From the NCBI GenBank assembly GCA_963575745.1, contig CAUYUJ010007447.1:422501-486500 (forward strand): a DNA stretch of 64,000 nt. The letters are read 5' to 3'. Numbering within the stretch: the stretch's first letter is position 1; the number at the start of each line of letters is the position of its first letter. The translations under genes were made by a program, and so were the position numbers. Below the pieces are notes generated by a model. That model had not been told where the DNA came from, searched no databases, and saw only the letters and a list, made by a program, of their open reading frames with translations. Below, piece by piece: positions 1 through 64,000 of the stretch. This stretch comes from Prorocentrum cordatum (lineage: Eukaryota > Sar > Dinophyceae > Prorocentrales > Prorocentraceae).

Positions 1-870
1 AAACCATTGGGTTCTTAAGAATTTTACCACCGCGCATCATAAAATCACACGAATCGCACCGTAGGTCCTCGAAAAACAGCTGCACGACTTTTCAAAATTT
101 CCACCCGCGCGCGCTGTCCGAATCCTAAAAAAAAACAATGGTTTCCCAACATTTATGTTACATGAGCTCGCGCGAGCTACTTTCGCACGCTCTTGCAACG
201 GCGAGTGGATGTATGCCGGCCTTCGCAGGATCTTGGATCGACTTCGTATTCGCGTTCACGCCGAGGTCGTATCGGGGCTTTCGTATAGGGCCTTGATGAG
301 CTTGGACGTATTCATCGCCATTCACGCGCCATCCATGGGGTATGAGCCGCAGGGTATGGCACTGTGGGTTGCCGCGGGCGAGCCCGGGGTATACCCGACA
401 CAGGACCAATGGTGGCACCAGGACGTATACCGACCGTGGGGCCAGTCGCCGCATGGGAATCTAATGGACTACCGACTGGACCTCGGTATCACGGTGCAGG
501 TCCCGGGCGTCTTGGCGGTATTTCCTCTCGCAGCCACGGGCCCGGCATCCGCGAGCAGGCGTATGAGCATCGTGCTCGGACACATCCCTGATGTCGCCAT
601 TGCGACGCGTATGGCCTCCGTGCTGCCACCTGTCCAGCCTCAGGTATCGCCGCGGATTGGCGCCATCACGGACGGGACCCAGGAGGAGGAGCCTTCGCGT
701 CTGTAGGCTGTATGCCGTTGGCCGCTCATGACAGTATGAGTGCCGTTCCGTATGCCGCATGCCCTTGGCCGCTCATGACAGTATGAGTGCGCTCTGGCAG
801 TATGCTCCCTGTTCCCCCGCCGGCACTGTTCGCCGAGGCTGGGCGATAGAAAAAGAAAGTATGGCAGCAT
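1..870. other. unassigned sequence with a weak open frame
   Basis: No recognised gene. A 183-codon frame with an ATG start runs from 155 to 706 on the + strand, but other frames on both strands are also open here and the protein matches no family I know. GTAT-type words recur at irregular 15-60 base spacing, which suggests a degenerate repeat rather than a gene. Confidence 0.25.
718..790. repeat. tandem duplication containing a small hairpin
   Basis: A 26-bp sequence starting TTGGCCGCTCATGACAG occurs at 718-743 and again at 765-790 (period 47). Each copy contains the inverted pair CTCAT...ATGAG, so each can fold into a short stem. Confidence 0.8.
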
Positions 871-1075
871 CGCGACAACCATCGGGACAACCATCGGGAC
901 AACCATCCGAACAACCATCGGGACAACCAGCGGGACAATCATGTGGACAACGATCGGGACAACCATAACCATCAGGACAACTATCGGGACAACCATGGGG
1001 ACGACGATCGGGACAACCACGATCATCAGGACAACCATCGGGACAACCATCGAGACAACCATCGGGAAAACCATA
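871..1075. repeat. 12-bp minisatellite GGGACAACCATC
   Basis: About 17 head-to-tail copies of a 12-bp unit (GGGACAACCATC with variants such as GGGACAACCAGC and AGGACAACTATC). The open frames over it on both strands are products of the repeat. Confidence 0.9.
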
Positions 1076-1090
1076 TCGTCTCTCTCTCTC

Positions 1091-1600
1091 TTGTGTATTC
1101 CCACATCCCTCAGGAATTTGCCCTAAAGATGTGATCAACCATCTTGTGCGTACGTACCATGATCATGTGTACCATGTACCCTACGGGTCATATGCAACTG
1201 ATGCCTTTGCGTATTCCCACTTCGGCACAGGAATTTGATGAAAAAATGTGACGAACTCCTCTCTCTCTGTCTCTCTCTCTCTTGTCTCTCTCTCTCCCGC
1301 TCTCTTCCTCTGTCTCGCCTTCTCTCTCTCAGTGTCTGTACCATGTCTAGCACTGGTAACAAAGGTATTTGTGTATCCCCACATCCGCCCAGGAATTCCA
1401 CAAATGTGACCAACTATCTTGCGAGTACGTATCATCTCATGTGTGTCGTGCACACTATCAAATGTAACAGAGTTGTGTATTCCCATCATCCCAGGAACTT
1501 GACCCAAAAATGTGACCAACTCCGCTCTCTCTGTCTCTCTCTCTGTCTGCTCTCTGTCTCTCTCTCTGTCTCTCTGTATTATGTATGGTATGGCACAATT
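1091..1600. repeat. interspersed tandem units with (TC)n tracts
   Basis: Four diverged units begin with GTGTATTCCCACATCC-like sequence followed by CAGGAATTTG and AAATGTGACCAAC (about 1093, 1208, 1370 and 1474). They alternate with TC/TCTG-rich tracts. No gene is supported. Confidence 0.75.
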
Positions 1601-1867
1601 GCACCATGCTGGGCACATGCGCGCCCCGAATAAGTGACCAAGTTCTGTGGGTGTGTACCCCACGCCAGTGTAGTAGCCACGGTCGTCCGCACGCCACGAA
1701 GTGAAGTGTCCCAACGTCATAGGGCGGGAAGCTGGGTTTGGGTGGTCGCGAAGAGTCGTTTGGATATTTGGTAGAGCTTGTAATGCCCCCCCACGAAGTG
1801 GGGGTATTGCCTGGTGTCGTATGAAAACCCTGGCACTGGGGAGAACACCACGCGTTCGGGTAAAATG

Positions 1868-1868
<1 letters not shown>

Positions 1869-1911
<43 letters not shown>

Positions 1912-1912
1912 G
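1869..1912. repeat. (TTG)n microsatellite
   Basis: Uninterrupted TTG/GTT triplets, about 14 copies, followed by diverged copies to about 1930. Confidence 0.95.
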
Positions 1913-2084
1913 GTTGCGGTTGTTGCATTTTCGTTTCTAAAGAAGAGTTGTTGTTGATCACCCCCTCCTGTAACCATTGTATTTCTTTGATGAATGTGCT
2001 TCTCCCGGGGCTCGCACCCTGTTTCTCAAAGGGAAAGTGGGGGGTCGCCAAATTGCTCCCCTGGCCACCAGTTTCAGAGCGCCC

Positions 2085-2395
2085 GGGGCGGCCGAAGAGG
2101 TCCCCGAGATCGCTCCAAGATGGCCCAATAGGCGCCCAAGAGGGCCCCAAGACGAGCACAGGACGGCCCAAGAGGGGCCCAAGACAGCCTCGAGACGCTC
2201 CAAAAGGCCTCCCGGAGGGGCTCCAGACGACCCAAGAGGACCCCAAGACAGCCCAGCTGGGCCCCCAGACCGCCCCAGAACAGCCCCAAGAGGCCCTCAA
2301 GATTGCCCTAAGGGACCAAGACGGCCCCAGAGGGCCCCAAGACTGCCCAGGAGGTCCCAAAGAGTTTGAAAACGGCCTCAAGAGACCCTAAGAGG
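2085..2395 (+). repeat. GGCCCCAAGA-type degenerate repeat
   Basis: The word GCCCCAAGA or GGCCCAAGA recurs every 15-30 bases among GGCC-rich filler. It reads as Pro/Arg/Gly-rich frames in several phases, none convincing. The same style is found at 2745-3060 and 55430-56030 on this strand, and at 59090-59600 on the other strand. Confidence 0.75.
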
Positions 2396-2419
2396 TCCCA
2401 CTCGGGAGGCTGCATTAGT

Positions 2420-2690
2420 ACGGCGACAGTCAGAAGTTCTGACTGTCCCCAACACATCATTTTGAATATGTCTGTTTGTAAGGAAACTACTTCGAATTAT
2501 AGTTATACTAACAATCACATTAGGAATACTACTACGAGCCAGAATGCGGAATAATCATACGACAACTTGTAGTAACAGTAATGCAAACCTTACTACTGAT
2601 ACCATTAACGTTAATAGTACTATCACGCATATTCATACTACTAAGACGCATTATAACATTATTCATGTGCACACAACTGGTGTCAGGGCA
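2420..2690. other. AT-rich island without a gene
   Basis: About 270 bases rich in ACTACT, AATAT and CATTA words, strikingly AT-rich compared with both GC-rich neighbours. No long frame or RNA gene is visible. It separates two blocks of the GGCCCCAAGA repeat. Confidence 0.6.
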
Positions 2691-2744
2691 ACACACTTTT
2701 CCCAAATTCCCCCCAGCCCCAATTTGGCTCTGCGGGGTCCTGGG

Positions 2745-3060
2745 GCCGAGCCCGCGCTTGGGGCCCAGTATCGTCCCCGAGGGCGATCAGACGGCCGTCG
2801 ACGCAGATCAAGATGGCCCGGAGGGGTCTCAGGCAGCTCACGAAGCGTCTCAAAGGGCCCAAGGGGCATCCAATATTGCTCAAGAGGGCTCCAAGATGGC
2901 CCCCAAGGGCGCTCCGAGAAGCCACGCACTTCCTCAGGGAAGTGCGCTTTGCTAGCATATTTGCTGTTCTGGTCTTCTGCCCAATACCACCCCACAGCCC
3001 CCCAAGTCGGCCCAAGAGGCCCCCAAGAAGGCCCTAGGATGGCCCAAGAGGGTCCCAGAT
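2745..3060 (+). repeat. GGCCCCAAGA-type degenerate repeat, second block
   Basis: Same GGCCCAAGAGG / GCCCCCAAG style of repeated words as at 2085-2395. The block is interrupted around 2940-2990 by non-repeat sequence. Confidence 0.7.
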
Positions 3061-4160
3061 GTACACCCACACATGTCAACCCCTCTCATCTCGCAGCGTG
3101 GTCCGCAGCGCACGCCAGCTTGCTGCTGGGGCGCTCAGGCGTTCTCATATGGTGGCGGGCCTTCGGAGAAGGCTCAGACCAGATGCATGTTGAGCCTTCT
3201 GAGAGGGCCCGCCCTCTCTGCCTTAACCTGGGCGCGTCGCCAATTTCTGGCCCTCCGCTTCCGTACGGGTGCACTTTGTATTGCCACATCTTGGGGTGCT
3301 CATCCCGCTCTGGGTCTCCTCGACACCGCAGACCGCACATGCTCTCCCACTTCCTCCTACTGCTCGCCCTCCGTCTCACCCCTCCTCTCGGGAGGCAACT
3401 CCTGGCAGATCAGGTTCAGCTTTGGCGCTTGTACATATGTGGACGAAGACCGACCTAGTCCAGCATGAGCCCGCGCGAGTCCGGATTCATCCCGCTCGGT
3501 CCGGCTTCGTCCCCAGGCTTAATCCGGCCCGATCCGGCATCGTGGCCCCCTAATTGGGCCCACTCGGTCCTCAACCGTTTCCACGAAGAGTTCCCATCTG
3601 TTGCTTCCTAACTCTTTTTCCTCCCCCTCCTCCTCCTCCTCCTCCTCCTCCTCCTCCTCCTCCTCCTCTTCCTCTTAGTCGGCATTCGGAGCTCGAGATC
3701 GCGATCGACGATACAGAGTATCGGAGACTCACTCCAGCGACTTGCCACCATGGGGCCCCAAGCGCTACAATGTGTTGGCAGGGGGTGGTTGGGGCCCTGA
3801 CATCCGCATACTGCACGTTTCCGCCCAGGACATGTTTTGCAATGTGCCAGTTATCATCTCATCCGATGCTTGTGTGAGCTTTGCTAGGGAGACAGCTTCC
3901 GCCAAAATAATGATGCGAAAAGATGTACCCATGTCACGCACGCATAGAAGCAGAGTTTGCCTTTGAACTCAGCAGGGCTTGAGGGCGCAAGCCCGACTGG
4001 TCTGGCTGATATCCGGGGGCGGGCTCTGGACACAACAAGGCAGGAGGGTGCAAACCCGAATTCTCTGGCTGTTTCTCCAGGGCAGGGGTGGGGGGGAGTT
4101 GGAAACAGAAAAAGAGGCAGATAATAAGTACGAGGGTATCATCACTTATCAAATGGATGA
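3061..4160. other. unassigned sequence with a (TCC)n tract
   Basis: No recognised gene. It contains (TCC)n at about 3620-3677 and repeated TCCGGC/CCGGATT words at 3475-3545. It also holds a loosely repeated AGGGCGCAAGCCCGACTGG / AGGGTGCAAACCCGAATTC pair near 3980 and 4045. Confidence 0.5.
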
Positions 4161-4499
4161 ATGGATATTCGTTGGTCCAGGGACACATTCGTTTGCAAGG
4201 CGTCGTGCTGCGCTCGACGAGGTAAAACATGCATGATGCTGTCATATGGTGTCATAACAGAAACACTGGAAGAGGACATTTCTTGCGCGGCGGCCGCAAA
4301 GCTCAATGGCAAGTATACGAATCTGTCAAAAAGGCCAGGGTTGACGAGGACACATAATATTGCACTCGAGCAGATTTTCAATGACCTATCGGACGCCTTT
4401 GGGGAGCTCAGAAGAAAAGGGTGGAGTGAACATGACATTGAGTTTGATGACCTATTGGAAGCTCGGGAAGAGACCATGGATATTTGGTTGTTCGGCTGA
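4161..4499 (+). CDS. hypothetical protein or exon fragment
   Basis: A 112-codon frame with less extreme GC and a more ordinary amino-acid mix than its surroundings. The latter half is acidic and amphipathic, ending in an EFDDLLE-like stretch. I recognise no family. It may be one exon of a larger gene, a pseudogene piece, or chance. The nearest neighbours are repeats, so no operon-like or intron context helps. The ATG is the first in the frame. Confidence 0.25.
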   Translation: MDIRWSRDTFVCKASCCARRGKTCMMLSYGVITETLEEDISCAAAAKLNGKYTNLSKRPGLTRTHNIALEQIFNDLSDAFGELRRKGWSEHDIEFDDLLEAREETMDIWLFG

Positions 4500-4593
4500 A
4501 CATGCCCTGATGACATGTTGCCACCACCAACCGGCACGCATTTGGCGCGCCGCACAATAGTCTGGTGGGAGAGCGAGTGAGTGCTATCGAGAG

Positions 4594-4775
4594 TCAGCGC
4601 TCCACTTCGGGTCGCTTCGCCCGCCCCCCGTCCTGGGCGCCCCCCCTTCTTGCGGCGGGGGGGGGACGCAGTTCCCCCGCCCCTCCTGCCTTTCCTCCTC
4701 CCCCTTTCCACTCTTTCCCGCCTTCCCCCTCCTCTCCCTCCTCTTCCCCGCCTTCCCGTGTGTGAGGGGTGTCAG
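4594..4775. repeat. pyrimidine-rich low-complexity tract
   Basis: CCTCC/TTCCC/CCCGCC-rich sequence. The frames on both strands are Pro/Ser or Gly/Arg/Glu low-complexity artefacts. Confidence 0.7.
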
Positions 4776-4898
4776 CAAATAAAACTTGGGACATAATGCA
4801 GCCAGGCACGATAGCTTGCACCACGTAGCTTGCGCCAGCTGGGTATAGGAGTCAACAGCAGTGTAGCTTAGCTTAGCAGTGTGTGCGGCTCTCAGGGG

Positions 4899-4976
4899 AA
4901 TGCGGTGCGACCCTACGCCTGCATGAACCTGGGAGCGGGGATCAATCCAAATGCGGTGCGACACCACGCCTGCATG
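4899..4976. repeat. short direct duplication
   Basis: AATGCGGTGCGAC followed by ACGCCTGCATG occurs at about 4899-4925 and about 4949-4976 (period 50), with two substitutions. Confidence 0.75.
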
Positions 4977-4998
4977 CGAATTGGTACCCTGCGTAACT

Positions 4999-5020
4999 TT
5001 CGTAGGCACTTAGGCTCAAG
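4999..5020 (+). other. degenerate dinoflagellate spliced-leader relic
   Basis: Matches 17 of the 21 fixed positions of the dinoflagellate spliced leader, ending in the exact 3' octamer GGCTCAAG. The likely meaning is that a trans-spliced mRNA was reverse-transcribed and inserted here. An 82-codon frame begins 40 bases downstream. The match is imperfect, so chance remains possible. Confidence 0.5.
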
Positions 5021-5060
5021 ACGGGTGGAAGGAAAAAACCTAAACCCCCTACATCCTCGC

Positions 5061-5309
5061 ATGGTGGCCCCGGGTGGCCGCACCAAGCGTGGCGGCCGCA
5101 GCCTGGCCGTGATAATCTCTTCTTGGGGGCTGCGGCTTGCCGAGGCGGCCGATTACCTTCTGAGAGCGGCCCTCGGGGTCCAACCGAGGCCCCACTGGGG
5201 CCCTTTCTGGCTTCTTCTGGCATCACGGGCCGAGCTGGAGAACTACCTGGCTGCCGTCGCCGAGAGCTGTCCGGAGAGCGACGTGGAGTCCGAGATCAGC
5301 GATGAATGA
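5061..5309 (+). CDS. hypothetical small protein behind a spliced-leader relic
   Basis: An 82-codon frame starting at the first in-frame ATG after the relic at 4999-5020. Residues 1-15 are basic (GGRTKRGGR). The middle is hydrophobic and amphipathic with Trp and Leu-rich stretches (about 18-60). The C-terminus is strongly acidic (ESDVESEISDE). No family recognised. The frame is also open upstream of this ATG. If the relic is genuine, this is a processed, intron-less retrocopy whose parent gene lies elsewhere. I cannot tell whether it is expressed. Confidence 0.35.
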   Translation: MVAPGGRTKRGGRSLAVIISSWGLRLAEAADYLLRAALGVQPRPHWGPFWLLLASRAELENYLAAVAESCPESDVESEISDE

Positions 5310-5712
5310 TCATATGATGCATGCGCACCCGCTGGTGGACCAGCATCCGCTGGTACCCACAAGCTTCCCCGCCGCCCCCCTCGCCATGCGGGATAAGAGC
5401 CCGTTGCACAAAGCGGGCCTGAGCACAAATTGCTCTCAGAAGGTGCAGAAACGTAGGGCCCCCACGAGCGGGGCGCGCGCACAGCCTGCGCCCTCCTCCC
5501 CCCTCCCCCTCCCGTGTCTCGTACTTCGGGCCACCCCCGCCGATGCAGCAGCCGCCCAAGCTCCTTGCGCGGCGCGCTGCAGGCAGCCCCTGGTTAATCC
5601 GTCGGGGTCCCTGAACCCATAGATTTTTCGCAGCTGGCCGAGCCAGTAGCAGGAGACTCACGGCCCCCAAGCGCCATTAACTTACCTTACCTCCTCTTGG
5701 TCCTCTTGGTCG
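5310..5712. other. no recognised gene
   Basis: GC-rich sequence with open frames in several phases on both strands. It contains a short duplicated phrase, CGCTGGTGGACC / CGCTGGTACCC, near 5330-5360. Nothing else can be supported. Confidence 0.4.
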
Positions 5713-5776
5713 TCTCTTCTCCTCCTCCTCCTCCTCCTCCTCCTCCTCCTCCTCCTCCTCCTCCTCCTCCTCCCCC
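5713..5776. repeat. (TCC)n microsatellite
   Basis: About 20 TCC/CTC triplets. Confidence 0.95.
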
Positions 5777-5883
5777 TCTTGGTATCACGTATCACATTTC
5801 ACATCTTGAGGCTTTGGCCAGCCTCCACTCCATGCCCCGACGGGAACGGGCGGGTTCCCCAGAGGAGAGCGCACGACACGGGA

Positions 5884-5930
5884 TTGTCGCTTCGCTTCGC
5901 TTTGCTTCGCTTCGCGTCGCTTCTTTTTGG
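5884..5930. repeat. TTCGC pentamer repeat
   Basis: CTTCGCTTCGCTTTGCTTCG-type repeat, about nine copies of a 5-bp unit with a few changes. Confidence 0.85.
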
Positions 5931-6003
5931 TCGTCTTTCCCTATCCCTTTCCTTTCGCTCCTCTCGAAGAAATAGCGGCATGAACATCAACTTGTGGAGC
6001 TCT

Positions 6004-6126
6004 GAGTGGATTTCTTGGACCTGCGCTGGACCCATCCCTGGGAGCGCGAAGCGCCAGCGCGCCAGGGGCGACGCCGGAGGCGCCGCCAGGTGGGCACATC
6101 GCCGATCCAAGAAATCCGCGCGGGAT
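6004..6126. repeat. foldback element, copy 1 (MITE-like)
   Basis: Left arm GTGGATTTCTTGGACC...GCTGG (about 6005-6032) pairs with right arm CACATCGCCGATCCAAGAAATCC (about 6094-6117) around a GC-rich centre containing GCGCCAGCGCGCCAGG. Similar foldbacks lie at 17123-17265 and 42371-42503, so this is a dispersed family. Confidence 0.75.
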
Positions 6127-6344
6127 TCCGAAAATCTATGGTTATGCAGTTGTTTTTGCTCCTCCATGCCTCTCGGTCGTCCCTTCTCCTCCCTTGCCTC
6201 TCCCTCCTCCCTCACCTGCTCCCGCTCCACTGTTCCGGTGCCCCTTCCCCCACCCGCGAGGAGCGCGCAGGAGGAGTGGCCTCGGGCTCGGCGGCCTGCT
6301 GCTCCGGCGCGAGAGCTCCCGCGGGGTGCGACTCGCGGGGATGG

Positions 6345-6690
6345 ACCGTGTTTGCATGCCTTCTTTGCACCACTTCGGTGCACTCCTCACACGTTTCGTG
6401 GCCCCACAGGGAGCTCCACCCGGGGGCCCCAGTGGCTACCGCACCATGACGGCGCACCTCTCCCACGTTTCGTGGCCTGTTCAAGGGCTCCACCTGAGGC
6501 TCCAGTGGCTGCGTTCGCGTGCCTTCTCCGCACCCGTTACGGCGCACCACTCACTCGTTTCGTGGCCGCATGGCTATTTGGGCGCATCTCTCACCCTTAC
6601 ACGGTTTGTGGTTCGTATGGGAGGCTCCGACTAAGGCCCAAGTGGCTGCGTTCGCATGCCTTCTCCACAGCGCTGAGGCGAGAACAAACA
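6345..6690 (+). repeat. diverged tandem repeat interrupted by element 1
   Basis: Roughly four units of about 85-110 bases share TGCATGCCTTCT..CAC, ACGTTTCGTGGCC and GGCTCCA..AGTGGCTGCG words. The last 20 bases (GCGCTGAGGCGAGAACAAAC) resemble the units on the other side of element 1 (for example GACGCTAAGGCGAGAACAAC near 14389). Element 1 therefore appears to have split a repeat unit. Confidence 0.65.
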
Positions 6691-6854
6691 GAGTCGAACA
6701 TGGCACATGTGAGTGGCACAAGCTGGAGGAACCCTGGTGGGTGGGTGGATTCGCAGATACTCATGATATGCTTCCAGTGCCAGTAGAACGCAGCAGACAC
6801 ATGTCTTGTACGTTGCCATTGTGGCCCAAGGTGTCAGGCGTTCTCCTCGAGAAC
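6691..6854 (+). repeat. element 1 split repeat A1 (left end)
   Basis: 164 bp matching 13946-14108 with one G/A substitution and a 1-bp indel (CCCAAGG here, CCCAGG in A2). It marks the 5' end of the element. It contains a spliced-leader-like sequence at 6809-6830. Confidence 0.93.
6809..6830 (+). other. spliced-leader-like sequence in A1 of element 1
   Basis: 17 of the 21 fixed positions of the dinoflagellate spliced leader match, including the run GCCATT and a CCCAAG 3' end. It ends 24 bases before the inner edge of A1 and 75 bases before the chosen gag ATG. The only indel between A1 and A2 falls at its 3' terminus. Confidence 0.45.
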
Positions 6855-6905
6855 GCAAGTGTCAGGAGCTGCCCCCCTGTCTACCTCGAACCGTCTGCAG
6901 CGCAG

Positions 6906-8285
6906 ATGGCCGAGGTAACCACCGTCGCGCTGCTCTTCGAGTGGGCCCAGCTCGACGGAGTAGCCTCAGCTTCTCTCATGGCAGCCCTTGGGCTACAGGA
7001 GAGCGACCATCCGCGGGTGCTCGCGAACGTGTCGGCTGAGGACTGGGACAGGGCCCTGGCAGCATGGCGAGTTGGGGAGGCCCCGGCAACCCCGGCTCAA
7101 AGATCCAAGGCGGTGGTGGCGAGGGGGGCTGCGGTGCCTCCACAGGCGCTGCCGGCACAGGCACCGTCGACACAGGTGCCGCCAGTGCAGACGGGCGCGG
7201 CCGCGGCGCCAGGTGCCGCCCTGGGCACCTTTGCGCTCAACACGGTGACGAATCAGGCTTCCGATGTCGTCATGAGGGTGCTCGACGGCGACGAGCTGAA
7301 GGTGGCGTACAGCAACTACAAGGTCATCTTCGGCATTCACCCTCCTCCGGAGGAGGAGCTCACGGCGGAGCAGCTCACTGCGATCAAGAAGATGCTCGAT
7401 GTTGATTTGGCCCCGTACATGGATTTCTCGGTGTGGGGCCCATTTGGGAACCGCATGGTTCGAAAGCTCAAGCTCCACGGCCATACATTCACCTCTGAGG
7501 GCACGTTCGTGCCTATCGAGGTTGCCGGCCCGCCGAGCTTCGACTTTTGGGCTCGGTCGTATCAGTGTCTGCGGACGGCGCTGATCTCCTGGAAGGCCGT
7601 CGACTTGGGCCGCCTTGACCTCTACGCCGGCATGGTGAAGCGCTACGTGACGCGCTATGGGCCCACTGTCTGGTTGCAGATCTACCAGGCGGAGGTGCGG
7701 TGCAGGAACGAGCGCATGGAGCGTGTGCGCAGACGCGGTGAAGAAGAGCGCGCAGCTGCACTTGGCGCAGGCGGCGCCCATCCCATGGACCCCATCAGGC
7801 CATGGAACTGGGTCTGGGGCGAGGTCCTCAAGGACGCGGACTTCTGGCGGGTTGAGCTGGAGGAGCCTGCTCTGTTGACCCTGAACCGGGCGATGGGCCA
7901 GGCTCCAGTCGGGGACGTGGCGGCGCCGAGCGCGCCCAAGCGCTTCCTCAACGTGGACGCGCCCGCGGCACCGCCCCAGAAGTTTGCCAAGGTGCACGAT
8001 GTGGACGGCAACGTGTTCCGGTCCAACCGGAAGGGCAAAAAGCTGTGCGAGGCCTTCAACCAGGGTTCGTGCCCTCACTCCCCGACGAGCGCGGTGTGCC
8101 CCAAGAACAGCGCGGAGGTGCACCAGTGCAGCCGGTGCCTGGAAACCACGCACGGGGAACATGCTTGCCGGAGGCAGGACTACCCTGCCCAGAAGATCCT
8201 CAAGGGCGGGGATAGCAAGGGCAAGGGAAAGGGTGGTTGGTACCAGGGCAAGGGCAAGTATCACAAGAGCCGCTGGCATTACTGA
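6906..8285 (+). CDS. gag: element 1 Gag with CCHC zinc knuckle
   Basis: Predicted nucleocapsid-type protein of 459 residues that would package element RNA. Residues about 70-110 are Ala/Pro/Gln-rich linker. The middle is a globular, Trp-containing region. The C-terminus has a CCCH-like cluster (about 381-405) followed by a retroviral-type knuckle with exact CX2CX4HX4C spacing (CSRCLETTHGEHAC), then a Gly/Lys tail rich in KGKGKGG that probably binds RNA. I chose the ATG at 6906 because it is the first after the A1 repeat that leads into the conserved part. The frame itself is open from 6519. The TGA at 8283-8285 is followed by the same frame open into pol, so a Gag-Pol fusion by readthrough is possible. 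Confidence 0.85.
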   Translation: MAEVTTVALLFEWAQLDGVASASLMAALGLQESDHPRVLANVSAEDWDRALAAWRVGEAPATPAQRSKAVVARGAAVPPQALPAQAPSTQVPPVQTGAAAAPGAALGTFALNTVTNQASDVVMRVLDGDELKVAYSNYKVIFGIHPPPEEELTAEQLTAIKKMLDVDLAPYMDFSVWGPFGNRMVRKLKLHGHTFTSEGTFVPIEVAGPPSFDFWARSYQCLRTALISWKAVDLGRLDLYAGMVKRYVTRYGPTVWLQIYQAEVRCRNERMERVRRRGEEERAAALGAGGAHPMDPIRPWNWVWGEVLKDADFWRVELEEPALLTLNRAMGQAPVGDVAAPSAPKRFLNVDAPAAPPQKFAKVHDVDGNVFRSNRKGKKLCEAFNQGSCPHSPTSAVCPKNSAEVHQCSRCLETTHGEHACRRQDYPAQKILKGGDSKGKGKGGWYQGKGKYHKSRWHY

Positions 8286-8435
8286 TCGCTGGACGGCGCG
8301 GCCGACGGCGGACCGGCAGCGGACGTTCAGAGTCACGTGAAGCAGGGTGCGGGCGTTGATGCCGCGATCTCTGCTGAGAACTCTCTGGGTGTCGAGGGCC
8401 TGGTCGGCAACGAGCCCGTCGTAGCTGAATTCAAG

Positions 8436-11348
8436 ATGCTGCACCTGTTCTCCAGGCGATGTGGGTTGCCTGGAGGTTTTGACGTGGCAGTGCGTGCATG
8501 TGGTGGCGAAGTGGACGCGGTTGGCTTGACGGCGTCGGCGGAGCTGGACTTGTGCGACGAGTACGTGTTCGAGGGTTTCCTCGGCAAGGTTAGGTCCAAG
8601 ACGTACGCCGCGGTGTTCATGACTCCGCCTAGTAGCACGTTTCGCACGCCGACTGCGACGTGCAGCGATGGGGGGCGCGGGCCGCACATGCTGCGTGGGC
8701 GCGGAACTCCTGACATTTATGGTGTTCGCGGGCTTCGTGGGCGCCATAAGGAGATGGTCCGCGCGGGTACGCTGTGTGCCTTGCGGTGCGCTGTGGTTGC
8801 CGATGCCTGCATGGAGTGCGACGTCGTGTGGCTGTGGGCACAGCCGGAGTCGTGCGGCGACGAACCTCGCATGTTCGACCTGCCCGAGGTGGCGCGGCTG
8901 CTGGAGCGCGAGGGCGTTCTCGGTACTTCCTTGGACCAGTGTGCGTATGGCAGCCCGTGCCGGAAGCCCACTACGTTCGTAGGCAACTTGCAGCTGGTGG
9001 GCCTACGCTGCAGACATGGGGCTCGGCATCATTGCGAACCGTGGTCGACTGAGAGCTTCGCTGCGTTTCCGGCGCCCCTGAATAGGTATGTGGCGGAGCA
9101 TGTCGCAGCTGCGGTTGCGCGGCGGAGGCGGCAGGGCGACGTTTCTGCACCTCGTGAGCCTGCGTGCGTCGGCCGTGGGCGCACGGAGCGCGAGCAGGTG
9201 TTGCGCGACGCGGCTCTACTGGCATTGCGCGGTGACGCGCCGCCCGAACCCGGAGACGTGACCTACGAGAATGCGCTGCGGGGTGCCCGGGTCAATCCGA
9301 AGGAGGTGCGGCAGCAGGAAGACGCTGACTGTCTCGGCGGAATGGCCCGGGCGGCAAAGGCAGTCGCCTCGCTGCCGGGCAACCTCGTCACAGGCGGCCG
9401 CGTGCGCGCAATCTTGGACGAATACTTGCACGAGAACCCGTCGGTGATCGACGAGTGTCTGGACGCGCTTGGTTCCGAGGCCCCAGACGCTGGTCCGCGC
9501 GAGGCGACGTTGGACACGTTGCGCGCGCTGATTGCGAAGCTATTCGAGGTCACGGACGTGGGAGCGACGAAGAACGAGGATTGCTCGTCGCCGATTCGGT
9601 CGTCGCTCCTTGCCGCCTGGGCTGATCGCGCCGGCGACCCGGGCCGCGAGGCGGCGAGGTGGGTTGCGTCTGGCGCTCCCGCCGGCATCTTGGCGCAGCC
9701 GTTGTTGGCGGGCGTCTTCCCTCTGGCCGATCCCGAGTCCGGCGACGTCGTGGCACCCGAGGACCTAGATGCCTCGATCGACGATTTCCGGAACTACGCC
9801 GGAATGGAGGAGGACGACGAGGTCATGGCGCAGTTGCTTGAGTACACCAGCAAGGGCTACCTGAAACGGTTCGACTCCTTTGAGGCCTGCGAGGCTTACT
9901 TGGGCGGCCCCCCCGTGCTCTCGCGTTTCGGGGTGGTGTCGAAGGTGAGGTTCGGCAAGTTGAAGCGCAGATTGATCCTCGACGTGAAGCAGTCGGGGGT
10001 GAAGCTCAGCACTCGGCGGGTGCACAGAGTCCCCCTGCCGAGGGTGACCGACGTCATGTACGACGTCCGGGACTCCATCAGCAAGCGGCCGCTTGCCGCT
10101 GACGAGGCCATCGAATTCATGGTTTTGGATTTCGTCGACGCCTTCTGGAACATCCCTCTGGCTAGGGAGGAGCGGCGCTTCTTCGTGGGGGTGATGCGAG
10201 GCGTGTACTTCGTCTTCCTTCGCGCGGCGCAGGGGTCGCGCAATGGGCCGTTAGCATGGGCCGGCGTTGCGTCCCTGGCGGTGCGCTTGGTCCAGGCCGC
10301 TCTCTGGGACAAGGGCGAGTGCAACGTGCGCATCAACACGTACGTGGACGACCCGCTGTCGATGGTGAGGGGCACGACCTCTCAGAGGAGGCAGCGCATT
10401 GCAGTCTTGATCCTCTTGTTCCGGGCATTGGGCTTTCCGCTGTCCTTTCGGAAGGGGTCTCTTGGGGCCCGCGTCGATTGGATAGGGCTGACCGTCCACG
10501 TCCAGCCAAAGGTGTTGCACGTCACGATCGCCAGGCAGCGCGTCGACGAGTTGAGGGGGCTCGTCGAGGAAGCCTTGGCGGTGAACGTCATTAGTAGGAA
10601 GTGGCTCAAGAGCTTCGCGGGTAAGGCCAGCAGCTTTGCATCGGTGTTGGTCTTCTGGAGGCCCTTCCTTCAGTTCCTGTGGTCGGCGATCTACGCGGCC
10701 CCGTCGGCGGGCGTCCCCAAGCACTGCGTCTGGGCCAAGCAGTGCGCGGTGTCGTTCAAGTGGATCAAAGCGTTCCTGGACGGCATCGAGGGCGATATGG
10801 TCCGCACGTTCGACTTGGATCTCCAGCAGGTCTGTAAGGTGAGGATTCGCATGGTGTTCGACGCCTCGCCGTGGGGTGCCGGCGGCGTGCTGCTGGAGGG
10901 GGACAAGATCGTCGCGTGGTTCGCGACGGAGTTCGGCGAGCAGGACGAGATCGCCACAGGGGTGCAGTTTGGCAGGTCCGAGTCCCAGCAGGTCGCAGAG
11001 GCACTCAGCATCCTGCTGGGGATGAGGGCGTGGGCCAACTCTTGGCTTGGGTGTTCCCCGAGGCTTGAAGTGCGTTCTGACAGTGTCACGGCGCTCTACA
11101 TGCTGGCGCGGATGAAGACGCACAGCCCTCACGTCGCCGTGATTGCCAGGGAGCTGGCCCTTGCCCTCTCGGACGCCTGCGTCAGGCCAGACGTGGTGGC
11201 GCACATCCCAGGCGTGGCGAACGGGTTGGCAGATCGTCTGAGCCGCCGCTTTCAGCCAGGCATCCGTTTCTCCCTCCCTCATGCTTTAGTCTTCGTGCCT
11301 GAGACTGTTATCCCGCCGCGGGCGCCTGGCTATTATCGTAGTGTCTGA
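8436..11348 (+). CDS. pol: element 1 Pol: methyltransferase-like, RT and RNase H
   Basis: A 970-residue replication protein. Residues 1-190 hold a cytosine-methyltransferase-like fold: LHLFSRRCGLPGGF as a motif-I-like start, TPPSSTF where GPPC would stand (Cys replaced), QPESCGDEP in place of an ENP-type motif, then LDQCAYG and KPTTF. The RT follows: LILDVKQSG, LDFVDAFWNIPL with the first catalytic Asp (about 563-575), and YVDDP (about 635). RNase H has FDASPWGAGG (about 808), a Glu in QQVAEAL (about 855), RSDSVTAL (about 880) and HIPGVANGLADRLSR (about 922). The frame is open upstream of the ATG back to the gag TGA, with GTG at 8337 the earliest alternative start. RT and RNase H motifs appear intact, so it may be functional. 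Confidence 0.9.
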   Translation: MLHLFSRRCGLPGGFDVAVRACGGEVDAVGLTASAELDLCDEYVFEGFLGKVRSKTYAAVFMTPPSSTFRTPTATCSDGGRGPHMLRGRGTPDIYGVRGLRGRHKEMVRAGTLCALRCAVVADACMECDVVWLWAQPESCGDEPRMFDLPEVARLLEREGVLGTSLDQCAYGSPCRKPTTFVGNLQLVGLRCRHGARHHCEPWSTESFAAFPAPLNRYVAEHVAAAVARRRRQGDVSAPREPACVGRGRTEREQVLRDAALLALRGDAPPEPGDVTYENALRGARVNPKEVRQQEDADCLGGMARAAKAVASLPGNLVTGGRVRAILDEYLHENPSVIDECLDALGSEAPDAGPREATLDTLRALIAKLFEVTDVGATKNEDCSSPIRSSLLAAWADRAGDPGREAARWVASGAPAGILAQPLLAGVFPLADPESGDVVAPEDLDASIDDFRNYAGMEEDDEVMAQLLEYTSKGYLKRFDSFEACEAYLGGPPVLSRFGVVSKVRFGKLKRRLILDVKQSGVKLSTRRVHRVPLPRVTDVMYDVRDSISKRPLAADEAIEFMVLDFVDAFWNIPLAREERRFFVGVMRGVYFVFLRAAQGSRNGPLAWAGVASLAVRLVQAALWDKGECNVRINTYVDDPLSMVRGTTSQRRQRIAVLILLFRALGFPLSFRKGSLGARVDWIGLTVHVQPKVLHVTIARQRVDELRGLVEEALAVNVISRKWLKSFAGKASSFASVLVFWRPFLQFLWSAIYAAPSAGVPKHCVWAKQCAVSFKWIKAFLDGIEGDMVRTFDLDLQQVCKVRIRMVFDASPWGAGGVLLEGDKIVAWFATEFGEQDEIATGVQFGRSESQQVAEALSILLGMRAWANSWLGCSPRLEVRSDSVTALYMLARMKTHSPHVAVIARELALALSDACVRPDVVAHIPGVANGLADRLSRRFQPGIRFSLPHALVFVPETVIPPRAPGYYRSV

Positions 11349-12067
11349 TCCGCGTTGCAAAGGCGTGGAGCGGGGATCAGCATGAAAATAAGTCGCGTTA
11401 AGCTGCTTAGCGCAGCGTCGGGTCGTCAGTAATTGGCGGCTCGGGCTTTTCAAAATCGGGGTGTCAAGCTGCTTGGCGCCCCGTGGGGGGGTGTTCTGGT
11501 CTGCGGGCTCTGTCGCGTCAAGCTGCTTGGCGCAGCGCCGCATCATCGGGGCATCCTGTCGGTCAGCTGTTCACGGCGTCGGGCCGCCAAGCTGCTTGGC
11601 GGTCCGTGTTCTGCTGGAAGGCTCCGGTGCGTCAAGCTGCTTGGCGCCGCGCCGCGTCGCTGGGCCGCGTGCCGGCGTGGGCTTCGCGGGGGTAGGTCGT
11701 CAAGCTGCTTGGCGACCAGTGCTTTTTGGAAAACCCCCCCCTAAGGATCCTTAGGGGGGGTTTCTCTGGTGCCACATTTTGCACTTCTCTCTGGTGTTGC
11801 CCCTCGCCGAGAGCCTTCCGGAGGGCGTCCCGGATACGAAACTCTGGGAGTTCGTATCTTCCGTGTCCGGGGCGGACGGCCTCCGGGAGGCGCGCCGGCC
11901 TCCGCAGGATTGGTCCCTGGACGTGGCTCTGGGCCAGCTTCCGAGGGTCTGAGGCCCAGTGCAACCCTCAACCGGACCAGGTCACCCGTGAAGCTGCTTG
12001 GCGGGTCGGCCTGGTCGTCGCCAGGGGGCCCGGCGTGGCGTCCGTACCGTTTTGGTTCCCGCTCAGC
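11349..12067 (+). promoter_or_regulatory. pol-YR spacer with palindrome array and hairpin
   Basis: A 719-bp non-coding spacer. It has seven copies of the core AAGCTGCTT at 11400, 11466, 11520, 11589, 11634, 11702 and 11991. Most extend to CAAGCTGCTTGGCG, in which CAAGC and GCTTG pair around one central base. A strong hairpin follows at 11731-11763. The spacer could hold signals for YR expression, recombinase binding or RNA folding. The function is inferred only from the repetition. Confidence 0.6.
11731..11763. promoter_or_regulatory. long near-perfect hairpin
   Basis: AAA, eight C and TAAGGA face TCCTTA, seven G and TTT, centred on a GGATCC site: about 16-bp arms with one unpaired C. It lies between the sixth and seventh palindromes and upstream of the likely YR start. 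Confidence 0.8.
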
Positions 12068-13726
12068 ATGCCGAAACGCAAACTGGCGCCGAGCGGCCCG
12101 CCGCGCTTGCGATGGTCCGCCGCGGAGCCCACGGTGTCGCGGGCCGCAGCTGCTGCCGGGGTCATCGGGCGTCCTTTTGATCAGCCAGTTCAGCTTCCTG
12201 GGCCTGCTCCGGGGCGCGGCGGCGGCGGTCGGAGCGTCGAGGCAGCGACGCAAGGCCGGCCAACTGATGCAAGTGGTAGCTCGCGGCACGACATGCCCAC
12301 GCTGCGGCCATCGAGTCGCGGTAACAGGGCGCTGGCACTCGCTGCGGCAGAGTCGGAGGGCTCCCGAGCGAGTGCGCTGAACGACCTCATGTCGGCCACA
12401 GTGGCCGCCTCGGCAGCTGCTCCGAGGGAGTCGCTGCTTCATACGTGGTGCTTCTTCCATGCCGCCTGGTTTGGTTCGGACATTGACGTGCTCCCGGTCA
12501 CAGTGGCCAAACTTTACGCGGTGGGGGCCATGCTGCGTGCCGGCGGCTACCGGTCTGTTGGAAATTACATTTCTCGCGTCAAGGATTGGCACCTGGAGCA
12601 CGGCTACGCGTGGACGGAGCACTTGGAGCGAGCAGAACGACAGACGAAACGGTCAGTGACGAGAGGCATTGGTCCAGCTCGGCAGTCTGCTGCATTGGAC
12701 GTTGACGTGGCATGGAGAGCTACCGCTTCTTGCTCCCCGGATCCTGTCTGCCCTGGAGGGCCCGTGGGCGCGGCGAACCTGGTAGTGGCGGGCTCATTCT
12801 GGATGCTCCGGGAGCTCGAGCTCAGCTTCGCGAAGGTCAAGCATCTGGCGGTCGACGTCGGGAAGCAGTTCGTGGACTGGACGTTGCCGACCTCGAAGAC
12901 TGATGTTCGGGGTCTGGGGAAGGTTCGTAGATGGGAGTGCATTTGCCGTGGCGACCGTCTGCGTGCATGCCCGTTTCATGCCATTCTGGACCAGCTGGCT
13001 GTCTTAGAGAGGAAGTTCGGCGGCACCGTCGACTTGCAGGAGTTGCCAGTGTTCCCTACGTTGTCCGGGGGGTGCGTTGAGAAGGAAGCGGTTGTGAAGA
13101 CCATCGAGTACGTGGCACTACGTTGCGAAGAGCGGCTGTTTGATGATCTTGGAGCTCGGCGCTTTGGAGGCCACAGCCTGCGCGTGACGGGTGCGAGACA
13201 CCTGGCTGGAATGGGGGTGAGCATAGCGCTCATCCAGTTGATGGCCCGTTGGTCGTCCGACGTCGTTCTGCGCTACGTCGCGGAGTCGCCTCTCAGAGGT
13301 CTGTCGGACGTCGTGCGACGCGGGGCCGCAGCGGCGCCCCTTGGCCACACCATCCAGGAGCTTGCCGCGCAGGTGGACACTTTGACGGAGGGCGCCGTCG
13401 CGGACAGGCGCACGTTGGTCTACTTGCGCGAAGAGCTGGAGCTTGCGAAAGCCAGGGAGGTGTCCCCGCCTGCGCCCATGGTCTCAGACACCTTCGTTCG
13501 CAACCTGGAGTCGGGCGTTGTGCATCGCCCGGCTGTGTGGTCGCGGGGCGTCGCGCCACGATGGTGGCAAGCGTGGTGTGGTTGGTCTTTTGGAAGTTCC
13601 GCCTTCGAGGAGTGCGCTTCGTTGCCGACGTGCGGCGCCGAGCTGTGCGGCGTGTGCTTCCGCAGCGAGAAGCGCGAGGCGTTGCGTGCCGAAGCGTCGG
13701 GCTCGACGGGTTCATCGTCGTCTTGA
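12068..13726 (+). CDS. element 1 tyrosine recombinase
   Basis: A 552-residue YR that would integrate the circular DNA copy. The catalytic residues can be placed: box I Arg in LRELEL (about 246), HSLRVTGAR with the His and Arg (about 368-371), RW in ARWSSDVV (about 393) and the nucleophile Tyr in LRYVAE (about 402). After the catalytic core come a coiled-coil-like segment (about 430-470) and a Cys-rich patch near the end (CASLPTCGAELCGVC). The start at 12068 (MPKRKLAPSG) is the first in-frame ATG. The frame is open further upstream into the hairpin but without an ATG. I see no disruption. Confidence 0.9.
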   Translation: MPKRKLAPSGPPRLRWSAAEPTVSRAAAAAGVIGRPFDQPVQLPGPAPGRGGGGRSVEAATQGRPTDASGSSRHDMPTLRPSSRGNRALALAAAESEGSRASALNDLMSATVAASAAAPRESLLHTWCFFHAAWFGSDIDVLPVTVAKLYAVGAMLRAGGYRSVGNYISRVKDWHLEHGYAWTEHLERAERQTKRSVTRGIGPARQSAALDVDVAWRATASCSPDPVCPGGPVGAANLVVAGSFWMLRELELSFAKVKHLAVDVGKQFVDWTLPTSKTDVRGLGKVRRWECICRGDRLRACPFHAILDQLAVLERKFGGTVDLQELPVFPTLSGGCVEKEAVVKTIEYVALRCEERLFDDLGARRFGGHSLRVTGARHLAGMGVSIALIQLMARWSSDVVLRYVAESPLRGLSDVVRRGAAAAPLGHTIQELAAQVDTLTEGAVADRRTLVYLREELELAKAREVSPPAPMVSDTFVRNLESGVVHRPAVWSRGVAPRWWQAWCGWSFGSSAFEECASLPTCGAELCGVCFRSEKREALRAEASGSTGSSSS

Positions 13727-13837
13727 GTGCCCGAAGGTTCCTCCCGAGGCTTCCACATCACAGCCTCGAAGGTCGGTGGGTGTCTTTCGATGGCCGCTCG
13801 TAAGCCCTGCCCAGCACGGTATCGCTGTTGAGTTAAT

Positions 13838-13945
13838 GCGGAGGCGTTGCGGCCAGCAGCGACGCAACTCAGCAGCGATGACAAAAATGATGTTCATCTT
13901 TGCCTGTGCTGGGTGGGTGGGGCGGTTGTTCCGACACAGCTTGTG
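13838..13945 (+). repeat. element 1 split repeat B1
   Basis: 108 bp identical to 14137-14244. It directly abuts A2, forming the circle-junction-like B1/A2 boundary. Confidence 0.93.
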
Positions 13946-14108
13946 GAGTCGAACATGGCACATGTGAGTGGCACAAGCTGGAGGAACCCTGGTGGGTGGG
14001 TGGATTCGCAGATACTCATGATATGCTTCCAGTGCCAGTAGAACGCAGCAAACACATGTCTTGTACGTTGCCATTGTGGCCCAGGTGTCAGGCGTTCTCC
14101 TCGAGAAC
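13946..14108 (+). repeat. element 1 split repeat A2
   Basis: 163 bp copy of A1. It is separated from B2 by a 28-bp unique spacer (14109-14136). Confidence 0.93.
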
Positions 14109-14136
14109 CTCCCGCCCGCCCTGCATTTTTCCAAAG

Positions 14137-14244
14137 GCGGAGGCGTTGCGGCCAGCAGCGACGCAACTCAGCAGCGATGACAAAAATGATGTTCATCTTT
14201 GCCTGTGCTGGGTGGGTGGGGCGGTTGTTCCGACACAGCTTGTG
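14137..14244 (+). repeat. element 1 split repeat B2 (right end)
   Basis: 108 bp identical to B1. It marks the 3' end of the element, and host repeat resumes at 14245. Confidence 0.93.
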
Positions 14245-14560
14245 AGATTGTGAAAACGGCCCGTCTTCCATCTTTGAAGCTGTTGCAAACTTTCCAGACG
14301 AATGTGCGCGGTGCTAAGGCGAAAACCACATTGTGAAGAGGAGCCGCCCCCCATCCTTGCAGCTGTTGCTTGCAAGACGAACGTGCGCGACGCTAAGGCG
14401 AGAACAACACGTTCAAAACGGCCCGCCCCCCGTCTTCGAAACGATTGCAGACTTGAAGACGACTGTGCGCGGCGCTCGGCGAGAGCCACCTTTTGAAAAC
14501 CACCCGCCCTCCATCAGCGAAGCGTTTGTATTTTTCAAGGTCCAGCATCATAGCTGGTGA
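14245..14560 (+). repeat. tandem repeat of about 75 bp, right side of element 1
   Basis: Four diverged units of the form GTGCGCGGYGCTAAGGCGAAAACC...GAAAACGGCCCGCCYYCCATC...TTGCARAC. The same family appears in reverse orientation at 24880-25160, where GTGGTTTTCGCCTTAGCACC is the exact reverse complement of part of a unit here. Confidence 0.8.
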
Positions 14561-14639
14561 GGCAATCTCAGGCCAACCGCCCAGCCGGCCCGACCGACAC
14601 GTTCCTGGGATGCGACGGGGAGGAGCTGTGTATAAGGAC

Positions 14640-14790
14640 AAGGGATGGAGGAGGCGGAGGAGGAGGAGGAGGCGGAGGAGGAGGAGCACGAGGAGGAGGA
14701 GGAGGAAGAGGAGGAGGAGGAGGAGGAGGAGGAGGAGGAGGAGGAGGAGGAGCAGGAGGAGGGAGGAGGAGGAGGAGGAGGAGGGCCTCC
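14640..14790 (+). repeat. (GGA)n purine tract
   Basis: About 150 bases of GGA/GGC triplets. Poly-Glu, poly-Gly and poly-Arg frames here, and poly-Ser/Leu frames on the other strand, are repeat artefacts. Confidence 0.95.
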
Positions 14791-15229
14791 CCCTACCCAG
14801 CAAAGCCTTGCGACAGGGGCGCCCTCCGGCGCCGGCGGGGCCCGTCGCCCCCGCCGAGGTCCCTGGAGGTGGGCCCCTCCGGCGAGGTCGCGCGGACGGA
14901 GCCGGGGCCTGGCGCGAGCAGCGAGGCAGAGCGGCCACAACTGGGGGTCAGGGGCAACGACAGGGGGGGATTCAGTCAGCCCGCAGGGGGGGATCCAAGT
15001 GGGGCTGTGGGCCTGGTTGCCATGTATCTGCCCTGGGAGGAGGAGAGTGCCCCCGCAACGTATCGAAGGGCAGGGCGGGAGGCTTGCAAGCTGGGGTGCA
15101 CATTCCGTGCCATGTGGGGAGGCGCATGTCCAACCCTGGGTTTCCAAAGCGGGGCTAGGCGTTGTTCCCGAATTCGGTTTCTCCTTCGCTTTCTTCCTTG
15201 AAGGTTCGGAGGTTGATAGACCTGCTACC
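14791..15229. other. no recognised gene
   Basis: GC-rich sequence with frames open in several phases after the purine tract. No domain recognised. Confidence 0.4.
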
Positions 15230-15356
15230 CTGACACGTCGGTTGGCGAATTTGCCCTTTCCGATTCGCCAGAGGGCGTCGCGGCCGTCATTTTTGGGGAT
15301 CCAGGTCCGTCGGTTTCGGTCCTAGGCCGTTTTCGCTAAAGGGAGGTTTGTCCACT
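15230..15356 (+). repeat. dispersed repeat family B, copy 1
   Basis: CCTGACACGTCGGTTGGCGA, then GAGGGCGTCGCGGCCGTCAT, CCAGGTCCGTCGGTTTCG and GGGAGGTTTGTCCAC. Recurs at 42033-42178 and 52370-52500. Confidence 0.8.
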
Positions 15357-15583
15357 GCCGAGATGAGCAGCTTTCCCAAGGGTGCCCTTGCATCCTTGCC
15401 TCCTCGGCCCATCCTTGACCGCTTTCGCTGGCCACGCCCCGCCCGCAAGATGTCGACAGGGCCTTCCAATGCCCTTGCAGCCTCATCGTGCGCCCTTATC
15501 ATGCGGGTTGAGTGTAGGGGGGATAGACTCGGGGGATGCATCGATTCCCAATCGCCCATCCATCGCCGCCAGAGGGGCCCCGT

Positions 15584-15832
15584 GACCCGGCCGCCCAGGA
15601 GCGTGCGGATCTGCTGCCGGGGGCCCCTCGGCGATCTCTCGGCGATGTGTCGCCGATTCCAGGTCGATGTTTTCCCCACTGAGCTGGACCCCCCTGTCGT
15701 TGACCCTCAGGGGGAGCTGCGGCCCTCACCCTCGGGGGAGGCGATCTCTCGGCGATGTATCGCCGATTCCAGGTCGATGTTTTCCCCACTGAGCTGGACC
15801 CCTCTGTCGTTGACCCTCGGGGGAGCGTAAGA
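15584..15832 (+). repeat. tandem repeat of 110 bp
   Basis: Two units carrying GGCGATCTCTCGGCGATGTR, TCGCCGATTCCAGGTCGATG and TTTTCCCCACTGAGCTGGAC. The leading part (GGAGCGTGCGG...) recurs at 50630-50725. Confidence 0.85.
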
Positions 15833-16028
15833 CCCGGGTTTGCCAGGACTCGGGTTCGCCATCGTTTTTTGACGACCGCGCCTCGGATTTTGACGAGGAG
15901 GAGTTTCGTGGGACGTCTGCAGCGGGAGGCCTCGGGTAAATGCCGGCTCGGCCTCGTCATTTTTTGACGACCTCGTCGGGGATTTCCGAGTCCCCTGTAC
16001 CCAGGTCTTACGTCCCCCCTGACTACCG
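15833..16028. repeat. imperfect repeats around TTTTTTGACGAC
   Basis: GCCATCGTTTTTTGACGACC and CCTCGTCATTTTTTGACGACC, about 100 bases apart, within similar GACTCGGGTT/CGAGTCCCC surroundings. Confidence 0.6.
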
Positions 16029-16411
16029 TGGACCCTCGGGGGGAGCTGCGGCCCTCACCCTCGGGGGAGGCAGAGGCACCACCACCGACGGAAGGCTTCT
16101 GGCAGGCTGCGGTGCCTCGGGGGGCCCTCGCTCGATGCTTTCCCCACTGAGCTGGACTCCCCTGTCGTTGACCCTCGGGGGGAGCTGCGGCCCTCACCCT
16201 CGGGGGAGGCAGAGGTGCCACCACCGACGGAGGGCTTCTGGCAGGCTGCGGTGCCTCGGGGGGCCCTCGCTCGATGTTTTCCCCACTGAGCTGGACCCCC
16301 CTGTCGTTGACCCTCGGGGGGAGCTGCGGCCCTCACCCTCGGGGGAGGCAGAGGTGCCACCACCGACGGAAGGCTTCTGGCAGGCTGCGGTGCCTCGGGG
16401 GGCCCTCGCCC
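16029..16411 (+). repeat. 139-bp tandem repeat
   Basis: Nearly three units with CTCGGGGGGAGCTGCGGCCC, GAGGCAGAGGTGCCACCACC, GGCTTCTGGCAGGCTGCGGT and TTTTCCCCACTGAGCTGGAC. The CTCGATG landmarks are at 16131 and 16270. It is related to 15584-15832. Confidence 0.9.
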
Positions 16412-16473
16412 GGCCCCGGGACCGTCAAACAGCGGCTCGGGGTGGAGGGGTCCAGACCTCTGGGGGGGGCCCA

Positions 16474-16528
<55 letters not shown>
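16474..16528. repeat. (TA)n microsatellite
   Basis: About 27 TA dinucleotides. The poly-Tyr/Ile frames are artefacts. Confidence 0.97.
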
Positions 16529-16532
<4 letters not shown>

Positions 16533-16724
16533 GCCACCTCCCTCACCCCCTCCCTCTCCCAGGAAAGGGGAGAGGAAGAGGAGGGCAGAAGGGAGAGGAG
16601 GAATCGACGTGGTGGTGGTTTTATCTTCTTGGGTCCCCATCTGGGGGTCCGCGTCATGAAAAGAAACATGCCATCGGGGGCCTGGGAAGGCACTGCTGCC
16701 GCTGATTTTGCCTCGCTTTCGCCT

Positions 16725-16835
16725 TTGAGGGGGTGGGTCTCGGGGGAGGCCCTCGTCGCCACGGCTGGATTCGCTTCGGAATTCTGGTCAGAGCGCACCC
16801 CAGGAGAGGTCCGGTAAGCAGCGGTATCGGTATCT
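16725..16835 (+). repeat. dispersed repeat family A, copy 1
   Basis: GGGAGGCCCTCGTCGCC, GGCTGGATTCGCTTCGGAAT, TTCTGGTCAGAGCGCACCCC and AGCAGCGGTATCGGTATC. Other copies lie at 41925-42030 (reverse), 43085-43190 and 51538-51648. Confidence 0.85.
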
Positions 16836-17122
16836 TTGTCCCCCCATTGCCCCTCTGGGGGACCGATCGTTAGATGTTGGTTTGGAGACCTTCATGGGGC
16901 CTACTGATAGATCTGTTCGACTCTAGTTCCACGCTGGCTTCTCGACTCTAGTCGGATTCTGGTTTGACTCTAGTTTGACTCGAATTCGATTCAAGTCGAC
17001 GGACGTTAGACGCAGCATCGGCGCATGCGTGGAGCAAGTGGCTCCAGTAAGGTCCCCAGCACGAGCATCTAACATCGGCTGTGGTCCGTATCCTCTTGGG
17101 TCGGAGAAGTAGAGCACACACA
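16836..17122. other. no recognised gene
   Basis: Short GACTCTAGTTT/TCGACTCTAG words repeat at 16920-16990. Nothing else is visible. Confidence 0.4.
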
Positions 17123-17265
17123 CATACACTTTCCGAGCTCCGTGCGGGTTTCTTGGATCGGCGCTGGGCCCCCCTACTGGCGGCTCCAGCGCCACCCCTG
17201 GCGCGCCCTGCTCGTCAGGGAGGGGACCGACCCAAGAAACCCATGCGAACCTCCGAAAGTGTATG
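17123..17265. repeat. foldback element, copy 2
   Basis: CATACACTTTCCGAGCTCCG then GCGGGTTTCTTGGATCGG (17123-17161) pairs with CCGACCCAAGAAACCCATGC then CTCCGAAAGTGTATG (17227-17265). The centre contains CCCTGGCGCGCC. It is the longest-armed of the three copies. Confidence 0.85.
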
Positions 17266-17369
17266 TTTATGCAGATTCATTCTACTGGGGGACCCATCGG
17301 CTTTGACAACCCTCTTAGGATGCAAATTCAGCATCGGCGCTAGCACAACCGAATGCCAACCTAATTTGG

Positions 17370-17690
17370 CATAGTCGCCTCGATTCCTGCTTAATCCTAC
17401 TTGATCCAGCTTGTTTAGCCTGATCCCCGGCTCAATTCGGCTAAATCTGGCTTAGAGGCCTCTTGATCGGGCTTAAGTGTTCCAGGAGTTGCCTCCGAAC
17501 TATCCAATCCTCCCCACCTCCCTCTCCCCTGTGCTCCTAGCCCCCCTTCGCAGAGGAGGAGGGGTTAAGGTGACGGGGTTTGACTGGACTGGACTGGTAG
17601 TTGTAACGAACCGTGACAGGATGGGTAGAAAGGCCGAGAATAGCTACGAGGTGTGCCATGAAGGCCTTGGTCGAAAAAGAGGAAGCCCCT
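17370..17690 (+). repeat. dispersed repeat family K, copy 1
   Basis: TGCTTAAT/GGCTAAATCTGGCTTAG words, then CCAATCCTCCCCACC, GGAGGAGGGGTTAAGG, AACGAACCGTGACAGGAT and AGCTACGAGGTGTGCCATGA. A second copy lies at 25895-26185. Confidence 0.75.
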
Positions 17691-18619
17691 AACCTCTCGA
17701 GATTATCTGCCCTGCTAGGCTCGTGTTGAAACGCAACACATACCGTGTTCGCAACGCCCGAGTTATGTTGGTCCACGTTTGGGCGAACGTATCGCGCTGG
17801 ACTTACGTCGGGAGATCGTCGATGCGATGGGTTCCCTACGGTTGTGGCCTGTCGGCGAGGGCGCGCTTGCTGCGCTGGACGCCCAGCTCGTGGAAGTCGA
17901 CGAGGACCCCTCCTCTTTTCTTCCCCTTCTCTCCCTCTTCCTCCCCCCTTCTCCTCCCCCCCTCCTTGCCGTTCTCCTCCTCCTCCCCCTCCCCCTCCCC
18001 CTCCTCCTCCTCCTCCTCCTCCTCCTTCTCCTCCTCCAGCCGCCGTCCTGGCCCAGGTCCTTCACACATCCTGTGCGGTTTGAGGGATCTGTGTTCCTCC
18101 ATACACAGCGCCCCCGGCTCCCTCTGTCTAAGGTACCACCCGCCGCGGCGTTCGAGCGGCACCCATGTCTTCTTCTTTCCTTTCATGGTTCATAATGTCA
18201 CATCACTTGTGCAGAGTGGGCGGGGAGTGGAGATTTTTCTCAGCATTTCAGCACAAGGACGTAGTTCTGCTCACAGGAGCCTGACTCCGCCGCAGGCCCA
18301 CCGACAACGTATGCACCGTTATCGCGGAGCCGAACGCCCACATCCTGAACTGGGGCTACGGGAAAAGACCGATGACATCGGCCCACACTGGTGTGCATAT
18401 TCGGTTGCGAAAGCGTTTCTTCAGGTTGTGCCACTTCCGACATATCCACTCACCACCAGAGGGGCTGCAGGGCCGATTGGGTGTTGTGGAGGTGGGGTCT
18501 GGGCGATTTCATATGCTGGCGATTTGTGACTTATCCGTAAGGGCTTCGCCCCGTGCCGCCGGCCGCCTGTCTCGGATAATGGGATATGCAACAGTTAAAT
18601 CATGAGGTCCGGGCTCCGC
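17691..18619. other. no recognised gene; contains a (TCC)n tract
   Basis: A pyrimidine tract occupies about 17930-18040. Frames run through it in several phases, with poly-Pro, poly-Ser or poly-Leu segments from the repeat. None has a recognisable domain. Confidence 0.5.
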
Positions 18620-19790
18620 CGTGAAGCGTTGTCGGGACCTGTTTGTTTTTCGACCCTGGCCCTGCGGATCTGCGTCGCGGGTGCCACCGAATTTCAGAAA
18701 TGTGGCACATCTTTTGTGTTTTTTGATTTTGACCCGTTGGATCTGCGTGAGGGGTGCCGCCGGAATTAGAAATGTGGCAATTCTTGTTTGTTTTTGGACC
18801 CTGGCCCCGCCAATCTGCGTGAGGGGTGCCATTGAATTAAGAACTGTGGCACATCTGATATGTTTTTGCAACCTGACCCCGCCGATCTGCGTGAGGGGTG
18901 CCACCGAATTTCAGAAATGTGGCCAATCCCTTGTGTTTGTTGACCCTGACCTTGCCGATCTGCGTGAGGGGTGTGACCGGATGCCAGAAGTATAGCAAAT
19001 CTCATGTGTCTTTGCACCCTGGCCCCGCCGACCTGCGTGAGGGGCGCTAGCGGATTTTAGACATGTGGCAAATCCACCTTGTTTTTGGACCCTGACACCG
19101 CCGATGTGCGTGAGGGGTGCCACTGAATCTAAACATGTGGCAAATCCCATGTGTTGCTGCACCCTGACCCCGCCGATCCGCGCGACGGGTGCCGCCGATT
19201 TTAAAAATATGGCAGATCCTTTTGTTTTTGAGTCCTGATCCCGCCGATATGCGTGAGGGGTGCCACCGGATTTTAGAAACGTGGCGAACCCGCTATGGTT
19301 TTGCACCCTGACCCCGCCGATCTGCGTGAGTGGCGCCACGGGATTCCAGAAATATGGCAAATCCCATGTGTTGTTGCACCCTGACCCCGCCAATATGCGT
19401 GAGGGGTGCCACCGGATTTGAGAAATGTGGCAAATCCCTTTTTGTTTTTGGACCCTGACCCCGCCGATCTGCGTGATGGGGTGCCACTGAACTAAGAAAT
19501 GTGGCAAACCTTATATGTTTTTGCACCCTGACCCCGCCGATCTGCGTGACGGGTGCCACCGAATTTTTGATATGCGGCAAGTTCCATTGGTTTTTGCACC
19601 CTGACCCCGCCGATCTGCGCGAGGGGTGCCAGCACATTTTAAATATGTGCAACATCCCATGTGTTTTTGCACCTTGACCCCGCCGATCTGCGTGAGGGAT
19701 GCCGCGGTTTTTCAGAAATGTGGCAAAACCCATGTGTTTTTCGACCCCCACCCCGCCGATGTGCGTGAGGGGTGTCACTTCTTACCCTCC
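18620..19790 (+). repeat. satellite of about 73 bp, about 16 copies
   Basis: Head-to-tail units reading TTGCACCCTGACCCCGCCGA, TCTGCGTGAGGGGTGCCACC, GAATTTTAGAAATGTGGCAA, ATCCCATGTG. The copies diverge by roughly 10-25 percent. The reverse-strand frames (repeated HADRRGQG and TQIGGVRVQ peptides) are translations of the array and are interrupted in every phase. Confidence 0.93.
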
Positions 19791-19984
19791 AGATATTCTG
19801 GGAACCCTCCCAGGGCGTGGTAAAAATTGACGTTTTGGGCCTCCCCCCCCCCCTCGCGCGGTCCATCAACAAGGAACAACAAACAGCAATAACCACAACT
19901 GTAACAGGGAACGATCAACAGCAATGCGCATGATTGTGACCGTGGAAACTGGAAGCTGCAATTTGCACAGGAAGCTGCGAACCT

Positions 19985-20510
19985 TAGCGCTGCAGCCTGG
20001 TGGCCCCACAAGGGGGCCGGCAGATTTTCCAGTTCGGCCGCATGTGGCGAAATAAAGGATTGCAAGTCGACTTACACGGTGACCTGATTTCTTGGATGGA
20101 TACGATTTGCAGACAACAGCCACATAGAGGTTCGATTGTGTTCGGCTGTGATTTCAATGAGTATGCAAGCATACCAGCGTCTACAGTCCATCCTGATATG
20201 CACAATCCTGTGGGTCCGTTGAAGCTCCAACAGGGACCCATATGTATGACGCAGTTGGACGTTTTCACGGGGACATGCGGTTTTTGCTTGGCGAACACAT
20301 GCGCATGAGGACATACAACATACCATGGACGTGTCGCGAGTTCTAGACTTGACTATCGTGGAGTACCCTACTCATGGCTGCCAATCATGGTGGACTCGAC
20401 TCACAGGAGCTGGATGCATGGGGGCGAAGATAGCAGATGGCACCAGTAAATAGGAAGTGTGACCACTACTCGCTGCAAGTACGAGCATCATAAAACTAGA
20501 CTTATCGCAA
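19985..20510 (+). pseudogene. decayed LINE endonuclease (EEP family) remnant
   Basis: Fragments of an APE-type endonuclease/exonuclease/phosphatase domain, which would nick target DNA for LINE insertion. The VFGCDFNEYAS motif (about 20135-20165) matches the GDFN metal-binding core. About 300 bases later, in another frame, LDLTIVEYPTHG and then CDHYSLQV resemble the terminal SDH motif. The pieces lie in different frames with stops between them, so this is a pseudogene. It precedes RT-like debris at 21300-22583 at the spacing expected in one LINE ORF2. Confidence 0.5.
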
Positions 20511-21033
20511 GTGACCCACACTGACACGGTGCAGTGGAATACAGAGGATGTGGTGAAACAGGTGTTGTGTACGGACACTGGCGATCACAGTTCTTGCGGC
20601 AGGTCGAGGAACAATGCCGCCGCGCGTTCCCGAAATGGCGCCAATATGAAGCTCTTGTCACCCCAGATGACGCGTGGCAACATTTTGTGGACGAGATGCG
20701 AAATTGTTTGTTTAAGCGTGTTCTTTAAAAGTTGTGTATATCTATATGTTAATAAACAACCGACGGTTTCGAGCAGCCAGAGAAAAGCAACGATGCCTAC
20801 TGAGACAGCGCGCGCGCCTCCGACTTCAGCTTGGCCAAGTACCACCCAGTGACTGCGAGGAGGTGCAGGAAATGGAGGCTCACCAAGGAACTCATGCACC
20901 TGCGGGAGCAACATCAGGCCGCGCAGATTGACTGTCTGGGACAACAGATACAGGAGGCATGGGATCGCACCGATCACAACCTGGTGCATAGATTGGCTCG
21001 AAGATTGGCGACGACATCGGTTGGGCCAGGCAG

Positions 21034-21249
21034 GCGCTTTCACAATGTACCAGCAGCGTCCAGCCCGTCAGTAGAGATGTGGACCCATTATCTTGCGCAG
21101 CCTGGCTGGCGAGGAGGACGGCCAGCTACCCGGGCGGCGGCGGGCGCTTTCACAATGTACCAGCATCGTCCAGCCCGTCAGTAGAGATGTGGACCCATTA
21201 TCTTGCGCAGCCTGGCTGGCGAGGAGGACAGCCAGCTACCCGGGCGGCG
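21034..21249 (+). repeat. 110-bp tandem duplication inside LINE debris
   Basis: Units 21034-21143 and 21144-21249 both begin GCGCTTTCACAATGTACCAG and contain AGAGATGTGGACCCATTATC. They differ at only a few positions, so the duplication is far younger than the decayed LINE around it. Confidence 0.93.
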
Positions 21250-21289
21250 TTCAACAGCTCCCCGGGGGGCGCGAGCAGAACTGCGATGG

Positions 21290-22583
21290 TCAGCGCCTAT
21301 GGGGTCCCGCCCTTAAAGACGACGCAGAGCGTGACTTTCGCGGTGTTCTTGCTGCGTATCGAAGACGAGCGTGCAGGAAAAGTGTGCCGCCATGGTCGCT
21401 GCCAGCTGAAGTCTTTCGCCGGCTTCTCAGCCCCGCTAAGCGCGACCCCGAGCACGAGGACACGCGTCGCGAGTTCGAGAGAACATTTCCAGACGCGCAG
21501 TGGTTCTATTGCTGTTTCGTAGCGTACTGTGGCACGCGGGAGGATTTCCTTGTGCGCCGCTCGCATGGCGCAGCTCATGGGGTGCATGCGTGCCGATGCC
21601 AAGTGCGCGGGCAGGCTTCAAGGCAGGATGCCTCATACACAGACTGTGTCCGCTCAGTAAGGCAATGCTAAGACATATTGAACGACGCGGAGTGGTCACG
21701 TTGCCCGAGAAGCAGTGCTTGCACAGTATGCATGGGGGGATTGCACATCGACGAAGAGAGGCGCTGCAATCCGAATCCAACTCATAAGGTGGATGCCCAC
21801 GCAATTGGGGATCTCGCGTGCAACTGTATTCCCGAGCGCGTTTGGCAGCATATCCCAGGAGGCAATGGAAGAGATCGACCAGCAGTACTACGACGCAGAC
21901 GATGTGTGGCATGGGCTCACGGCGTTGGGCACTGCCTCATTGGAGAGGGAGTACTGCGGGGCCGCCAGAGTGCACCGAGCCAGAGCAATCGTGGGTTTCA
22001 GCGCCGGGTGCTTGAACGTTGTCTACAACGACGGACAACGACACCAGATGTGGCTCAGTTACTCTGCGTTCGCCCGTGCCATGATGAGGCTCCGAACCTA
22101 TCCGCCGCGGCATTCATGGATGATGTGGCCCGCGAGGTCGTTTGCGAACCGAGTGGCCTACTTGCGTCCCGCGTGGCGGAGGCAGGGAAACAGCTGGCCG
22201 TGCAGTTGTGGACTGCGGGCAGCTCGCTGAACCATGCGAAGCAGCAGATCGTGCTCAGGTTTGTGGGCCCGGGAGCTATTCGGCGGACTCGGGAGCTCTT
22301 GGTGATGGTGAATTTGGCAAGCGCAGTTGCACCTGCGGCCATGCATCTTGGAGTGCAGCGCTCGCATTCCAGCCAGAGCGCACATCGGCGCGCAAGGTGT
22401 TTGAAGAACGTGCGCCGTGCTTGGCACAGCCTGGGCAGACTGTGGTTTGCTCGCAGTGTTCTTTCTCGCTTCAAAAAGCTACCCTTCCAATGCCGAGTTC
22501 AAGCGGCGCGGCTCAGTGGGCTCAGCGCATTTATTCTTATTGCCAGTGATCATCGTCTTTTGGATGCTTTCGTCTTGGGATGA
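21290..22583 (+). pseudogene. decayed LINE reverse transcriptase remnant
   Basis: The early part (about 21390-21480) has a VPPWSLPAEVFRRLL segment like the region before the RT of many LINEs. At about 22085-22130 AAAFMDDVAREV supplies the F-DD catalytic motif, followed by SSLNHAKQQIV and then LGVQRSHSSQ and LPFQCRVQAARLSGLSAF, typical of the thumb and post-RT region. The 21678-22583 frame is open over much of this, but the upstream parts lie in other frames. It was probably one ORF2 together with 19985-20510, now broken by frameshifts and by the 110-bp duplication. Confidence 0.55.
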
Positions 22584-24330
22584 CAGTCTTGGGCGGTCGA
22601 AGTGCCGCAAGCTGACGGGGCAGTCTGGCGCGGAGCTCTTTCCCCCCCTCTAAGTATGGCGACTCTTGGGACTTGCGCCGTCTCGATTGGATTTGAGAAT
22701 TCGACGCCTGAGCTGGCTGCGGTCGCGGCTGCTGGCCGCCGCGCTTGGGCGCCTCCCAGGTGCGCAAAGCAACGCGGCGGGGGGTGGGCGGCTGGTGCGC
22801 GATGAAAACATTGAATATCATGGGGGCCCCGGGGCGTTGCAGGCATGCAGTGGCACGCTCTCAATGGAACATGTGGAGAGAGGAGATTCGCTACTACTTA
22901 GGCTGGCAGGAGAGCCCCGACGAGTTTTTGAATATGAGTTTCGAGAAGTTTTCACTAAACTGAACTTCGGAGGCCTTCGGAAGCGTGTCCGGGGGGGGGG
23001 GGGGCGGGCGAAGGGCGGGACTGCGTGGGGCTGAGTGGGGGGCGAAGGGGGAGGGCCGGAGGCCTTCAAGATCTCGTGGGGCCACTTGCCCCGCCAGCGC
23101 CCGTCTGGACCTGCGAGGAATTTCACGGATATGGGCCCCCATGTGGCCTCGTGTTCCAGGACCGCGCTGCTCGGCGTGCCCGCGTGAGGTTCTCCGAAGG
23201 GGGCGCCCGTGGACATCGGGCCCTCAGTGGCGTCCTCACAGTCGCCAACCAATGCCCATGGTGGCTGTCCGTGTTGTCCAACAGGCCCATTGCTCGGTAG
23301 CATGTTCGGCGGCTCTTCCTTCCCCGTAGATGTCAGGCTGGCAGAGGGCATTATCAGTGTCCAATCGCCCAGCCAGACATTCTTCTTTGCCCTGCTTGCG
23401 GCCGTGGCCATGATAGTCTGGAGTTCTGTCGGTTCAAATTCGCAGTCGCGTCGCGCCGGGTTGCGCTGCGTACTCTACCTTCGGCGGGCCGCGAGATGAG
23501 CTGGATGGCGGGAGATCTGGGGCCGATGTTGGGCGCGGCGAAGAAGCGCTTGGCCACCTCCCAGGGCGACTTCTCAGCTGGTGCGGTCAAGGGTCTTCTC
23601 GATGTGCACCGGCGGACTCGAGCGTTGGGTGGGCGCCTTCTGCCTGCGCGCATTGTGCCGAAGGAGTGCGCGATCGACCCTCGTGCTGTGCGAGCAGCGC
23701 AGATGTGCGCGGCAATGCTCGAGGGGCGATCCCAAGGCCCATCTAGGCCCACCGTCGCCGATGGTTGCCATGGTAGTCTTGGAAGCTCTTCTGGCGCAGC
23801 AAGAAGTTCTGGGCAGTGTGCAATTCAGAGCGGGGTACCAGGGGCCCAAGGGTCTCGTTCAGAGAATCAATGGGGAGAGTATGGAAATCGCACCATACTA
23901 CTTGAAGTGCTGGAGGGCCAGAACTACGTTCGCCGAGGAGGGGGGGGGGCTCGAGTGCGGCGCGCTTTCCACATCCACGCTTTCGTGCTCGTCGGAGAAC
24001 TCCCGGAATGCGCTGATCGTGTCTGCCAACCTCTTGATCAGCAATCTGCTGGCTTTCCAGGGGTCGAAGATTAAGCCAGGCCCGCCGCCGCGGGCCACCG
24101 CGGAGAGGGGACTTCAGAACCCTCGAGGGAAGATGCTCAGGGGCCGCAGTCACAGGAGGCACTCAGGATCCAGACGGTAGATAGAGTCCAGTCATTGCAG
24201 TCTTTTTCAGGGGGAGAGGTGGAGTTCGTTTCTCGGGATCTTGGGCCCCGCCAGAGGCCCCGCCCACGGAAAAAGGCACCGAGGCAAAGGTAAGGGCAAG
24301 GGTATACGATAGTTGAACTAATTCAGGCTT
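22584..24330 (+). other. probable LINE 3' region, unresolved
   Basis: Several medium frames (for example 22666-23034, 22985-23329, 23496-24074, 23581-24180) overlap in different phases and I recognise no domain. A Gly/Lys-coding GGCAAAGGTAAGGGCAAGGG near 24285 could be the end of an ORF. Because it follows RT debris directly, a decayed LINE C-terminus and 3' UTR is the simplest reading. Confidence 0.3.
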
Positions 24331-24879
24331 GTTGTGTGAGTCTCTCCTTCTCTCTCTGCCCCCTCGGGCCTCCGTGCTGTGTCTCTGTGGTGCTGTGGTG
24401 TGCCTTGGTGGTGGCCTCCTCCCCTTCCTCCCTCTCTGTGGGTGTCGTGCTGAAATGTGTTTCTTCTCGCACCTGGGCCAGTGTCGAACGGCATTTTGCG
24501 GGATGGTTACGTTGCGCCTCTCGACCTAACGTTATCCAGGGTGTCCCCATGACTGGGTAACCAGTCATGGCGGGGGTGCCAGATTTCTGAGTCGTGCTCG
24601 AGGGTTTTTCATTCTTGATGCGCACAGCGGTCGAAGTACAAACTACAGGGAGATGCTGCAGAGACCGCAGTCTGATAGCCAGTCAGCCAGTCCCTCTTCT
24701 CTCCTCCTCGTCGTCTTCATCTTCCTTCATTCCTTCCTTCCCGTGTCTCCCCCCGTCCTTCTCCTCCCCCTCCTCCTCGTCCGCCTCCACCCGTTTCCTC
24801 ATCAGCAATCTCTCCCTGTCGCACCCCCTCGGTGCACAGCACGGGTCGGCCGTTCCGCTTGAGAATTCCTCCCCATCTA
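24331..24879. other. no recognised gene; (TCC)-rich tract
   Basis: Holds a CTC/TTCC-rich pyrimidine tract at about 24690-24800 and a small inverted pair around ATGACTGGGTAACCAGTCAT (24549-24568), a perfect 20-bp palindrome. No gene visible. Confidence 0.5.
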
Positions 24880-25165
24880 TGACTCCTAAGCTCGACATAT
24901 GCAGCGGTTTCACGGATGGGGGACGGTTGGTTTTCAACATGTGGCCTTTGCGTTAATGCCGCGAGCGTCCGTCCTACAAATTTTCAGCAGTTTCGCGGTT
25001 GAAGGGTTGTTATTTTTCAGCGTGGTTTTCGCCTTAGCACCGCGCACATTCATTTTGAAAGGTTGTCACAGTTTCACAGGTGGTGGGTTGATGGTTTGAA
25101 GATGTGGTTCTCGCATCAGCGCCGCGCACATCCGATTTCAGAGTTCGCTACCGTTTCAAGGCTGG
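24880..25165 (-). repeat. tandem repeat of about 75 bp, reverse of 14245-14560
   Basis: Diverged units containing GTGGTTTTCGCCTTAGCACCGCGCAC-like sequence, GGTTGAAGGGTTGTT and GTTTCACAGGTGG. These are the reverse complement of the array at the right flank of element 1. Confidence 0.75.
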
Positions 25166-25894
25166 AGGGTGGCTTTTTTTCGTTCTAATTGAGGCCATCG
25201 CTTTACATCCGTGTTACAAGCTTGCGACGGCTTGAAGGATCCGTCTGGTTGAAGTCACGGGATTTTTGTTCCTGCCCGATTAGGATTGTTAGGGCGCAGC
25301 AGTCACGTCAACAGTCACGTTGACCAACCGTTTTGAAATACCAGGAACCGTGCTCTTGTACGATGTAGGACTGTCAGGACACAACGGGCACGTTGATCCG
25401 CGGCGTTGAAGTTCCACGAATGGTGTTTTGGCACGATTGAGGATTCAGATATGGTTGTCTTGTAATGTGCCACTTCCGCATTGGAAAGGCATTCTTGTAA
25501 GGACCCAGGAAAAGCGAATCTGGAGGGCAGGGTGGTGTGGTATACATTGTTTGCGACAGGCGTATACAGCTGACCGGGGTCAGCGACGTGGTAGAGAGCC
25601 TACATTGTATTGGCCATGCTCCGCCGAGTGGGTGCAAGGCTTGCTGAGCACAGCTGTCCACAGCGTGCTTGAGACCATGGCGGGCTTTCAGTTGGCACCG
25701 CAGGTGCCGGGTCGGCGGGGGATGACGAGAATTCGCGGCTCGTCTGCCTACGCGGGGCAGCCAGTCGCAGACGCATCGAGCAAGGTGTTTGGAGAATGCC
25801 AGTCGGAGGCCCAGAAGAGCGGGTCGGCGTTGGTATTTCCGTGGTTGAAGGCAGGTCTATCTTGGCACTACATTGGCACTACATTCTCCTGCTG
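25166..25894. other. unassigned; weak open frame
   Basis: A 162-codon frame (25428-25916, +) has no recognised domain. Near 25300 there is a small duplication of AGTCACGT. No gene is supported with confidence. Confidence 0.25.
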
Positions 25895-26185
25895 GATTCC
25901 GCCTAAGCGTGCTTAATTTGTCTTCATCCGCTTCGAAACCATGTGCATTCTTGGCTAATCTGGCTTAGGGGCCCCTGCGGCCTAACAGTCTGTGTTCGTG
26001 CGAAGATCTCCAGATGCCGCCGCATAACAATCCAATCCCCCCCCACCCATCCCTGTCCCCTCGATCCTCGCCCCCTTCACATGGAGGAGGGGATAGGTTT
26101 TCTGGGGTTGCAACGAACCGTGAAACGATACGTAGGCAGGCCGAAAGCACAGCTACGAGGTGTGCCACGAAGACCTTGAGAGTCT
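25895..26185 (+). repeat. dispersed repeat family K, copy 2
   Basis: GGCTAATCTGGCTTAGG, CAATCCCCCCCCACC, ATGGAGGAGGGGATAGG, AACGAACCGTGAAACGAT and AGCTACGAGGTGTGCCACGA, matching 17370-17690. Confidence 0.75.
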
Positions 26186-26259
26186 AGAGGGTTGTTGCTT
26201 GTTGGTGCTGCCTCTACCTTCCCTCGCTCATCCAATGGGGTCTGGGTTGGCAGATACAG

Positions 26260-26541
26260 GAAGACGAGACAGTGGAGGAGAAGGAGCAGGACGAGGATAA
26301 CAGGAAAACGAGAAAGGAACATGCAGGGGTGATGAGAGGGTGAGGGAGGAGGTCAGGGGGCGGAGGGAGGAGGGAGGAGGGAGGAAGGGGACGAGGGAAG
26401 GAGGAAGGAGGGTGGTGGGCGCTTCCTGGAGAGAAAGAGGGAGAATGAATGAGGAATGAGTTGGAGGATCGGAGATAGGCATCATGACGGTGACGATGAT
26501 GACGACCAGGATGACGACGATGACGATGGCGGTGTCGATCG
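26260..26541. repeat. purine-rich and GACGAT-rich host DNA left of element 2
   Basis: GGAGGA/GAGGAAGG tract, then GACGATGATGACGACC-type triplets (about 26483-26541). The triplet style continues on the far side of element 2 (ATGAAGATGACTATGATG from 40777), so element 2 split this tract. Confidence 0.75.
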
Positions 26542-26762
26542 GTTTAAGTGAGAAGGTGCCTGGCAGAAAAAACCAAACAGTGAGAGCCCGAGGCGACGGG
26601 GCGACGCAACGAGCACAAGCACTGTTCGGGCTCACTAAAGAAACAGCGGAGGCAGCGGACGCGCGCACCTTTTGGCGACATCAGGCGCACGCCGTCCTCC
26701 TCCTCTCAATGCTACGCCTCGGCAGAGGCCTAGCTGTGCCGCCGGCTGGCGGCCCCACGGCC
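26542..26762 (-). repeat. element 2 split repeat B2 (3' end)
   Basis: 221 bp identical to 26972-27192. It is the terminal repeat at the 3' end of the minus-strand element. Confidence 0.93.
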
Positions 26763-26836
26763 CGAACCGCAATGCGGTCAAGGCCGGAAAAAGGGGGAAA
26801 AAGGACCTACGAAGGGCCAGGGAGGGCCTGGGAGGG

Positions 26837-26972
26837 AAGGGCCCGAGAAGGAAACTTGAGCCCCAAATGGGCCGCAGAGGGGGAAAGGGACGGAGAGCAG
26901 GAGAGACCCTTCCCCCTCACCAGGCACTTACTCCCTGAAACCCTACGTTTTACGCATGCTCAAACTCTCACG
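26837..26972 (-). repeat. element 2 split repeat A2
   Basis: 136 bp identical to 40637-40772. It shares base 26972 with B1, forming the internal B1/A2 junction. A 74-bp unique spacer (26763-26836) separates it from B2. Confidence 0.93.
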
Positions 26973-27192
26973 TTTAAGTGAGAAGGTGCCTGGCAGAAAA
27001 AACCAAACAGTGAGAGCCCGAGGCGACGGGGCGACGCAACGAGCACAAGCACTGTTCGGGCTCACTAAAGAAACAGCGGAGGCAGCGGACGCGCGCACCT
27101 TTTGGCGACATCAGGCGCACGCCGTCCTCCTCCTCTCAATGCTACGCCTCGGCAGAGGCCTAGCTGTGCCGCCGGCTGGCGGCCCCACGGCC
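26972..27192 (-). repeat. element 2 split repeat B1
   Basis: 221 bp identical to B2. Confidence 0.93.
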
Positions 27193-27310
27193 ACCCAGCT
27201 ACTTACCCCTCGGCGCCCGTGACTTGCGGGAGGTGCCGAATGGGGCTCGCAGTTGGGCGTCTCTGCAGCACAGCGCGTGGCCAACTTCACTCCTCACACT
27301 CCTCACTCCT

Positions 27311-27396
27311 CGGGGACCGCACTGGCGGGACGCCCCGTCCCTCCTCCATCTCTCCTCTTCCAACTCTCCCGGGGACCGCACTGGCGGGACGCCCCG
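27311..27396 (-). repeat. 27-bp duplication in the element 2 3' region
   Basis: A 27-bp unit (CGGGGACCGCACTGG then CGGGACGCCCCG) occurs at 27311-27337 and 27370-27396, between the YR stop and B1. Confidence 0.9.
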
Positions 27397-27535
27397 GGGT
27401 TTCTCTCCTCGCCTACGCCGATACTGGGGGTCACCACTGCCCCCAGGCCGCTGCCCCAGGACTGCGCACAATCCAACATCGGCCCCTCCAGTGGTGACAC
27501 GCCATGGCTCAAAACTCGCACTCCTGCTACTGTCC

Positions 27536-30500
27536 TCAGGCCACCGGCTTCTCCTTCACCTCAGCGGCCGGTCCATCTCCCGCCACTTCAACCTTGTACC
27601 CCACGTGCAGGGTTGCAACGGACTTCGCCATCGCCTCTGACACTCCAGCCGCGTCCTCATTCGCCTCCCACAGATACTGGTGAAAGGCTCCGCTATTCCA
27701 CCGCCCCCAACGCTTGACCAGCTCCGTGTCCTGGAAGCAGTGGTACAGGGCCGTCGCTCCGCCGATTCGGAGCGAATGGCTCTTGAACCTGTCGGGTGGA
27801 TAGCCTTCCAGCGCCGCCGCCTTCTGAAGCAAGCCCTGGATACGCTCCCGCGTGATCGGGCTGCCGTCTTCCCACCTCGCAAGTGATAAATGTGCCTCTT
27901 TGCCCGCGATACGGCTCGGGAACCAACGGTTGTAGCACTCCGCCGCCCACACCGGGCAGATGCCGAACGGGTCGTTCGAGCGGTAGTGGTTCCTCGCCTG
28001 CCCTGCTCCCTTCTGGTCCGCCTTCGACGCCTTAAACCACAGCACCACCTCGTCCGCGGCAGCGAAGTGGCTTACCTGCTCGCCCTTGCACTTCGGGGCA
28101 ATGTCCAGCCCGGTCAAGACCTTCTTCAAATCCCAGTGCCCCGAGTGGGCGTACTCCCCAATCCGCATCATGAAGAAAAAGGCGAAGATCACGCAGAAAT
28201 ACAAGGCCGCGTCGTCCGCGCAAGTGTCTGGCTTCAGCATGTCTCGGATTCTCATCAGCATCTTGGTCGTAACCGGGAGCTTCCTCTTTCCGGGCCCTTG
28301 CCAGTTCTCTATCCCATTTAACGCCATCCACAGTCGCGGCTTACCCGCCAAGGGGTCGGGCTCACCCAGCATCACGTGGTGTGAACGGATCCCCAGCAAC
28401 TTTGACCGTATCGTCCCGTGCGACCGCTTCAGGCTGTTGTACAGGTGCACCATGAATAGCAGCAGCTCCTCCTCATCTTGGTGACGCTCTTCACGAGTCT
28501 CGCCATGCAGGATGGGCGACCTCCTGCGGATCCGGCAGAACGTCGTCCACTGCCTCCAAGCGACGCCATAGGTCGCCTTCGTCCCCTTTGCCACCGAAGC
28601 CACCACGGCCGCGTCTACCAACCTCTGGAGCTCTGGCGCGTACCCAGCGTCGGCACGCCCGCCGGCACGCCTGGAGTCCTCCCTGGCGATCCGCCTGAGC
28701 TGCCGCTCGAGCCCTTCGCTGCCCTGTCCGCTGCCCGCTGCCGCTTCCAGGTACCGGCTCACCGCCTCCGGGTCGATGTCCTCGGGCGGCCCAGCCTCCG
28801 GTGCCGCACGCCGCGCCACCTCCTCACGCTCACACTCCTCTCTTCCCCCGTGCCGGGGGGCGACCGCGGCGGCACTCCCTGCCTTGGCTGCCCTCTGCGC
28901 TGCCGCCAACCGGTCCTTGGCCATCGAAATGGGGTAGGTCTTGTTGCACATCGGGCAGCTCGTGTCCCGGCCCTCGCCCTGCACACCGCAGTACTCACAC
29001 CGCGCATAGCGGGCGTCTGGGCCGCCTCCTGGGAAAGGCACCGGCCGAAACGCTTCGGCCTCCTCCTCTGTCTCTTCATAGTCCTCCTCCGAGTAGGACT
29101 CAGGTGAGTTGAGGTCCCTCACGGCCTCGGCAGCACGTGCCGGTCCGCCAGGCCTGAGCGGGTCCTCCTCCGCCCGGTGGCCAGGGGGCTGTGGCCGCTC
29201 CTCCAGCCCGCGGGACCCACTCGACTTCCCCGAAGGGGGCACCCAACTTCCTGGTTGGGGCAGCGGCTCGCGGTCGGCCCGCCCCTCTGGCTGCGGGAGT
29301 GGCTCTCGGCCAGGCCGAGGGTGGACCACCGACGTCTCCACCCCGGCGGCCCTCCCCCTGGGGCGGTCCTCCTCCTCTGGTGCGGACCAGAGCCCTGTCC
29401 TCTGAAACTCTACCCGCCGAGCGAGCGCACGGTAAGTCTGACCGACCGCCCGCGCGACCTCTGCCGGGGGCTCTTCCTCCGACCTCTCCTCCTGCTTGAC
29501 CGCTGCTGGTGCAGGTGGGGTCTTCGCCCTTAGGTGGATGTACTCCGCCTGCCCCGCACCGGGGTGCCCGGCCCCATCCTCGGGCCGCTCTGCCTCCGCC
29601 TTCCTCTGCCGGGCAGCCCCTCGCTCCGCACGCGCCCGCCGGGTGAGCTCCCCTGGTGACGGGGGGGGGCACTCCTCGCTCGGACTTCCGCTGCCACTCT
29701 CCTCGCCCTGCTCCTCCGCGGCCCAGGACTCAGACCCCGCAGGGGGGGCAGCCAATGCAGCGGCGGCCAGCACCCGGGCGGCAGCCGCTGCAATCTCTTG
29801 CTTGCGCTCCTGCTTGCGCTTCTTACTTGCTGCTGCGGTCTCTGACGGCCCCTCCCCTCCTGGGGGTGGCTGGCCGTGGGGCATCTTCTCACAGCGTCTG
29901 AAGTGCTTCGCGCCTCCTTCTGCCCAGTCCGCTCCCTCCGACCGCCCTGCGCATTTGTTGCAGCAGAAACCTGGCCGCCACAGTGCTCCCCCGTCGACTG
30001 CCGTCGCGGGCTGGGAGTGCTCCAAGTAGGGGCACCCTGGGAGCCGGCACGGCCGCAAGGCTTCCCTCGCCTCTGGGGGGGGTGGGGCCTGATCCGTACC
30101 GCTGGCGCCCTCTCCCACTCCTTCGGCAACCACGCGTCGCCCTGTGGCCGTCCAGGGGCCCCAGCTCTCATCCTCTGAACCTCCCGCATGCCGGCTCCTG
30201 GTGGCCAGCGGGTCTCCTCCGCCACCCACCAGCGGGCCCTGCGCCCCTCCGGCGGGTGGACCTACGTGCTGCCAGCCTTCCCTGGCCGTCCTGGGCGGCG
30301 CCTTCACCACCGCAGGCCGCTGCTCCTCCCAGATGGGTGGGAGGCGGCCGTCCGGCGCCGCCTTGGGCGGCGGGTGCCTCGGAGCCTCCTCGCCTGCTGC
30401 CTGGGCCCCTGGACCGCCGCTGCCACTAGCCTCCTCGCCCGCTGGGGGGCGGTAGCCAGCCTCCCTCTGCCTCCTCTGGAGGTCTTCGTGTCGTTCCTGA

Positions 30501-33500
30501 CAGTACGGCCCATGGGTGTCGCCATCCGTGTCACGGCATGTCCGACAGCAGTACCAGCCCCAGTCGTGCTCCAAGCGGGCGCAGCTCCTCCCACACTGGT
30601 TCCAGCACTGCGGTCCACCATCTGGGTCGCGCAGGATCACATCGGGGTAGGGGTCGTCGAGCAAGCTTTGCGCTCGCTCCCCTGGCAGCATGCCCCCGTG
30701 CCGCTCACGCCTCCCCACAGTCTCCTGCCGTCGCCTCTCGTCAGCTTGGAGCCAGCTCGTGAGCTCCCGACGTCTCCCCTCGTCCTCTGGGCGGCGGCAG
30801 ATGCCTGCCGTCCTCTCTCCTGACTCGGTGGATACCTCCGCTTGCCTGAGGGCCGCTGTTAGCGCAGCCGCGGCTGCACGTGGGGGGCACGCACGCAGGA
30901 CGCCCCTCAGCAAATCCCCGTGGCTCAACTGCCCACAAAGTGCGAGCCAGTCGGCACTGGACCCTCCGCGCAAGTGCCAAACCTCCTGCGCTTGGAGCGG
31001 TCGGACCCCTGGCGGGGGACCCTTTGCATCATAGACCAAGACAGGCTCCAGCACCCCGCTCTCGTCCACCCGTGGGGTCGGTGAGGGGCCGGAGCTGCCG
31101 TGCACGGGGCGCCTGCCGACCTGCCCCCGCGGATGCCAATGGCCAATGATCCGCGGGAGATGAGGGGGCGACCTCGCCGCCCGCGGGTCCACCACCAGCC
31201 GCCCATCCTCGGGCGCCAGCCACTCCTCCTCCTCGACTCGGCGAGCGTTCATCATTCCTCCTGCCATTGGCAAAGGTGGCGGGGGCTTGGCCTCGTGGCT
31301 CCCCAACCAGCCCACAGGCACTGGCGCTCCGCCCTTCGACGCCAATACCCACACCTTCCGCTGGGCCACCGGGTCGCCGTACTCGCTGCACACGCGCCCG
31401 TCTTCGGCAGCACTCCACCCAACGTTCCGAAAGAACTTCAGCACATCCGCCACGGTGGGGCCAGGAGGTACATCCACCAAGGCCCACTGGGCGGCCATAC
31501 GGTGCAGCTCCTGGGCGAGGTCCTGTAGGTGCGTGCCCACCCGCGACGGGCCTAGGGAGGTCACCACCAACGTCAGGTCGCCTTCTCTCCCCGCCTCGCC
31601 TGCCTGGAAGTCGGGCCAGCCCTTCAACAGCTCCGCCTCGCCACGTGCTCCCAGCACGCCGGCGGCCCTGGCGTACGGGGCCGGCGTGCTCCTCACCTCC
31701 ACCACCCGCCAGGCGGTCTGGAGGAGCGGGCGTGGGACCTCCCCTGGCGACCGGCGGGCCATGAGCTGCATGGCCACCTGCCAGTCCTCGGGGTCCACGA
31801 GGGCGACGGCGTGGACGCGCCTCTCGTAACCTTGTGACAGTACCTCCGCCCACGTGCCCGCCAGGTCGATCGGCTCGAAACCCTCCTCATCCATACGACG
31901 CTTGACCTCAGCCACGTCGGCCCTGGTGATCATGTCCGCCATCTCGTTGCTGTGCGTCCTGATGTACGGTGCAGCGAGGACACGGCAGTGGTACTTGGCC
32001 TCTACGTAGTTGAGCAGTCTCACCGGGTGCCTCGCCATCCGATTCTTCGGCCGGCGCGTCTCCGCCCACCTCTGGACCGTCTGGTTGTCCCCCACGTAGA
32101 TGATCAGCCGCTCTTTCCAGGCCTGCCCGCGGGCGACCGCGAAACCTACTATGCAGAACAGCTCCCCGAGCGCTATGATCACCCATTCCTCGGGTAACCC
32201 AGCGGCCGTCTTCAACGCCTCCATGTAGCCCGCCAACTCTTGTCTCGCGTAGACCTTGGCCGCCCAATCGATCTGCCCCGCCACCTCCAAGGTCGAGTCG
32301 CCGCCGACCCATACCACTTGCTCCATGGTGCCGGGGATGGCCAACCGCTCCCGCGGCTCGAGCATGCCCGCGAACGAGGAGAGGAAAGTGGCGCCCCACG
32401 TCTCCGGCCGTGCGACCATCACCCGCAGCATGTCGCAGCTATCCCAGAACTCCTGCCAAGCGACCTCCTGCTCCTCCTCACTTCCCTTCGGCGTGGCCCG
32501 TGCGGTGGGCCCATGGGGCTGGCACATCAGCGCGTCCAGCGCCCCCAGCTCCGTGCCCAGCGCCTGGTTGACCGCCGCGAAGTGCGTCCCCAACCCGCGG
32601 AGCCGCTGCACCGTTTTCAGCTGCACCACCCGCTGACCCGGCTCGAGCTCCGCCTCTTGAAGGAGGTAGCTCATCTTCTGGATCTTGGGTTCTGGGAGCG
32701 TCGCGCGGTCTACCACCCGGCCCTCGGAGTCCTCCAGCTGGAAGAGCAAGCCCCAGATGAGCTTCTCGGTACTGAACTCGCCCTCCTCCGCTAGCTTCTC
32801 CAGGTTGATTGAGCTATCGCCCAGGAGTAGCTTCGACATAGCGTCGAAGGTCCAGGCAGAAAGCCAAGGCCTCGCGCCCAGGGCCGGCTCCACCAAAACT
32901 CCGTCGTCGACCAGGACCTCGGACGAGTGCGCGACTTCGTCGTGGAGCTCCTCCGCCGGTGGACGATGGGCTTGGTGGGCATCCTGCACGCCGCGTCCCC
33001 ACACTGCCCATTCGCCCGGTGCACCAGTCCAACCAAACACCATCGTGAGGTAGAGCACCGTCGTCGGCTCGGCTCCTGCCAACCCCTGGAGGCTCACCGC
33101 CATGATGCGGAGGCCAGGCAATTCGACCCACAAAAGTTTGAAGGCCGCCTGGAAGTCCCGCTTCGCCAAGTAGACCCGTACCTTCGGACACCGGCATCTC
33201 CGCCAGAGTATGGTCCTCGCGATCTCGCGGTGGGTGGGCAACTTCGCCGGGGGGTGGTTCAGCTTGTCACATCCCGCATTGGCGTCCCTCATGTCGTTGA
33301 TGAAGCGGCCCTCGTCTGCGATCGTGCGGTCGGGCCGCATCTTCGGGACCCTGCCCTGGGGTGACTCCATGATCCCCTCCAGCCCTGGGTGGCTGGACGG
33401 GGCGGCCCAAGCACGCCCCTTCACGATGTCGTCCCAGATCTTCCGCCTGGCCTCCTCCTGGTGCTGCGCCGCTGACTGGTGGGGCTTGGCCCTGACCCTC

Positions 33501-33886
33501 GTGATCTCACCCTCGTGCCTGACCTCTACCCCATTCGTCGCGACCCGCCTCAGGTACTCCAGGAGCTCCGGCTCCACCTTCCCCTCGAGATAGCTGTCGT
33601 GCACGCCCTTGAGGTGGTCCCCCTGGTCCGACTTCCAGGCAGCTCGAAGGGCTGTGGACGCCTCCTGCCATCCCCCGTGAGCGTCCAGGAGCTCCGCACC
33701 TCGTAAAATCATGCGCCCGAACGCCTCGTCACTGTACCCGGGCTCTGAACGAGCCGCCGTCCAGAAATTCAGAGCGCGCCGATCGGTGTCTGGGACCGCT
33801 CCTCCGACTCGATCGCGTAGGTCGTCCAGCTGTGGGTTGGCGCCCTCCTCCTGGGCCTCATCGCCCTCGGAAATGTGCCCCTCCAA
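27536..33886 (-). CDS. pol: element 2 Pol-YR: RT, RNase H, zinc clusters, recombinase
   Basis: A frame of 2,116 codons, counted from a TTG; it is open further upstream to the G9 run, so it probably has no start of its own. RT: LAKRDFQAAFK with the first Asp (about 244) and LVDDGVLVEP (about 327). RNase H: GGDSTLEV (about 527), ALGELF (Glu, about 573), YVGDNQTV (about 598), HSNEMADMITRADV (about 648). Around 800-850, EYGDPVAQRKVWVLA resembles a degenerate methyltransferase motif VIII. Then come long Pro/Glu/Arg-rich linkers with three Cys/His clusters, near 1100 (CWNQCGRSC...CCRTC), 1270 (CRLPGCPYLEH...CCNKC) and 1630 (CEYCGVQ...CPMC). The C-terminal recombinase has MMRIGEY (about 1907), KADQKG, HSLRIGGAT (about 2040) and RWNSGAFHQYLW (about 2065), so R-K-H-R-Y are all present. 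No internal stop. Confidence 0.88.
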   Translation of the reverse strand: MEGHISEGDEAQEEGANPQLDDLRDRVGGAVPDTDRRALNFWTAARSEPGYSDEAFGRMILRGAELLDAHGGWQEASTALRAAWKSDQGDHLKGVHDSYLEGKVEPELLEYLRRVATNGVEVRHEGEITRVRAKPHQSAAQHQEEARRKIWDDIVKGRAWAAPSSHPGLEGIMESPQGRVPKMRPDRTIADEGRFINDMRDANAGCDKLNHPPAKLPTHREIARTILWRRCRCPKVRVYLAKRDFQAAFKLLWVELPGLRIMAVSLQGLAGAEPTTVLYLTMVFGWTGAPGEWAVWGRGVQDAHQAHRPPAEELHDEVAHSSEVLVDDGVLVEPALGARPWLSAWTFDAMSKLLLGDSSINLEKLAEEGEFSTEKLIWGLLFQLEDSEGRVVDRATLPEPKIQKMSYLLQEAELEPGQRVVQLKTVQRLRGLGTHFAAVNQALGTELGALDALMCQPHGPTARATPKGSEEEQEVAWQEFWDSCDMLRVMVARPETWGATFLSSFAGMLEPRERLAIPGTMEQVVWVGGDSTLEVAGQIDWAAKVYARQELAGYMEALKTAAGLPEEWVIIALGELFCIVGFAVARGQAWKERLIIYVGDNQTVQRWAETRRPKNRMARHPVRLLNYVEAKYHCRVLAAPYIRTHSNEMADMITRADVAEVKRRMDEEGFEPIDLAGTWAEVLSQGYERRVHAVALVDPEDWQVAMQLMARRSPGEVPRPLLQTAWRVVEVRSTPAPYARAAGVLGARGEAELLKGWPDFQAGEAGREGDLTLVVTSLGPSRVGTHLQDLAQELHRMAAQWALVDVPPGPTVADVLKFFRNVGWSAAEDGRVCSEYGDPVAQRKVWVLASKGGAPVPVGWLGSHEAKPPPPLPMAGGMMNARRVEEEEWLAPEDGRLVVDPRAARSPPHLPRIIGHWHPRGQVGRRPVHGSSGPSPTPRVDESGVLEPVLVYDAKGPPPGVRPLQAQEVWHLRGGSSADWLALCGQLSHGDLLRGVLRACPPRAAAAALTAALRQAEVSTESGERTAGICRRPEDEGRRRELTSWLQADERRRQETVGRRERHGGMLPGERAQSLLDDPYPDVILRDPDGGPQCWNQCGRSCARLEHDWGWYCCRTCRDTDGDTHGPYCQERHEDLQRRQREAGYRPPAGEEASGSGGPGAQAAGEEAPRHPPPKAAPDGRLPPIWEEQRPAVVKAPPRTAREGWQHVGPPAGGAQGPLVGGGGDPLATRSRHAGGSEDESWGPWTATGRRVVAEGVGEGASGTDQAPPPPEAREALRPCRLPGCPYLEHSQPATAVDGGALWRPGFCCNKCAGRSEGADWAEGGAKHFRRCEKMPHGQPPPGGEGPSETAAASKKRKQERKQEIAAAAARVLAAAALAAPPAGSESWAAEEQGEESGSGSPSEECPPPSPGELTRRARAERGAARQRKAEAERPEDGAGHPGAGQAEYIHLRAKTPPAPAAVKQEERSEEEPPAEVARAVGQTYRALARRVEFQRTGLWSAPEEEDRPRGRAAGVETSVVHPRPGREPLPQPEGRADREPLPQPGSWVPPSGKSSGSRGLEERPQPPGHRAEEDPLRPGGPARAAEAVRDLNSPESYSEEDYEETEEEAEAFRPVPFPGGGPDARYARCEYCGVQGEGRDTSCPMCNKTYPISMAKDRLAAAQRAAKAGSAAAVAPRHGGREECEREEVARRAAPEAGPPEDIDPEAVSRYLEAAAGSGQGSEGLERQLRRIAREDSRRAGGRADAGYAPELQRLVDAAVVASVAKGTKATYGVAWRQWTTFCRIRRRSPILHGETREERHQDEEELLLFMVHLYNSLKRSHGTIRSKLLGIRSHHVMLGEPDPLAGKPRLWMALNGIENWQGPGKRKLPVTTKMLMRIRDMLKPDTCADDAALYFCVIFAFFFMMRIGEYAHSGHWDLKKVLTGLDIAPKCKGEQVSHFAAADEVVLWFKASKADQKGAGQARNHYRSNDPFGICPVWAAECYNRWFPSRIAGKEAHLSLARWEDGSPITRERIQGLLQKAAALEGYPPDRFKSHSLRIGGATALYHCFQDTELVKRWGRWNSGAFHQYLWEANEDAAGVSEAMAKSVATLHVGYKVEVAGDGPAAEVKEKPVA

Positions 33887-36800
33887 CGTCGCCGAAAAAT
33901 TTGTTGACGGTGGGGGGCTCCCCCCCCCTCGCCCCTGCCTCCGCGCTTCTGGGTCAGCGTGGCGCCCAGCTCCAGGGCCTCGTTAATCATGGCCCGGGTG
34001 ATGGCACTCAGCAGCTTCTCAGGGTAGTGGCCCGCGTCTGACGTCCGCTTGTGCTTCGTGACAGTGTCGACGCCCTTCAGCTCGACATGCTTATGCTGGT
34101 GTGTGCACCGGCGGGCCACTTCCTGCAGATGTCGCACGCACGTGACCAACCACGATCGCTTTCTATACCGTTCATCTCCTCTCACGCCGTCCTGAGGCCC
34201 CAGGCCGTACTCGCACTGGTCCACTGGCACCACCAGGACATCCTTCCGGCGAAGGATCTGGCGCCACCTGTCCAAGTCGTACGCCTTGGGATACCGACCA
34301 TCTGGTGCGGGGTGCTCCGCTGTCGGCAGCGCACCGGCGTCGGCTATGGTCTCGAACAAACGTCCAGCAAAATTGGCCATGGCTGTCCCCTCGATCTCCC
34401 ACGATGGCCCGTCGGGTCGCCCAGCAGGAACGTCGAAGGTGCGTGTGCCACCATTGCGCAGCATCCACGGGCAGAAGGTACGGCACTCGAACCCGAGCCA
34501 CCAGAGCAAGTACACACACTGTCTGGCCTCCTCCAGTAGCGCCTCCTGCACCTCCTTGCGCCTGGTGTCGTGCTCCTCCTGCATGCCCTTGCCACGTTCG
34601 GGGTCTGAGTACAGCTCGACCGCTGGACCGACTTCGACCCCGGCCTTCCGTAGCGAGTCCGACCACCCTTGGGTGCCTGCCCAGACCTCCTTCGCCGTCA
34701 GGGTGCGCCCCTTCCAGCAGGGCCGCCTTCCTCCTGTTGCCTGCCCGTGGCGCTCGTACCGCTTCCAGGCCGGGTTGCTCCAGTTGCCGAGGACCCTCCA
34801 CCTCGGGTCCTCCCCAACGATGTCTTGCTCCCCAGCTTTCCGCTCACGCCCAGCCTCCCTTGCCGCCCGGCACCGCGGGCACCTCTTCGCCGCGTCTCCT
34901 GGTACCTTCGCATCCTCATGCATCGCGTCATCCAGGTAGACGTCCCAACCCGCAGCCAGTACCTCATGTGGCGGGTGCCCGCCCGTGAAGTACTTCACCC
35001 CTACGATGACTTCGAGCCGAGCTCGACCCCAGGGGTCGACGCGGACCACGTGGATGGCCGTCTCCCGCAGCGCGGTCGGCGGGAAGGCTGCCAGGGTCCG
35101 GTAGTCCTTGTCATGACTCAGGTGGAGCGTGTCGTGGCAGAACATTCTCACGTCCGACTCGGTGATGGGAATGTAAGCGTCGGGCGGCCCCATGAACGTC
35201 TCAGCCTGCTTAGCCTCCTCCCACATGGCGACGCGCCACTGCTGCGCCAGTTCCATCACCTCTGCCACAGACGGGTCGCCCTCACCCTTGGAGTGCAGGT
35301 GTGCCGCGGCCGTGTTGATGAAGACGCACTGTCTCTCCTCAGCCTCCCCAGCCTGGCACTCAGGTAGGTACTCCGCCAGCTCCACGGTGACGGCCAGCTG
35401 GTCTCTGTAGTCCAGGACGTCCCAGATGCGCCCCTTGATATGAACTCGGCCACGTCCTGGTTCCTCCGCTGGCCCCCACGCCACTTTGCCCACATGCACC
35501 TCTGGACCCGCAAGTTCTCCCCCAACTCGTTCCACCCGTGACGCCAAGTACGGCCGGGCCTGGCCCGCCAACTCCTCATCTCCCAGCTCCACAGCATCCT
35601 GCAGGATCTCCTCGATCGGGGTGATCTGCCCCCCGAGGTACCCATCCAGCAAGCGGCCATGACAATATGAACGGAGACGGTTCGGCGCGTCAGCCACCAA
35701 CTTTGCTTCTGGCGAGCGGCTGACCTGGTCCGCCATCGCCATGTGAACCTTCGCCACCTCTGGCACGTCTTCCGGCAGTTCGAGTGGGCAAACAAACGCG
35801 GCTTGGCCTCCGTGGTCCCGCATCCAGCTCTCATCAGGGCCCTGCACCAACTCCTGGAGCTCACGCTCCTGAGTAGTGTACTCCATGTCCGCGTACTCCC
35901 CGGGCGGCTTGGCGGCTTCCTCCGCCACCGCAGATCGGCCAGCTTCCGTTGCTCCTCCCCGCCGACCACCTCGTTGCGCTGCCTGATCCTTGCCTTCCTG
36001 CACCTTCGCGGCCTGCTCCTTCTGGGCATCCGCTCGGAGCTGCTTGATCTTGACGAGCCGATCCTCGATCTTTATCTTCGGTCCCGTCTTTAGACCTCCC
36101 CGCTTGATGTACTGCGCCTTCGCAGTCCAGTGCGCCCTATCAGCACTCTTGATACCTTCGGCGTGGGACCGCTGACACGTGGTGGCCGTCTTCGAGCACC
36201 CGTCGTGGCAAGCTGCATCCCAACATTTGGGCTTTCCCTTGGAGTCGTTCGGTCCGTGTTTGACCGATTCCGCAACCTCGGGCCCCGTCAGAGCCGAGAG
36301 GACTTCTGGCGGGAGTTTGACCTTGCTCGCTCCAGCCTTCAGGGCACCTCCTCCTGCTCCTCCTCCTCCGCCTCCTGTCAGACCGCCAACCTTCCCTCCG
36401 CCCCCGCCCCCTGAAGGGAGCTGGGGCAGACCTCCTGCTGGGCGGCGCTCCTCGACCTCCTCCACTCCTCCGGCTGCGAGTGGACGCAGCTGGGCACGGT
36501 GAGCGTTCTCCCAGTAGGCGTTGTCCGCGGTCTTGACCAGGCGCTCGAAGATAACCGTCTGGAAGTACCCGTCCGGGTCCTCCACCTCGAAAGTCGTAGG
36601 CAGTGTCAGCAGCGGTGGTCCTTCTGGCGTCGGCGTCCGAGCAGCGAAGATAAAATCATCCTTCCTCATGAGCTCCTTGTTGCAGTAGCGCTGCACCTCC
36701 TTCACCTTCCACCGAAGCTCCTCCCACCACCGCCCGTTCAGCTCTTCCCAGGCATCCTGAATGAAACGGGCGGTATACTTCCGCGGCTTCGCCTCGTGCT

Positions 36801-39800
36801 GCCGGATGAGGTAGTCCAAAGCCTCGCTCCTCTCGTCCCAGTGCTCGGCTCCATACGCCAAACATACTGCCCAGATGCCGTTGCGAGCCTGCCGTGCCCA
36901 CTTCAACATATCCACAGGCTGCTTCGGTCGCGGCTCGATCTTGTACTCTGTCGTGGGTACGTAGTCATCGAATAACTCCTCTGGGCAAGTCACCCAGTCG
37001 GCCACACTGAGCGCGTGAGCGGCCAGCGTCTCGACCGACTTGCCTCCCCATGACCCCGACGCGATGCCAAAGGCGATCCGGTAGTTGATCAGGGTGGGCC
37101 AGCGGTGGTGCTTGAACAACGCCGAGGAATGCTCCGCCATGCGCAGGAGTGCCTTGACGAGCGCCCGGCCCAAGTCGTCCGGGCAAATGGCCACCCGGAA
37201 ACGTCCGCATCCACGCGCCGCCAGGACAAGCAGCTCGTGGTCCTTCGTGATCGACTGGAGGGTGCCCATCTTCCCCGCCGCTGCGTCCTCCGCCCGCTTG
37301 TTCGTTAGGTCGAGGTTGTACGCGATGTCCGCCATGACCTTAACCATTCCGTCGCTGCCCTTGTCCTCGGGGTCGCCGAGTGCTCCAGCTGACCTCCGTA
37401 ACTTCTCCGACGGGCCATACTCTTCCTCATCGAAACTCACTCGAGCTCTCCTCGCCGGGACCCCAAAGGTCGGGCCAGCCCGATGTTCGAACAAGTCCAT
37501 GGGAGGTGGTGTGGGGTCATGGCCTGGTCGACCCGTCGGTGGGCCTCGGCCCAGCTCGGCCCGCACTGTGCTGCCCCGCAAGTCGACTCCTTGACCGCCC
37601 AAGTCGGTTGCCCGCCGCTTGGGCTCCCAACCTCGAGCTGACCCCTTCTCCTCCCTGGCTGGCCGTCCTGGCTCGGGCATCCTTCCCAATCCAGGTGGCA
37701 TCTCCACCGCCGGAGGGCGGGCCATGGGAGGCGTGGGCGGCCGCGCAGGGCCAGGGACCGGCCGTGCCAGCCCCTCCCGCCATGCTCCTCCCGCCACCTC
37801 CTCCTCATGTGCCTGGCTCAGGCCGCGCCTCTCTCTCAGCACCTCCGCTAGCTGCCGCAGGCTCTCTACCTCGTCGTCCGTCATGAAGGAGCCGCGGTCC
37901 CTCTCCAAGGCTTCGAGCGACTCGACGATCGCGTCGCAAGCCTCTCCCAGGTCATCGAAACCCTCGGAGTGCTGAAATCTCTCGGCCACGTCCAGCGGGT
38001 GATCCTCTCCACCGGCCCTTGCCTTCAAGAACTCCAGCGCCAAGGCCGTCTCCCCTCGTCGACGCCAGCGCTCCCGGGCCGCCCCATTCAGTAGGCCCCC
38101 CAGCTCTCCTCGAGTTATCGTGTCCACCCACGGTGGCTGCGTTGGGTATGTCGGGGAAGTCGATGGCGGGTGCCTCCGAGCGTGTCCTTCATCTCGCACT
38201 CCTGCCTCCTCGATCCCCCGCGTCAGAATGCGCAGGGGATGGTCCTCCCTCCCCGTCGCGCCCCGCGCCAGCGCCTGAGCCACCGGGCTAGCTGTCTGGC
38301 CGTACTCATCCATTCCGTCGGGTATCTGGTTCGCCGTCCGCACGATGATGGCGGGCGCTCCAGCTGTGGCAGCCTCGGCGCGCACCCGGTCGTCGATCAC
38401 CGGCCCCAGGTTGGATGGGACTGCCGCCCGGGCTTCGAGCCCTGGGATACGATACGTAGTCCAGCCCTCCTCCTCAACCGCCAGCTGGCACCCGTAGCAA
38501 TAGTACTTCTTCGCCATCTCCGTACCCCGTGGGCCTCGCACCAGGGCCGTTAGCCATGCCCCACTGGCCGACACCAGGGGTAGGAGTGGTCTCCCAGCCG
38601 TCGACGTAGGGGACCTCGACCTGTACCGCGTGGGCTGCTCGTATGCCATTCCGGCCACCACAGGCGCCGGTCCCTCAGTAACGGCGACAAGTCGTGCGGC
38701 CTCCTCATTCGCCAAGTCGTGCTCCAAACACGTCAGCACCCCACGGTTCAGAACCCGACCCAACGCGTGGCAGCCCAGGTGCGCACACTTCTTCACGCCT
38801 CTCTCGCGCTCGTAGGCGTTCGTGTGCTGCCAGCACAAGTTGACCACCTTCTCCGCCCCCTTGACATTCGACTTCTCGCCATCCTCCTTGACCAGGCGAA
38901 CTGGGGCACCTCGGGCTCGGTCTCGACACTTCTCCTTGCAAAGCTGGAAGATCGTGTCACCCTCCTGGTACAGCACCTCGTTGGCCATGCAGCGCTGGTG
39001 CTCCGGCTCCGACTCCGTCTCCGAGTTCGGGTCTTTCAACAGGGCGGCGGGGATGTCTGCTCTGCTTCGCCGGCCGCGCTGGCAACCCCTCTGGCCGCAA
39101 CGCTTGAGGGGCCCGCATAGCCTGGCACAACCCTTTAGCCCCAAGGCGGCACAGCCCCGCCCACACGATGCAGCCGCTGCCCCCACCGCCCGACCTGCCC
39201 AACAAGGCTTCGGAACCGCCTCCACCAGCGCCTCCAGGTTGGTGTCCGTCTCAGCTGTCACGTACCCGTACGCCGGGGCATGCACCGCGTAGTTACCTTC
39301 GTCCGTGCAGGGCGTGTCTCTACACAGATGCACCACCTTGTCCTGGGAGTCCTCCAGCAGGTCGCGCAGTCGCCTCGACGTGGTAGCAAGCACCTCGCGG
39401 TACGGCCACGCCACTCCTGCCTTCTTATACTTAATCCCAGTATTCACAGGTGGCCTCTCCAGCCTCGCGGCGGTGTCGCCCACCTTGATGATCAGGTGAT
39501 GCGGCACCTTGTCGGCCCCCTTTGCGCGAAGCTGGGCGTAGAACTCGTTCTCCACGGCAATGGCGGTGGCTGGTCCTCTCAGCTCTGGGACCACTCCTTC
39601 CTCAGCGGCCGTGACCTGTGGCTTCGCTGTTGGGCAGCACAATCCCAACGCCCGACCCAGGCAGCGGAGGGGTGCGCAGACCAGCACGTCGACTGCCGAG
39701 GCGATGGAGTGAAGACCATACCCCAAGCCGATGACAAGCGCCACGATCAACCCTGCGAAGGTGGTCCAGCACAGCAAGGGCCAACCCGTGCCGAACGCCG

Positions 39801-40110
39801 CGTAACCCACCGTGTTGAGGCCGCTTCCAACGAGGCCACCTCCGCCCCACACCAGATCCGACCACTGTATCTCCGTCGGCGGCAGGTCAGTGATCCAACC
39901 TCCGAGCCAGCTCACTCCGAACTTGACCCCTCCGAAGCTGAACCAGCCTCGCATCTCCTCCTCCGCCTCCTCCGAGCCGCCCGCGCTCTCAGGACTTCGC
40001 CGCAGCGGGGGGTCCCGCCGACGACCGGCGAACCAGCTCCACATCCCGCCACTGCGGCGCCGTGAGCCCTCCTCACCTCCGTCGCCGGCGGCTGCTGGCG
40101 GTGCCTCCAC
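33769..40110 (-). CDS. gag: element 2 Gag and methyltransferase-like polyprotein
   Basis: A frame of 2,113 codons. A hydrophobic segment lies at about 105-145 (LIVALVIGLGYGLHSIA) and a Cys/His-rich region at about 330-480. A Gag-like globular region follows (about 960-1200; contains HHRWPTLINYRIAFG), and a CCCH finger with CX8CX6CX3H spacing at about 1295 (KCWDAACHDGC...CQRSH). Near the end (about 1807-1990) lies the same methyltransferase-like module as in elements 1 and 3: KEVWAGTQGWSDSLRKAGVEV, LGFECRTFCPW, AEHPAPDG and VDQCEYGLG. The counted start is a GTG at 40110. The first ATG is at 40044, but the true N-terminus is probably the frame at 40481, joined across a C10 run. At the 3' end the frame overlaps pol by 118 bp. 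Confidence 0.82.
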   Translation of the reverse strand: MEAPPAAAGDGGEEGSRRRSGGMWSWFAGRRRDPPLRRSPESAGGSEEAEEEMRGWFSFGGVKFGVSWLGGWITDLPPTEIQWSDLVWGGGGLVGSGLNTVGYAAFGTGWPLLCWTTFAGLIVALVIGLGYGLHSIASAVDVLVCAPLRCLGRALGLCCPTAKPQVTAAEEGVVPELRGPATAIAVENEFYAQLRAKGADKVPHHLIIKVGDTAARLERPPVNTGIKYKKAGVAWPYREVLATTSRRLRDLLEDSQDKVVHLCRDTPCTDEGNYAVHAPAYGYVTAETDTNLEALVEAVPKPCWAGRAVGAAAASCGRGCAALGLKGCARLCGPLKRCGQRGCQRGRRSRADIPAALLKDPNSETESEPEHQRCMANEVLYQEGDTIFQLCKEKCRDRARGAPVRLVKEDGEKSNVKGAEKVVNLCWQHTNAYERERGVKKCAHLGCHALGRVLNRGVLTCLEHDLANEEAARLVAVTEGPAPVVAGMAYEQPTRYRSRSPTSTAGRPLLPLVSASGAWLTALVRGPRGTEMAKKYYCYGCQLAVEEEGWTTYRIPGLEARAAVPSNLGPVIDDRVRAEAATAGAPAIIVRTANQIPDGMDEYGQTASPVAQALARGATGREDHPLRILTRGIEEAGVRDEGHARRHPPSTSPTYPTQPPWVDTITRGELGGLLNGAARERWRRRGETALALEFLKARAGGEDHPLDVAERFQHSEGFDDLGEACDAIVESLEALERDRGSFMTDDEVESLRQLAEVLRERRGLSQAHEEEVAGGAWREGLARPVPGPARPPTPPMARPPAVEMPPGLGRMPEPGRPAREEKGSARGWEPKRRATDLGGQGVDLRGSTVRAELGRGPPTGRPGHDPTPPPMDLFEHRAGPTFGVPARRARVSFDEEEYGPSEKLRRSAGALGDPEDKGSDGMVKVMADIAYNLDLTNKRAEDAAAGKMGTLQSITKDHELLVLAARGCGRFRVAICPDDLGRALVKALLRMAEHSSALFKHHRWPTLINYRIAFGIASGSWGGKSVETLAAHALSVADWVTCPEELFDDYVPTTEYKIEPRPKQPVDMLKWARQARNGIWAVCLAYGAEHWDERSEALDYLIRQHEAKPRKYTARFIQDAWEELNGRWWEELRWKVKEVQRYCNKELMRKDDFIFAARTPTPEGPPLLTLPTTFEVEDPDGYFQTVIFERLVKTADNAYWENAHRAQLRPLAAGGVEEVEERRPAGGLPQLPSGGGGGGKVGGLTGGGGGGAGGGALKAGASKVKLPPEVLSALTGPEVAESVKHGPNDSKGKPKCWDAACHDGCSKTATTCQRSHAEGIKSADRAHWTAKAQYIKRGGLKTGPKIKIEDRLVKIKQLRADAQKEQAAKVQEGKDQAAQRGGRRGGATEAGRSAVAEEAAKPPGEYADMEYTTQERELQELVQGPDESWMRDHGGQAAFVCPLELPEDVPEVAKVHMAMADQVSRSPEAKLVADAPNRLRSYCHGRLLDGYLGGQITPIEEILQDAVELGDEELAGQARPYLASRVERVGGELAGPEVHVGKVAWGPAEEPGRGRVHIKGRIWDVLDYRDQLAVTVELAEYLPECQAGEAEERQCVFINTAAAHLHSKGEGDPSVAEVMELAQQWRVAMWEEAKQAETFMGPPDAYIPITESDVRMFCHDTLHLSHDKDYRTLAAFPPTALRETAIHVVRVDPWGRARLEVIVGVKYFTGGHPPHEVLAAGWDVYLDDAMHEDAKVPGDAAKRCPRCRAAREAGRERKAGEQDIVGEDPRWRVLGNWSNPAWKRYERHGQATGGRRPCWKGRTLTAKEVWAGTQGWSDSLRKAGVEVGPAVELYSDPERGKGMQEEHDTRRKEVQEALLEEARQCVYLLWWLGFECRTFCPWMLRNGGTRTFDVPAGRPDGPSWEIEGTAMANFAGRLFETIADAGALPTAEHPAPDGRYPKAYDLDRWRQILRRKDVLVVPVDQCEYGLGPQDGVRGDERYRKRSWLVTCVRHLQEVARRCTHQHKHVELKGVDTVTKHKRTSDAGHYPEKLLSAITRAMINEALELGATLTQKRGGRGEGGGAPHRQQIFRRRWRGTFPRAMRPRRRAPTHSWTTYAIESEERSQTPIGAL
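33920..33928 (-). promoter_or_regulatory. G9 run at the gag/pol frame junction (possible -1 shift site)
   Basis: On the coding strand the gag frame reads GAG GGG GGG GGA GCC. Slipping back one base gives GGG AGC and enters the pol frame with no stop before RT. The run is followed by CCCCCC that can pair with it. Confidence 0.5.
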
Positions 40111-40234
40111 GTGTGGCTGGGCTGATGCCGACGCCGTCGACGGCTGCTGGCGTCCCTTGCCTCCCGAGGGCAGGACTGCCGCTGGCCCCGCGGGCCCTCC
40201 TCTCCCCTTCCCGGCAGCGGGTGCGGGCCCAGCT

Positions 40235-40481
40235 GGGGGGGGGGCTGGCGCTGCGGCAACTCAGTCGCCGCCGCCATGCCACGGCGCCGCTGGTCCTCCT
40301 CCAGCGCCCGCAGCAGAGGCGCGTACGCCCCTCCATTGGCCTGCTCGGCCTCCGCGGGCAGCGACATGTCCGCGGTGCGGGCCGCGGGGGGCAAAGCCGG
40401 CGTCGCCGGCTGCGCCCGCCACCTGCGGCCGATCTCGACGGCTGCCACGGCCCCGATGAGCATGGGCAGCAACGCCATCAT
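40235..40481 (-). CDS. element 2 Gag N-terminus in an offset frame
   Basis: Begins with a double ATG at 40481, the first after A1 (156 bp downstream of the A1 inner edge). It encodes MMALLPMLIGAVAAVEIGRR, a signal- or anchor-like hydrophobic start, then an Ala/Pro linker and YAPLLRALEEDQRRR. At the run of ten C on the coding strand (40235-40244) the natural continuation moves to the frame of the large Gag ORF, whose upstream extension (PSTASASAQPH) is open to this point. Either a one-base indel in a homopolymer (mutation or read error) or slippage would join them. Confidence 0.5.
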
Positions 40482-40636
40482 GTGGGAGCTGGTGTGCTAC
40501 TTCCGACTGACAGCGCCTCGTGTGCACTGGGCTGGCGTGGCCCACCTCCTCCCTCCTCACCTCCACATGGCCCTCGGCACCTGTGCGGACCTCGGTCCGC
40601 GGGGCGGGTCGCGCTCCCCGCGCGAGTCGCCCCCTC

Positions 40637-40772
40637 AAGGGCCCGAGAAGGAAACTTGAGCCCCAAATGGGCCGCAGAGGGGGAAAGGGACGGAGAGCAG
40701 GAGAGACCCTTCCCCCTCACCAGGCACTTACTCCCTGAAACCCTACGTTTTACGCATGCTCAAACTCTCACG
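40637..40772 (-). repeat. element 2 split repeat A1 (5' end)
   Basis: 136 bp identical to A2. A spliced-leader-like sequence lies within it at 40655-40674 on the coding strand. Confidence 0.93.
40655..40674 (-). other. spliced-leader-like sequence in A1 of element 2
   Basis: On the minus strand it reads CCCATTTGGGGCTCAAG: it matches the last 15 or so bases of the dinoflagellate leader with one substitution and one inserted G, and has the exact 3' octamer GGCTCAAG. Upstream bases do not match well. It ends 18 bases before the inner edge of A1. Confidence 0.35.
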
Positions 40773-41060
40773 ATCGATGAAGATGACTATGATGAAGATC
40801 TGCGATGATAAGGATGATGCTGATGATGGTGGTGATGCGTCTTCTTGGCAATGACGATGATGACCCGCAGCCGGTCGAGCCTGGCCACGGACCCGCGCAC
40901 ACCTCGTGCTCCCACGCGCGCGGCTCGCGCTCCCGCGCGCGCGGGCTGCCGGGGCCCGCGCCATGGGCAGCGCGGGCAAGGTGTTGGGCACGACGCTCGA
41001 GAACCCCGTCGGCTCGGACTCGCCGCCGCCGCGTCCTCCTCCTCCTTCTCCTCCTCCTTA
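40773..41060. repeat. GATGAT-rich host DNA right of element 2
   Basis: ATGATGAAGATCTGCGATGA-type triplets to about 40862 continue the tract seen left of the element. GC-rich sequence with a GGCTCGCGCTCCCGCGCGCG stretch follows, then (TCC)n near 41033-41057. Confidence 0.7.
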
Positions 41061-41061
41061 G

Positions 41062-41135
41062 GCCCCTGGCCGGGCCCTTCCTGGGCCCAGGAGCTGTGTG
41101 TACGCCCTCCTGGCCAAGCCAGGGGGGCGACCCCG
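41062..41135 (+). repeat. dispersed repeat family C, copy 1
   Basis: CCCTGGCCGGGCCCTTCCTG, CCCAGGAGCTGTGTGTACGC and CTCCTGGCCAAGCCAGG. A second copy lies at 52757-52830. Confidence 0.8.
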
Positions 41136-41210
41136 AGGCTGGAGAGCCGCGAAGAAGGGACGAAGAAGCCCGCATACCTCAAACCTCGAGCCTGCCCCCC
41201 CCCCCAATCT

Positions 41211-41346
41211 TGGCATCGCTCGGACGGGTACATTTTCCCTTCGGCGAGAACAATCGAGGAGCATCCTGGATCATTTGGCGAAACAGCCACGCGCGAGACC
41301 GACAAAAGCACAGGGAATGGACGTCGGAGCGATGGCGAGCCATACA
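41211..41346 (+). repeat. dispersed repeat family D, copy 1
   Basis: GGCATCGCTCGGACGGGTAC, GGAGCATCCTGGATCATTTG, GGAATGGACGTCGGAGCGAT. A second copy lies at 57150-57276. Confidence 0.85.
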
Positions 41347-41924
41347 GTCGGGGCGCTGAAGAAGGAACCCTTTTCGTTGGGGAGGGGCTCGGTGTTCCTT
41401 GATTGTTTTAACAGTTTGCCTGAGGTCTTCATGAGGTTTTCCATGGGACATCGATGTTTAACTTATGAGAAACAGGGGCCCCGTTCCTTATTTAGGGTTC
41501 CTTAGGTCAACGCCCCGACTGTATCGTTGCCCCTCAGAGGACCACCGTCCAGACCTGAGGGCCAGTCGGCAGGAGATCGCAGAGTACCTCGACCGGCAGG
41601 GCGCCCGCGGGCGGGGGGCAAAGGGGCCGCGGCCCCAGGCCGCGGCCACGGGCGGCCGTGGCCCGGGCCGCCGTCGCGGGGTTGGCTGACGCCTCTGGCG
41701 GCCGCCTGGCCAGCGGGAAGGTTCGGAGGAGGGACAAGGTAAGGGTAGGAGGTCTATCCACCTCGGACTCTAGAGGGCAGAAAATCCACCCCGATTATAA
41801 CCACCCCGACACGCGAAGGCGTTTAGTAAACGCACCCTAAGAAGGAATCAAACAGGGCAGACCTGTTTAGTGAACGTTCAGGGCCGTTTCGTAAACGCCA
41901 ATTGTCCGGTCCCGGTGGTTTCTC
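41347..41924. other. no recognised gene
   Basis: GC-rich sequence; GGCCGCGGCC-type words near 41620-41670 form short palindromes. CGTTTAGTAAACG at 41819-41831 is a perfect 13-bp palindrome, and TTTAGTGAACG and TTTCGTAAACG follow at 41868 and 41887. Confidence 0.5.
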
Positions 41925-42030
41925 CTCCCTTGATATTCCCCAGAACTCTGCTGGCGTGCGTTCTGACCAGGATTTCGAGGCGAATCCAGCGGTGGCGACG
42001 AGGGCCGCCCAGGAGGCCCACAGAGGGGAG
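41925..42030 (-). repeat. dispersed repeat family A, copy 2 (reverse)
   Basis: Reverse complement of family A: CTGACCAGGATTTCGAGGCG, AATCCAGCGGTGGCGACGAG, GGCCGCCCAGGAGGCC. It lies next to a forward family B copy. Confidence 0.85.
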
Positions 42031-42032
42031 AA

Positions 42033-42178
42033 CACACGTCGATTAAGGAATTGGCCGTTTTCGGTTCGCGAGAGGGCGCCGCGGCCGTCATTTTTGCGGG
42101 TCCAGGTCCGTCGGTTTCGGTCCTCGGCCGTTTTCGCTAGGGAGAGGTTTACTAAAGGGAGGTTTGTCCACCGCCGAT
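42033..42178 (+). repeat. dispersed repeat family B, copy 2
   Basis: ATTGGCCGTTTTCGGTTCGC, GCGGCCGTCATTTTTGCGGG, CCAGGTCCGTCGGTTTCGGT and AAAGGGAGGTTTGTCCACCG. Confidence 0.85.
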
Positions 42179-42370
42179 AGTCAGAGCGTGAATTACCTAC
42201 CCCGCTTTCGCTTCCAGGCAAAACCGAGTCACACCACGCGCCTCCTCGTCAGGCGGCCTGACCAGCACAGGCCGTAGGTTGGCATCGCTTGGTATCTCTT
42301 GGAACTGAGGGTGGTCAAAAGCGAGGTAGGTTTGTTTGCCCCCTAGAAGAGCACGGCATAAGCGTGAACT

Positions 42371-42503
42371 GTCGGAATTCTGTGCGCGGATTTCTTGGAT
42401 CGGTGCTGGACCCCCTGCCCTGGCGCGCGGAGCGCGCCAGGGGCGGCGCCGGAGGCGCTGGGAGGGGGGCCCAGCGATCCGAGCAGACCGCGCGGAGCTT
42501 CAG
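42371..42503. repeat. foldback element, copy 3
   Basis: Left arm TGCGCGGATTTCTTGGATCG then GTGCTGGACCCCC; right arm GGGGGCCCAGCGATCCGAGC then CGCGCGGAGC. The centre is CCCTGGCGCGCGGAGCGCGC, itself self-complementary. Confidence 0.8.
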
Positions 42504-42777
42504 ACGTTTGTGCTTATACTTAGACCGATTTTGTTCTCCAACTAGGCTTGCCCTATAGGAGTCCTAGCTTATCATAAATAGTTGGTCTTTAGGACCCCCC
42601 CTTTTTCCAAAAGCGAGGTAGATTTGTTTGCCCCGATGGAGTGGCGGTGTCGGTGGCCTTGTGGTTTCCCCGCAGGCGGCCGTGCGGCCCGAAGGCCCAG
42701 GCCCCCTCTCGGGCCGCGACAGGAAGGGCGACCGACAGGTTGCTGCCACGTTCGACACGGGGCCCTCATCGGACCTC

Positions 42778-42935
42778 CCCCTCCTCCTCCTCCTCCTCCT
42801 CCTCCTCTTCCTCCTCCTCCTCCATGCGCTCCTCCGCCTCCTCCTCCTCCTCCTCCTCCTCCTCCTCCTCCTCCATGCGCTCCTCCTCCTCCTCCTCCAT
42901 ACACTCCTCCTCCTCCTCCTCTTCCTCCTCGCTGC
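42778..42935. repeat. (TCC)n microsatellite with CATGCG interruptions
   Basis: About 160 bases of TCC/CTC triplets with three CATGCG or CATACA interruptions that allow poly-Ser/Leu/Pro artefact frames. Confidence 0.95.
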
Positions 42936-43084
42936 GGGGCCGTGACTAGAACGACTCGGGATGAGGCGCCAGTGCAGGAGGATCGGCCACGACCTCTGGG
43001 AGTCCGCGCTGTGAGACAATCATGACGTCTCGGGGGTCTGGGCAGTTCGCAACTAGAGGAAGTGCTCACAGCTGCCTTGCGTTG

Positions 43085-43320
43085 GCAATTTTGGGCCTCT
43101 TGGGAGGCCCTCGTCGCCTGGGCTGGATTCTCTAGGAAGTTCTGGTCAATACGCACCCCGTGAGAGGGAGCAGCGGTATTGGTACCTTGCTGCCTCGGGA
43201 GATCGCGCCGCATCGCCGATGCGGCTCGATGTTGATCCCGATTTTTCTCCGCGCCGACGGTGCCGATGCATCGGCGACGTATTGGCGATGTGTTGGCGAT
43301 GCGGCGCGATCCTGCGACTC
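43085..43320 (+). repeat. family A copy 3 followed by GGCGATG palindromes
   Basis: CTTGGGAGGCCCTCGTCGCC, GGCTGGATTC, TTCTGGTCAATACGCACCCC to about 43190. Then ATCGCCGATGCGGCTCGATG and GCCGATGCATCGGCGACGTA-type short palindromic words related to those at 15620 and 50680. Confidence 0.8.
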
Positions 43321-44033
43321 CATCTGCTCGGCACCCATTTGGGACGCCTCCGGTGACGTAACAGGGTCCTCGTTTTCTCGTGGGCTCCGAGGGGGGGGCG
43401 CTCCTGGGGGTCCCAGGGCCGAACTAGGACAGGAACGGTGCAGGATGAGGCCTGGTCGGAAGCCCCGAGGCCCAGCTTCAGACGAAGCACTACGAATGAG
43501 GCCCCAGCCTCATTCGTAGTATTCTGTCGGAATCAGTGCCTCTTAATGTTTTGTAGTGATGTGCGCTTTCCAGCCGGTCACATGCCCGGGGCTACGGCTC
43601 CCACCCGCGGCGCTCTCGTTGGCGACTTGCAGGTCCGATGTTCCGATGTTCCGATGCTTTCGCTTGATTTGAAAGCGTTGGCTGTCCAGAACATCACGTC
43701 TTGTGCCTAGCGAAGCTCTGGCCTGGAGCACATACACACGGTCTGACCTTCAGTACTCCGATCTCCCCGCCTGTTCTTTTGACAGCGCACCGCCAGGCGA
43801 TGCTGGCGTGGTGATCGGTGGAGCGACTGATGGCACAAAACGGGGATCCGGGATCCGTTTCTATCGTGCTCATGCCCAGGGGAAACGATAGGGGGGATAT
43901 GCATAGAGAAGGGGGCGCATCGACCCCCAACCTCCCATTGATCGCCGATAGGGTTGTGGAAGTGGATTAATGGAGAGGAAGCGTGCTGCCAAATAATTTC
44001 CAGATGTCTAAAACATGTGTCAAGCATGTTTTG
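43321..44033. other. no recognised gene; hairpin next to element 3
   Basis: No gene. CACTACGAATGAGGC and GCCTCATTCGTAGTATT form an inverted repeat (43490-43525). At 44010-44032, immediately left of element 3, AAAACATG and CATGTTTT form a perfect 8-bp stem around TGTCAAG. Confidence 0.6.
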
Positions 44034-44174
44034 AATAGATAGAGCTTGCTGGATAGTTTTCGGAATGCCAGGTTTCTCATCCAGCCTCGTCTCGACGTCC
44101 GTGCTCCTGGAATGGGCTGCCTTTGATGTCTTGCCAGCCTCCCTTTCAGGATTCACGCTCGTAACTATTCTGGC
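44034..44174 (+). repeat. element 3 split repeat A1 (left end)
   Basis: 141 bp identical to 50135-50275. Identity with A2 stops inside a spliced-leader-like sequence (44158-44179). Confidence 0.93.
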
Positions 44175-45987
44175 TCAAGATCGCCTGGCGGCGATCGGAA
44201 CGGGCGCCACGGCGAGCCACTCCCAGGTCGCAGTGTGCGCGCGATCAGCCCTCCTCGCTGGCTCGGGGGCGCTGCTCTGGAGCCAGGTAGCCTGGCACCT
44301 GGCGAGCTGGGCTGCTGGGCGCTTCGGGCCTGAGGCGGCTCGGGTGCTGACCGTCGCGGGGGCGCGAGGCGTCGCCGCGCTGGGCGAGGCCGCCCACACT
44401 GCCTCTTGCTGGGGCTGGCGCGCTCTGCAGGCGGCAGCGACCTTCGCGAGCTCTCTGCTTGCTCTCGCTTGGGAGCATCGCAGCTGGCTGGCACGGGGAG
44501 CCCGAGCCGCCTGGTCGCGTGGCCGCGCGGCGCTGGGGGCCGCCTGGGCTCTGGGCGCGCAGGCCGTCGGAGGGCTCCGTGGCTGGAGGGCGGCCCGTCG
44601 GGCCGACCGCGCACGCGCTCGCGAGCTCGCAGCCGCTTCAACCGCTCTCGAGTACGCCTTGGTGGAGATGGCGCTTGCAGGTGGCGTAGCCGTCGGGGCG
44701 GCGGACCCGTGCTGGGTGCTGCTTTCCCGCGGCGGCGAGTGGGACGAGGTCCTGATCTTCGGGCAGGTGCGGGGCGCGGACTACAGCCTGGGCTTGACGA
44801 CGGACGCGACGGGGGTCGCGTTCGTCTGGGTGCTGGTGCGCCTGCTGCCGGGGCATTTTCGCGCTGTGGTCGTGCCTGGAGGGGGAGGCCTCCGCATGCC
44901 GCCGTTCGGCGTTCCTGGTGCCCAGGTCAACTGGGTGTGCGAGCCGCCGCACGCCGCGGTCCAGTGGGACCCGAGTGTGGCCGAGCTGGCCGCGCTGCGC
45001 TTGGAGGCCCAGGGCGTGGACGCGGCCCTGCAGACCTTCGTGCTGGCGCCGGGGGCGATCTTCGATGCGGGCTCGCAGGCGGCGACGATCCCCGCCTTCA
45101 TGCCCGTGGGGGGCCCTCTACCACCTGCAGGGGGCGGAGCCGTCGTGCCAGCAGCAGCGGGAGCCGCGGGAGCCGCAGCGGCGCCCCCGCCCGCGGGCGC
45201 GGTTGCGCTACCCGCCGCGGGCGCGGCGGGGCCCGCGGCTGCCGCGGGTCTGGGCTTCGGCGCCGTGGGAGCGCCCGACGGGGCGGCAGCCGCCCCCGCA
45301 GCGGGCATCGATCTGGCGTCACTGCTTCAGGAGGTCCGCGCGATCCAGGGCCAGCTGCAGGATGGGGGCGGCTTGAGCAGCAAGCGAGAGAAGAAAGACA
45401 AGAAGTCTGCCACCAAGAAGAAGAAGAAGAAGAAGAAGAAGAAAAAGAAGAAGAAGAGGTCCGACTCCAGCGGCTCGACAAGCTCGAGCGACAGCAGCTC
45501 CTCCAGCAGCAGCGACTACCTGCGGTGGCGCGGGCCCAAGGCCAAGAGCCGTCGGGTCGACCCCGCCCAGGAGCGCAAGTTGGAGACCGAGAAGTTCAAG
45601 GCCAAGGGCGACCTCCTGGCGTTCGCGGCGAAGCACCCGGGAGCGCTCTCGGGGTACTTCCTGGCGATGGTGCACCGCAAGCTGAGCCACGGGCGCTTGA
45701 CGGAGACCAAGCAGCTGAGGCGCGCGTCGGTGACGACGTGGGCGCAGGCACACTCGGGCCTGACCGAGCTGCGGGACCAGCGCGAGGTGCAGACGTTGGC
45801 GCTCGTCATGGACTTGATCAACGCGCAGGACCTGGCGACCGCGATGGACGTGCTGGCGCAGCGCATCATCGCGATCCAGCGGGCGAAGGCCAAGGGCGGC
45901 TCCTGGGAGAAGGCCGAGGCCGCGGAGCTGCTGGCTGGCACGGGGGGCGGGGTCGCTGCAGGCGGCCTCTTGAAGCTCACCATGTGA
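44065..45987 (+). CDS. gag: element 3 Gag
   Basis: A 640-residue frame. The N-terminal third is Ala/Leu/Trp-rich and hydrophobic. The middle (about 200-340) is globular, with a Pro/Ala/Gly-rich stretch after it (about 350-420). Then comes a run of 14 Lys (about 451-464) and a Ser-rich block, a likely RNA-binding or nuclear-targeting region, and a helical C-terminal domain (about 500-640; LLAFAAKHPGALSGYFLAMV). No zinc knuckle is visible, unlike elements 1 and 2. The ATG at 44065 lies inside A1. If translation begins after the spliced-leader-like site, the next in-frame ATG is 44668. Stop TGA at 45985. Confidence 0.8.
   Translation: MPGFSSSLVSTSVLLEWAAFDVLPASLSGFTLVTILAQDRLAAIGTGATASHSQVAVCARSALLAGSGALLWSQVAWHLASWAAGRFGPEAARVLTVAGARGVAALGEAAHTASCWGWRALQAAATFASSLLALAWEHRSWLARGARAAWSRGRAALGAAWALGAQAVGGLRGWRAARRADRARARELAAASTALEYALVEMALAGGVAVGAADPCWVLLSRGGEWDEVLIFGQVRGADYSLGLTTDATGVAFVWVLVRLLPGHFRAVVVPGGGGLRMPPFGVPGAQVNWVCEPPHAAVQWDPSVAELAALRLEAQGVDAALQTFVLAPGAIFDAGSQAATIPAFMPVGGPLPPAGGGAVVPAAAGAAGAAAAPPPAGAVALPAAGAAGPAAAAGLGFGAVGAPDGAAAAPAAGIDLASLLQEVRAIQGQLQDGGGLSSKREKKDKKSATKKKKKKKKKKKKKKRSDSSGSTSSSDSSSSSSSDYLRWRGPKAKSRRVDPAQERKLETEKFKAKGDLLAFAAKHPGALSGYFLAMVHRKLSHGRLTETKQLRRASVTTWAQAHSGLTELRDQREVQTLALVMDLINAQDLATAMDVLAQRIIAIQRAKAKGGSWEKAEAAELLAGTGGGVAAGGLLKLTM
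44158..44179 (+). other. spliced-leader-like sequence at the A1 inner edge of element 3
   Basis: 17 of the 21 fixed positions of the dinoflagellate leader match, ending in the exact GGCTCAAG. All four mismatches are transitions. The A1/A2 identity ends five bases before its 3' end: A2 continues CCTGC instead of TCAAG. Confidence 0.45.
45942..45948 (+). promoter_or_regulatory. candidate -1 frameshift site G GGG GGC
   Basis: In the gag frame ACG GGG GGC GGG, this heptamer has the canonical X XXY YYZ phase. Slipping back one base enters the pol frame 37 bases before the gag stop. I did not resolve a downstream pseudoknot. Confidence 0.5.
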
Positions 45988-48900
45988 CGAGGTGGCGGAG
46001 GGCGCGGCAGAGGTGGCTGCGCCGCGGAGGCCAGGAGTGCACGTTGGTTTCCGTCTTGGTCGGTCTGGGCGACTGGCTGAGCTTCGCTGGAGGGCCGCTG
46101 GGGCTGCCACTACGCCGTGGGCACCTCGTTCGGCCGCGTGTCGTGGAGTTCGGGAAGGCCTCGCCAGGCATCTTCCCAGTCCCTTTGCTGCGGCGTGGTG
46201 ACGCTGAGCTCGCAAAGTTCGGGCGGCAGTACCGGGGCGCAATTTTGATTTGGGCGAACATGTGCATCGTCGCGCTCAACGATCTGTACGACGGAGACGG
46301 CGACTACACCATGTTGCCGACGCAAGCCCAGCGTCGTGTGCAAAGGCGCATGCTGATGGGCGTCTCCCGCTTCCTCGCGGCCGAGTTGGCTTGGCCAGAG
46401 GCGGCGACAATTCAAGAGGTCCTGCGTCACTCCGACGGCTACGAGCCGTCCAGGTGCGTCGCGGAGCCCCTCGGCGAGCGTGGCGGAGTGCCAGACCGCG
46501 CCGCCGTCGTCGACCTGGCTGGGCTGCTGGACGAGCACTTTCCTGGGCTTGCTCATCAGGTGCGCTGCCCTCGATCGCTGCTCCTTAGCGTGGATCGGCG
46601 GCCCGCCAGGCTCAAGAGGCCTCACACGCTGGTGGGGCCCACTTACCCCAGTCTCGTGGCGCGCAACGTGGCGGCGGGCCTGCAGGGGTACGGCTCCAAG
46701 AAGAGGGTGCGCAAGCATCGTGGGGTTGCTCTCGTGGCTGGGGCTTTCGGCGTGAAGAAGTCAGACACGGAGCAGCGGGTGATCTCGGACTTGCCAGTGA
46801 ACCAGCTGCTCAACCCTGATGCCCTCCCTCGGCCGACCTTCGCGTACCCGCCGCGGCTCCGTGTGGTGAAGACGCTGCCAGGCATGCGGGTCAAGCTGTG
46901 GAAGCGGGACCTGCGCCACTACTTTCACCAGCTGGCGATCGGCAAAGCCTGGCGGAAGTACATGGCCCATCCACCCGTGCCTGACCCGCGCGGGGGGAAG
47001 GGGAAGGTGTTCCCGTTCCACCACGCGACGCCGATGGGCTTCGCGCCGTCGGCGGGCTGGGCACAGGCGGCTTCCGACACCGCTTTCCTGAAGGCAGGGC
47101 TACCCCAGGAGCGCAGGGTGACGTTTGACCAGCCCTGCCCCACCGAGCTGCCGCTCTGGGGGTCCATCATTGACGACCTCTGGGCGTTGGACGCGCGCTC
47201 TGCAGGCGACCGCGCGCGGAGCCAGGCCGACTTCTGGATGACCAAGGCCGAGCGCGCCTGGGACCGCTTGGGAGTTCCTGTGCATCACGGCAAGTCCGTG
47301 GACGGCGGCAGCGGCGAGTTCCAGGGCACCGAGGTCCACCCCACGGAGCACTGGCTGGGTACCACTCGCCGCCGCCGCGTGGACCTCTTCGCAGCCACCC
47401 TCGCTCTTCTGGGCCAGCAGCTGGTCTACCGCAAGGACGTGGAGCGCTTGGTCGGGAAGCACGGTTTCTGCCAGAGTTATCGGCCTTGCTTGCGGTCTAA
47501 CTTTTCTCAGGTCTATTCCTGGCTGGAGCGCCTACCCTTGCAGGGGCGCAAGCCCGTGGCGTGGTGCCCGTTGGCGTGGCATGAGGTGCTGATGTCGGCT
47601 ATCCTGCTGCCGTTCGCAGAGCAGGACCTGGATGCGGACTGGTGCCCGCGCGTGGAGTGCACGGACGCCGCGCCAGGAGGGCATGGCCGCGCCTGGGCGA
47701 CGCTGCCGCTGGAGTCGGTGCAGCACATCGCCAGGTGGGCTGACCATCGGGCGCCCTACACCATGCTCGGCGACGGCTTCGGGGTTGACGTGGACGTCGA
47801 GGGGCGCTGCAGCCTGGCCCGTGTTACGCTGCCGCCAGTGGGCCACTGGTTCAAGGTGGGCAGGCCAGCCGGCTATCAGCACATCACGCTTGAGGAGGCG
47901 CACGCGAAGCTCTGGGGCATGGGGGCCCGTCTGCATCGGCCCTCTGAGTTGGGGAAGCGAGTACTGCATGCTGGAGACAACGCCCCGTGCGAGGGCGCCT
48001 TCATCAAGGGACGCAGTGCCAGCCGCAGGCTCAACCGACGCTGCCGCCGTGGGGCGGCTATCGAGCTCGCGGGCGGGTTCTCGCACTTCCACTTCTGGAT
48101 CTCGACAGGCAAGAACCCCGCCGACGAGCCCAGCAGCTGGCACGGGTCACGCCAGGCGCGTGGCGGCAGGCGCAAGCCGCCTCAGCCGCTGCCCCGCCAG
48201 GAGGTGATCCCGCTGGCGCCAGCAGGGTGGGCATCTCGCGAGAAGCTCTTCCTGCACTTCTGCTCTGGGCCCAGGCGCGAGGGCGACCTGTGCGAGATGG
48301 TCGAGTGGGAGGCGCGCGGGGCTGGCCTGGTGGTGAAGGCGCTGGCCTACGACCCCATGGTCGACCCTGCCCATGACTTGGCGTCGCCTGTGCTGGTGCG
48401 CGAGCTGAGGGGGCTGTGCAGCAGCGGCGACGTGATGGGCTCCTTCGCGGGGCCGCCTTGCTCGACCGTCAGTCGCGCCAGGCATCACGCCCTGGGCGGC
48501 CGCCGCGGCCCGCGCCCTCTACGCTCTCGGGACCAGCCGCTCTTGCCCTTGCCTGAACTATCAGAGTCCGAGCGCCAGGCTTGTGCGCTGGGAACGCATC
48601 TCTTCCTCCTCTGCCTCGAGCTCTTCACCAGAGTCCATATCAGAGGGGGCTGGGCAGGACAGGAGCATCCTCAGGATCCAGGTCGTCATCCTTTCCCGTC
48701 CTTCTGGGTTGCTCAGGAGGTGGTGGAGTGGATCTCAGAGTTCGGTTTGTACGTGGTCTCGTTCGATCAGTGTCGGCATGGATCGTTATCTCAGAAGCCC
48801 ACGTCCGTTGTCACCAATGACGCCAGGGCCGCCGCGGTCTTGGGACTTCGCTGCAATCATCGACACCGTCACAAGGGCGTGTACGGCCTGGCCCCGAAGG

Positions 48901-49118
48901 GAGGTTTCGTCACCGCTCAGTTGGCGCGTTACCCTCCGCAGCTGTGTCAGGCTCTGGCTCGCTTGGCGGTCAACGCGCTCGTCGCCCATCAGCAGCACCT
49001 CAGCCATGGCCGACGATCCTGGCAGGCGCCGTGGGCGCATCATTACCTTCTTGATGAGCGCGCTGAAGCCAGTGACGACCGACAGGTACGCCGCCGCACT
49101 GTGCGATTTCAGCTGTGA
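45949..49118 (+). CDS. pol: element 3 Pol: RT, RNase H, methyltransferase-like
   Basis: About 1,056 codons in the -1 frame relative to gag, with no ATG in the first 300 bases, so a Gag-Pol frameshift product is likely. RT: VISDLPVNQLLN, WKRDLRHYFHQLAIG with the first Asp (nt 46906-46950), PMGFAPSAGW (nt 47032) and SIIDDLWALD (nt 47162). RNase H: ECTDAAPGGHGR (nt 47656), LEEAHAKLWG (nt 47890), HAGDNAPCEGAF (nt 47970), NPADEPSSW (nt 48115). Methyltransferase-like: LFLHFCSGPRREG (nt 48247), GSFAGPPCSTVSRARH with a complete GPPC (nt 48437), QEHPQDP (nt 48660), FDQCRHGSLSQKPTSVVTN (nt 48763). The same frame is open upstream over gag as far as 44406, but that part is a shadow of gag. Confidence 0.88.
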
Positions 49119-49938
49119 CCTGGAGGCGCTGGGCTACAGCATCCACGAACTCACTGAGGAAGAGCTCGATTGGTTCCTGGCCGAACGAGTGGTGGATATG
49201 TTCGAGGAGTCTGGCGGGGTGGATGGGCTTGGGACTGCCTCAACCCTGCTGGCCGCCTTCGCGAAGGCGAATCCTCGGCACCACTACCGCACGGCCTGGA
49301 AGGCGCTGGACGTCTGGCGCACCCGCAGACCGCCTCTGCAGGCTCCCGCCTTACCAGCGGTGCTGGCGCTGGGCATCGTGAACTGGCTCGTGCTGGCCGG
49401 AGAGTGTGGCTGCGCCGCCGCCGTGCTACTGTGCTTCACTGGGTTGCTGCGAGCGTCCGAGGCGCTCTCCTTAGACGGCGCGACCTAGATCAGGACCGTG
49501 ACAGGGTACGTCGCGCTGCTCGGCCGCACCAAGAGAGGGGCAGAGCAGAAGGTCCTGTTCGAGGAGCCGTCCACCGTGACCTGGCTGGATCACTACATGC
49601 TGCGCTTTCCCGCTAGAGCAGGGCAGCGAGTGTGCCCCATCTCGTACCCGCGGCTCCAGCGGTGGCTTCAGAAGGCCGCCAACGCGCTGGGCTTCGGGGC
49701 TGTTCACTGGACGTCTCATGGGCTGCGCCGTGGGGGAGCCACGGAGCTGCTGTCACGGGGCGTGCCGCTAGCGGACATCATGCTTTTCGGTCGCTGGCTC
49801 TCAGAGAGGTCTGCTCGTGAGTATCTCCGGCGCGGGGAAGTGAGTCTCACTCGTTTGCGTGTTGACATTGCCAAGTCGTCATGGTCTCTTGCCTACAGGT
49901 ACTGTGCAGTTGGAGCCCAAGTTTGGGCTGTAGTCTGA
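49006..49938 (+). pseudogene. element 3 tyrosine recombinase with one in-frame TAG
   Basis: 310 sense and nonsense codons from the ATG at 49006, overlapping the end of pol by 113 bp. The N-terminal core-binding part is present (LKPVTTDRYAAALCDF). Box I Arg lies in GLLRASEAL (codons 149-157). A TAG at 49486-49488 (codon 161) then interrupts, and the same frame resumes with GRTKRGAEQKV (Lys region), TSHGLRRGGATELL (His and Arg), FGRWLSERSAREYLR (Arg and Tyr) and a TGA at 49936. All catalytic residues therefore exist, but the protein would be cut after box I unless the TAG is read through. Because the repeats of this element are nearly identical, the stop must be recent, a read error, or functional. 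Confidence 0.85.
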
Positions 49939-49998
49939 GTTTCAGTCAGTTTCTTCTTCTCCGATTGTTGTTTCGTAGCTTTCGCTGGATAGGGGAAG

Positions 49999-50137
49999 GT
50001 GGCGAGGCATTGGCCTGCGCAGGCCAGCTTGGTGCGATCGTGATCGCACTCCACCTTTGGAACATATTCTGGTACGCTTCGCGTGCGCCATCCCCTGTGA
50101 AGGGTCGGAGTGGTGGTTGTAGGTGACGTTCTGAAAT
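49999..50137 (+). repeat. element 3 split repeat B1
   Basis: 139 bp, two substitutions from 50352-50490. Confidence 0.93.
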
Positions 50138-50275
50138 AGATAGAGCTTGCTGGATAGTTTTCGGAATGCCAGGTTTCTCATCCAGCCTCGTCTCGACGTC
50201 CGTGCTCCTGGAATGGGCTGCCTTTGATGTCTTGCCAGCCTCCCTTTCAGGATTCACGCTCGTAACTATTCTGGC
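50135..50275 (+). repeat. element 3 split repeat A2
   Basis: 141 bp identical to A1, so it also carries the first 37 codons of the gag frame. A 76-bp spacer separates it from B2. Confidence 0.93.
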
Positions 50276-50351
50276 CCTGCTGCGCTCCCACCCACCCGTG
50301 GTGGTCACCAACAACAGTGTGGAGTGCGCGGGGCCTTGCACTGCTCCTTGA

Positions 50352-50490
50352 GTGGCGAGGCATTGGCCTACGCAGGCCAGCTTGGTGCGATCGTGATCGC
50401 ACTCCACCTTTGGAAAATATTCTGGTACGCTTCGCGTGCGCCATCCCCTGTGAAGGGTCGGAGTGGTGGTTGTAGGTGACGTTCTGAAAT
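50352..50490 (+). repeat. element 3 split repeat B2 (right end)
   Basis: 139 bp copy of B1 ending GTTCTGAAAT. Host sequence starts ATCTAAAATCATG. Confidence 0.93.
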
Positions 50491-50626
50491 ATCTAAAATC
50501 ATGTTTGACACGTTTTTAAGAACATGCTTCACACACTTTGAACACATCTCTAATTCAATGATAGGATTGTTAGAGTGTCCATTGTCATGGCATCCACAAC
50601 GATGGGGACCTGATAGCCCCACCCCT
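50491..50626. repeat. host flank resembling the left flank of element 3
   Basis: TCTAAAATCATGTTTGACAC and AAGAACATGCTTCACACACT resemble, forward and inverted, the palindromic TCTAAAACATGTGTCAAGCA left of the element. The element therefore landed in a small repeat array. Confidence 0.55.
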
Positions 50627-50725
50627 CCCAGGAGCGTGCGGGTTCGCTGAGTGTCGGGGGCCTGTCGCTGATCTGCCGGCGATGCATCGCCGATTTCAGG
50701 TCAACGTGTCCCCCCCTTGTGCGAG
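50627..50725 (+). repeat. copy of the 15584 repeat head
   Basis: CCCAGGAGCGTGCGGGTTCG, TGCCGGCGATGCATCGCCGA and TTCAGGTCAACGTGTCCCCC match the start of 15584-15832. Confidence 0.7.
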
Positions 50726-51537
50726 TCCCCGCCTACCTTCAGGAGGGGAAAAAACACACAGACACAATGAATCGTCGATTCCCCAGAACATATGGGAAAC
50801 TATGGGAAGTGGGGGGGACGACGAAAACCTAGAAAATATAGGAAAATACTGGGAATCCTGTTATTGGTGTCTATTTGTTTGTGTGTCCCAGGGCCCCTTG
50901 ATACCCGTCGGTCGTTGAAAGTCGATCTTCTCCGATGCCCAAGCCCCAGTCTACCTCAGGCGCCACTCCAAGAGTGGCGTGGTCTTCCCTCCTCCCTCGT
51001 CCCCAGGGGGGCGGGCGGAAGCCCAGCCCACTTTCAAACGCCTTCCTGCTTCTTCCGGCGGGCAGATGTTTCTACCCACTTCTTCCGACCCACGGCTGTT
51101 TCTGCAGTAGGGGCACGACCACAAGAAACCTCCCACGAGAAACCCAACCCTGAAACCCCAGGACGTCCTCTGACTTTCGGTGTGGGAGCGTCACGCTTTC
51201 CATCGCAAAGCCATCGAAATCCAGGAAACCCAGGGCACCCTGGGGGCAGGCAGGGTGTTTCCTGGCATGGGCTTCCACCGTAATTACCCACCTCTTTCGA
51301 CCGACGGGCATCGCTGCACCTCAGGCAAGAGGCCCCGAGCGGAGGGGCGTCCTGCGGTGGGCCAGGCCTCGCGCGGGCCGGCCTTCCCGGGCCGTGGCCG
51401 TCCGGTGGGGCGGACGGCCCGCATGCCCTCCGCGAGGCGGGCGCGCAGGCGGAGGGTTGCCGCCAGGGTTCGACGAGAACTCGAGTTCTGCAGTAAAGGA
51501 ACACGTACCCATATCAGCAACTTCCACAGGTTTTCCT
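50726..51537. other. no recognised gene
   Basis: Short GGGAAACTATGGGAA/GGAAAATACTGGGAA phrases repeat near 50790-50850. The remaining frames are GC-rich and ambiguous. Confidence 0.4.
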
Positions 51538-51648
51538 TTTGTTGGGCCTTCTGGGAGGCCCTCGTCGCCGCCGCCGGATTCGCCTCGAAATCCTGGTCAC
51601 TACGCACCCCGGGAGAGGTCTGGGGAGTAGCGGTATCAGTACCTTTTG
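51538..51648 (+). repeat. dispersed repeat family A, copy 4
   Basis: GGGCCTTCTGGGAGGCCCTC, GCCGGATTCGCCTCGAAATC, CTGGTCACTACGCACCCCGG and AGTAGCGGTATCAGTACC. Confidence 0.85.
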
Positions 51649-51789
51649 ATTTCTTTAGGTCGGTTTCGGTTTCCTCTGCCCGCACTCTGTTACATGTCGC
51701 CTTCATGCCTCAGTTCGCTCCTGGTGCACCTCAGCGCTTGCTGACTGGGCGTCTGACTGTCTTGGACCACCTGGCGCCCGCGGACTTAG

Positions 51790-51870
51790 CAGGAGGAGGA
51801 GGAGGAGGAGGAGGAGGAGGAGGAGGAGGGAGGGAGGGAGGGAGGGAGGGGAGGGAGGGAGGGAGGTGGG
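51790..51870 (+). repeat. (GGA)n and (GGGA)n purine tract
   Basis: GGA triplets passing into GGGA tetramers. Confidence 0.95.
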
Positions 51871-52369
51871 AGGAACGTTTCGGCTCCCTCCAGGAATGCT
51901 TGTCGGCGCGTCGAGGGGGGAAGCGGGAGGGGGTAGGCCTTCTCGGATAGGGGCGGGGCTTCTCAGAAGCCCTCCTGTCTTCTGCGATTCGAAGAATTTT
52001 TGGATCCGCGCGGATCGCCAACAGTTTATGTTTATGCCGTTGTCTCTTCTACGGAAAATGCTGGGAGAGCTTTTCGGAAGGCCGGAGGACTTTTTGAGCC
52101 TCCAGGGAAGGCCCGCCCTCTCTGTTCAGGAAAACTGCAGCACCCCCTCCGGCACCTGCCGTGGGCCCGTCTCGGCGGGCCCGCGGACGGGCGTGTGCCC
52201 GGGGAGGACGCCCTGCCCGTTTTAGACAAATCCGTCGCCCAGTCGGTCAGCCAAGCTGCAGCACTCCCTCCAGCCCCTGCTGGAGGGGGCTGGGCCTCCT
52301 GGCCGGCCCCGTGATCGGGGGCGTTAGAGGGGGGCGGGGATGATTAGTCGGGGGTGGATAGGCCTCCAA
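51871..52369. other. no recognised gene; partial foldback arm
   Basis: GGATCCGCGCGGATC at 52001-52015 is palindromic and, with the following ACAGTTTATGTTTATGCCGT, resembles one outer arm of the foldback family. No gene. Confidence 0.4.
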
Positions 52370-52500
52370 CCCTGACACGTCGATTAGTGAATTGGCCGTT
52401 GTAGGTTCACGAGAGGGCGTCACGGCAGTTATTTTTGCGGGTCCAGGTCCGTCGGTTTCGTTCTTGGGCCGCTTTCACTTCAGGGAGGCTTGTCCACCGC
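52370..52500 (+). repeat. dispersed repeat family B, copy 3
   Basis: CCCTGACACGTCGATTAGTG, AATTGGCCGTTGTAGGTTCA, CCAGGTCCGTCGGTTTCG, GGGAGGCTTGTCCACCG. Confidence 0.85.
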
Positions 52501-52756
52501 CGTATCAGGGGGTTGGGGTGGATACCATACCATGGCCAGTGCCATGCCATCTCCCCAGCCCCAGATTGCCTGGCCCCCTGTCCTTCTCTCAACACGTCCC
52601 CTCCCCCCCCCCTCGTCCGCGCACGTGCCTCGGGCCACCGTCTGCGCACCCGCCTCTTGGACGCCCCTCCTCGTGGACGCCCCCGAGAGGGCGCACCGCG
52701 TGTCCCGCGCTCCCTCGCGCCGGGGCGACGCAATATGTACACACACACACACCCGC

Positions 52757-52830
52757 TCTTCCCTGGCCAGGCCCGTCCTGAACCCAGGAGCTCTGTGTAC
52801 GCCCTCGTGGCCAAGCCAGGAGGGCGTGGC
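52757..52830 (+). repeat. dispersed repeat family C, copy 2
   Basis: TTCCCTGGCCAGGCCCGTCC, CCCAGGAGCTCTGTGTACGC and CTCGTGGCCAAGCCAGG. A short (CA)n tract precedes it. Confidence 0.8.
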
Positions 52831-53465
52831 GTGTGCACCGCGGCTGGGCTCCCCGGACCCCCTCGCGCTGCGGCAAAAAGTGGCGTCGGCGGTGTTTCGA
52901 ACAGTCTTCGGCCCCCAGGGGCCTTCGCCTCGCCCCTCGGGGCGCCTGGCCGCCCCTGGCATAATGGATTCCCTCGAGTCGGGGCAACAAAAACCCACAG
53001 CTGAAGGTTTTTGGGCGATTTCCTGCCCCTGGGGGCCCTCGCCGGGCCCCAGCACCGACGGCTGGAAAAGAGGTCCCAGGGAATGAATGGGTCTTGACCT
53101 CCTGGGTCCACGTCGCGACAAAGTGTGCGTCTCCCCGCGCGCGAGTTCTCTGCTCGTCTCGCCAGCCTCCTGTTCCAGCCCCGCGCAGCGAGTGAGCGAG
53201 GAGGGAGGAGGCGACGCCCCCCCGCCCCCCCCCCCCCGAGCGGGTGCTGCTTGCAGAGGCCCCGCCCTCGAGGTGCGTACGACCTGTTCGACTACCTCCT
53301 CAGAGAGCTTCTGGTCAAGCAGCCCGTCGACCCTCTGGCTCACATGGCCAGGTGCCTCGAGACGGAGCACCCGCTCGGCCCGCTCAAGGCCACGGCCTGG
53401 CATCCTCGCCGCCCGCTCCTCTCCGCCCCCCTCCGCACGCGGCCTCTGCCGGCATCTTCGCCGCT
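52831..53465. other. no recognised gene
   Basis: Frames are open in several phases, with Pro/Arg/Ser-rich composition. A run of 14 C lies at about 53224-53237. No domain recognised. Confidence 0.4.
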
Positions 53466-53622
53466 CCTTCTTCCTCCTCCTCCTCCTCGTCCTCCTCCTC
53501 CTCCTCCTCCTCCTCCTCCTCCTCCTCCTCCTCCCCTACTCCTCCCTTCTCCTCCGTCTTCCCTTCTCCTTCTTCCGTGTTCCTCCTCCTCCTCCTCCTC
53601 CTCCTCCTCCTCCTCCCCGCCC
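53466..53622. repeat. (TCC)n microsatellite
   Basis: TCC/CTC triplets broken around 53540-53580 by TTCTCC-rich sequence. Confidence 0.95.
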
Positions 53623-53654
53623 TCCCCTCAGCTTGGAGCCGGCTGGGGGGCTAA

Positions 53655-53860
53655 GGTGGCCCAGCACAGGTCCCGGCCGGCAGAAGGGGGGAAGAGGGGC
53701 CCCTCCGTCGCCACGGCTGCCCGCGGCTCGAGGAACTGGTCCGTTTCGACCTCGGGAGGGGTCCCGGGACACATTTCCAGCCAATTTGCCCTCACCCCTC
53801 CCTCTAAGCCGATCTCCTCGAGCACATCCAGCTCAGATCCCAAGGCCGCCTCCAGGGGGG
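53655..53860 (+). repeat. dispersed repeat family E, copy 1
   Basis: GGCCCAGCACAGGTCCCGGC, GCCCGCGGCTCGAGGAACTG, GTCCGTTTCGACCTCGGGAG, CCTCCCTCTAAGCCGATCTC. A second copy lies at 60433-60670. Confidence 0.85.
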
Positions 53861-54284
53861 GAGGGTACGCAAGGGAGAGAGGAGACCAGAGAGGGCACAA
53901 CGGCAGGCCAGGTGCGCTCGCGCCCCTGCGTCGGGCCGGACGAAAGGGGGGGTTACGAAAGTTGCTACACGCAGCTGGTTTCGGCCCCACGGAGGGGCCC
54001 ATTCCTTATAACATTCCTCGATACATAGCCGCCTCCGGCGCCGGGAGGCGCCGGGAAACTCAGAAACGTGAGCGGATTCTCCCCCCCCCCCCCCCCCCTT
54101 TGCTACCCCCCCCTTTCGCCCGGCCCGACTGTGGCATCCTGCGCCTCTCCTCCATCCCGGCTTTCCGCTCATTGTGGCGAAGCCTCCTTTGCCATCCGCC
54201 GGGCGGGGTGTGCTGGAAGACCCTGCTGTCCAAGTGCCTTGACGCTTCCAGCCACCTTCTCGCCCTTCTTCTTCGCCCCTCAGG

Positions 54285-54377
54285 GGCGGAGGAGGAGGGA
54301 GGAGGAGGAGGAGGAGAAGGAGGAGGAGGAGGAGGAGGAGGAGGAGGAGGAGGAGGAGCAGGAGCAGGAGCAGGAGG

Positions 54378-54429
<52 letters not shown>

Positions 54430-54478
54430 CAGGAGCAGGAGCAGGAGCAGGAGCACGAGCAGGAGCAGGAGGAGGAAC
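54285..54478 (+). repeat. (GGA)n passing into (GGAGCA)n
   Basis: GGA triplets, then GGAGCA hexamers (about 54355-54470). The frames give Glu/Gln, Gly/Ala or Ser/Cys/Ala/Pro repeats. Confidence 0.95.
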
Positions 54479-54675
54479 GCGCTCCTATCCTAGCCTGATT
54501 TTGGGGAGGAAGGGCACACGGCCAGAGCACGGCGCGTCGTGCGCACGCGGAGGCCCCTGGTCGGATTTGGGGGCGTATGGCGAGAACTGCCCACAGCAGC
54601 GAGCACGTGCGCTGTGCACTGAGCCAGCGCCGCGCATGTGTGTCGGAGGATGTGGACAAGGCGATTCGGGAGTAG

Positions 54676-54851
54676 TTGAAAGAGAGAGAGAGAGAGCAAG
54701 CAAGCTAGTACATCAGTACATACATATAGTTGCGTAGTGACAGAGAGAGAGACAGGGAGAGAGAGAGAGAGAGATATACACATAACCAAACAAAGAGAGA
54801 ACGAAAGAGAGAGAGAGAGAGAGGATATAGAGAAAGAGATAGAGAGATAGC

Positions 54852-54882
<31 letters not shown>

Positions 54883-54950
54883 CGAGAGAGCGAGAAAGAG
54901 AGAGAGAGAGAGCGAACTAGAGAGAGAGAGAGAGAGAGAGACACGCACAC
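54676..54950 (+). repeat. (GA)n purine tract
   Basis: About 270 bases of GAGA with scattered AC, CG and TATA interruptions; (CA)n at the end. Confidence 0.95.
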
Positions 54951-55430
54951 ACACATAGTAGCCAGCGTGGACCACAAGCAGTGATGAGTTATGTCGTGCA
55001 ATCTATGTGGTGTGAGCTATGACATGTGCGTTCTGCAGTGCAATGCGAATGCAATGCAATGCGCTTGCAGTGCAACGGGGAGGGGAGGGGGCTGCAACAG
55101 GGGTGGGTGGGGTGCAACGGGGTGGCGCCGTTTGGCAAGGATTTCGATTGTGCGAGCCTCGCGCAATCAACACCGTGACGGCGACGGCGGCGGCGACAGG
55201 CGGCGGCGCGGTCTGGTCACGATTGTGATTGTGCGAGCCTCGCACACTCACACTCGTGACCAAAGCGGGGCGGCGACGGCGGCGGCGACGTGCGGCGACA
55301 AGCTGGCCGAGGCGACAGCCAGTTCTGGAAAGCGAAGTAGCAACCCAAACGTGTAAGCACTGTTTTGGGGGATCTGTATCCATCCAAACGATTCCGAAAG
55401 GTGCTTTGTGGATTTGGGTCCCCCCCGGTC
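54951..55430. repeat. GCGACGGCGG-rich duplication with hairpins
   Basis: TTGTGCGAGCCTCGCGCAAT (about 55148-55167) and GATTGTGCGAGCCTCGCACA (about 55223-55242) are near-palindromic. Each is followed by GGCGACGGCGGCGGCGAC. No gene. Confidence 0.6.
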
Positions 55431-56030
55431 TCCCCCCTGGTCCCTTCGGCGCCACATCGGCACCACAGCGGCCGCCCCAACACGGCCCCCAAACGGCCGA
55501 AGGCGGCTCCAAAAATCGTTCAATCGGCTCCACATCAGCCACAGAGGCCTCCAGAACCGCTTTCAGCCTCCCAGGAGGCTTCCAGACGGCCAATGACCGC
55601 TTCAAACATCCTTCTCGGTGCCCGAAATGCTTCCAAAACGCAGAGAGCTCCGAGGGGACCCCGAAGAGGGCTCCATCAAGCAAACATCGCCGCATTCATT
55701 TCATACATTTCACATTTTCAGAAGATTCGCTTTCTGACTCTTCGAAATGTCCAAAACGGCCCGGCCCCAGAGGCCTCCAAGGTCGCCCCAAGAGGGCGAC
55801 AGCATGGCTCCAGACGGCCTCATTACGGCCGAGGAGGCGCCCAATACGGGCCAAGAGGATCTTGAGAAGGGCCCAGGTGGGGCCCGCGACAGCCCAAGAT
55901 GGCCCCAAGGCGGCCCATGGGACGCCCCAGATTGCCCAAGACGGCTTCAAAACGGTCCAAGAGGCACCCTACACGGCCCAAGAGGGCCCCCCACGAGGCC
56001 CAAAAGAGCATTCTAGGGGCTCCCAAACGG
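55431..56030 (+). repeat. GGCCCCAAGA-type degenerate repeat, third block
   Basis: GGCCCAAGAGG, GGCCCCAAGGCGG and ACGGCTTC/ACGGCCTC words recur every 15-30 bases. An AT-richer gap lies at 55690-55740. Confidence 0.7.
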
Positions 56031-56149
56031 CTCCCTACTAAAGGCTTCAAATCTGCCTCCAGGAGAGGGGGGCGGACGAGAGACGATAGGCCCCTCGTGG
56101 CAGCAGAAAGGCTGTTTTGATGCCCCAGTGGCCCTGGACGCTTGTCTTC

Positions 56150-56206
56150 TAGGCGACGACCGACGACGACGACGACGATCACGACGACGGCGACGACGAT
56201 GACGAC
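56150..56206. repeat. (GAC)n microsatellite
   Basis: GACGACGAC triplets, about 17, with a few changes. Confidence 0.9.
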
Positions 56207-57149
56207 GTGTCGCCCCGCGGGACCGGCAGCGAGTTAAAGAGGCGATGTTTTGCAACATGTGCAGCGACATCTTGGTTCGGATTTTCGCGTTTCAGACATC
56301 CCACAAGCGTTTCCCCACTGTAACCCTTGCTTTGCCGCGACGCCGTTCCGACGCTTCCGACGCGGCCCGAGATGGCGCCGCGTTTGCCCCGAACCGCTGC
56401 CGCGTCCGCCGCGATTCCGGCGCGAGTCATCCAAGTCTGCTATTGCCTGGACTTTGGAATTTTCGGATTTCGCGAAGCTCGAACACTTCGGCCCACGCAT
56501 CAGAGCGTTGGGCGCTATGAGTGGGGGAACACTGTTAGAACAAACCTCGCAGGAGCTACGGCAGTAACTAACAGCCTCGCACAATACAGCTCGCGCCACC
56601 AAGGCTCGATGCGGTGAAACCCGTGGATTTTATCTGCGGGTCCACAATATTATGTATCATATATAGATGTATGTGTGTACACCTGTACGACCACCCTTCG
56701 CATGATAAGAAGGTTGGGGTGGGGGTGGGGTTGGAGGGGTGGTTGTGTGGTGGGGAGAAAAGAACCAACTGCGGGCAAATTCGATGGGTACAATGATGGC
56801 GATGTTGGCGACGCGCCTTCGAGTTAGCGAGGACGCGTGATGACGATGCTGCGCTGCGATGTGATGTCACGATTGTTTTCCATTCTCTATCTCGCAAGCA
56901 GTGTCACAATGGGCCTCGCTGTCGATCTCATTTTTAGTTCCACTATCCATCCCATTCTAGCGTTCAGTCGGGCATGTCCCTCTACAGGAGGATTTTCAAG
57001 CATGGTCAATCGTCCGGTGACGATTTTGCGAGCTCCTCTCATGACTATGTTTGGATAATCTGATGTTTTTTTTATGTGGCTTACACAACCCGCCAGTAGG
57101 AGGACGTGCCCGACCTAATTCTAGCGATCTCGTTAGCGATCTCCTACTT
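56207..57149. other. no recognised gene
   Basis: Lower-GC sequence with short frames on both strands. A G/T-rich stretch (GGGGTGGGGGTGGGGTTGG) occurs at 56715-56740. Nothing recognisable. Confidence 0.35.
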
Positions 57150-57276
57150 AGCATCGCTCGGACGTGTGCACGCTTTCTCGGCGGGAACTATTACGGAGCA
57201 TCCTGGATCATCCTGCGAAAAAAAACACGCACGAAACAAAAACACTGGGCATGGACGTCCGCGCGATGGCCAGCCT
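57150..57276 (+). repeat. dispersed repeat family D, copy 2
   Basis: AGCATCGCTCGGACGTGTGC, GGAGCATCCTGGATCATCCT, GGCATGGACGTCCGCGCGAT. About 70-75 percent like copy 1. Confidence 0.85.
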
Positions 57277-57334
57277 ATTGACATCACCATCGGCGCCAAA
57301 GCGGGACGCCCCCGGCCTGCGCTCGCCCACCGCC

Positions 57335-57450
57335 GGCGGCACGCCGACGGGACATTGGAGCGGGACACCGACTGGACACCGCAGGACACCACGGCGGGAC
57401 ACCGCGGGCCACCGCGCGCCCGCCAGGGGGGGGGGGGACGGGCGGTCCAC
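57335..57450 (+). repeat. GGGACACCGC tandem words
   Basis: GGCGGGACACCGCGGGCCAC and neighbouring CGGGACACC/TGGACACCGC words repeat with about 10-20 base spacing. Confidence 0.6.
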
Positions 57451-57504
57451 TTCGGGGGCCTTGAGACGGGGGCCAGTGCCAACGGGGGTCAGCCGGAGCG
57501 CCAG

Positions 57505-57685
57505 ATCTTGCAGGATCCTGCAGGGACAGGGTCGCATTGACCCGGGCTGGGGTGCAGGATCCTGCAGGATCGTGCAGGAGCCTTCGCGTTGACCCGGGCT
57601 TAGGTGCAGGATCTTGCAGGGTTTGCAGGATTTCTGCCAAGCCTGACTGACCCGGGTCTGGACTGACCCGGGTCAGAAGATCCCC
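57505..57685 (+). repeat. imperfect repeat of TTGCAGGATCCTGCAGG and TGACCCGGG
   Basis: Units of about 60 bases combine GGATCYTGCAGG palindromes with TTGACCCGGGCTNGGGTGCA. About three copies. Confidence 0.8.
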
Positions 57686-57951
57686 GACCACTGCGTCCGA
57701 ATTGGCCGCGCGACGGCGGGGTCATTCCGCTCGCGCGCCCCTCACGCAGCTTCGCCTCGCCCGCACGCGCGACACGAACACGAAACCGAAACTGACGTCC
57801 CGGTAGGGGGGGGACTTCTCCGTGCCATTGCGATTTCACCCTCCAACCTCCGATATACGCAGGTTGGAGTTGGGTGGGCGGGCGAGAAGAATGACTCCGC
57901 TGTTGCTAGGGCGGGGCGGGACACTTGTCCGAACCTCCCCCGTGCCCAACT

Positions 57952-58180
57952 GAGATCGATAATGATATCGATAGTGGGATCGATAATGACACCGATCGTG
58001 ATACCGATCATGATATTGCCAGTGATATCGCTAGTCATATCGATCGTGGGATCGCTCGTGGAATCGATAATGATTTCGATCGCGACATCGCTCGTGATAC
58101 CGATGGCAATGCCGATCATGAAATCGATCGTGCGGTTTATCTTGATATCGATAGTCGGACCGATGGTGAGATCGATTGAA
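57952..58180. repeat. GATATCGATNRTG repeat
   Basis: About 18 copies of a 12-bp unit built on the palindromes ATCGAT, GATATC and CGATCG (for example AATGATATCGATAGTGGGAT). It reads as alternating Ile/Asp/Arg peptides in all frames on both strands and has no stop in several of them. Confidence 0.9.
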
Positions 58181-58189
58181 TGAAACGTT

Positions 58190-58335
58190 GGGTCGTGGCT
58201 TCCTCGAACCTCCTTATCACGAAGGGTGGTCGTATAGGTACTTAATGGCCTTCGGCCCATTCTGCCACAATGCTTGGGTTGTGGGTCTTGGGATTTTTGG
58301 ATGTTCGTTGGGATGCCGTGAATCGATTAGGGCAC
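58190..58335 (+). repeat. dispersed repeat family F, copy 1
   Basis: TTAATGGCCTTCGGCCCATT, GCTTGGGTTGTGGGTCTTGG and GGATGTTCGTTGGGATGCCG. A second copy lies at 58920-59020. Confidence 0.65.
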
Positions 58336-58919
58336 CCAAACGTCCCAGCCCATTTTCGGAACGCGCTCCGCCACTGGGAGCGAAATTGAACAAATTGTTT
58401 GGTTTGGGGCAAATTTGTGGAACGCCGCTCCGTTAATAGGAGCGGCGCGATTTGAATCTTCTTATTCGAGGCCAATTTGTGGAGCGGCGCCCCGCTAATT
58501 TGGAAAGGGCGATCGGAGTGCTTTGGTTGAGGCCATTTAGCGAATGCCGCTCGCAAGTGGGCCCGTCCAAACTCAAGAGTTTCTGGATCCAGCCCCCAAA
58601 ATGAATCCCCAGGATTGGGGATTGATGCTTGTGGGATTGAGCCAGGGACCTGACCCGGACCCGTCGTTGTACATCCCCCTGTCCATCTCTCCTGTTTGTT
58701 TTTTCTTTCTTACCATGTCTCCCCGTTTTTCGCTGTGCCTCTTGCCCCCTCATCCCATAGGGTTGCAGGTGGGAAGGGGGGACACCCACAATGCCCCACG
58801 TCGGGCCCACGATCGTCCCCACAACTCTTTCACAATTGATTTACATTGTTTCCAGGAATCACGCGCTCATGCACAATTTCTACTCCGTTGCTTTGCTCCT
58901 GGCCACAGTTGTCAGAACA
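58336..58919. repeat. degenerate GGAGCGGCGC/GAATGCCGCTC repeats
   Basis: Four loose units of about 55-65 bases with TTTGTGGAACGCCGCTCC or TTTGTGGAGCGGCGCCCC between 58370 and 58560. The rest has no recognised gene. Confidence 0.5.
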
Positions 58920-59020
58920 CGGGATACGACATATCTAATGGCTTTCGGCCCATTCGCCACCGTGCGTGGGTTGCGGGTCGGAATTCTCAGGGATGTTTCT
59001 TGGGGTCGCTTCGGAGCGCT
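58920..59020 (+). repeat. dispersed repeat family F, copy 2
   Basis: CTAATGGCTTTCGGCCCATT, GCGTGGGTTGCGGGTCGGAA and GGGATGTTTCTTGGGGTCGC. Confidence 0.65.
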
Positions 59021-59084
59021 CTCGGGGGCCTCTTGATGACGTTTTTTGTTGTTGTTTTTTGTTGGCCTCTTGCGGCGTTTGGGG

Positions 59085-59605
59085 GATGTTTTTGGGGACT
59101 CCTGGGGGCCCCTTAGGGGGCCTCTTGGGGCCCTTTTGGGGCCTCCTGGGGGCCCTTCGGGGCCGAGGTCTCGAAATGTCGCTCGGGTCCCCCATCTGTG
59201 CCCTTACTTGAAGCTGTCGTTGGGGCCTCTTGGGCCTTCTTGGGCGCTTCTTGGTCCGCCTTGGGTCCCACTCGGGCCGTTGTGGGGCACTTTTTGGAAT
59301 CTCGTGGTCCGTTTTTGGGCGATCTTCGGGGCCTCGGGCCGTCTGGCGCGCCGGGAAACCGAAAAGGCAAGAAGGCCAAACACCTTCAACCATCGACGGC
59401 AAATCATTGATTTTGGCCTGTTGGGGCCCTCTTGAGGGGCCCCTTGGGAGCCTCTTGGGACGTCTTGCAGGCTTCTTGGGCCGTTGTGGGGCCATCTTGG
59501 CTGTCTCAGGACGATCTTTGGGCGTCTCGGGCCCCCCTCGGGCCGTCTTGAGAGCCTCTTGAGGCCCTCTTGGCCCGTCTTGGGGCCCTCTTGGGCCTGA
59601 AACAG
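59085..59605 (-). repeat. GGCCCCAAGA-type repeat, reverse orientation
   Basis: TCTTGGGGCC, CCTCTTGGGCC and TTCTTGGGC words are the reverse complement of the repeat at 2085-3060 and 55431-56030. Confidence 0.75.
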
Positions 59606-60432
59606 TCACGCGACAGGATGTGGGACGCCCCCGACAAGCCGCGACAAGCCCAAGAAGATTTGCGAATTCGGGGTGCGGGCACCGTAAAGTCTTCTTAGGA
59701 TCGAGGACTGACGCTCAGGGGATCAGGCAAAGAACCTGAGGACACACCCACTCCGTGCCCAGCGGCACCGTGGCGGATAGTCTCGTTCGGTTCAAATTTG
59801 CGTCACGATTGATGCACGACTGGTTCACATTTGATTCCGCATCAGTTCGCATATTCGCATGATGGCCGCAATGCGCTCGCAATACAAGGGGGACGCAACC
59901 GCGACATCGCGAGCACCGCGACGCCGCGATGCGGCCGCTGGCCGCGGGAACAGCAGCAGGGGATGCCCCTCCACAGGGCCCCGTAGCATCACAGCGTCAC
60001 CCGCGCACCCTGCACGCACGGCGCGCCACTCACGACTCGGACGCGGAACTCTCGCAACTCGACTTTTGGTCGGTGGGCCTCTCACAGGGGCTCATTTCTT
60101 CATCCTCTCGTTCGTTTCTCGCGATTGGGTACAGGTGCGCACGCATATTTGATCCGATCTCCGCATCATTCGAACGGGAGTGCAGCGGGTTGGTACGAGC
60201 GGCAGCAAGCTTCTGAGGGCCAGAGTGTGCGGCGAGGTCATCTTCCACAGCCCGCCCAACGTCGGCCGCGCTGGTTATGCCAAGCGTCTCGCTGAGCACT
60301 GGGGCCTGGAATACATCAGTGCATGGCATAGCCTGCCCGCCTCCGCCATCATTGCCACGCCGGGGAGGCGGAGGAGAGGGGGGGAAGGGGCGATGGGGGA
60401 TGGGGGGGGTTGGAGCTGACTGGGGGAGCGAG
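59606..60432. other. no recognised gene
   Basis: Frames on both strands lack recognisable domains. A GGGGGG-rich stretch lies at about 60377-60410. Confidence 0.35.
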
Positions 60433-60670
60433 TTGGCCAGCACTGGGCCCGGCCAGCAGAAATGGGGGGAGAGAGGGAAGGGGCGCCCTCGTCGCTATGG
60501 CGACCCGCGGCTCGAGAAACCGGTCCGTCTCGACCCCGGGAGGGGTCCTGGGACGCACCTCCAGCCAGTTTGCCTTCATCCCTCCCTCTAAGCCGTGCCT
60601 TCATCCCTCCCTCTAAGCCGATCTTCTCGGGGCTCATCCCGCTCAGATCCCCCGGCCGCCTCTCAGGGGG
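60433..60670 (+). repeat. dispersed repeat family E, copy 2
   Basis: GGCCAGCACTGGGCCCGGCC, GACCCGCGGCTCGAGAAACC, GTCCGTCTCGACCCCGGGAG, as at 53655-53860. It contains an internal 25-bp tandem duplication (60571-60595 and 60596-60620, TGCCTTCATCCCTCC...) that the other copy lacks. Confidence 0.87.
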
Positions 60671-60784
60671 AGGAGGGCAAGGGCGACATGAGAGCAGAGA
60701 GGGACAAGGGCATGCCAGGCGGGACGCGGAGGAGTAGACAGTGGAGCAAAGGGCTGGGTGAGACATCGTACCCCAAGAGGGGGA

Positions 60785-60950
60785 CGATGGAGGAGGGGGA
60801 GGAGAAGGAGGAGGAGGAGGAGGAGGAGGAGGAGGAGGCGGAGGAGGAGGAGGAGGAGGAGGAGGAGGACGGGGGAGGGGGAGGAGGGAGGAGGAGAAAT
60901 AGGCGGGTGAGGAGGAGGAGGAGGAGGAGGAGGAGGAGGAGGAGGAGAAG
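60785..60950 (+). repeat. (GGA)n purine tract
   Basis: GGA triplets with minor interruptions, ending one base before the spliced-leader relic. Confidence 0.95.
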
Positions 60951-60951
60951 C

Positions 60952-60973
60952 TTCGTAGCAATTTTGGCTCAAG
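60952..60973 (+). other. dinoflagellate spliced-leader relic at a LINE 5' end
   Basis: 19 of the 21 fixed positions of the dinoflagellate spliced leader match (C to T at position 2, C to A at position 9), including the uninterrupted ATTTTGGCTCAAG 3' end. It lies 152 bases before an ORF1 ATG. This is the signature expected when a trans-spliced mRNA is reverse-transcribed and integrated. Confidence 0.85.
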
Positions 60974-61124
60974 GTGATTGAGGACTTTTTCATGTCCGTG
61001 GGTCCCGCAGGTGGCTGCCCAGCCAGGGACTCCGCATTCATACTTTTCGGCGTACCCCAGCTTGGCTGGGGACAGTTTGGCTCAAAACGACCACCCTTCA
61101 GTCTGTCCCCGCTCACCAGCAGTC
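60974..61124 (+). other. probable LINE 5' UTR
   Basis: Between the spliced-leader relic and the ORF1 ATG. TTTGGCTCAA at 61076-61085 may be a second, more degraded relic. Confidence 0.4.
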
Positions 61125-61409
61125 ATGGGAAAGCCCGCTGGGCATGGTGGTGGTCGCGGTGGGCCTCGTGATTACGCATTGGCGTGCTCCATTTGCCAGG
61201 CCTCAACTTCGTGGAGCTTATCGTGGTGCTGGCGATGCGGCGCACATTGGAAGAACACTGCTAGCTGGAGCTCCCCAGTCCACAGCCCGAGAGGCGGATG
61301 GGATGCACGGCGGGCGGTGGCACGTGAAGGCCGAGGCCGAGGCGGACGTAAGTCCAAAGGCCGTGGGCGCCGCAAGGGGAGTTCAGCCGCGCCAGGAGAC
61401 AGGGCATAG
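61125..61409 (+). CDS. LINE ORF1, N-terminal part with RanBP2-type zinc finger
   Basis: 94 codons from the first ATG after the spliced-leader relic. Residues 20-40 contain CSIC and CWRC with CX2CX10CX2C spacing and a Trp just before the third Cys, as in RanBP2/NZF fingers, which bind RNA or ubiquitin. The tail is Gly/Arg/Lys-rich (RGRGGRKSKGRGRR), probably RNA-binding. A TAG at 61407 ends it, but the same frame reopens and continues as the coiled-coil ORF at 61446. The two are therefore probably one ORF1 with a single nonsense change. Its role would be RNA binding in the LINE particle. Confidence 0.6.
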   Translation: MGKPAGHGGGRGGPRDYALACSICQASTSWSLSWCWRCGAHWKNTASWSSPVHSPRGGWDARRAVAREGRGRGGRKSKGRGRRKGSSAAPGDRA

Positions 61410-61445
61410 TCACCACGGCAGACAGGCGGTCCTGCTGATGATGCT

Positions 61446-62333
61446 ATGCAGCGCCCTCCTCAGCCAGCAGATGACGATGCCGCCATGGATGGGACAGAGT
61501 CCAGCGCGCCCATCGGCCAGCAGATCAAGCTCTTGCAGAACGCATTCGGCATGCTCACGACAAATGGCGACGACGAGCAGCCCGCAGCCCAGGCCTTGCG
61601 GGCTAAGCTGACCTCTCTCAGGGCCGAGCGCGATTCGGGCAAGTCGGCCTCTCAGAAACTCCATGTGGCCAGCAGCCGCCTGCAGAAGCTCGAGCGCCAG
61701 GTCGCAGCTTACCAGAAAAAAGTGGTGCTCATGGACACCAAGGTTCAGAATGCACGGGCCCATCTTCAGCAGCAGGAGCAACTAATGCAGGATGCAAAAG
61801 ACCATCTTCAGAAAGCAGAACAGAAAATGCAATACTGCCAAGAGGGAAACTATTGCGCTCCAGCCGCTCGCAAGTCAGGAGGCTGTAGGCGCAACCGCGG
61901 GGGGATGTTCGGACCCGCAAAGTTGCAGCAGGAGCAGGTTGCGGCAGACAAGCTCGCACAACGTGGTGGAGACGTTCAGAAGGTCAAGGAAGCGCTAGAC
62001 GTCCTCGCGCCGTTTCATGGGGAACTTCCTGCACAGCTTGTGCAGCCAGCAGCAGCAGCGCCAGCTCAGCAGCCAGTGCCGACAGAAGGTGTTTACCAGC
62101 CGTCGCCAGCTGCTCCCGATCTATCGCAGCGAGGAGAGCAGCCAGCACGACCCCCTCGGCAAGACACTAGGGAGCATCCGCTACGCGAACGGAACCCCAG
62201 ACGCATGGGAAACCGCAGTGGGCCTGAGTCCAAGCGCCCTAAAGGCCAAGCCTGCTGTTGCCTCTCCTGTCCCAGGCCAGAAGGCCGCCGCCCCCGCGGG
62301 AGCGGGCCTCCCAGCCGAGGACAAGGAGGATGA
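61446..62333 (+). CDS. LINE ORF1, coiled-coil part
   Basis: 295 codons in the same frame as 61125-61409. Residues about 15-135 are a long heptad-rich coiled coil (IKLLQNAFGMLTT, LRAKLTSLRAER, ARAHLQQQEQLMQDAKDHLQ). A Gly/Arg patch (GGCRRNRGG) and a second short helix follow, then a Pro/Ala/Gln-rich tail. Coiled-coil ORF1 proteins of LINEs oligomerise and bind template RNA. Near the end another frame (ending 62340 with GLPAEDKEDDL) looks more protein-like than this one, so a one-base shift around 62180-62260 is likely. Confidence 0.6.
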   Translation: MQRPPQPADDDAAMDGTESSAPIGQQIKLLQNAFGMLTTNGDDEQPAAQALRAKLTSLRAERDSGKSASQKLHVASSRLQKLERQVAAYQKKVVLMDTKVQNARAHLQQQEQLMQDAKDHLQKAEQKMQYCQEGNYCAPAARKSGGCRRNRGGMFGPAKLQQEQVAADKLAQRGGDVQKVKEALDVLAPFHGELPAQLVQPAAAAPAQQPVPTEGVYQPSPAAPDLSQRGEQPARPPRQDTREHPLRERNPRRMGNRSGPESKRPKGQACCCLSCPRPEGRRPRGSGPPSRGQGG

Positions 62334-63157
62334 TCTTTAGCAATGCGTATCGTAGGGAACCGACCCGTCGCCTCCCCTCTGGCCGTCCTCCCGGCTCACT
62401 CCATCCTGTCTCGGGTGGACCTTCTTTGAACTTTGCGTTCTAAGCGCGTCGGGATGGAAGCGAGCCCTGGAGCGTGTGAGCTGTTCCAAGGCGCGTGCCA
62501 TTTGAGTCCAGGAGCACGCATTGCTCCAGGACAGAGTTTTGGAAACCAAAAAGACTTGCCTCGCGGTTGGCTGGGGAAGCTGTTGGGCCCCCGCCAGTAT
62601 CACTTCCAACGGATGCCCCTTCTGGGGGGGTTGCTATATTGTGCAGGCGCTACCTGGACCTTTGGCAAGATCCTTCCCACAACATTGTTTCGCCAGGCAG
62701 GATTCCCCACGCGTGCTGTCGCCACAGAGCTCTGGGTGTGTTCAGCGCTTACTCGTGCTATTGGGTGACCAGTATCGGCCTGGGGAGATAATGTTCGCCT
62801 CTGCAGTCAGCTCGAAAATCGTGTTCTCACGCGCGGTTTGTCCTTCATCTCGGGCGCGATTGCAACCCGTCGCCGTGTGCATGTCAAATCGGATTGGAAC
62901 TGGGCAGATTCGGAGCTGACCTCATCTTCGACTGGCTCGCGCCGACGTGCCGCGTAGAAGGTATGCGCCACGCGTTGGACGACTTCGTGGCGAGCAGGGC
63001 GCTCGCTAAGGCTTCCCCCCCGGTCAGGACAGATCTCGACAGCGATGCGTCCCCGCGCTATGCCATGGACTTTCATTTGACCGCGGAGCCATTCTTTACG
63101 CCTATGCAAGCACGCAGTCTTGCCAGTCCAGAGGCCTGCGGGGCCCTGCCGCCAGCC

Positions 63158-63240
63158 GCCCGACTATGCCGAGCTGGAGTCCGAGATGCAACGTGCCTAG
63201 GGAACATTTCACAATCCCCGAAGGATATCAAGCCCCCTGC
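63158..63240 (+). repeat. direct repeat, left copy (period 760)
   Basis: GCCCGACTATGCCGAGCTGG through ATCAAGCCCCCTGC. It matches 63918-64000 with one substitution, and the match runs into the end of the window. Confidence 0.95.
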
Positions 63241-63917
63241 CCAACGGAGAAGCCAGGCCTCGAGAAGGCCCCCAACATGGTGTACGATGGGTGGTGCGCT
63301 AAGGCCTGGAGTGAGCTTGAGGACCGCAGCGAGGCGGCCCATGGCCGCCGTGGGGGCCTCCCGTATGACACTGAGACTGTTTGCCTCCGTCAGCTGCTTA
63401 CCGCGAAACAGAACCCGGGACTTTCCGAGGGCCGTTCTGTGGGCTGGTCTCTCAGGTGCCTCAAACGGAGGTGCCAGCCGCCCACCTGGGAGCTTCTCCA
63501 ACATGCGAGGATGATAGGAATGGAAGGAGGACCGTTCAGTATCTTCGGGGCTTTGCGAAAGTCTGCGTGGACTTCGCCTTAGATCCCCTCCTCTCCCATT
63601 TGAGACTTCGGGTGCAAGGCCGCGTGGCTTCTGGACTGTCTCGATCGTATTCTTGCCCGCCTCGAGGAGCTTGAAATCGCTTTTTCTTGCCAGAGAGCGC
63701 GGGCGTCAAAGGGGAAGTGGAACGCGCGGTGTGAAGTGGCCTTGGCGGCAGGTGCTTCAAGGGCCCATCGATGCGCCAAGCCCGCTTCGGAACGTGATGA
63801 AGACGCGGTCGAGCTCCCAGATGGCGCGCGCTCCGTCTCATTCTTCAGCAGATCGGTAAACAGGTGCAAATGTGGAGTGCAGCGCGGGGGGTCGGAAAAC
63901 AATTCGCCCTCGCGCTG

Positions 63918-64000
63918 GCCCGACTATGCCGAGCTGGAGTCCGAGATGCAGCGTGCCTAGGGAACATTTCACAATCCCCGAAGGATATCAAGCCCCCTGC
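63918..64000 (+). repeat. direct repeat, right copy, cut by the window end
   Basis: Second copy of 63158-63240. The true length cannot be seen because the window ends. Confidence 0.95.

Follow-up and report, generated by a model that had tools for sequence, protein, structure and literature searches.

Split direct repeats are a feature of PAT-like elements (Pat1, Toc and Kangaroo), which belong to the DIRS group. Dinoflagellate elements of A-coding-B-A-B architecture have already been published and are a known kind: SymbioDIRS-Dnmt3 of Symbiodinium is described with such repeats, with RT-RNase H, a tyrosine recombinase (YR) and a cytosine-methyltransferase domain in Pol, and with two domain orders (PMC5890265, de Mendoza 2018). 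A methyltransferase (MT) domain occurs in the DIRS group (PMC4157794), where it is described as Dam-like N6-adenine (PMC5890265); the pol order given for DIRS1 is RT-RH-MT, and YR retrotransposons are described as small, 28 DIRS1-like elements being reported at 3,974-6,283 bp (PMC3266345). Ngaro and VIPER/TATE are likewise described with split direct repeats and with internal repeats downstream of the YR (PMC4157794, PMC6681497, PMC8547959). Ngaro and VIPER are reported without a methyltransferase domain (PMC4157794), Cafeteria Ngaros measure about 6 kb (PMC8547959), and TATE occupies hexamer repeats of telomeres (PMC6681497). YR retrotransposons in general are described as rare (PMC4157794). 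Endogenous nimaviruses of crustaceans, which are large DNA viruses, display YR-linked insertion into (TAACC)n (PMC10871703).

Here, a window of 64,000 nucleotides (the whole stretch of DNA analysed) from the 4.13-Gb genome of Prorocentrum cordatum was studied, the dinoflagellate host suggested by the original prediction being supported. Three elements, E1 (6691-14244, plus strand), E2 (26542-40772, minus strand) and E3 (44034-50491, plus strand), are very probably tyrosine-recombinase retrotransposons with split direct repeats, integrated as circles by the YR with no target duplication beyond a core of 0-4 bp.

Architecture of the three elements

Local alignment of the A and B pairs confirmed the predicted A1-genes-B1-A2-B2 layout in all three elements, with identities of 98.6-100% (Table 1). 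The A pair of E1 has 162 identical positions, 1 mismatch and 1 gap, and those of E2 and E3 are identical over 136/136 and 141/141 positions; the B pairs are identical at 108/108, 221/221 and 138/140 positions in E1, E2 and E3, respectively. The repeat lengths originally given (164/163 and 108, 136 and 221, and 141 bp for the A repeat of E3) were reproduced, the B repeat of E3 being corrected from 139 to 140 bp. The internal B1-A2 block lies downstream of the YR in each element, and its two repeats abut in E1 (0 bp) and overlap by 1 bp in E2 and 4 bp in E3.

R...HxxR...Y tyrosine recombinase motifs are present in each element in place of a DDE integrase, for which the scanned ORFs gave no Pfam match. 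The YR C-termini are pairwise similar (E 4e-5 to 0.007), the YR of E1 resembling those of E2 (E 8e-4) and E3 (E 0.005-0.007); a Pfam match for YR was obtained for E1 only, below cut-off (E 0.026). Scans for tRNA and Rfam families gave no matches, and the Pfam matches of the 10 other open frames of the window were all below cut-off, the best being DUF745 (E 8.6e-4) at 61410-62330.

Table 1. Features of E1, E2 and E3, in positions of the window
Feature	Position	Strand	Evidence
E1 repeat A1, left end	6691-6854	+	local alignment; left end shared by copies C17654 and C1291
E1 gag-like ORF	6855-8285 (frame open from 6498)	+	Cys/His cluster near 8046-8072
E1 methyltransferase-like domain, located before RT	8421-9047, approximate	+	profile match to E3 domain, prob 99.7, E 1.8e-25
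E1 reverse transcriptase	9753-10565, approximate	+	YVDD 10341-10352; 17 homologues
E1 RNase H	10833-11255, approximate	+	D859, E905, D932 invariant in alignment
E1 tyrosine recombinase ORF	11696-13726	+	HSLR at 13172, Tyr in 13247-13279
E1 repeat B1	13838-13945	+	local alignment
E1 repeat A2	13946-14108	+	local alignment
E1 repeat B2, right end	14137-14244	+	local alignment
E2 repeat A1, left end	40637-40772	-	local alignment; copies at other loci
E2 ORF, 2163 aa	33769-40260	-	methyltransferase-like domain at C-terminus
E2 methyltransferase-like domain, ahead of RT	33931-34773, approximate	-	BLASTP to E3 3e-5, to E1 2e-4
E2 ORF, 2148 aa, putative RT-RNase H-YR	27536-33982	-	LVDDG 32900-32914; RNase H about 31913-32320; YR 27608-28606
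E2 repeat B1	26972-27192	-	local alignment
E2 repeat A2	26837-26972	-	local alignment
E2 repeat B2, right end	26542-26762	-	local alignment; copies at other loci
E3 repeat A1, left end	44034-44174	+	local alignment; 18 left ends compared
E3 gag-like ORF	44175-45987 (frame open from 44035)	+	Durusdinium trenchii P0031, N-terminal part: 54%, 145 aa
E3 pol: RT, RNase H, methyltransferase-like domain	46131-49118	+	30 protein matches
E3 RT motif IDDLW	47169-47183	+	within pol
E3 RNase H	47658-48134	+	within pol
E3 methyltransferase-like domain, after RNase H	48219-49001	+	PPCST at 48453
E3 tyrosine recombinase region	49006-49950, start approximate	+	LLRASEA 49444, HGLRRGG 49717, GRW...Y 49789-49824
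E3 repeat B1	49999-50138	+	local alignment
E3 repeat A2	50135-50275	+	local alignment
E3 repeat B2, right end	50352-50491	+	local alignment; copies at other loci

The original prediction assigned RT, RNase H and YR to each element, which holds for E1 and E3 and is qualified for the first two domains of E2. In E1, RT, RNase H and YR are all well supported at the sequence level: the RT matched Pfam RVT_1 at E 7.7e-6 (26.2 bits, under the 29.6-bit cut-off) and HIV-2 RT among solved structures by sequence (E 0.0035), and the RNase H homologue P0001 exceeds the RVT_3 cut-off. The gag label of E1 reflects position and motif only, with no Pfam match. RT, RNase H and YR are also well supported in E3. 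The AlphaFold model of its RT/RNase H (pLDDT 81.7) found retroviral RT as the best Foldseek matches (E 2e-11); by sequence, nothing RT-like was found among solved structures, the best match being TATA-box-binding protein (E 0.01), and 74 stretches of viral contigs fitted a pattern from the E3 alignment, 0 of which were confirmed.

For E2, no Pfam match was obtained for RT, RNase H or YR, and none by sequence to solved structures; we take the region as a putative RT-RNase H from its motifs and weak profile matches. Against E1, hhalign gave a colinear match of low probability over 429 columns (prob 22, E 0.00096), and against E3 a weak match (prob 4.2, E 0.0099); other runs gave prob 13 with E 0.0021, and a single sequence prob 0.7. 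Reversed and column-shuffled controls (n=5) were far weaker, with E 0.15 or more. The YR of E2 is 31% identical to P0018 (E 5e-36), the single protein relative among 7,980 candidates scored with the E2 protein query; the corresponding search of viral contigs gave no pattern match. The 2163-aa ORF aligns with the giant frame of C18527 at 32% identity (1143 columns) and contains a hydrophobic segment (39721-39777) and, by eye, a CCCH-like Cys/His motif (36163-36225). Hydropathy suggested membrane segments in E2-type N-termini, a weak indication, as segments of RNase H and YR were also marked.

The elements were predicted to be complete, and this is the case for the layout and not for the frames of E2 and E3. 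The YR of E3 carries an in-frame stop at 49486-49488, a position open in 10 of the 12 copies read (the window copy included), with pN/pS of 0.2 in the YR across 12 copies. The long frame of E2 is shifted and split into two overlapping ORFs; the same place is continuous in 3 of 5 readable close copies, a count that leaves out the non-homologous L084. E2-type elements measure 14-16 kb (14.2 kb in the window), and some relatives have one uninterrupted frame of about 5,000 codons.

Copies at other loci and their simple-repeat flanks

Further copies, sought as originally proposed, were found for all three elements. The A repeat of E1 gave 19 matches, 5 of them at 99-100%; near-identical in this repeat are two copies with both ends and one solo remnant, the A-spacer-B copy at C1291 being identical at 298/299 positions. 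Candidates numbered 110 for E3 and 190 for E2, with 40 scored for each: among the E3 rows, 36 could be paired at a spacing of 6.08-6.10 kb (18 pairs), and among the E2 rows 18 could be paired at 13.8-14.0 kb (9 pairs), each total including the window pair. The inner B1|A2 joint is invariant in 12 E3 and 8 E2 copies, the outermost bases differ by site, and copies with readable ends start and stop at the joint sequence. Not all copies are intact: C13700 and C18240 have an incomplete B2, that of C16440 is lost to the contig end, and for C8903 and C1559 no B2 was found within the stretches examined. The suggestion that such elements are a major genome component goes beyond these counts: E1 is present in the few copies above, and the 1,417 E2-type RT candidates at first look (85 scored), at 16 kb each, would amount to about 0.5% of 4.1 Gb, a figure of arithmetic and not of measurement.

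E2 and E3 are enriched in simple repeats. (CCT/AGG)n adjoins 13 of 26 E2 sites against a background of 3.6%, and (TA)n adjoins 11 of 18 E3 sites against a background under 0.1%, both backgrounds being taken from a single 64-kb window plus a sample of 107 kb. The E2 count excludes the duplicate loci C21111 and C13967, C13700 for its B2, and C17661 (N), and includes two sites each for C4259 and C6758; the E3 count excludes C471, with flanks equal to those of C18478, and the two copies in which the B2 end was not found. It is a real possibility, although we lean against it, that this association is a by-product, with repeats growing after insertion or other insertions being purged, and with the YR needing only 0-4 bp. 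The TA tracts of E3 lie in most copies on the right side only (left (TA)4+ in 1 of 9 TA-flanked copies with the left flank available), and growth after insertion is possible for such one-sided tracts; both E2 and E3 have empty sites outside microsatellites, and CCT/AGG repeats are abundant in the window. On the other hand, CCT/AGG stands on both sides in 3/3 E2 pairs with the motif on the left and both flanks available (C19341, C14844 and C18656), although on the right only in C17222 and C4348; moreover, E2 and E3 differ in motif, and fewer than 0.1% of sampled positions have a (TA)5+ start within 24 nt. Targeting of simple repeats, if true, would account for the ability of such large elements to multiply while doing little damage.

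A methyltransferase-like domain common to the three lineages

One homologous domain is common to the three elements, located before RT in E1 and E2 and after RNase H in E3. The original description of the elements as unrelated was too strong, because they share this domain as well as a similar YR C-terminus, RT-RNase H having diverged so far as to be linked by weak profile matches only. Two E2-type sequences matched the E3 and E1 domains in hhalign (prob 97.3, E 2e-11 each), the single-sequence test of E2 giving prob 12.0 and E 0.0025 only. The shared domain is predicted to adopt a C5 cytosine methyltransferase-like fold. The E3 model (pLDDT 84.9) found DNMT1, ZMET2 and MET1 as the best Foldseek matches (E 1e-4), the range with M.HaeIII included being 1e-4 to 1e-3 and the query TM-score 0.32-0.43 among the best 38 matches. 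PF00145 was not matched by the E3 domain at E 10, nor by the scanned ORFs, in which no other Pfam methyltransferase match was obtained either. Comparison by hhalign with the DNMT of P0046/P0048, which by inference stand in for the Dnmt3 type, revealed no detectable similarity (E 0.047, prob 1.1). A second such domain downstream of the E2 RNase H, with look-alikes recognised by eye near 31337-31387 and 30965-31003, was not supported; hhalign of these against the DNMT, E3, E1 and first E2 domains gave E 0.4-0.6.

The domain is unlikely to be a functionless, decaying remnant, as might be read from its invisibility to Pfam and from the motif-IV cysteine, which is absent in P0010 and in the window copy of E1 (PPSST). 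Against this, the PPC cysteine of motif IV is invariant in 17/17 aligned E3-type sequences, pN/pS is 0.02 over 48639-48999 among 12 E3 copies (66 non-independent pairs), and the domain is kept in three lineages at differing positions. A functional methyltransferase-fold domain would probably serve the transposition cycle, through modification or binding of cDNA. A Pfam-invisible domain under strong constraint suggests that elements scored as DNMT-less may carry one, which is relevant to the question of why such domains are retained in the retroelements of dinoflagellates.

Empty sites, integration and relation to known elements

Empty relatives of filled sites were found for E2 at C14633 (five, 93-97% identity) and for E3 at C14789 (C17090 at 94%, C8335 at 88%), the latter having AT at both ends when filled and a single AT when empty. 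At the window E3 site 33 rows span the joint, and AATA is there in 3 of the 7 read. The E2 site at C2938 lies inside a tandem repeat, of which the neighbouring unit is unbroken. Target-site duplication is absent beyond a 0-4 bp core at the E2 and E3 empty sites, as expected for integration of a circle by a YR. For E1, a minisatellite comparison is suggestive, and no row for its site appeared among the 40 matches listed in the empty-site query.

Recent activity, as originally predicted, is supported by the empty sites and by the near-identity of A1 and A2 within a copy, which differ by 0-1 mismatches (8 pairs compared for E3, 7 for E2). That the repeats are assembly duplications, or misread LTR or inverted-repeat elements, is highly improbable. 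The genome is repeat-rich and its assembly a hybrid one (PMC10666404), and N gaps adjoin some copies; yet A-repeat matches recur across the genome with the same pair spacing, the layout and ends are repeated at other loci with different flanks, the empty sites are precise, YR motifs are encoded, and the scanned ORFs gave no Pfam match to a DDE integrase. The outcomes that the original prediction had named as speaking against it are contradicted by these results.

For YR retrotransposons with split direct repeats, the cycle would begin with cDNA made from element RNA, by analogy with the DIRS, PAT and Ngaro literature. The internal B1-A2 block may represent the fused right and left ends, a template on which the ends would be restored and joined into a circle, and the YR would then insert this circle into the chromosome by recombination at its B|A joint, leaving the target uncopied. 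Because the elements are long, recur at many loci and have precise empty sites, this proposed integration step is testable by sequence.

The known systems nearest to E1-E3 include SymbioDIRS-Dnmt3, which shares the dinoflagellate host, the repeat layout, RT-RNase H, YR, a methyltransferase-type domain and the occurrence of two domain orders, although its DNMT is described as Dnmt3-type and Pfam-detected, whereas the domain of E1-E3 was missed by Pfam (PMC5890265). Split direct repeats are shared with PAT-like elements. The E3 order of RT, RNase H and methyltransferase-like domain equals the DIRS1 pol order (PMC3266345), but the DIRS MT is Dam-like N6-adenine by description, in contrast with the predicted C5-type fold. 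Ngaro and VIPER/TATE resemble E1-E3 in the split direct repeats and the internal block downstream of the YR; Ngaro and VIPER, as described, differ from E1, E2 and E3 in the methyltransferase-like domain, and TATE in telomeric hexamers offers a precedent for simple-repeat targets (PMC6681497). Nimaviruses are alike in YR-linked insertion into simple repeats but are large DNA viruses, and those of them that insert into (AT)n rely on a DDE transposase (PMC10871703). Beyond the known kind are the E2 type of 14-16 kb, more than twice the length of described DIRS1-like elements (PMC3266345), the shared domain missed by Pfam, and the enrichment of E2 and E3 in simple repeats. Tentatively, and with somewhat less than even confidence, dinoflagellate YR retrotransposons may be a separate and diverse superfamily, marked by a cryptic C5-methyltransferase-fold domain that has changed place within the polyprotein. 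Such a superfamily would include giant elements with one polyprotein of about 5,000 residues and possible membrane segments, and its recombinases would land in particular microsatellites, the motif differing by lineage.

Repeat architecture and coding capacity

Three split-direct-repeat retrotransposons, E1, E2 and E3, had been predicted in the window, and all were confirmed at the predicted positions by alignment of their repeats. In each, the layout runs A1, genes, B1, A2, B2, with 98.6-100% identity within repeat pairs, and B1 and A2 abut or overlap (by 0, 1 and 4 bp in the three elements).

Positions of the elements, neighboring repeats and a giant E2 relative (window coordinates, except contig C18527)
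Feature	Position	Length or unit	Remarks
E1	6691-14244	7.55 kb	+ strand; methyltransferase-like domain ahead of RT
E2	26542-40772	14.23 kb	- strand; methyltransferase-like domain ahead of RT, at end of first ORF
E3	44034-50491	6.46 kb	+ strand; methyltransferase-like domain behind RNase H
Minisatellite	14253-14431	unit 79 bp	between E1 and E2
Minisatellite	16027-16443	unit 139 bp	between E1 and E2
Minisatellite	18644-19849	unit 73 bp	between E1 and E2
Minisatellite	21029-21249	unit 110 bp	between E1 and E2
Dispersed repeat 1	15206-15360, 42007-42161, 52348-52502		outside elements
Dispersed repeat 2	16734-16837, 43092-43195, 51543-51646		outside elements
Host repeat of E3	43960-44070, 50480-50560		palindrome-like
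Direct repeat	63158-63240, 63918-64000	83 bp	99% alike; reaches window end
C18527 element, A1 and A2	22150-22309, 38062-38221		159/160 identical
C18527 element, two B repeats		204 bp each	identical

Regarding coding capacity, the original prediction assigned reverse transcriptase (RT), RNase H and tyrosine recombinase (YR) to every element, which was upheld for E1 and E3, while for E2 the RT-RNase H assignment depends on motifs and a weak profile match. Pfam matches for E1 RT (E 7.7e-6) and YR (weak, E 0.026) lie under the curated cut-offs, and two of its 17 protein relatives are named P. cordatum (identity 32-38%). No Pfam match was obtained for RT, RNase H or YR of E3; its protein search matched 30 proteins, including Durusdinium and Cladocopium entries, and the pol structure model (pLDDT 81.7) resembles retroviral RT-RNase H (E 2e-11; TM by target 0.36-0.52 among the 50 matches listed). 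In E2, Pfam shows no RT, RNase H or YR, and the motifs LVDDG, D...D...N-AD and R...HSLR...Y can be observed. As a single sequence, E2 aligned unconvincingly with the E1 profile (prob 0.7, E 0.081). Once its relatives were included, it could be aligned to E1 over 429 columns (prob 22, E 0.00096) and also to E3 (prob 4.2, E 0.0099), in both cases colinearly across RT-RNase H; other E2 profile alignments of this region gave prob 13 and E 0.0021. In five controls, reversed or shuffled, E was at least 0.15 and no alignment exceeded 40 columns. The profiles of E1 and E3, each independently supported, matched one another no better (prob 2.9, E 0.016). From its sequence, E2 probably, though not certainly, encodes RT-RNase H. 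All three elements have mutually similar YR C-termini (E 4e-5 to 0.007). The YR frame of the window E3 is broken at 49486-49488, a position open in 10 of 12 copies read, and the frameshift between the two E2 ORFs gives way to a continuous frame in three of five readable close copies.

A search with the protein of the second E2 ORF returned one relative, P0018. Its RT region gave 1,417 first-look candidates in the genome; among the 85 scored (identity 27-30%), nine sit in open frames of 4,550-6,309 codons. The giant frame on C18527 aligns with the E2 ORFs in four pieces (26-42% identity) spanning RT, RNase H and YR. This frame (L077/L078) also runs ~270 residues beyond YR, with hydrophobic segments.

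Shared methyltransferase-like domain

A homologous domain is common to the three elements, as demonstrated by direct BLASTP (E1-E3 5e-8; E2-E3 3e-5; E1-E2 2e-4) and by profiles (E1 vs E3, prob 99.9, E 6e-35; two-sequence E2 profile vs E3 and vs E1, prob 97.3, E 2e-11); the C18527 domain, as a single sequence, reached prob 12.0 and E 0.0025. The E3 domain has no Pfam match even at E 10. Its structure model (pLDDT 84.9) resembles DNMT1, ZMET2, MET1 and M.HaeIII (E 1e-4 to 1e-3), and the first 38 matches are all C5 methyltransferases (TM-score by query length 0.32-0.43), which suggests a distant C5 methyltransferase fold. All 17 E3-type sequences aligned keep the PPC cysteine; the position varies in the E1 type and is Ser in the window E1. 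Across 12 E3 copies (66 non-independent pairs), pN/pS was 0.02 over 48639-48999 of the domain and 0.2 in the YR.

Copies and insertion sites

The host genome comprises 4,128,499,153 bases in 21,875 contigs (published Prorocentrum cordatum assembly: 4.15 Gb, 22,724 scaffolds, GC 59.7%; PMC10666404). Five matches to the E1 A repeat reach 99-100%. The window element and C17654, a second copy with both ends, account for two each; the fifth, in C1291, belongs to an isolated A-spacer-B2 identical to the window A2-spacer-B2 at 298/299 positions, which is the counterpart of a solo LTR. For E3, with 40 of 110 candidates scored, 36 matches formed 18 pairs spaced 6.08-6.10 kb. For E2 (40 of 190 scored), 18 formed nine pairs at 13.8-14.0 kb, three more pairs were spaced 2.3, 16.5 and 29.0 kb, and 16 were unpaired. 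In the widest pair, on C4259, unrelated sequence replaces the expected coding region (L084, 24200-25100), representing either two elements or a nested insertion. In eight E3 and seven E2 pairs, A1 and A2 differ by 0-1 mismatches and B1 and B2 by 0-3 (B2 of C16440 being cut by the contig end). Since these paired repeats are almost unchanged, recent mobility of E2 and E3 is suggested.

Flanks and outermost bases differ among the E2 and E3 copies compared, and the inner B1/A2 joint is constant in them. At the E2 site on C14633, five empty relatives (93-97% identity) are exactly continuous, with a single C at the joint; at C2938, E2 lies inside a tandem repeat whose adjacent unit is unbroken. The E3 site on C14789 has AT at both ends, and two empty relatives (C17090, C8335) carry a single AT. 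The window E3 lies in a dispersed palindrome-like repeat, its joint being spanned by 33 of the 40 matches listed (3,820 candidates), with AATA in three of seven read and near variants in the rest. This host repeat, with many genome relatives, is perhaps a small non-autonomous element. No match spanning the E1 site occurred among the 40 listed in the empty-site search. The window E1 borders the 79-bp minisatellite. When its two flanks are closed up, the resulting sequence matches a unit further along that array with a score of 43 (maximum over 200 shuffles, 24), a comparison that is only suggestive. A circle recombined by YR at a short core, leaving the target without duplication, would fit the empty sites, as described for DIRS1 (PMC3266345). 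Elsewhere in the window, copies of the two dispersed repeats are 67-81% alike, and the 83-bp direct repeat might be part of another element.

At least three CCT/AGG-type units occur within 30 bp, on a side available, at 13 of 26 E2 sites (binomial tail 9e-13, given a rate of 3.6% across positions in the window). For E3, (TA)5 or longer starts within 24 nt in 11 of 18 right flanks; the corresponding background stays below 0.1% across both the window and a sample of 107 kb. Neither the E2 nor the E3 of the window is among these. Because the TA tracts are mostly on the right side only, their growth after insertion is possible.

Comparison with known elements

In partial literature coverage with few subscription journals, no report was met of the shared domain, of YR elements of E2 size, or of microsatellite targeting by YR retrotransposons beyond TATE telomeric repeats. 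Precedents for simple-repeat targets are TATE, inserting in telomeric hexamers (PMC6681497), and YR-encoding nimaviruses, inserting in (TAACC)n (PMC10871703). DIRS1-like elements span 3,974-6,283 bp in a 2011 overview (PMC3266345), in comparison with 14.23 kb for E2 and 16.4 kb for its C18527 relative. Dinoflagellate DIRS elements are known from the work of De Mendoza and colleagues (PMC5890265): they show A-coding-B-A-B repeats and encode RT, YR and Dnmt3, the domains standing in one of two orders, and their RT was noted as divergent. Profile alignment of our domain with the Pfam-recognised DNMT of P0046/P0048, taken as stand-ins for that Dnmt3 type, detected no similarity (E 0.047, prob 1.1). 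Given these published dinoflagellate elements, E1, E2 and E3 belong to an already described kind, of which they are a variant.
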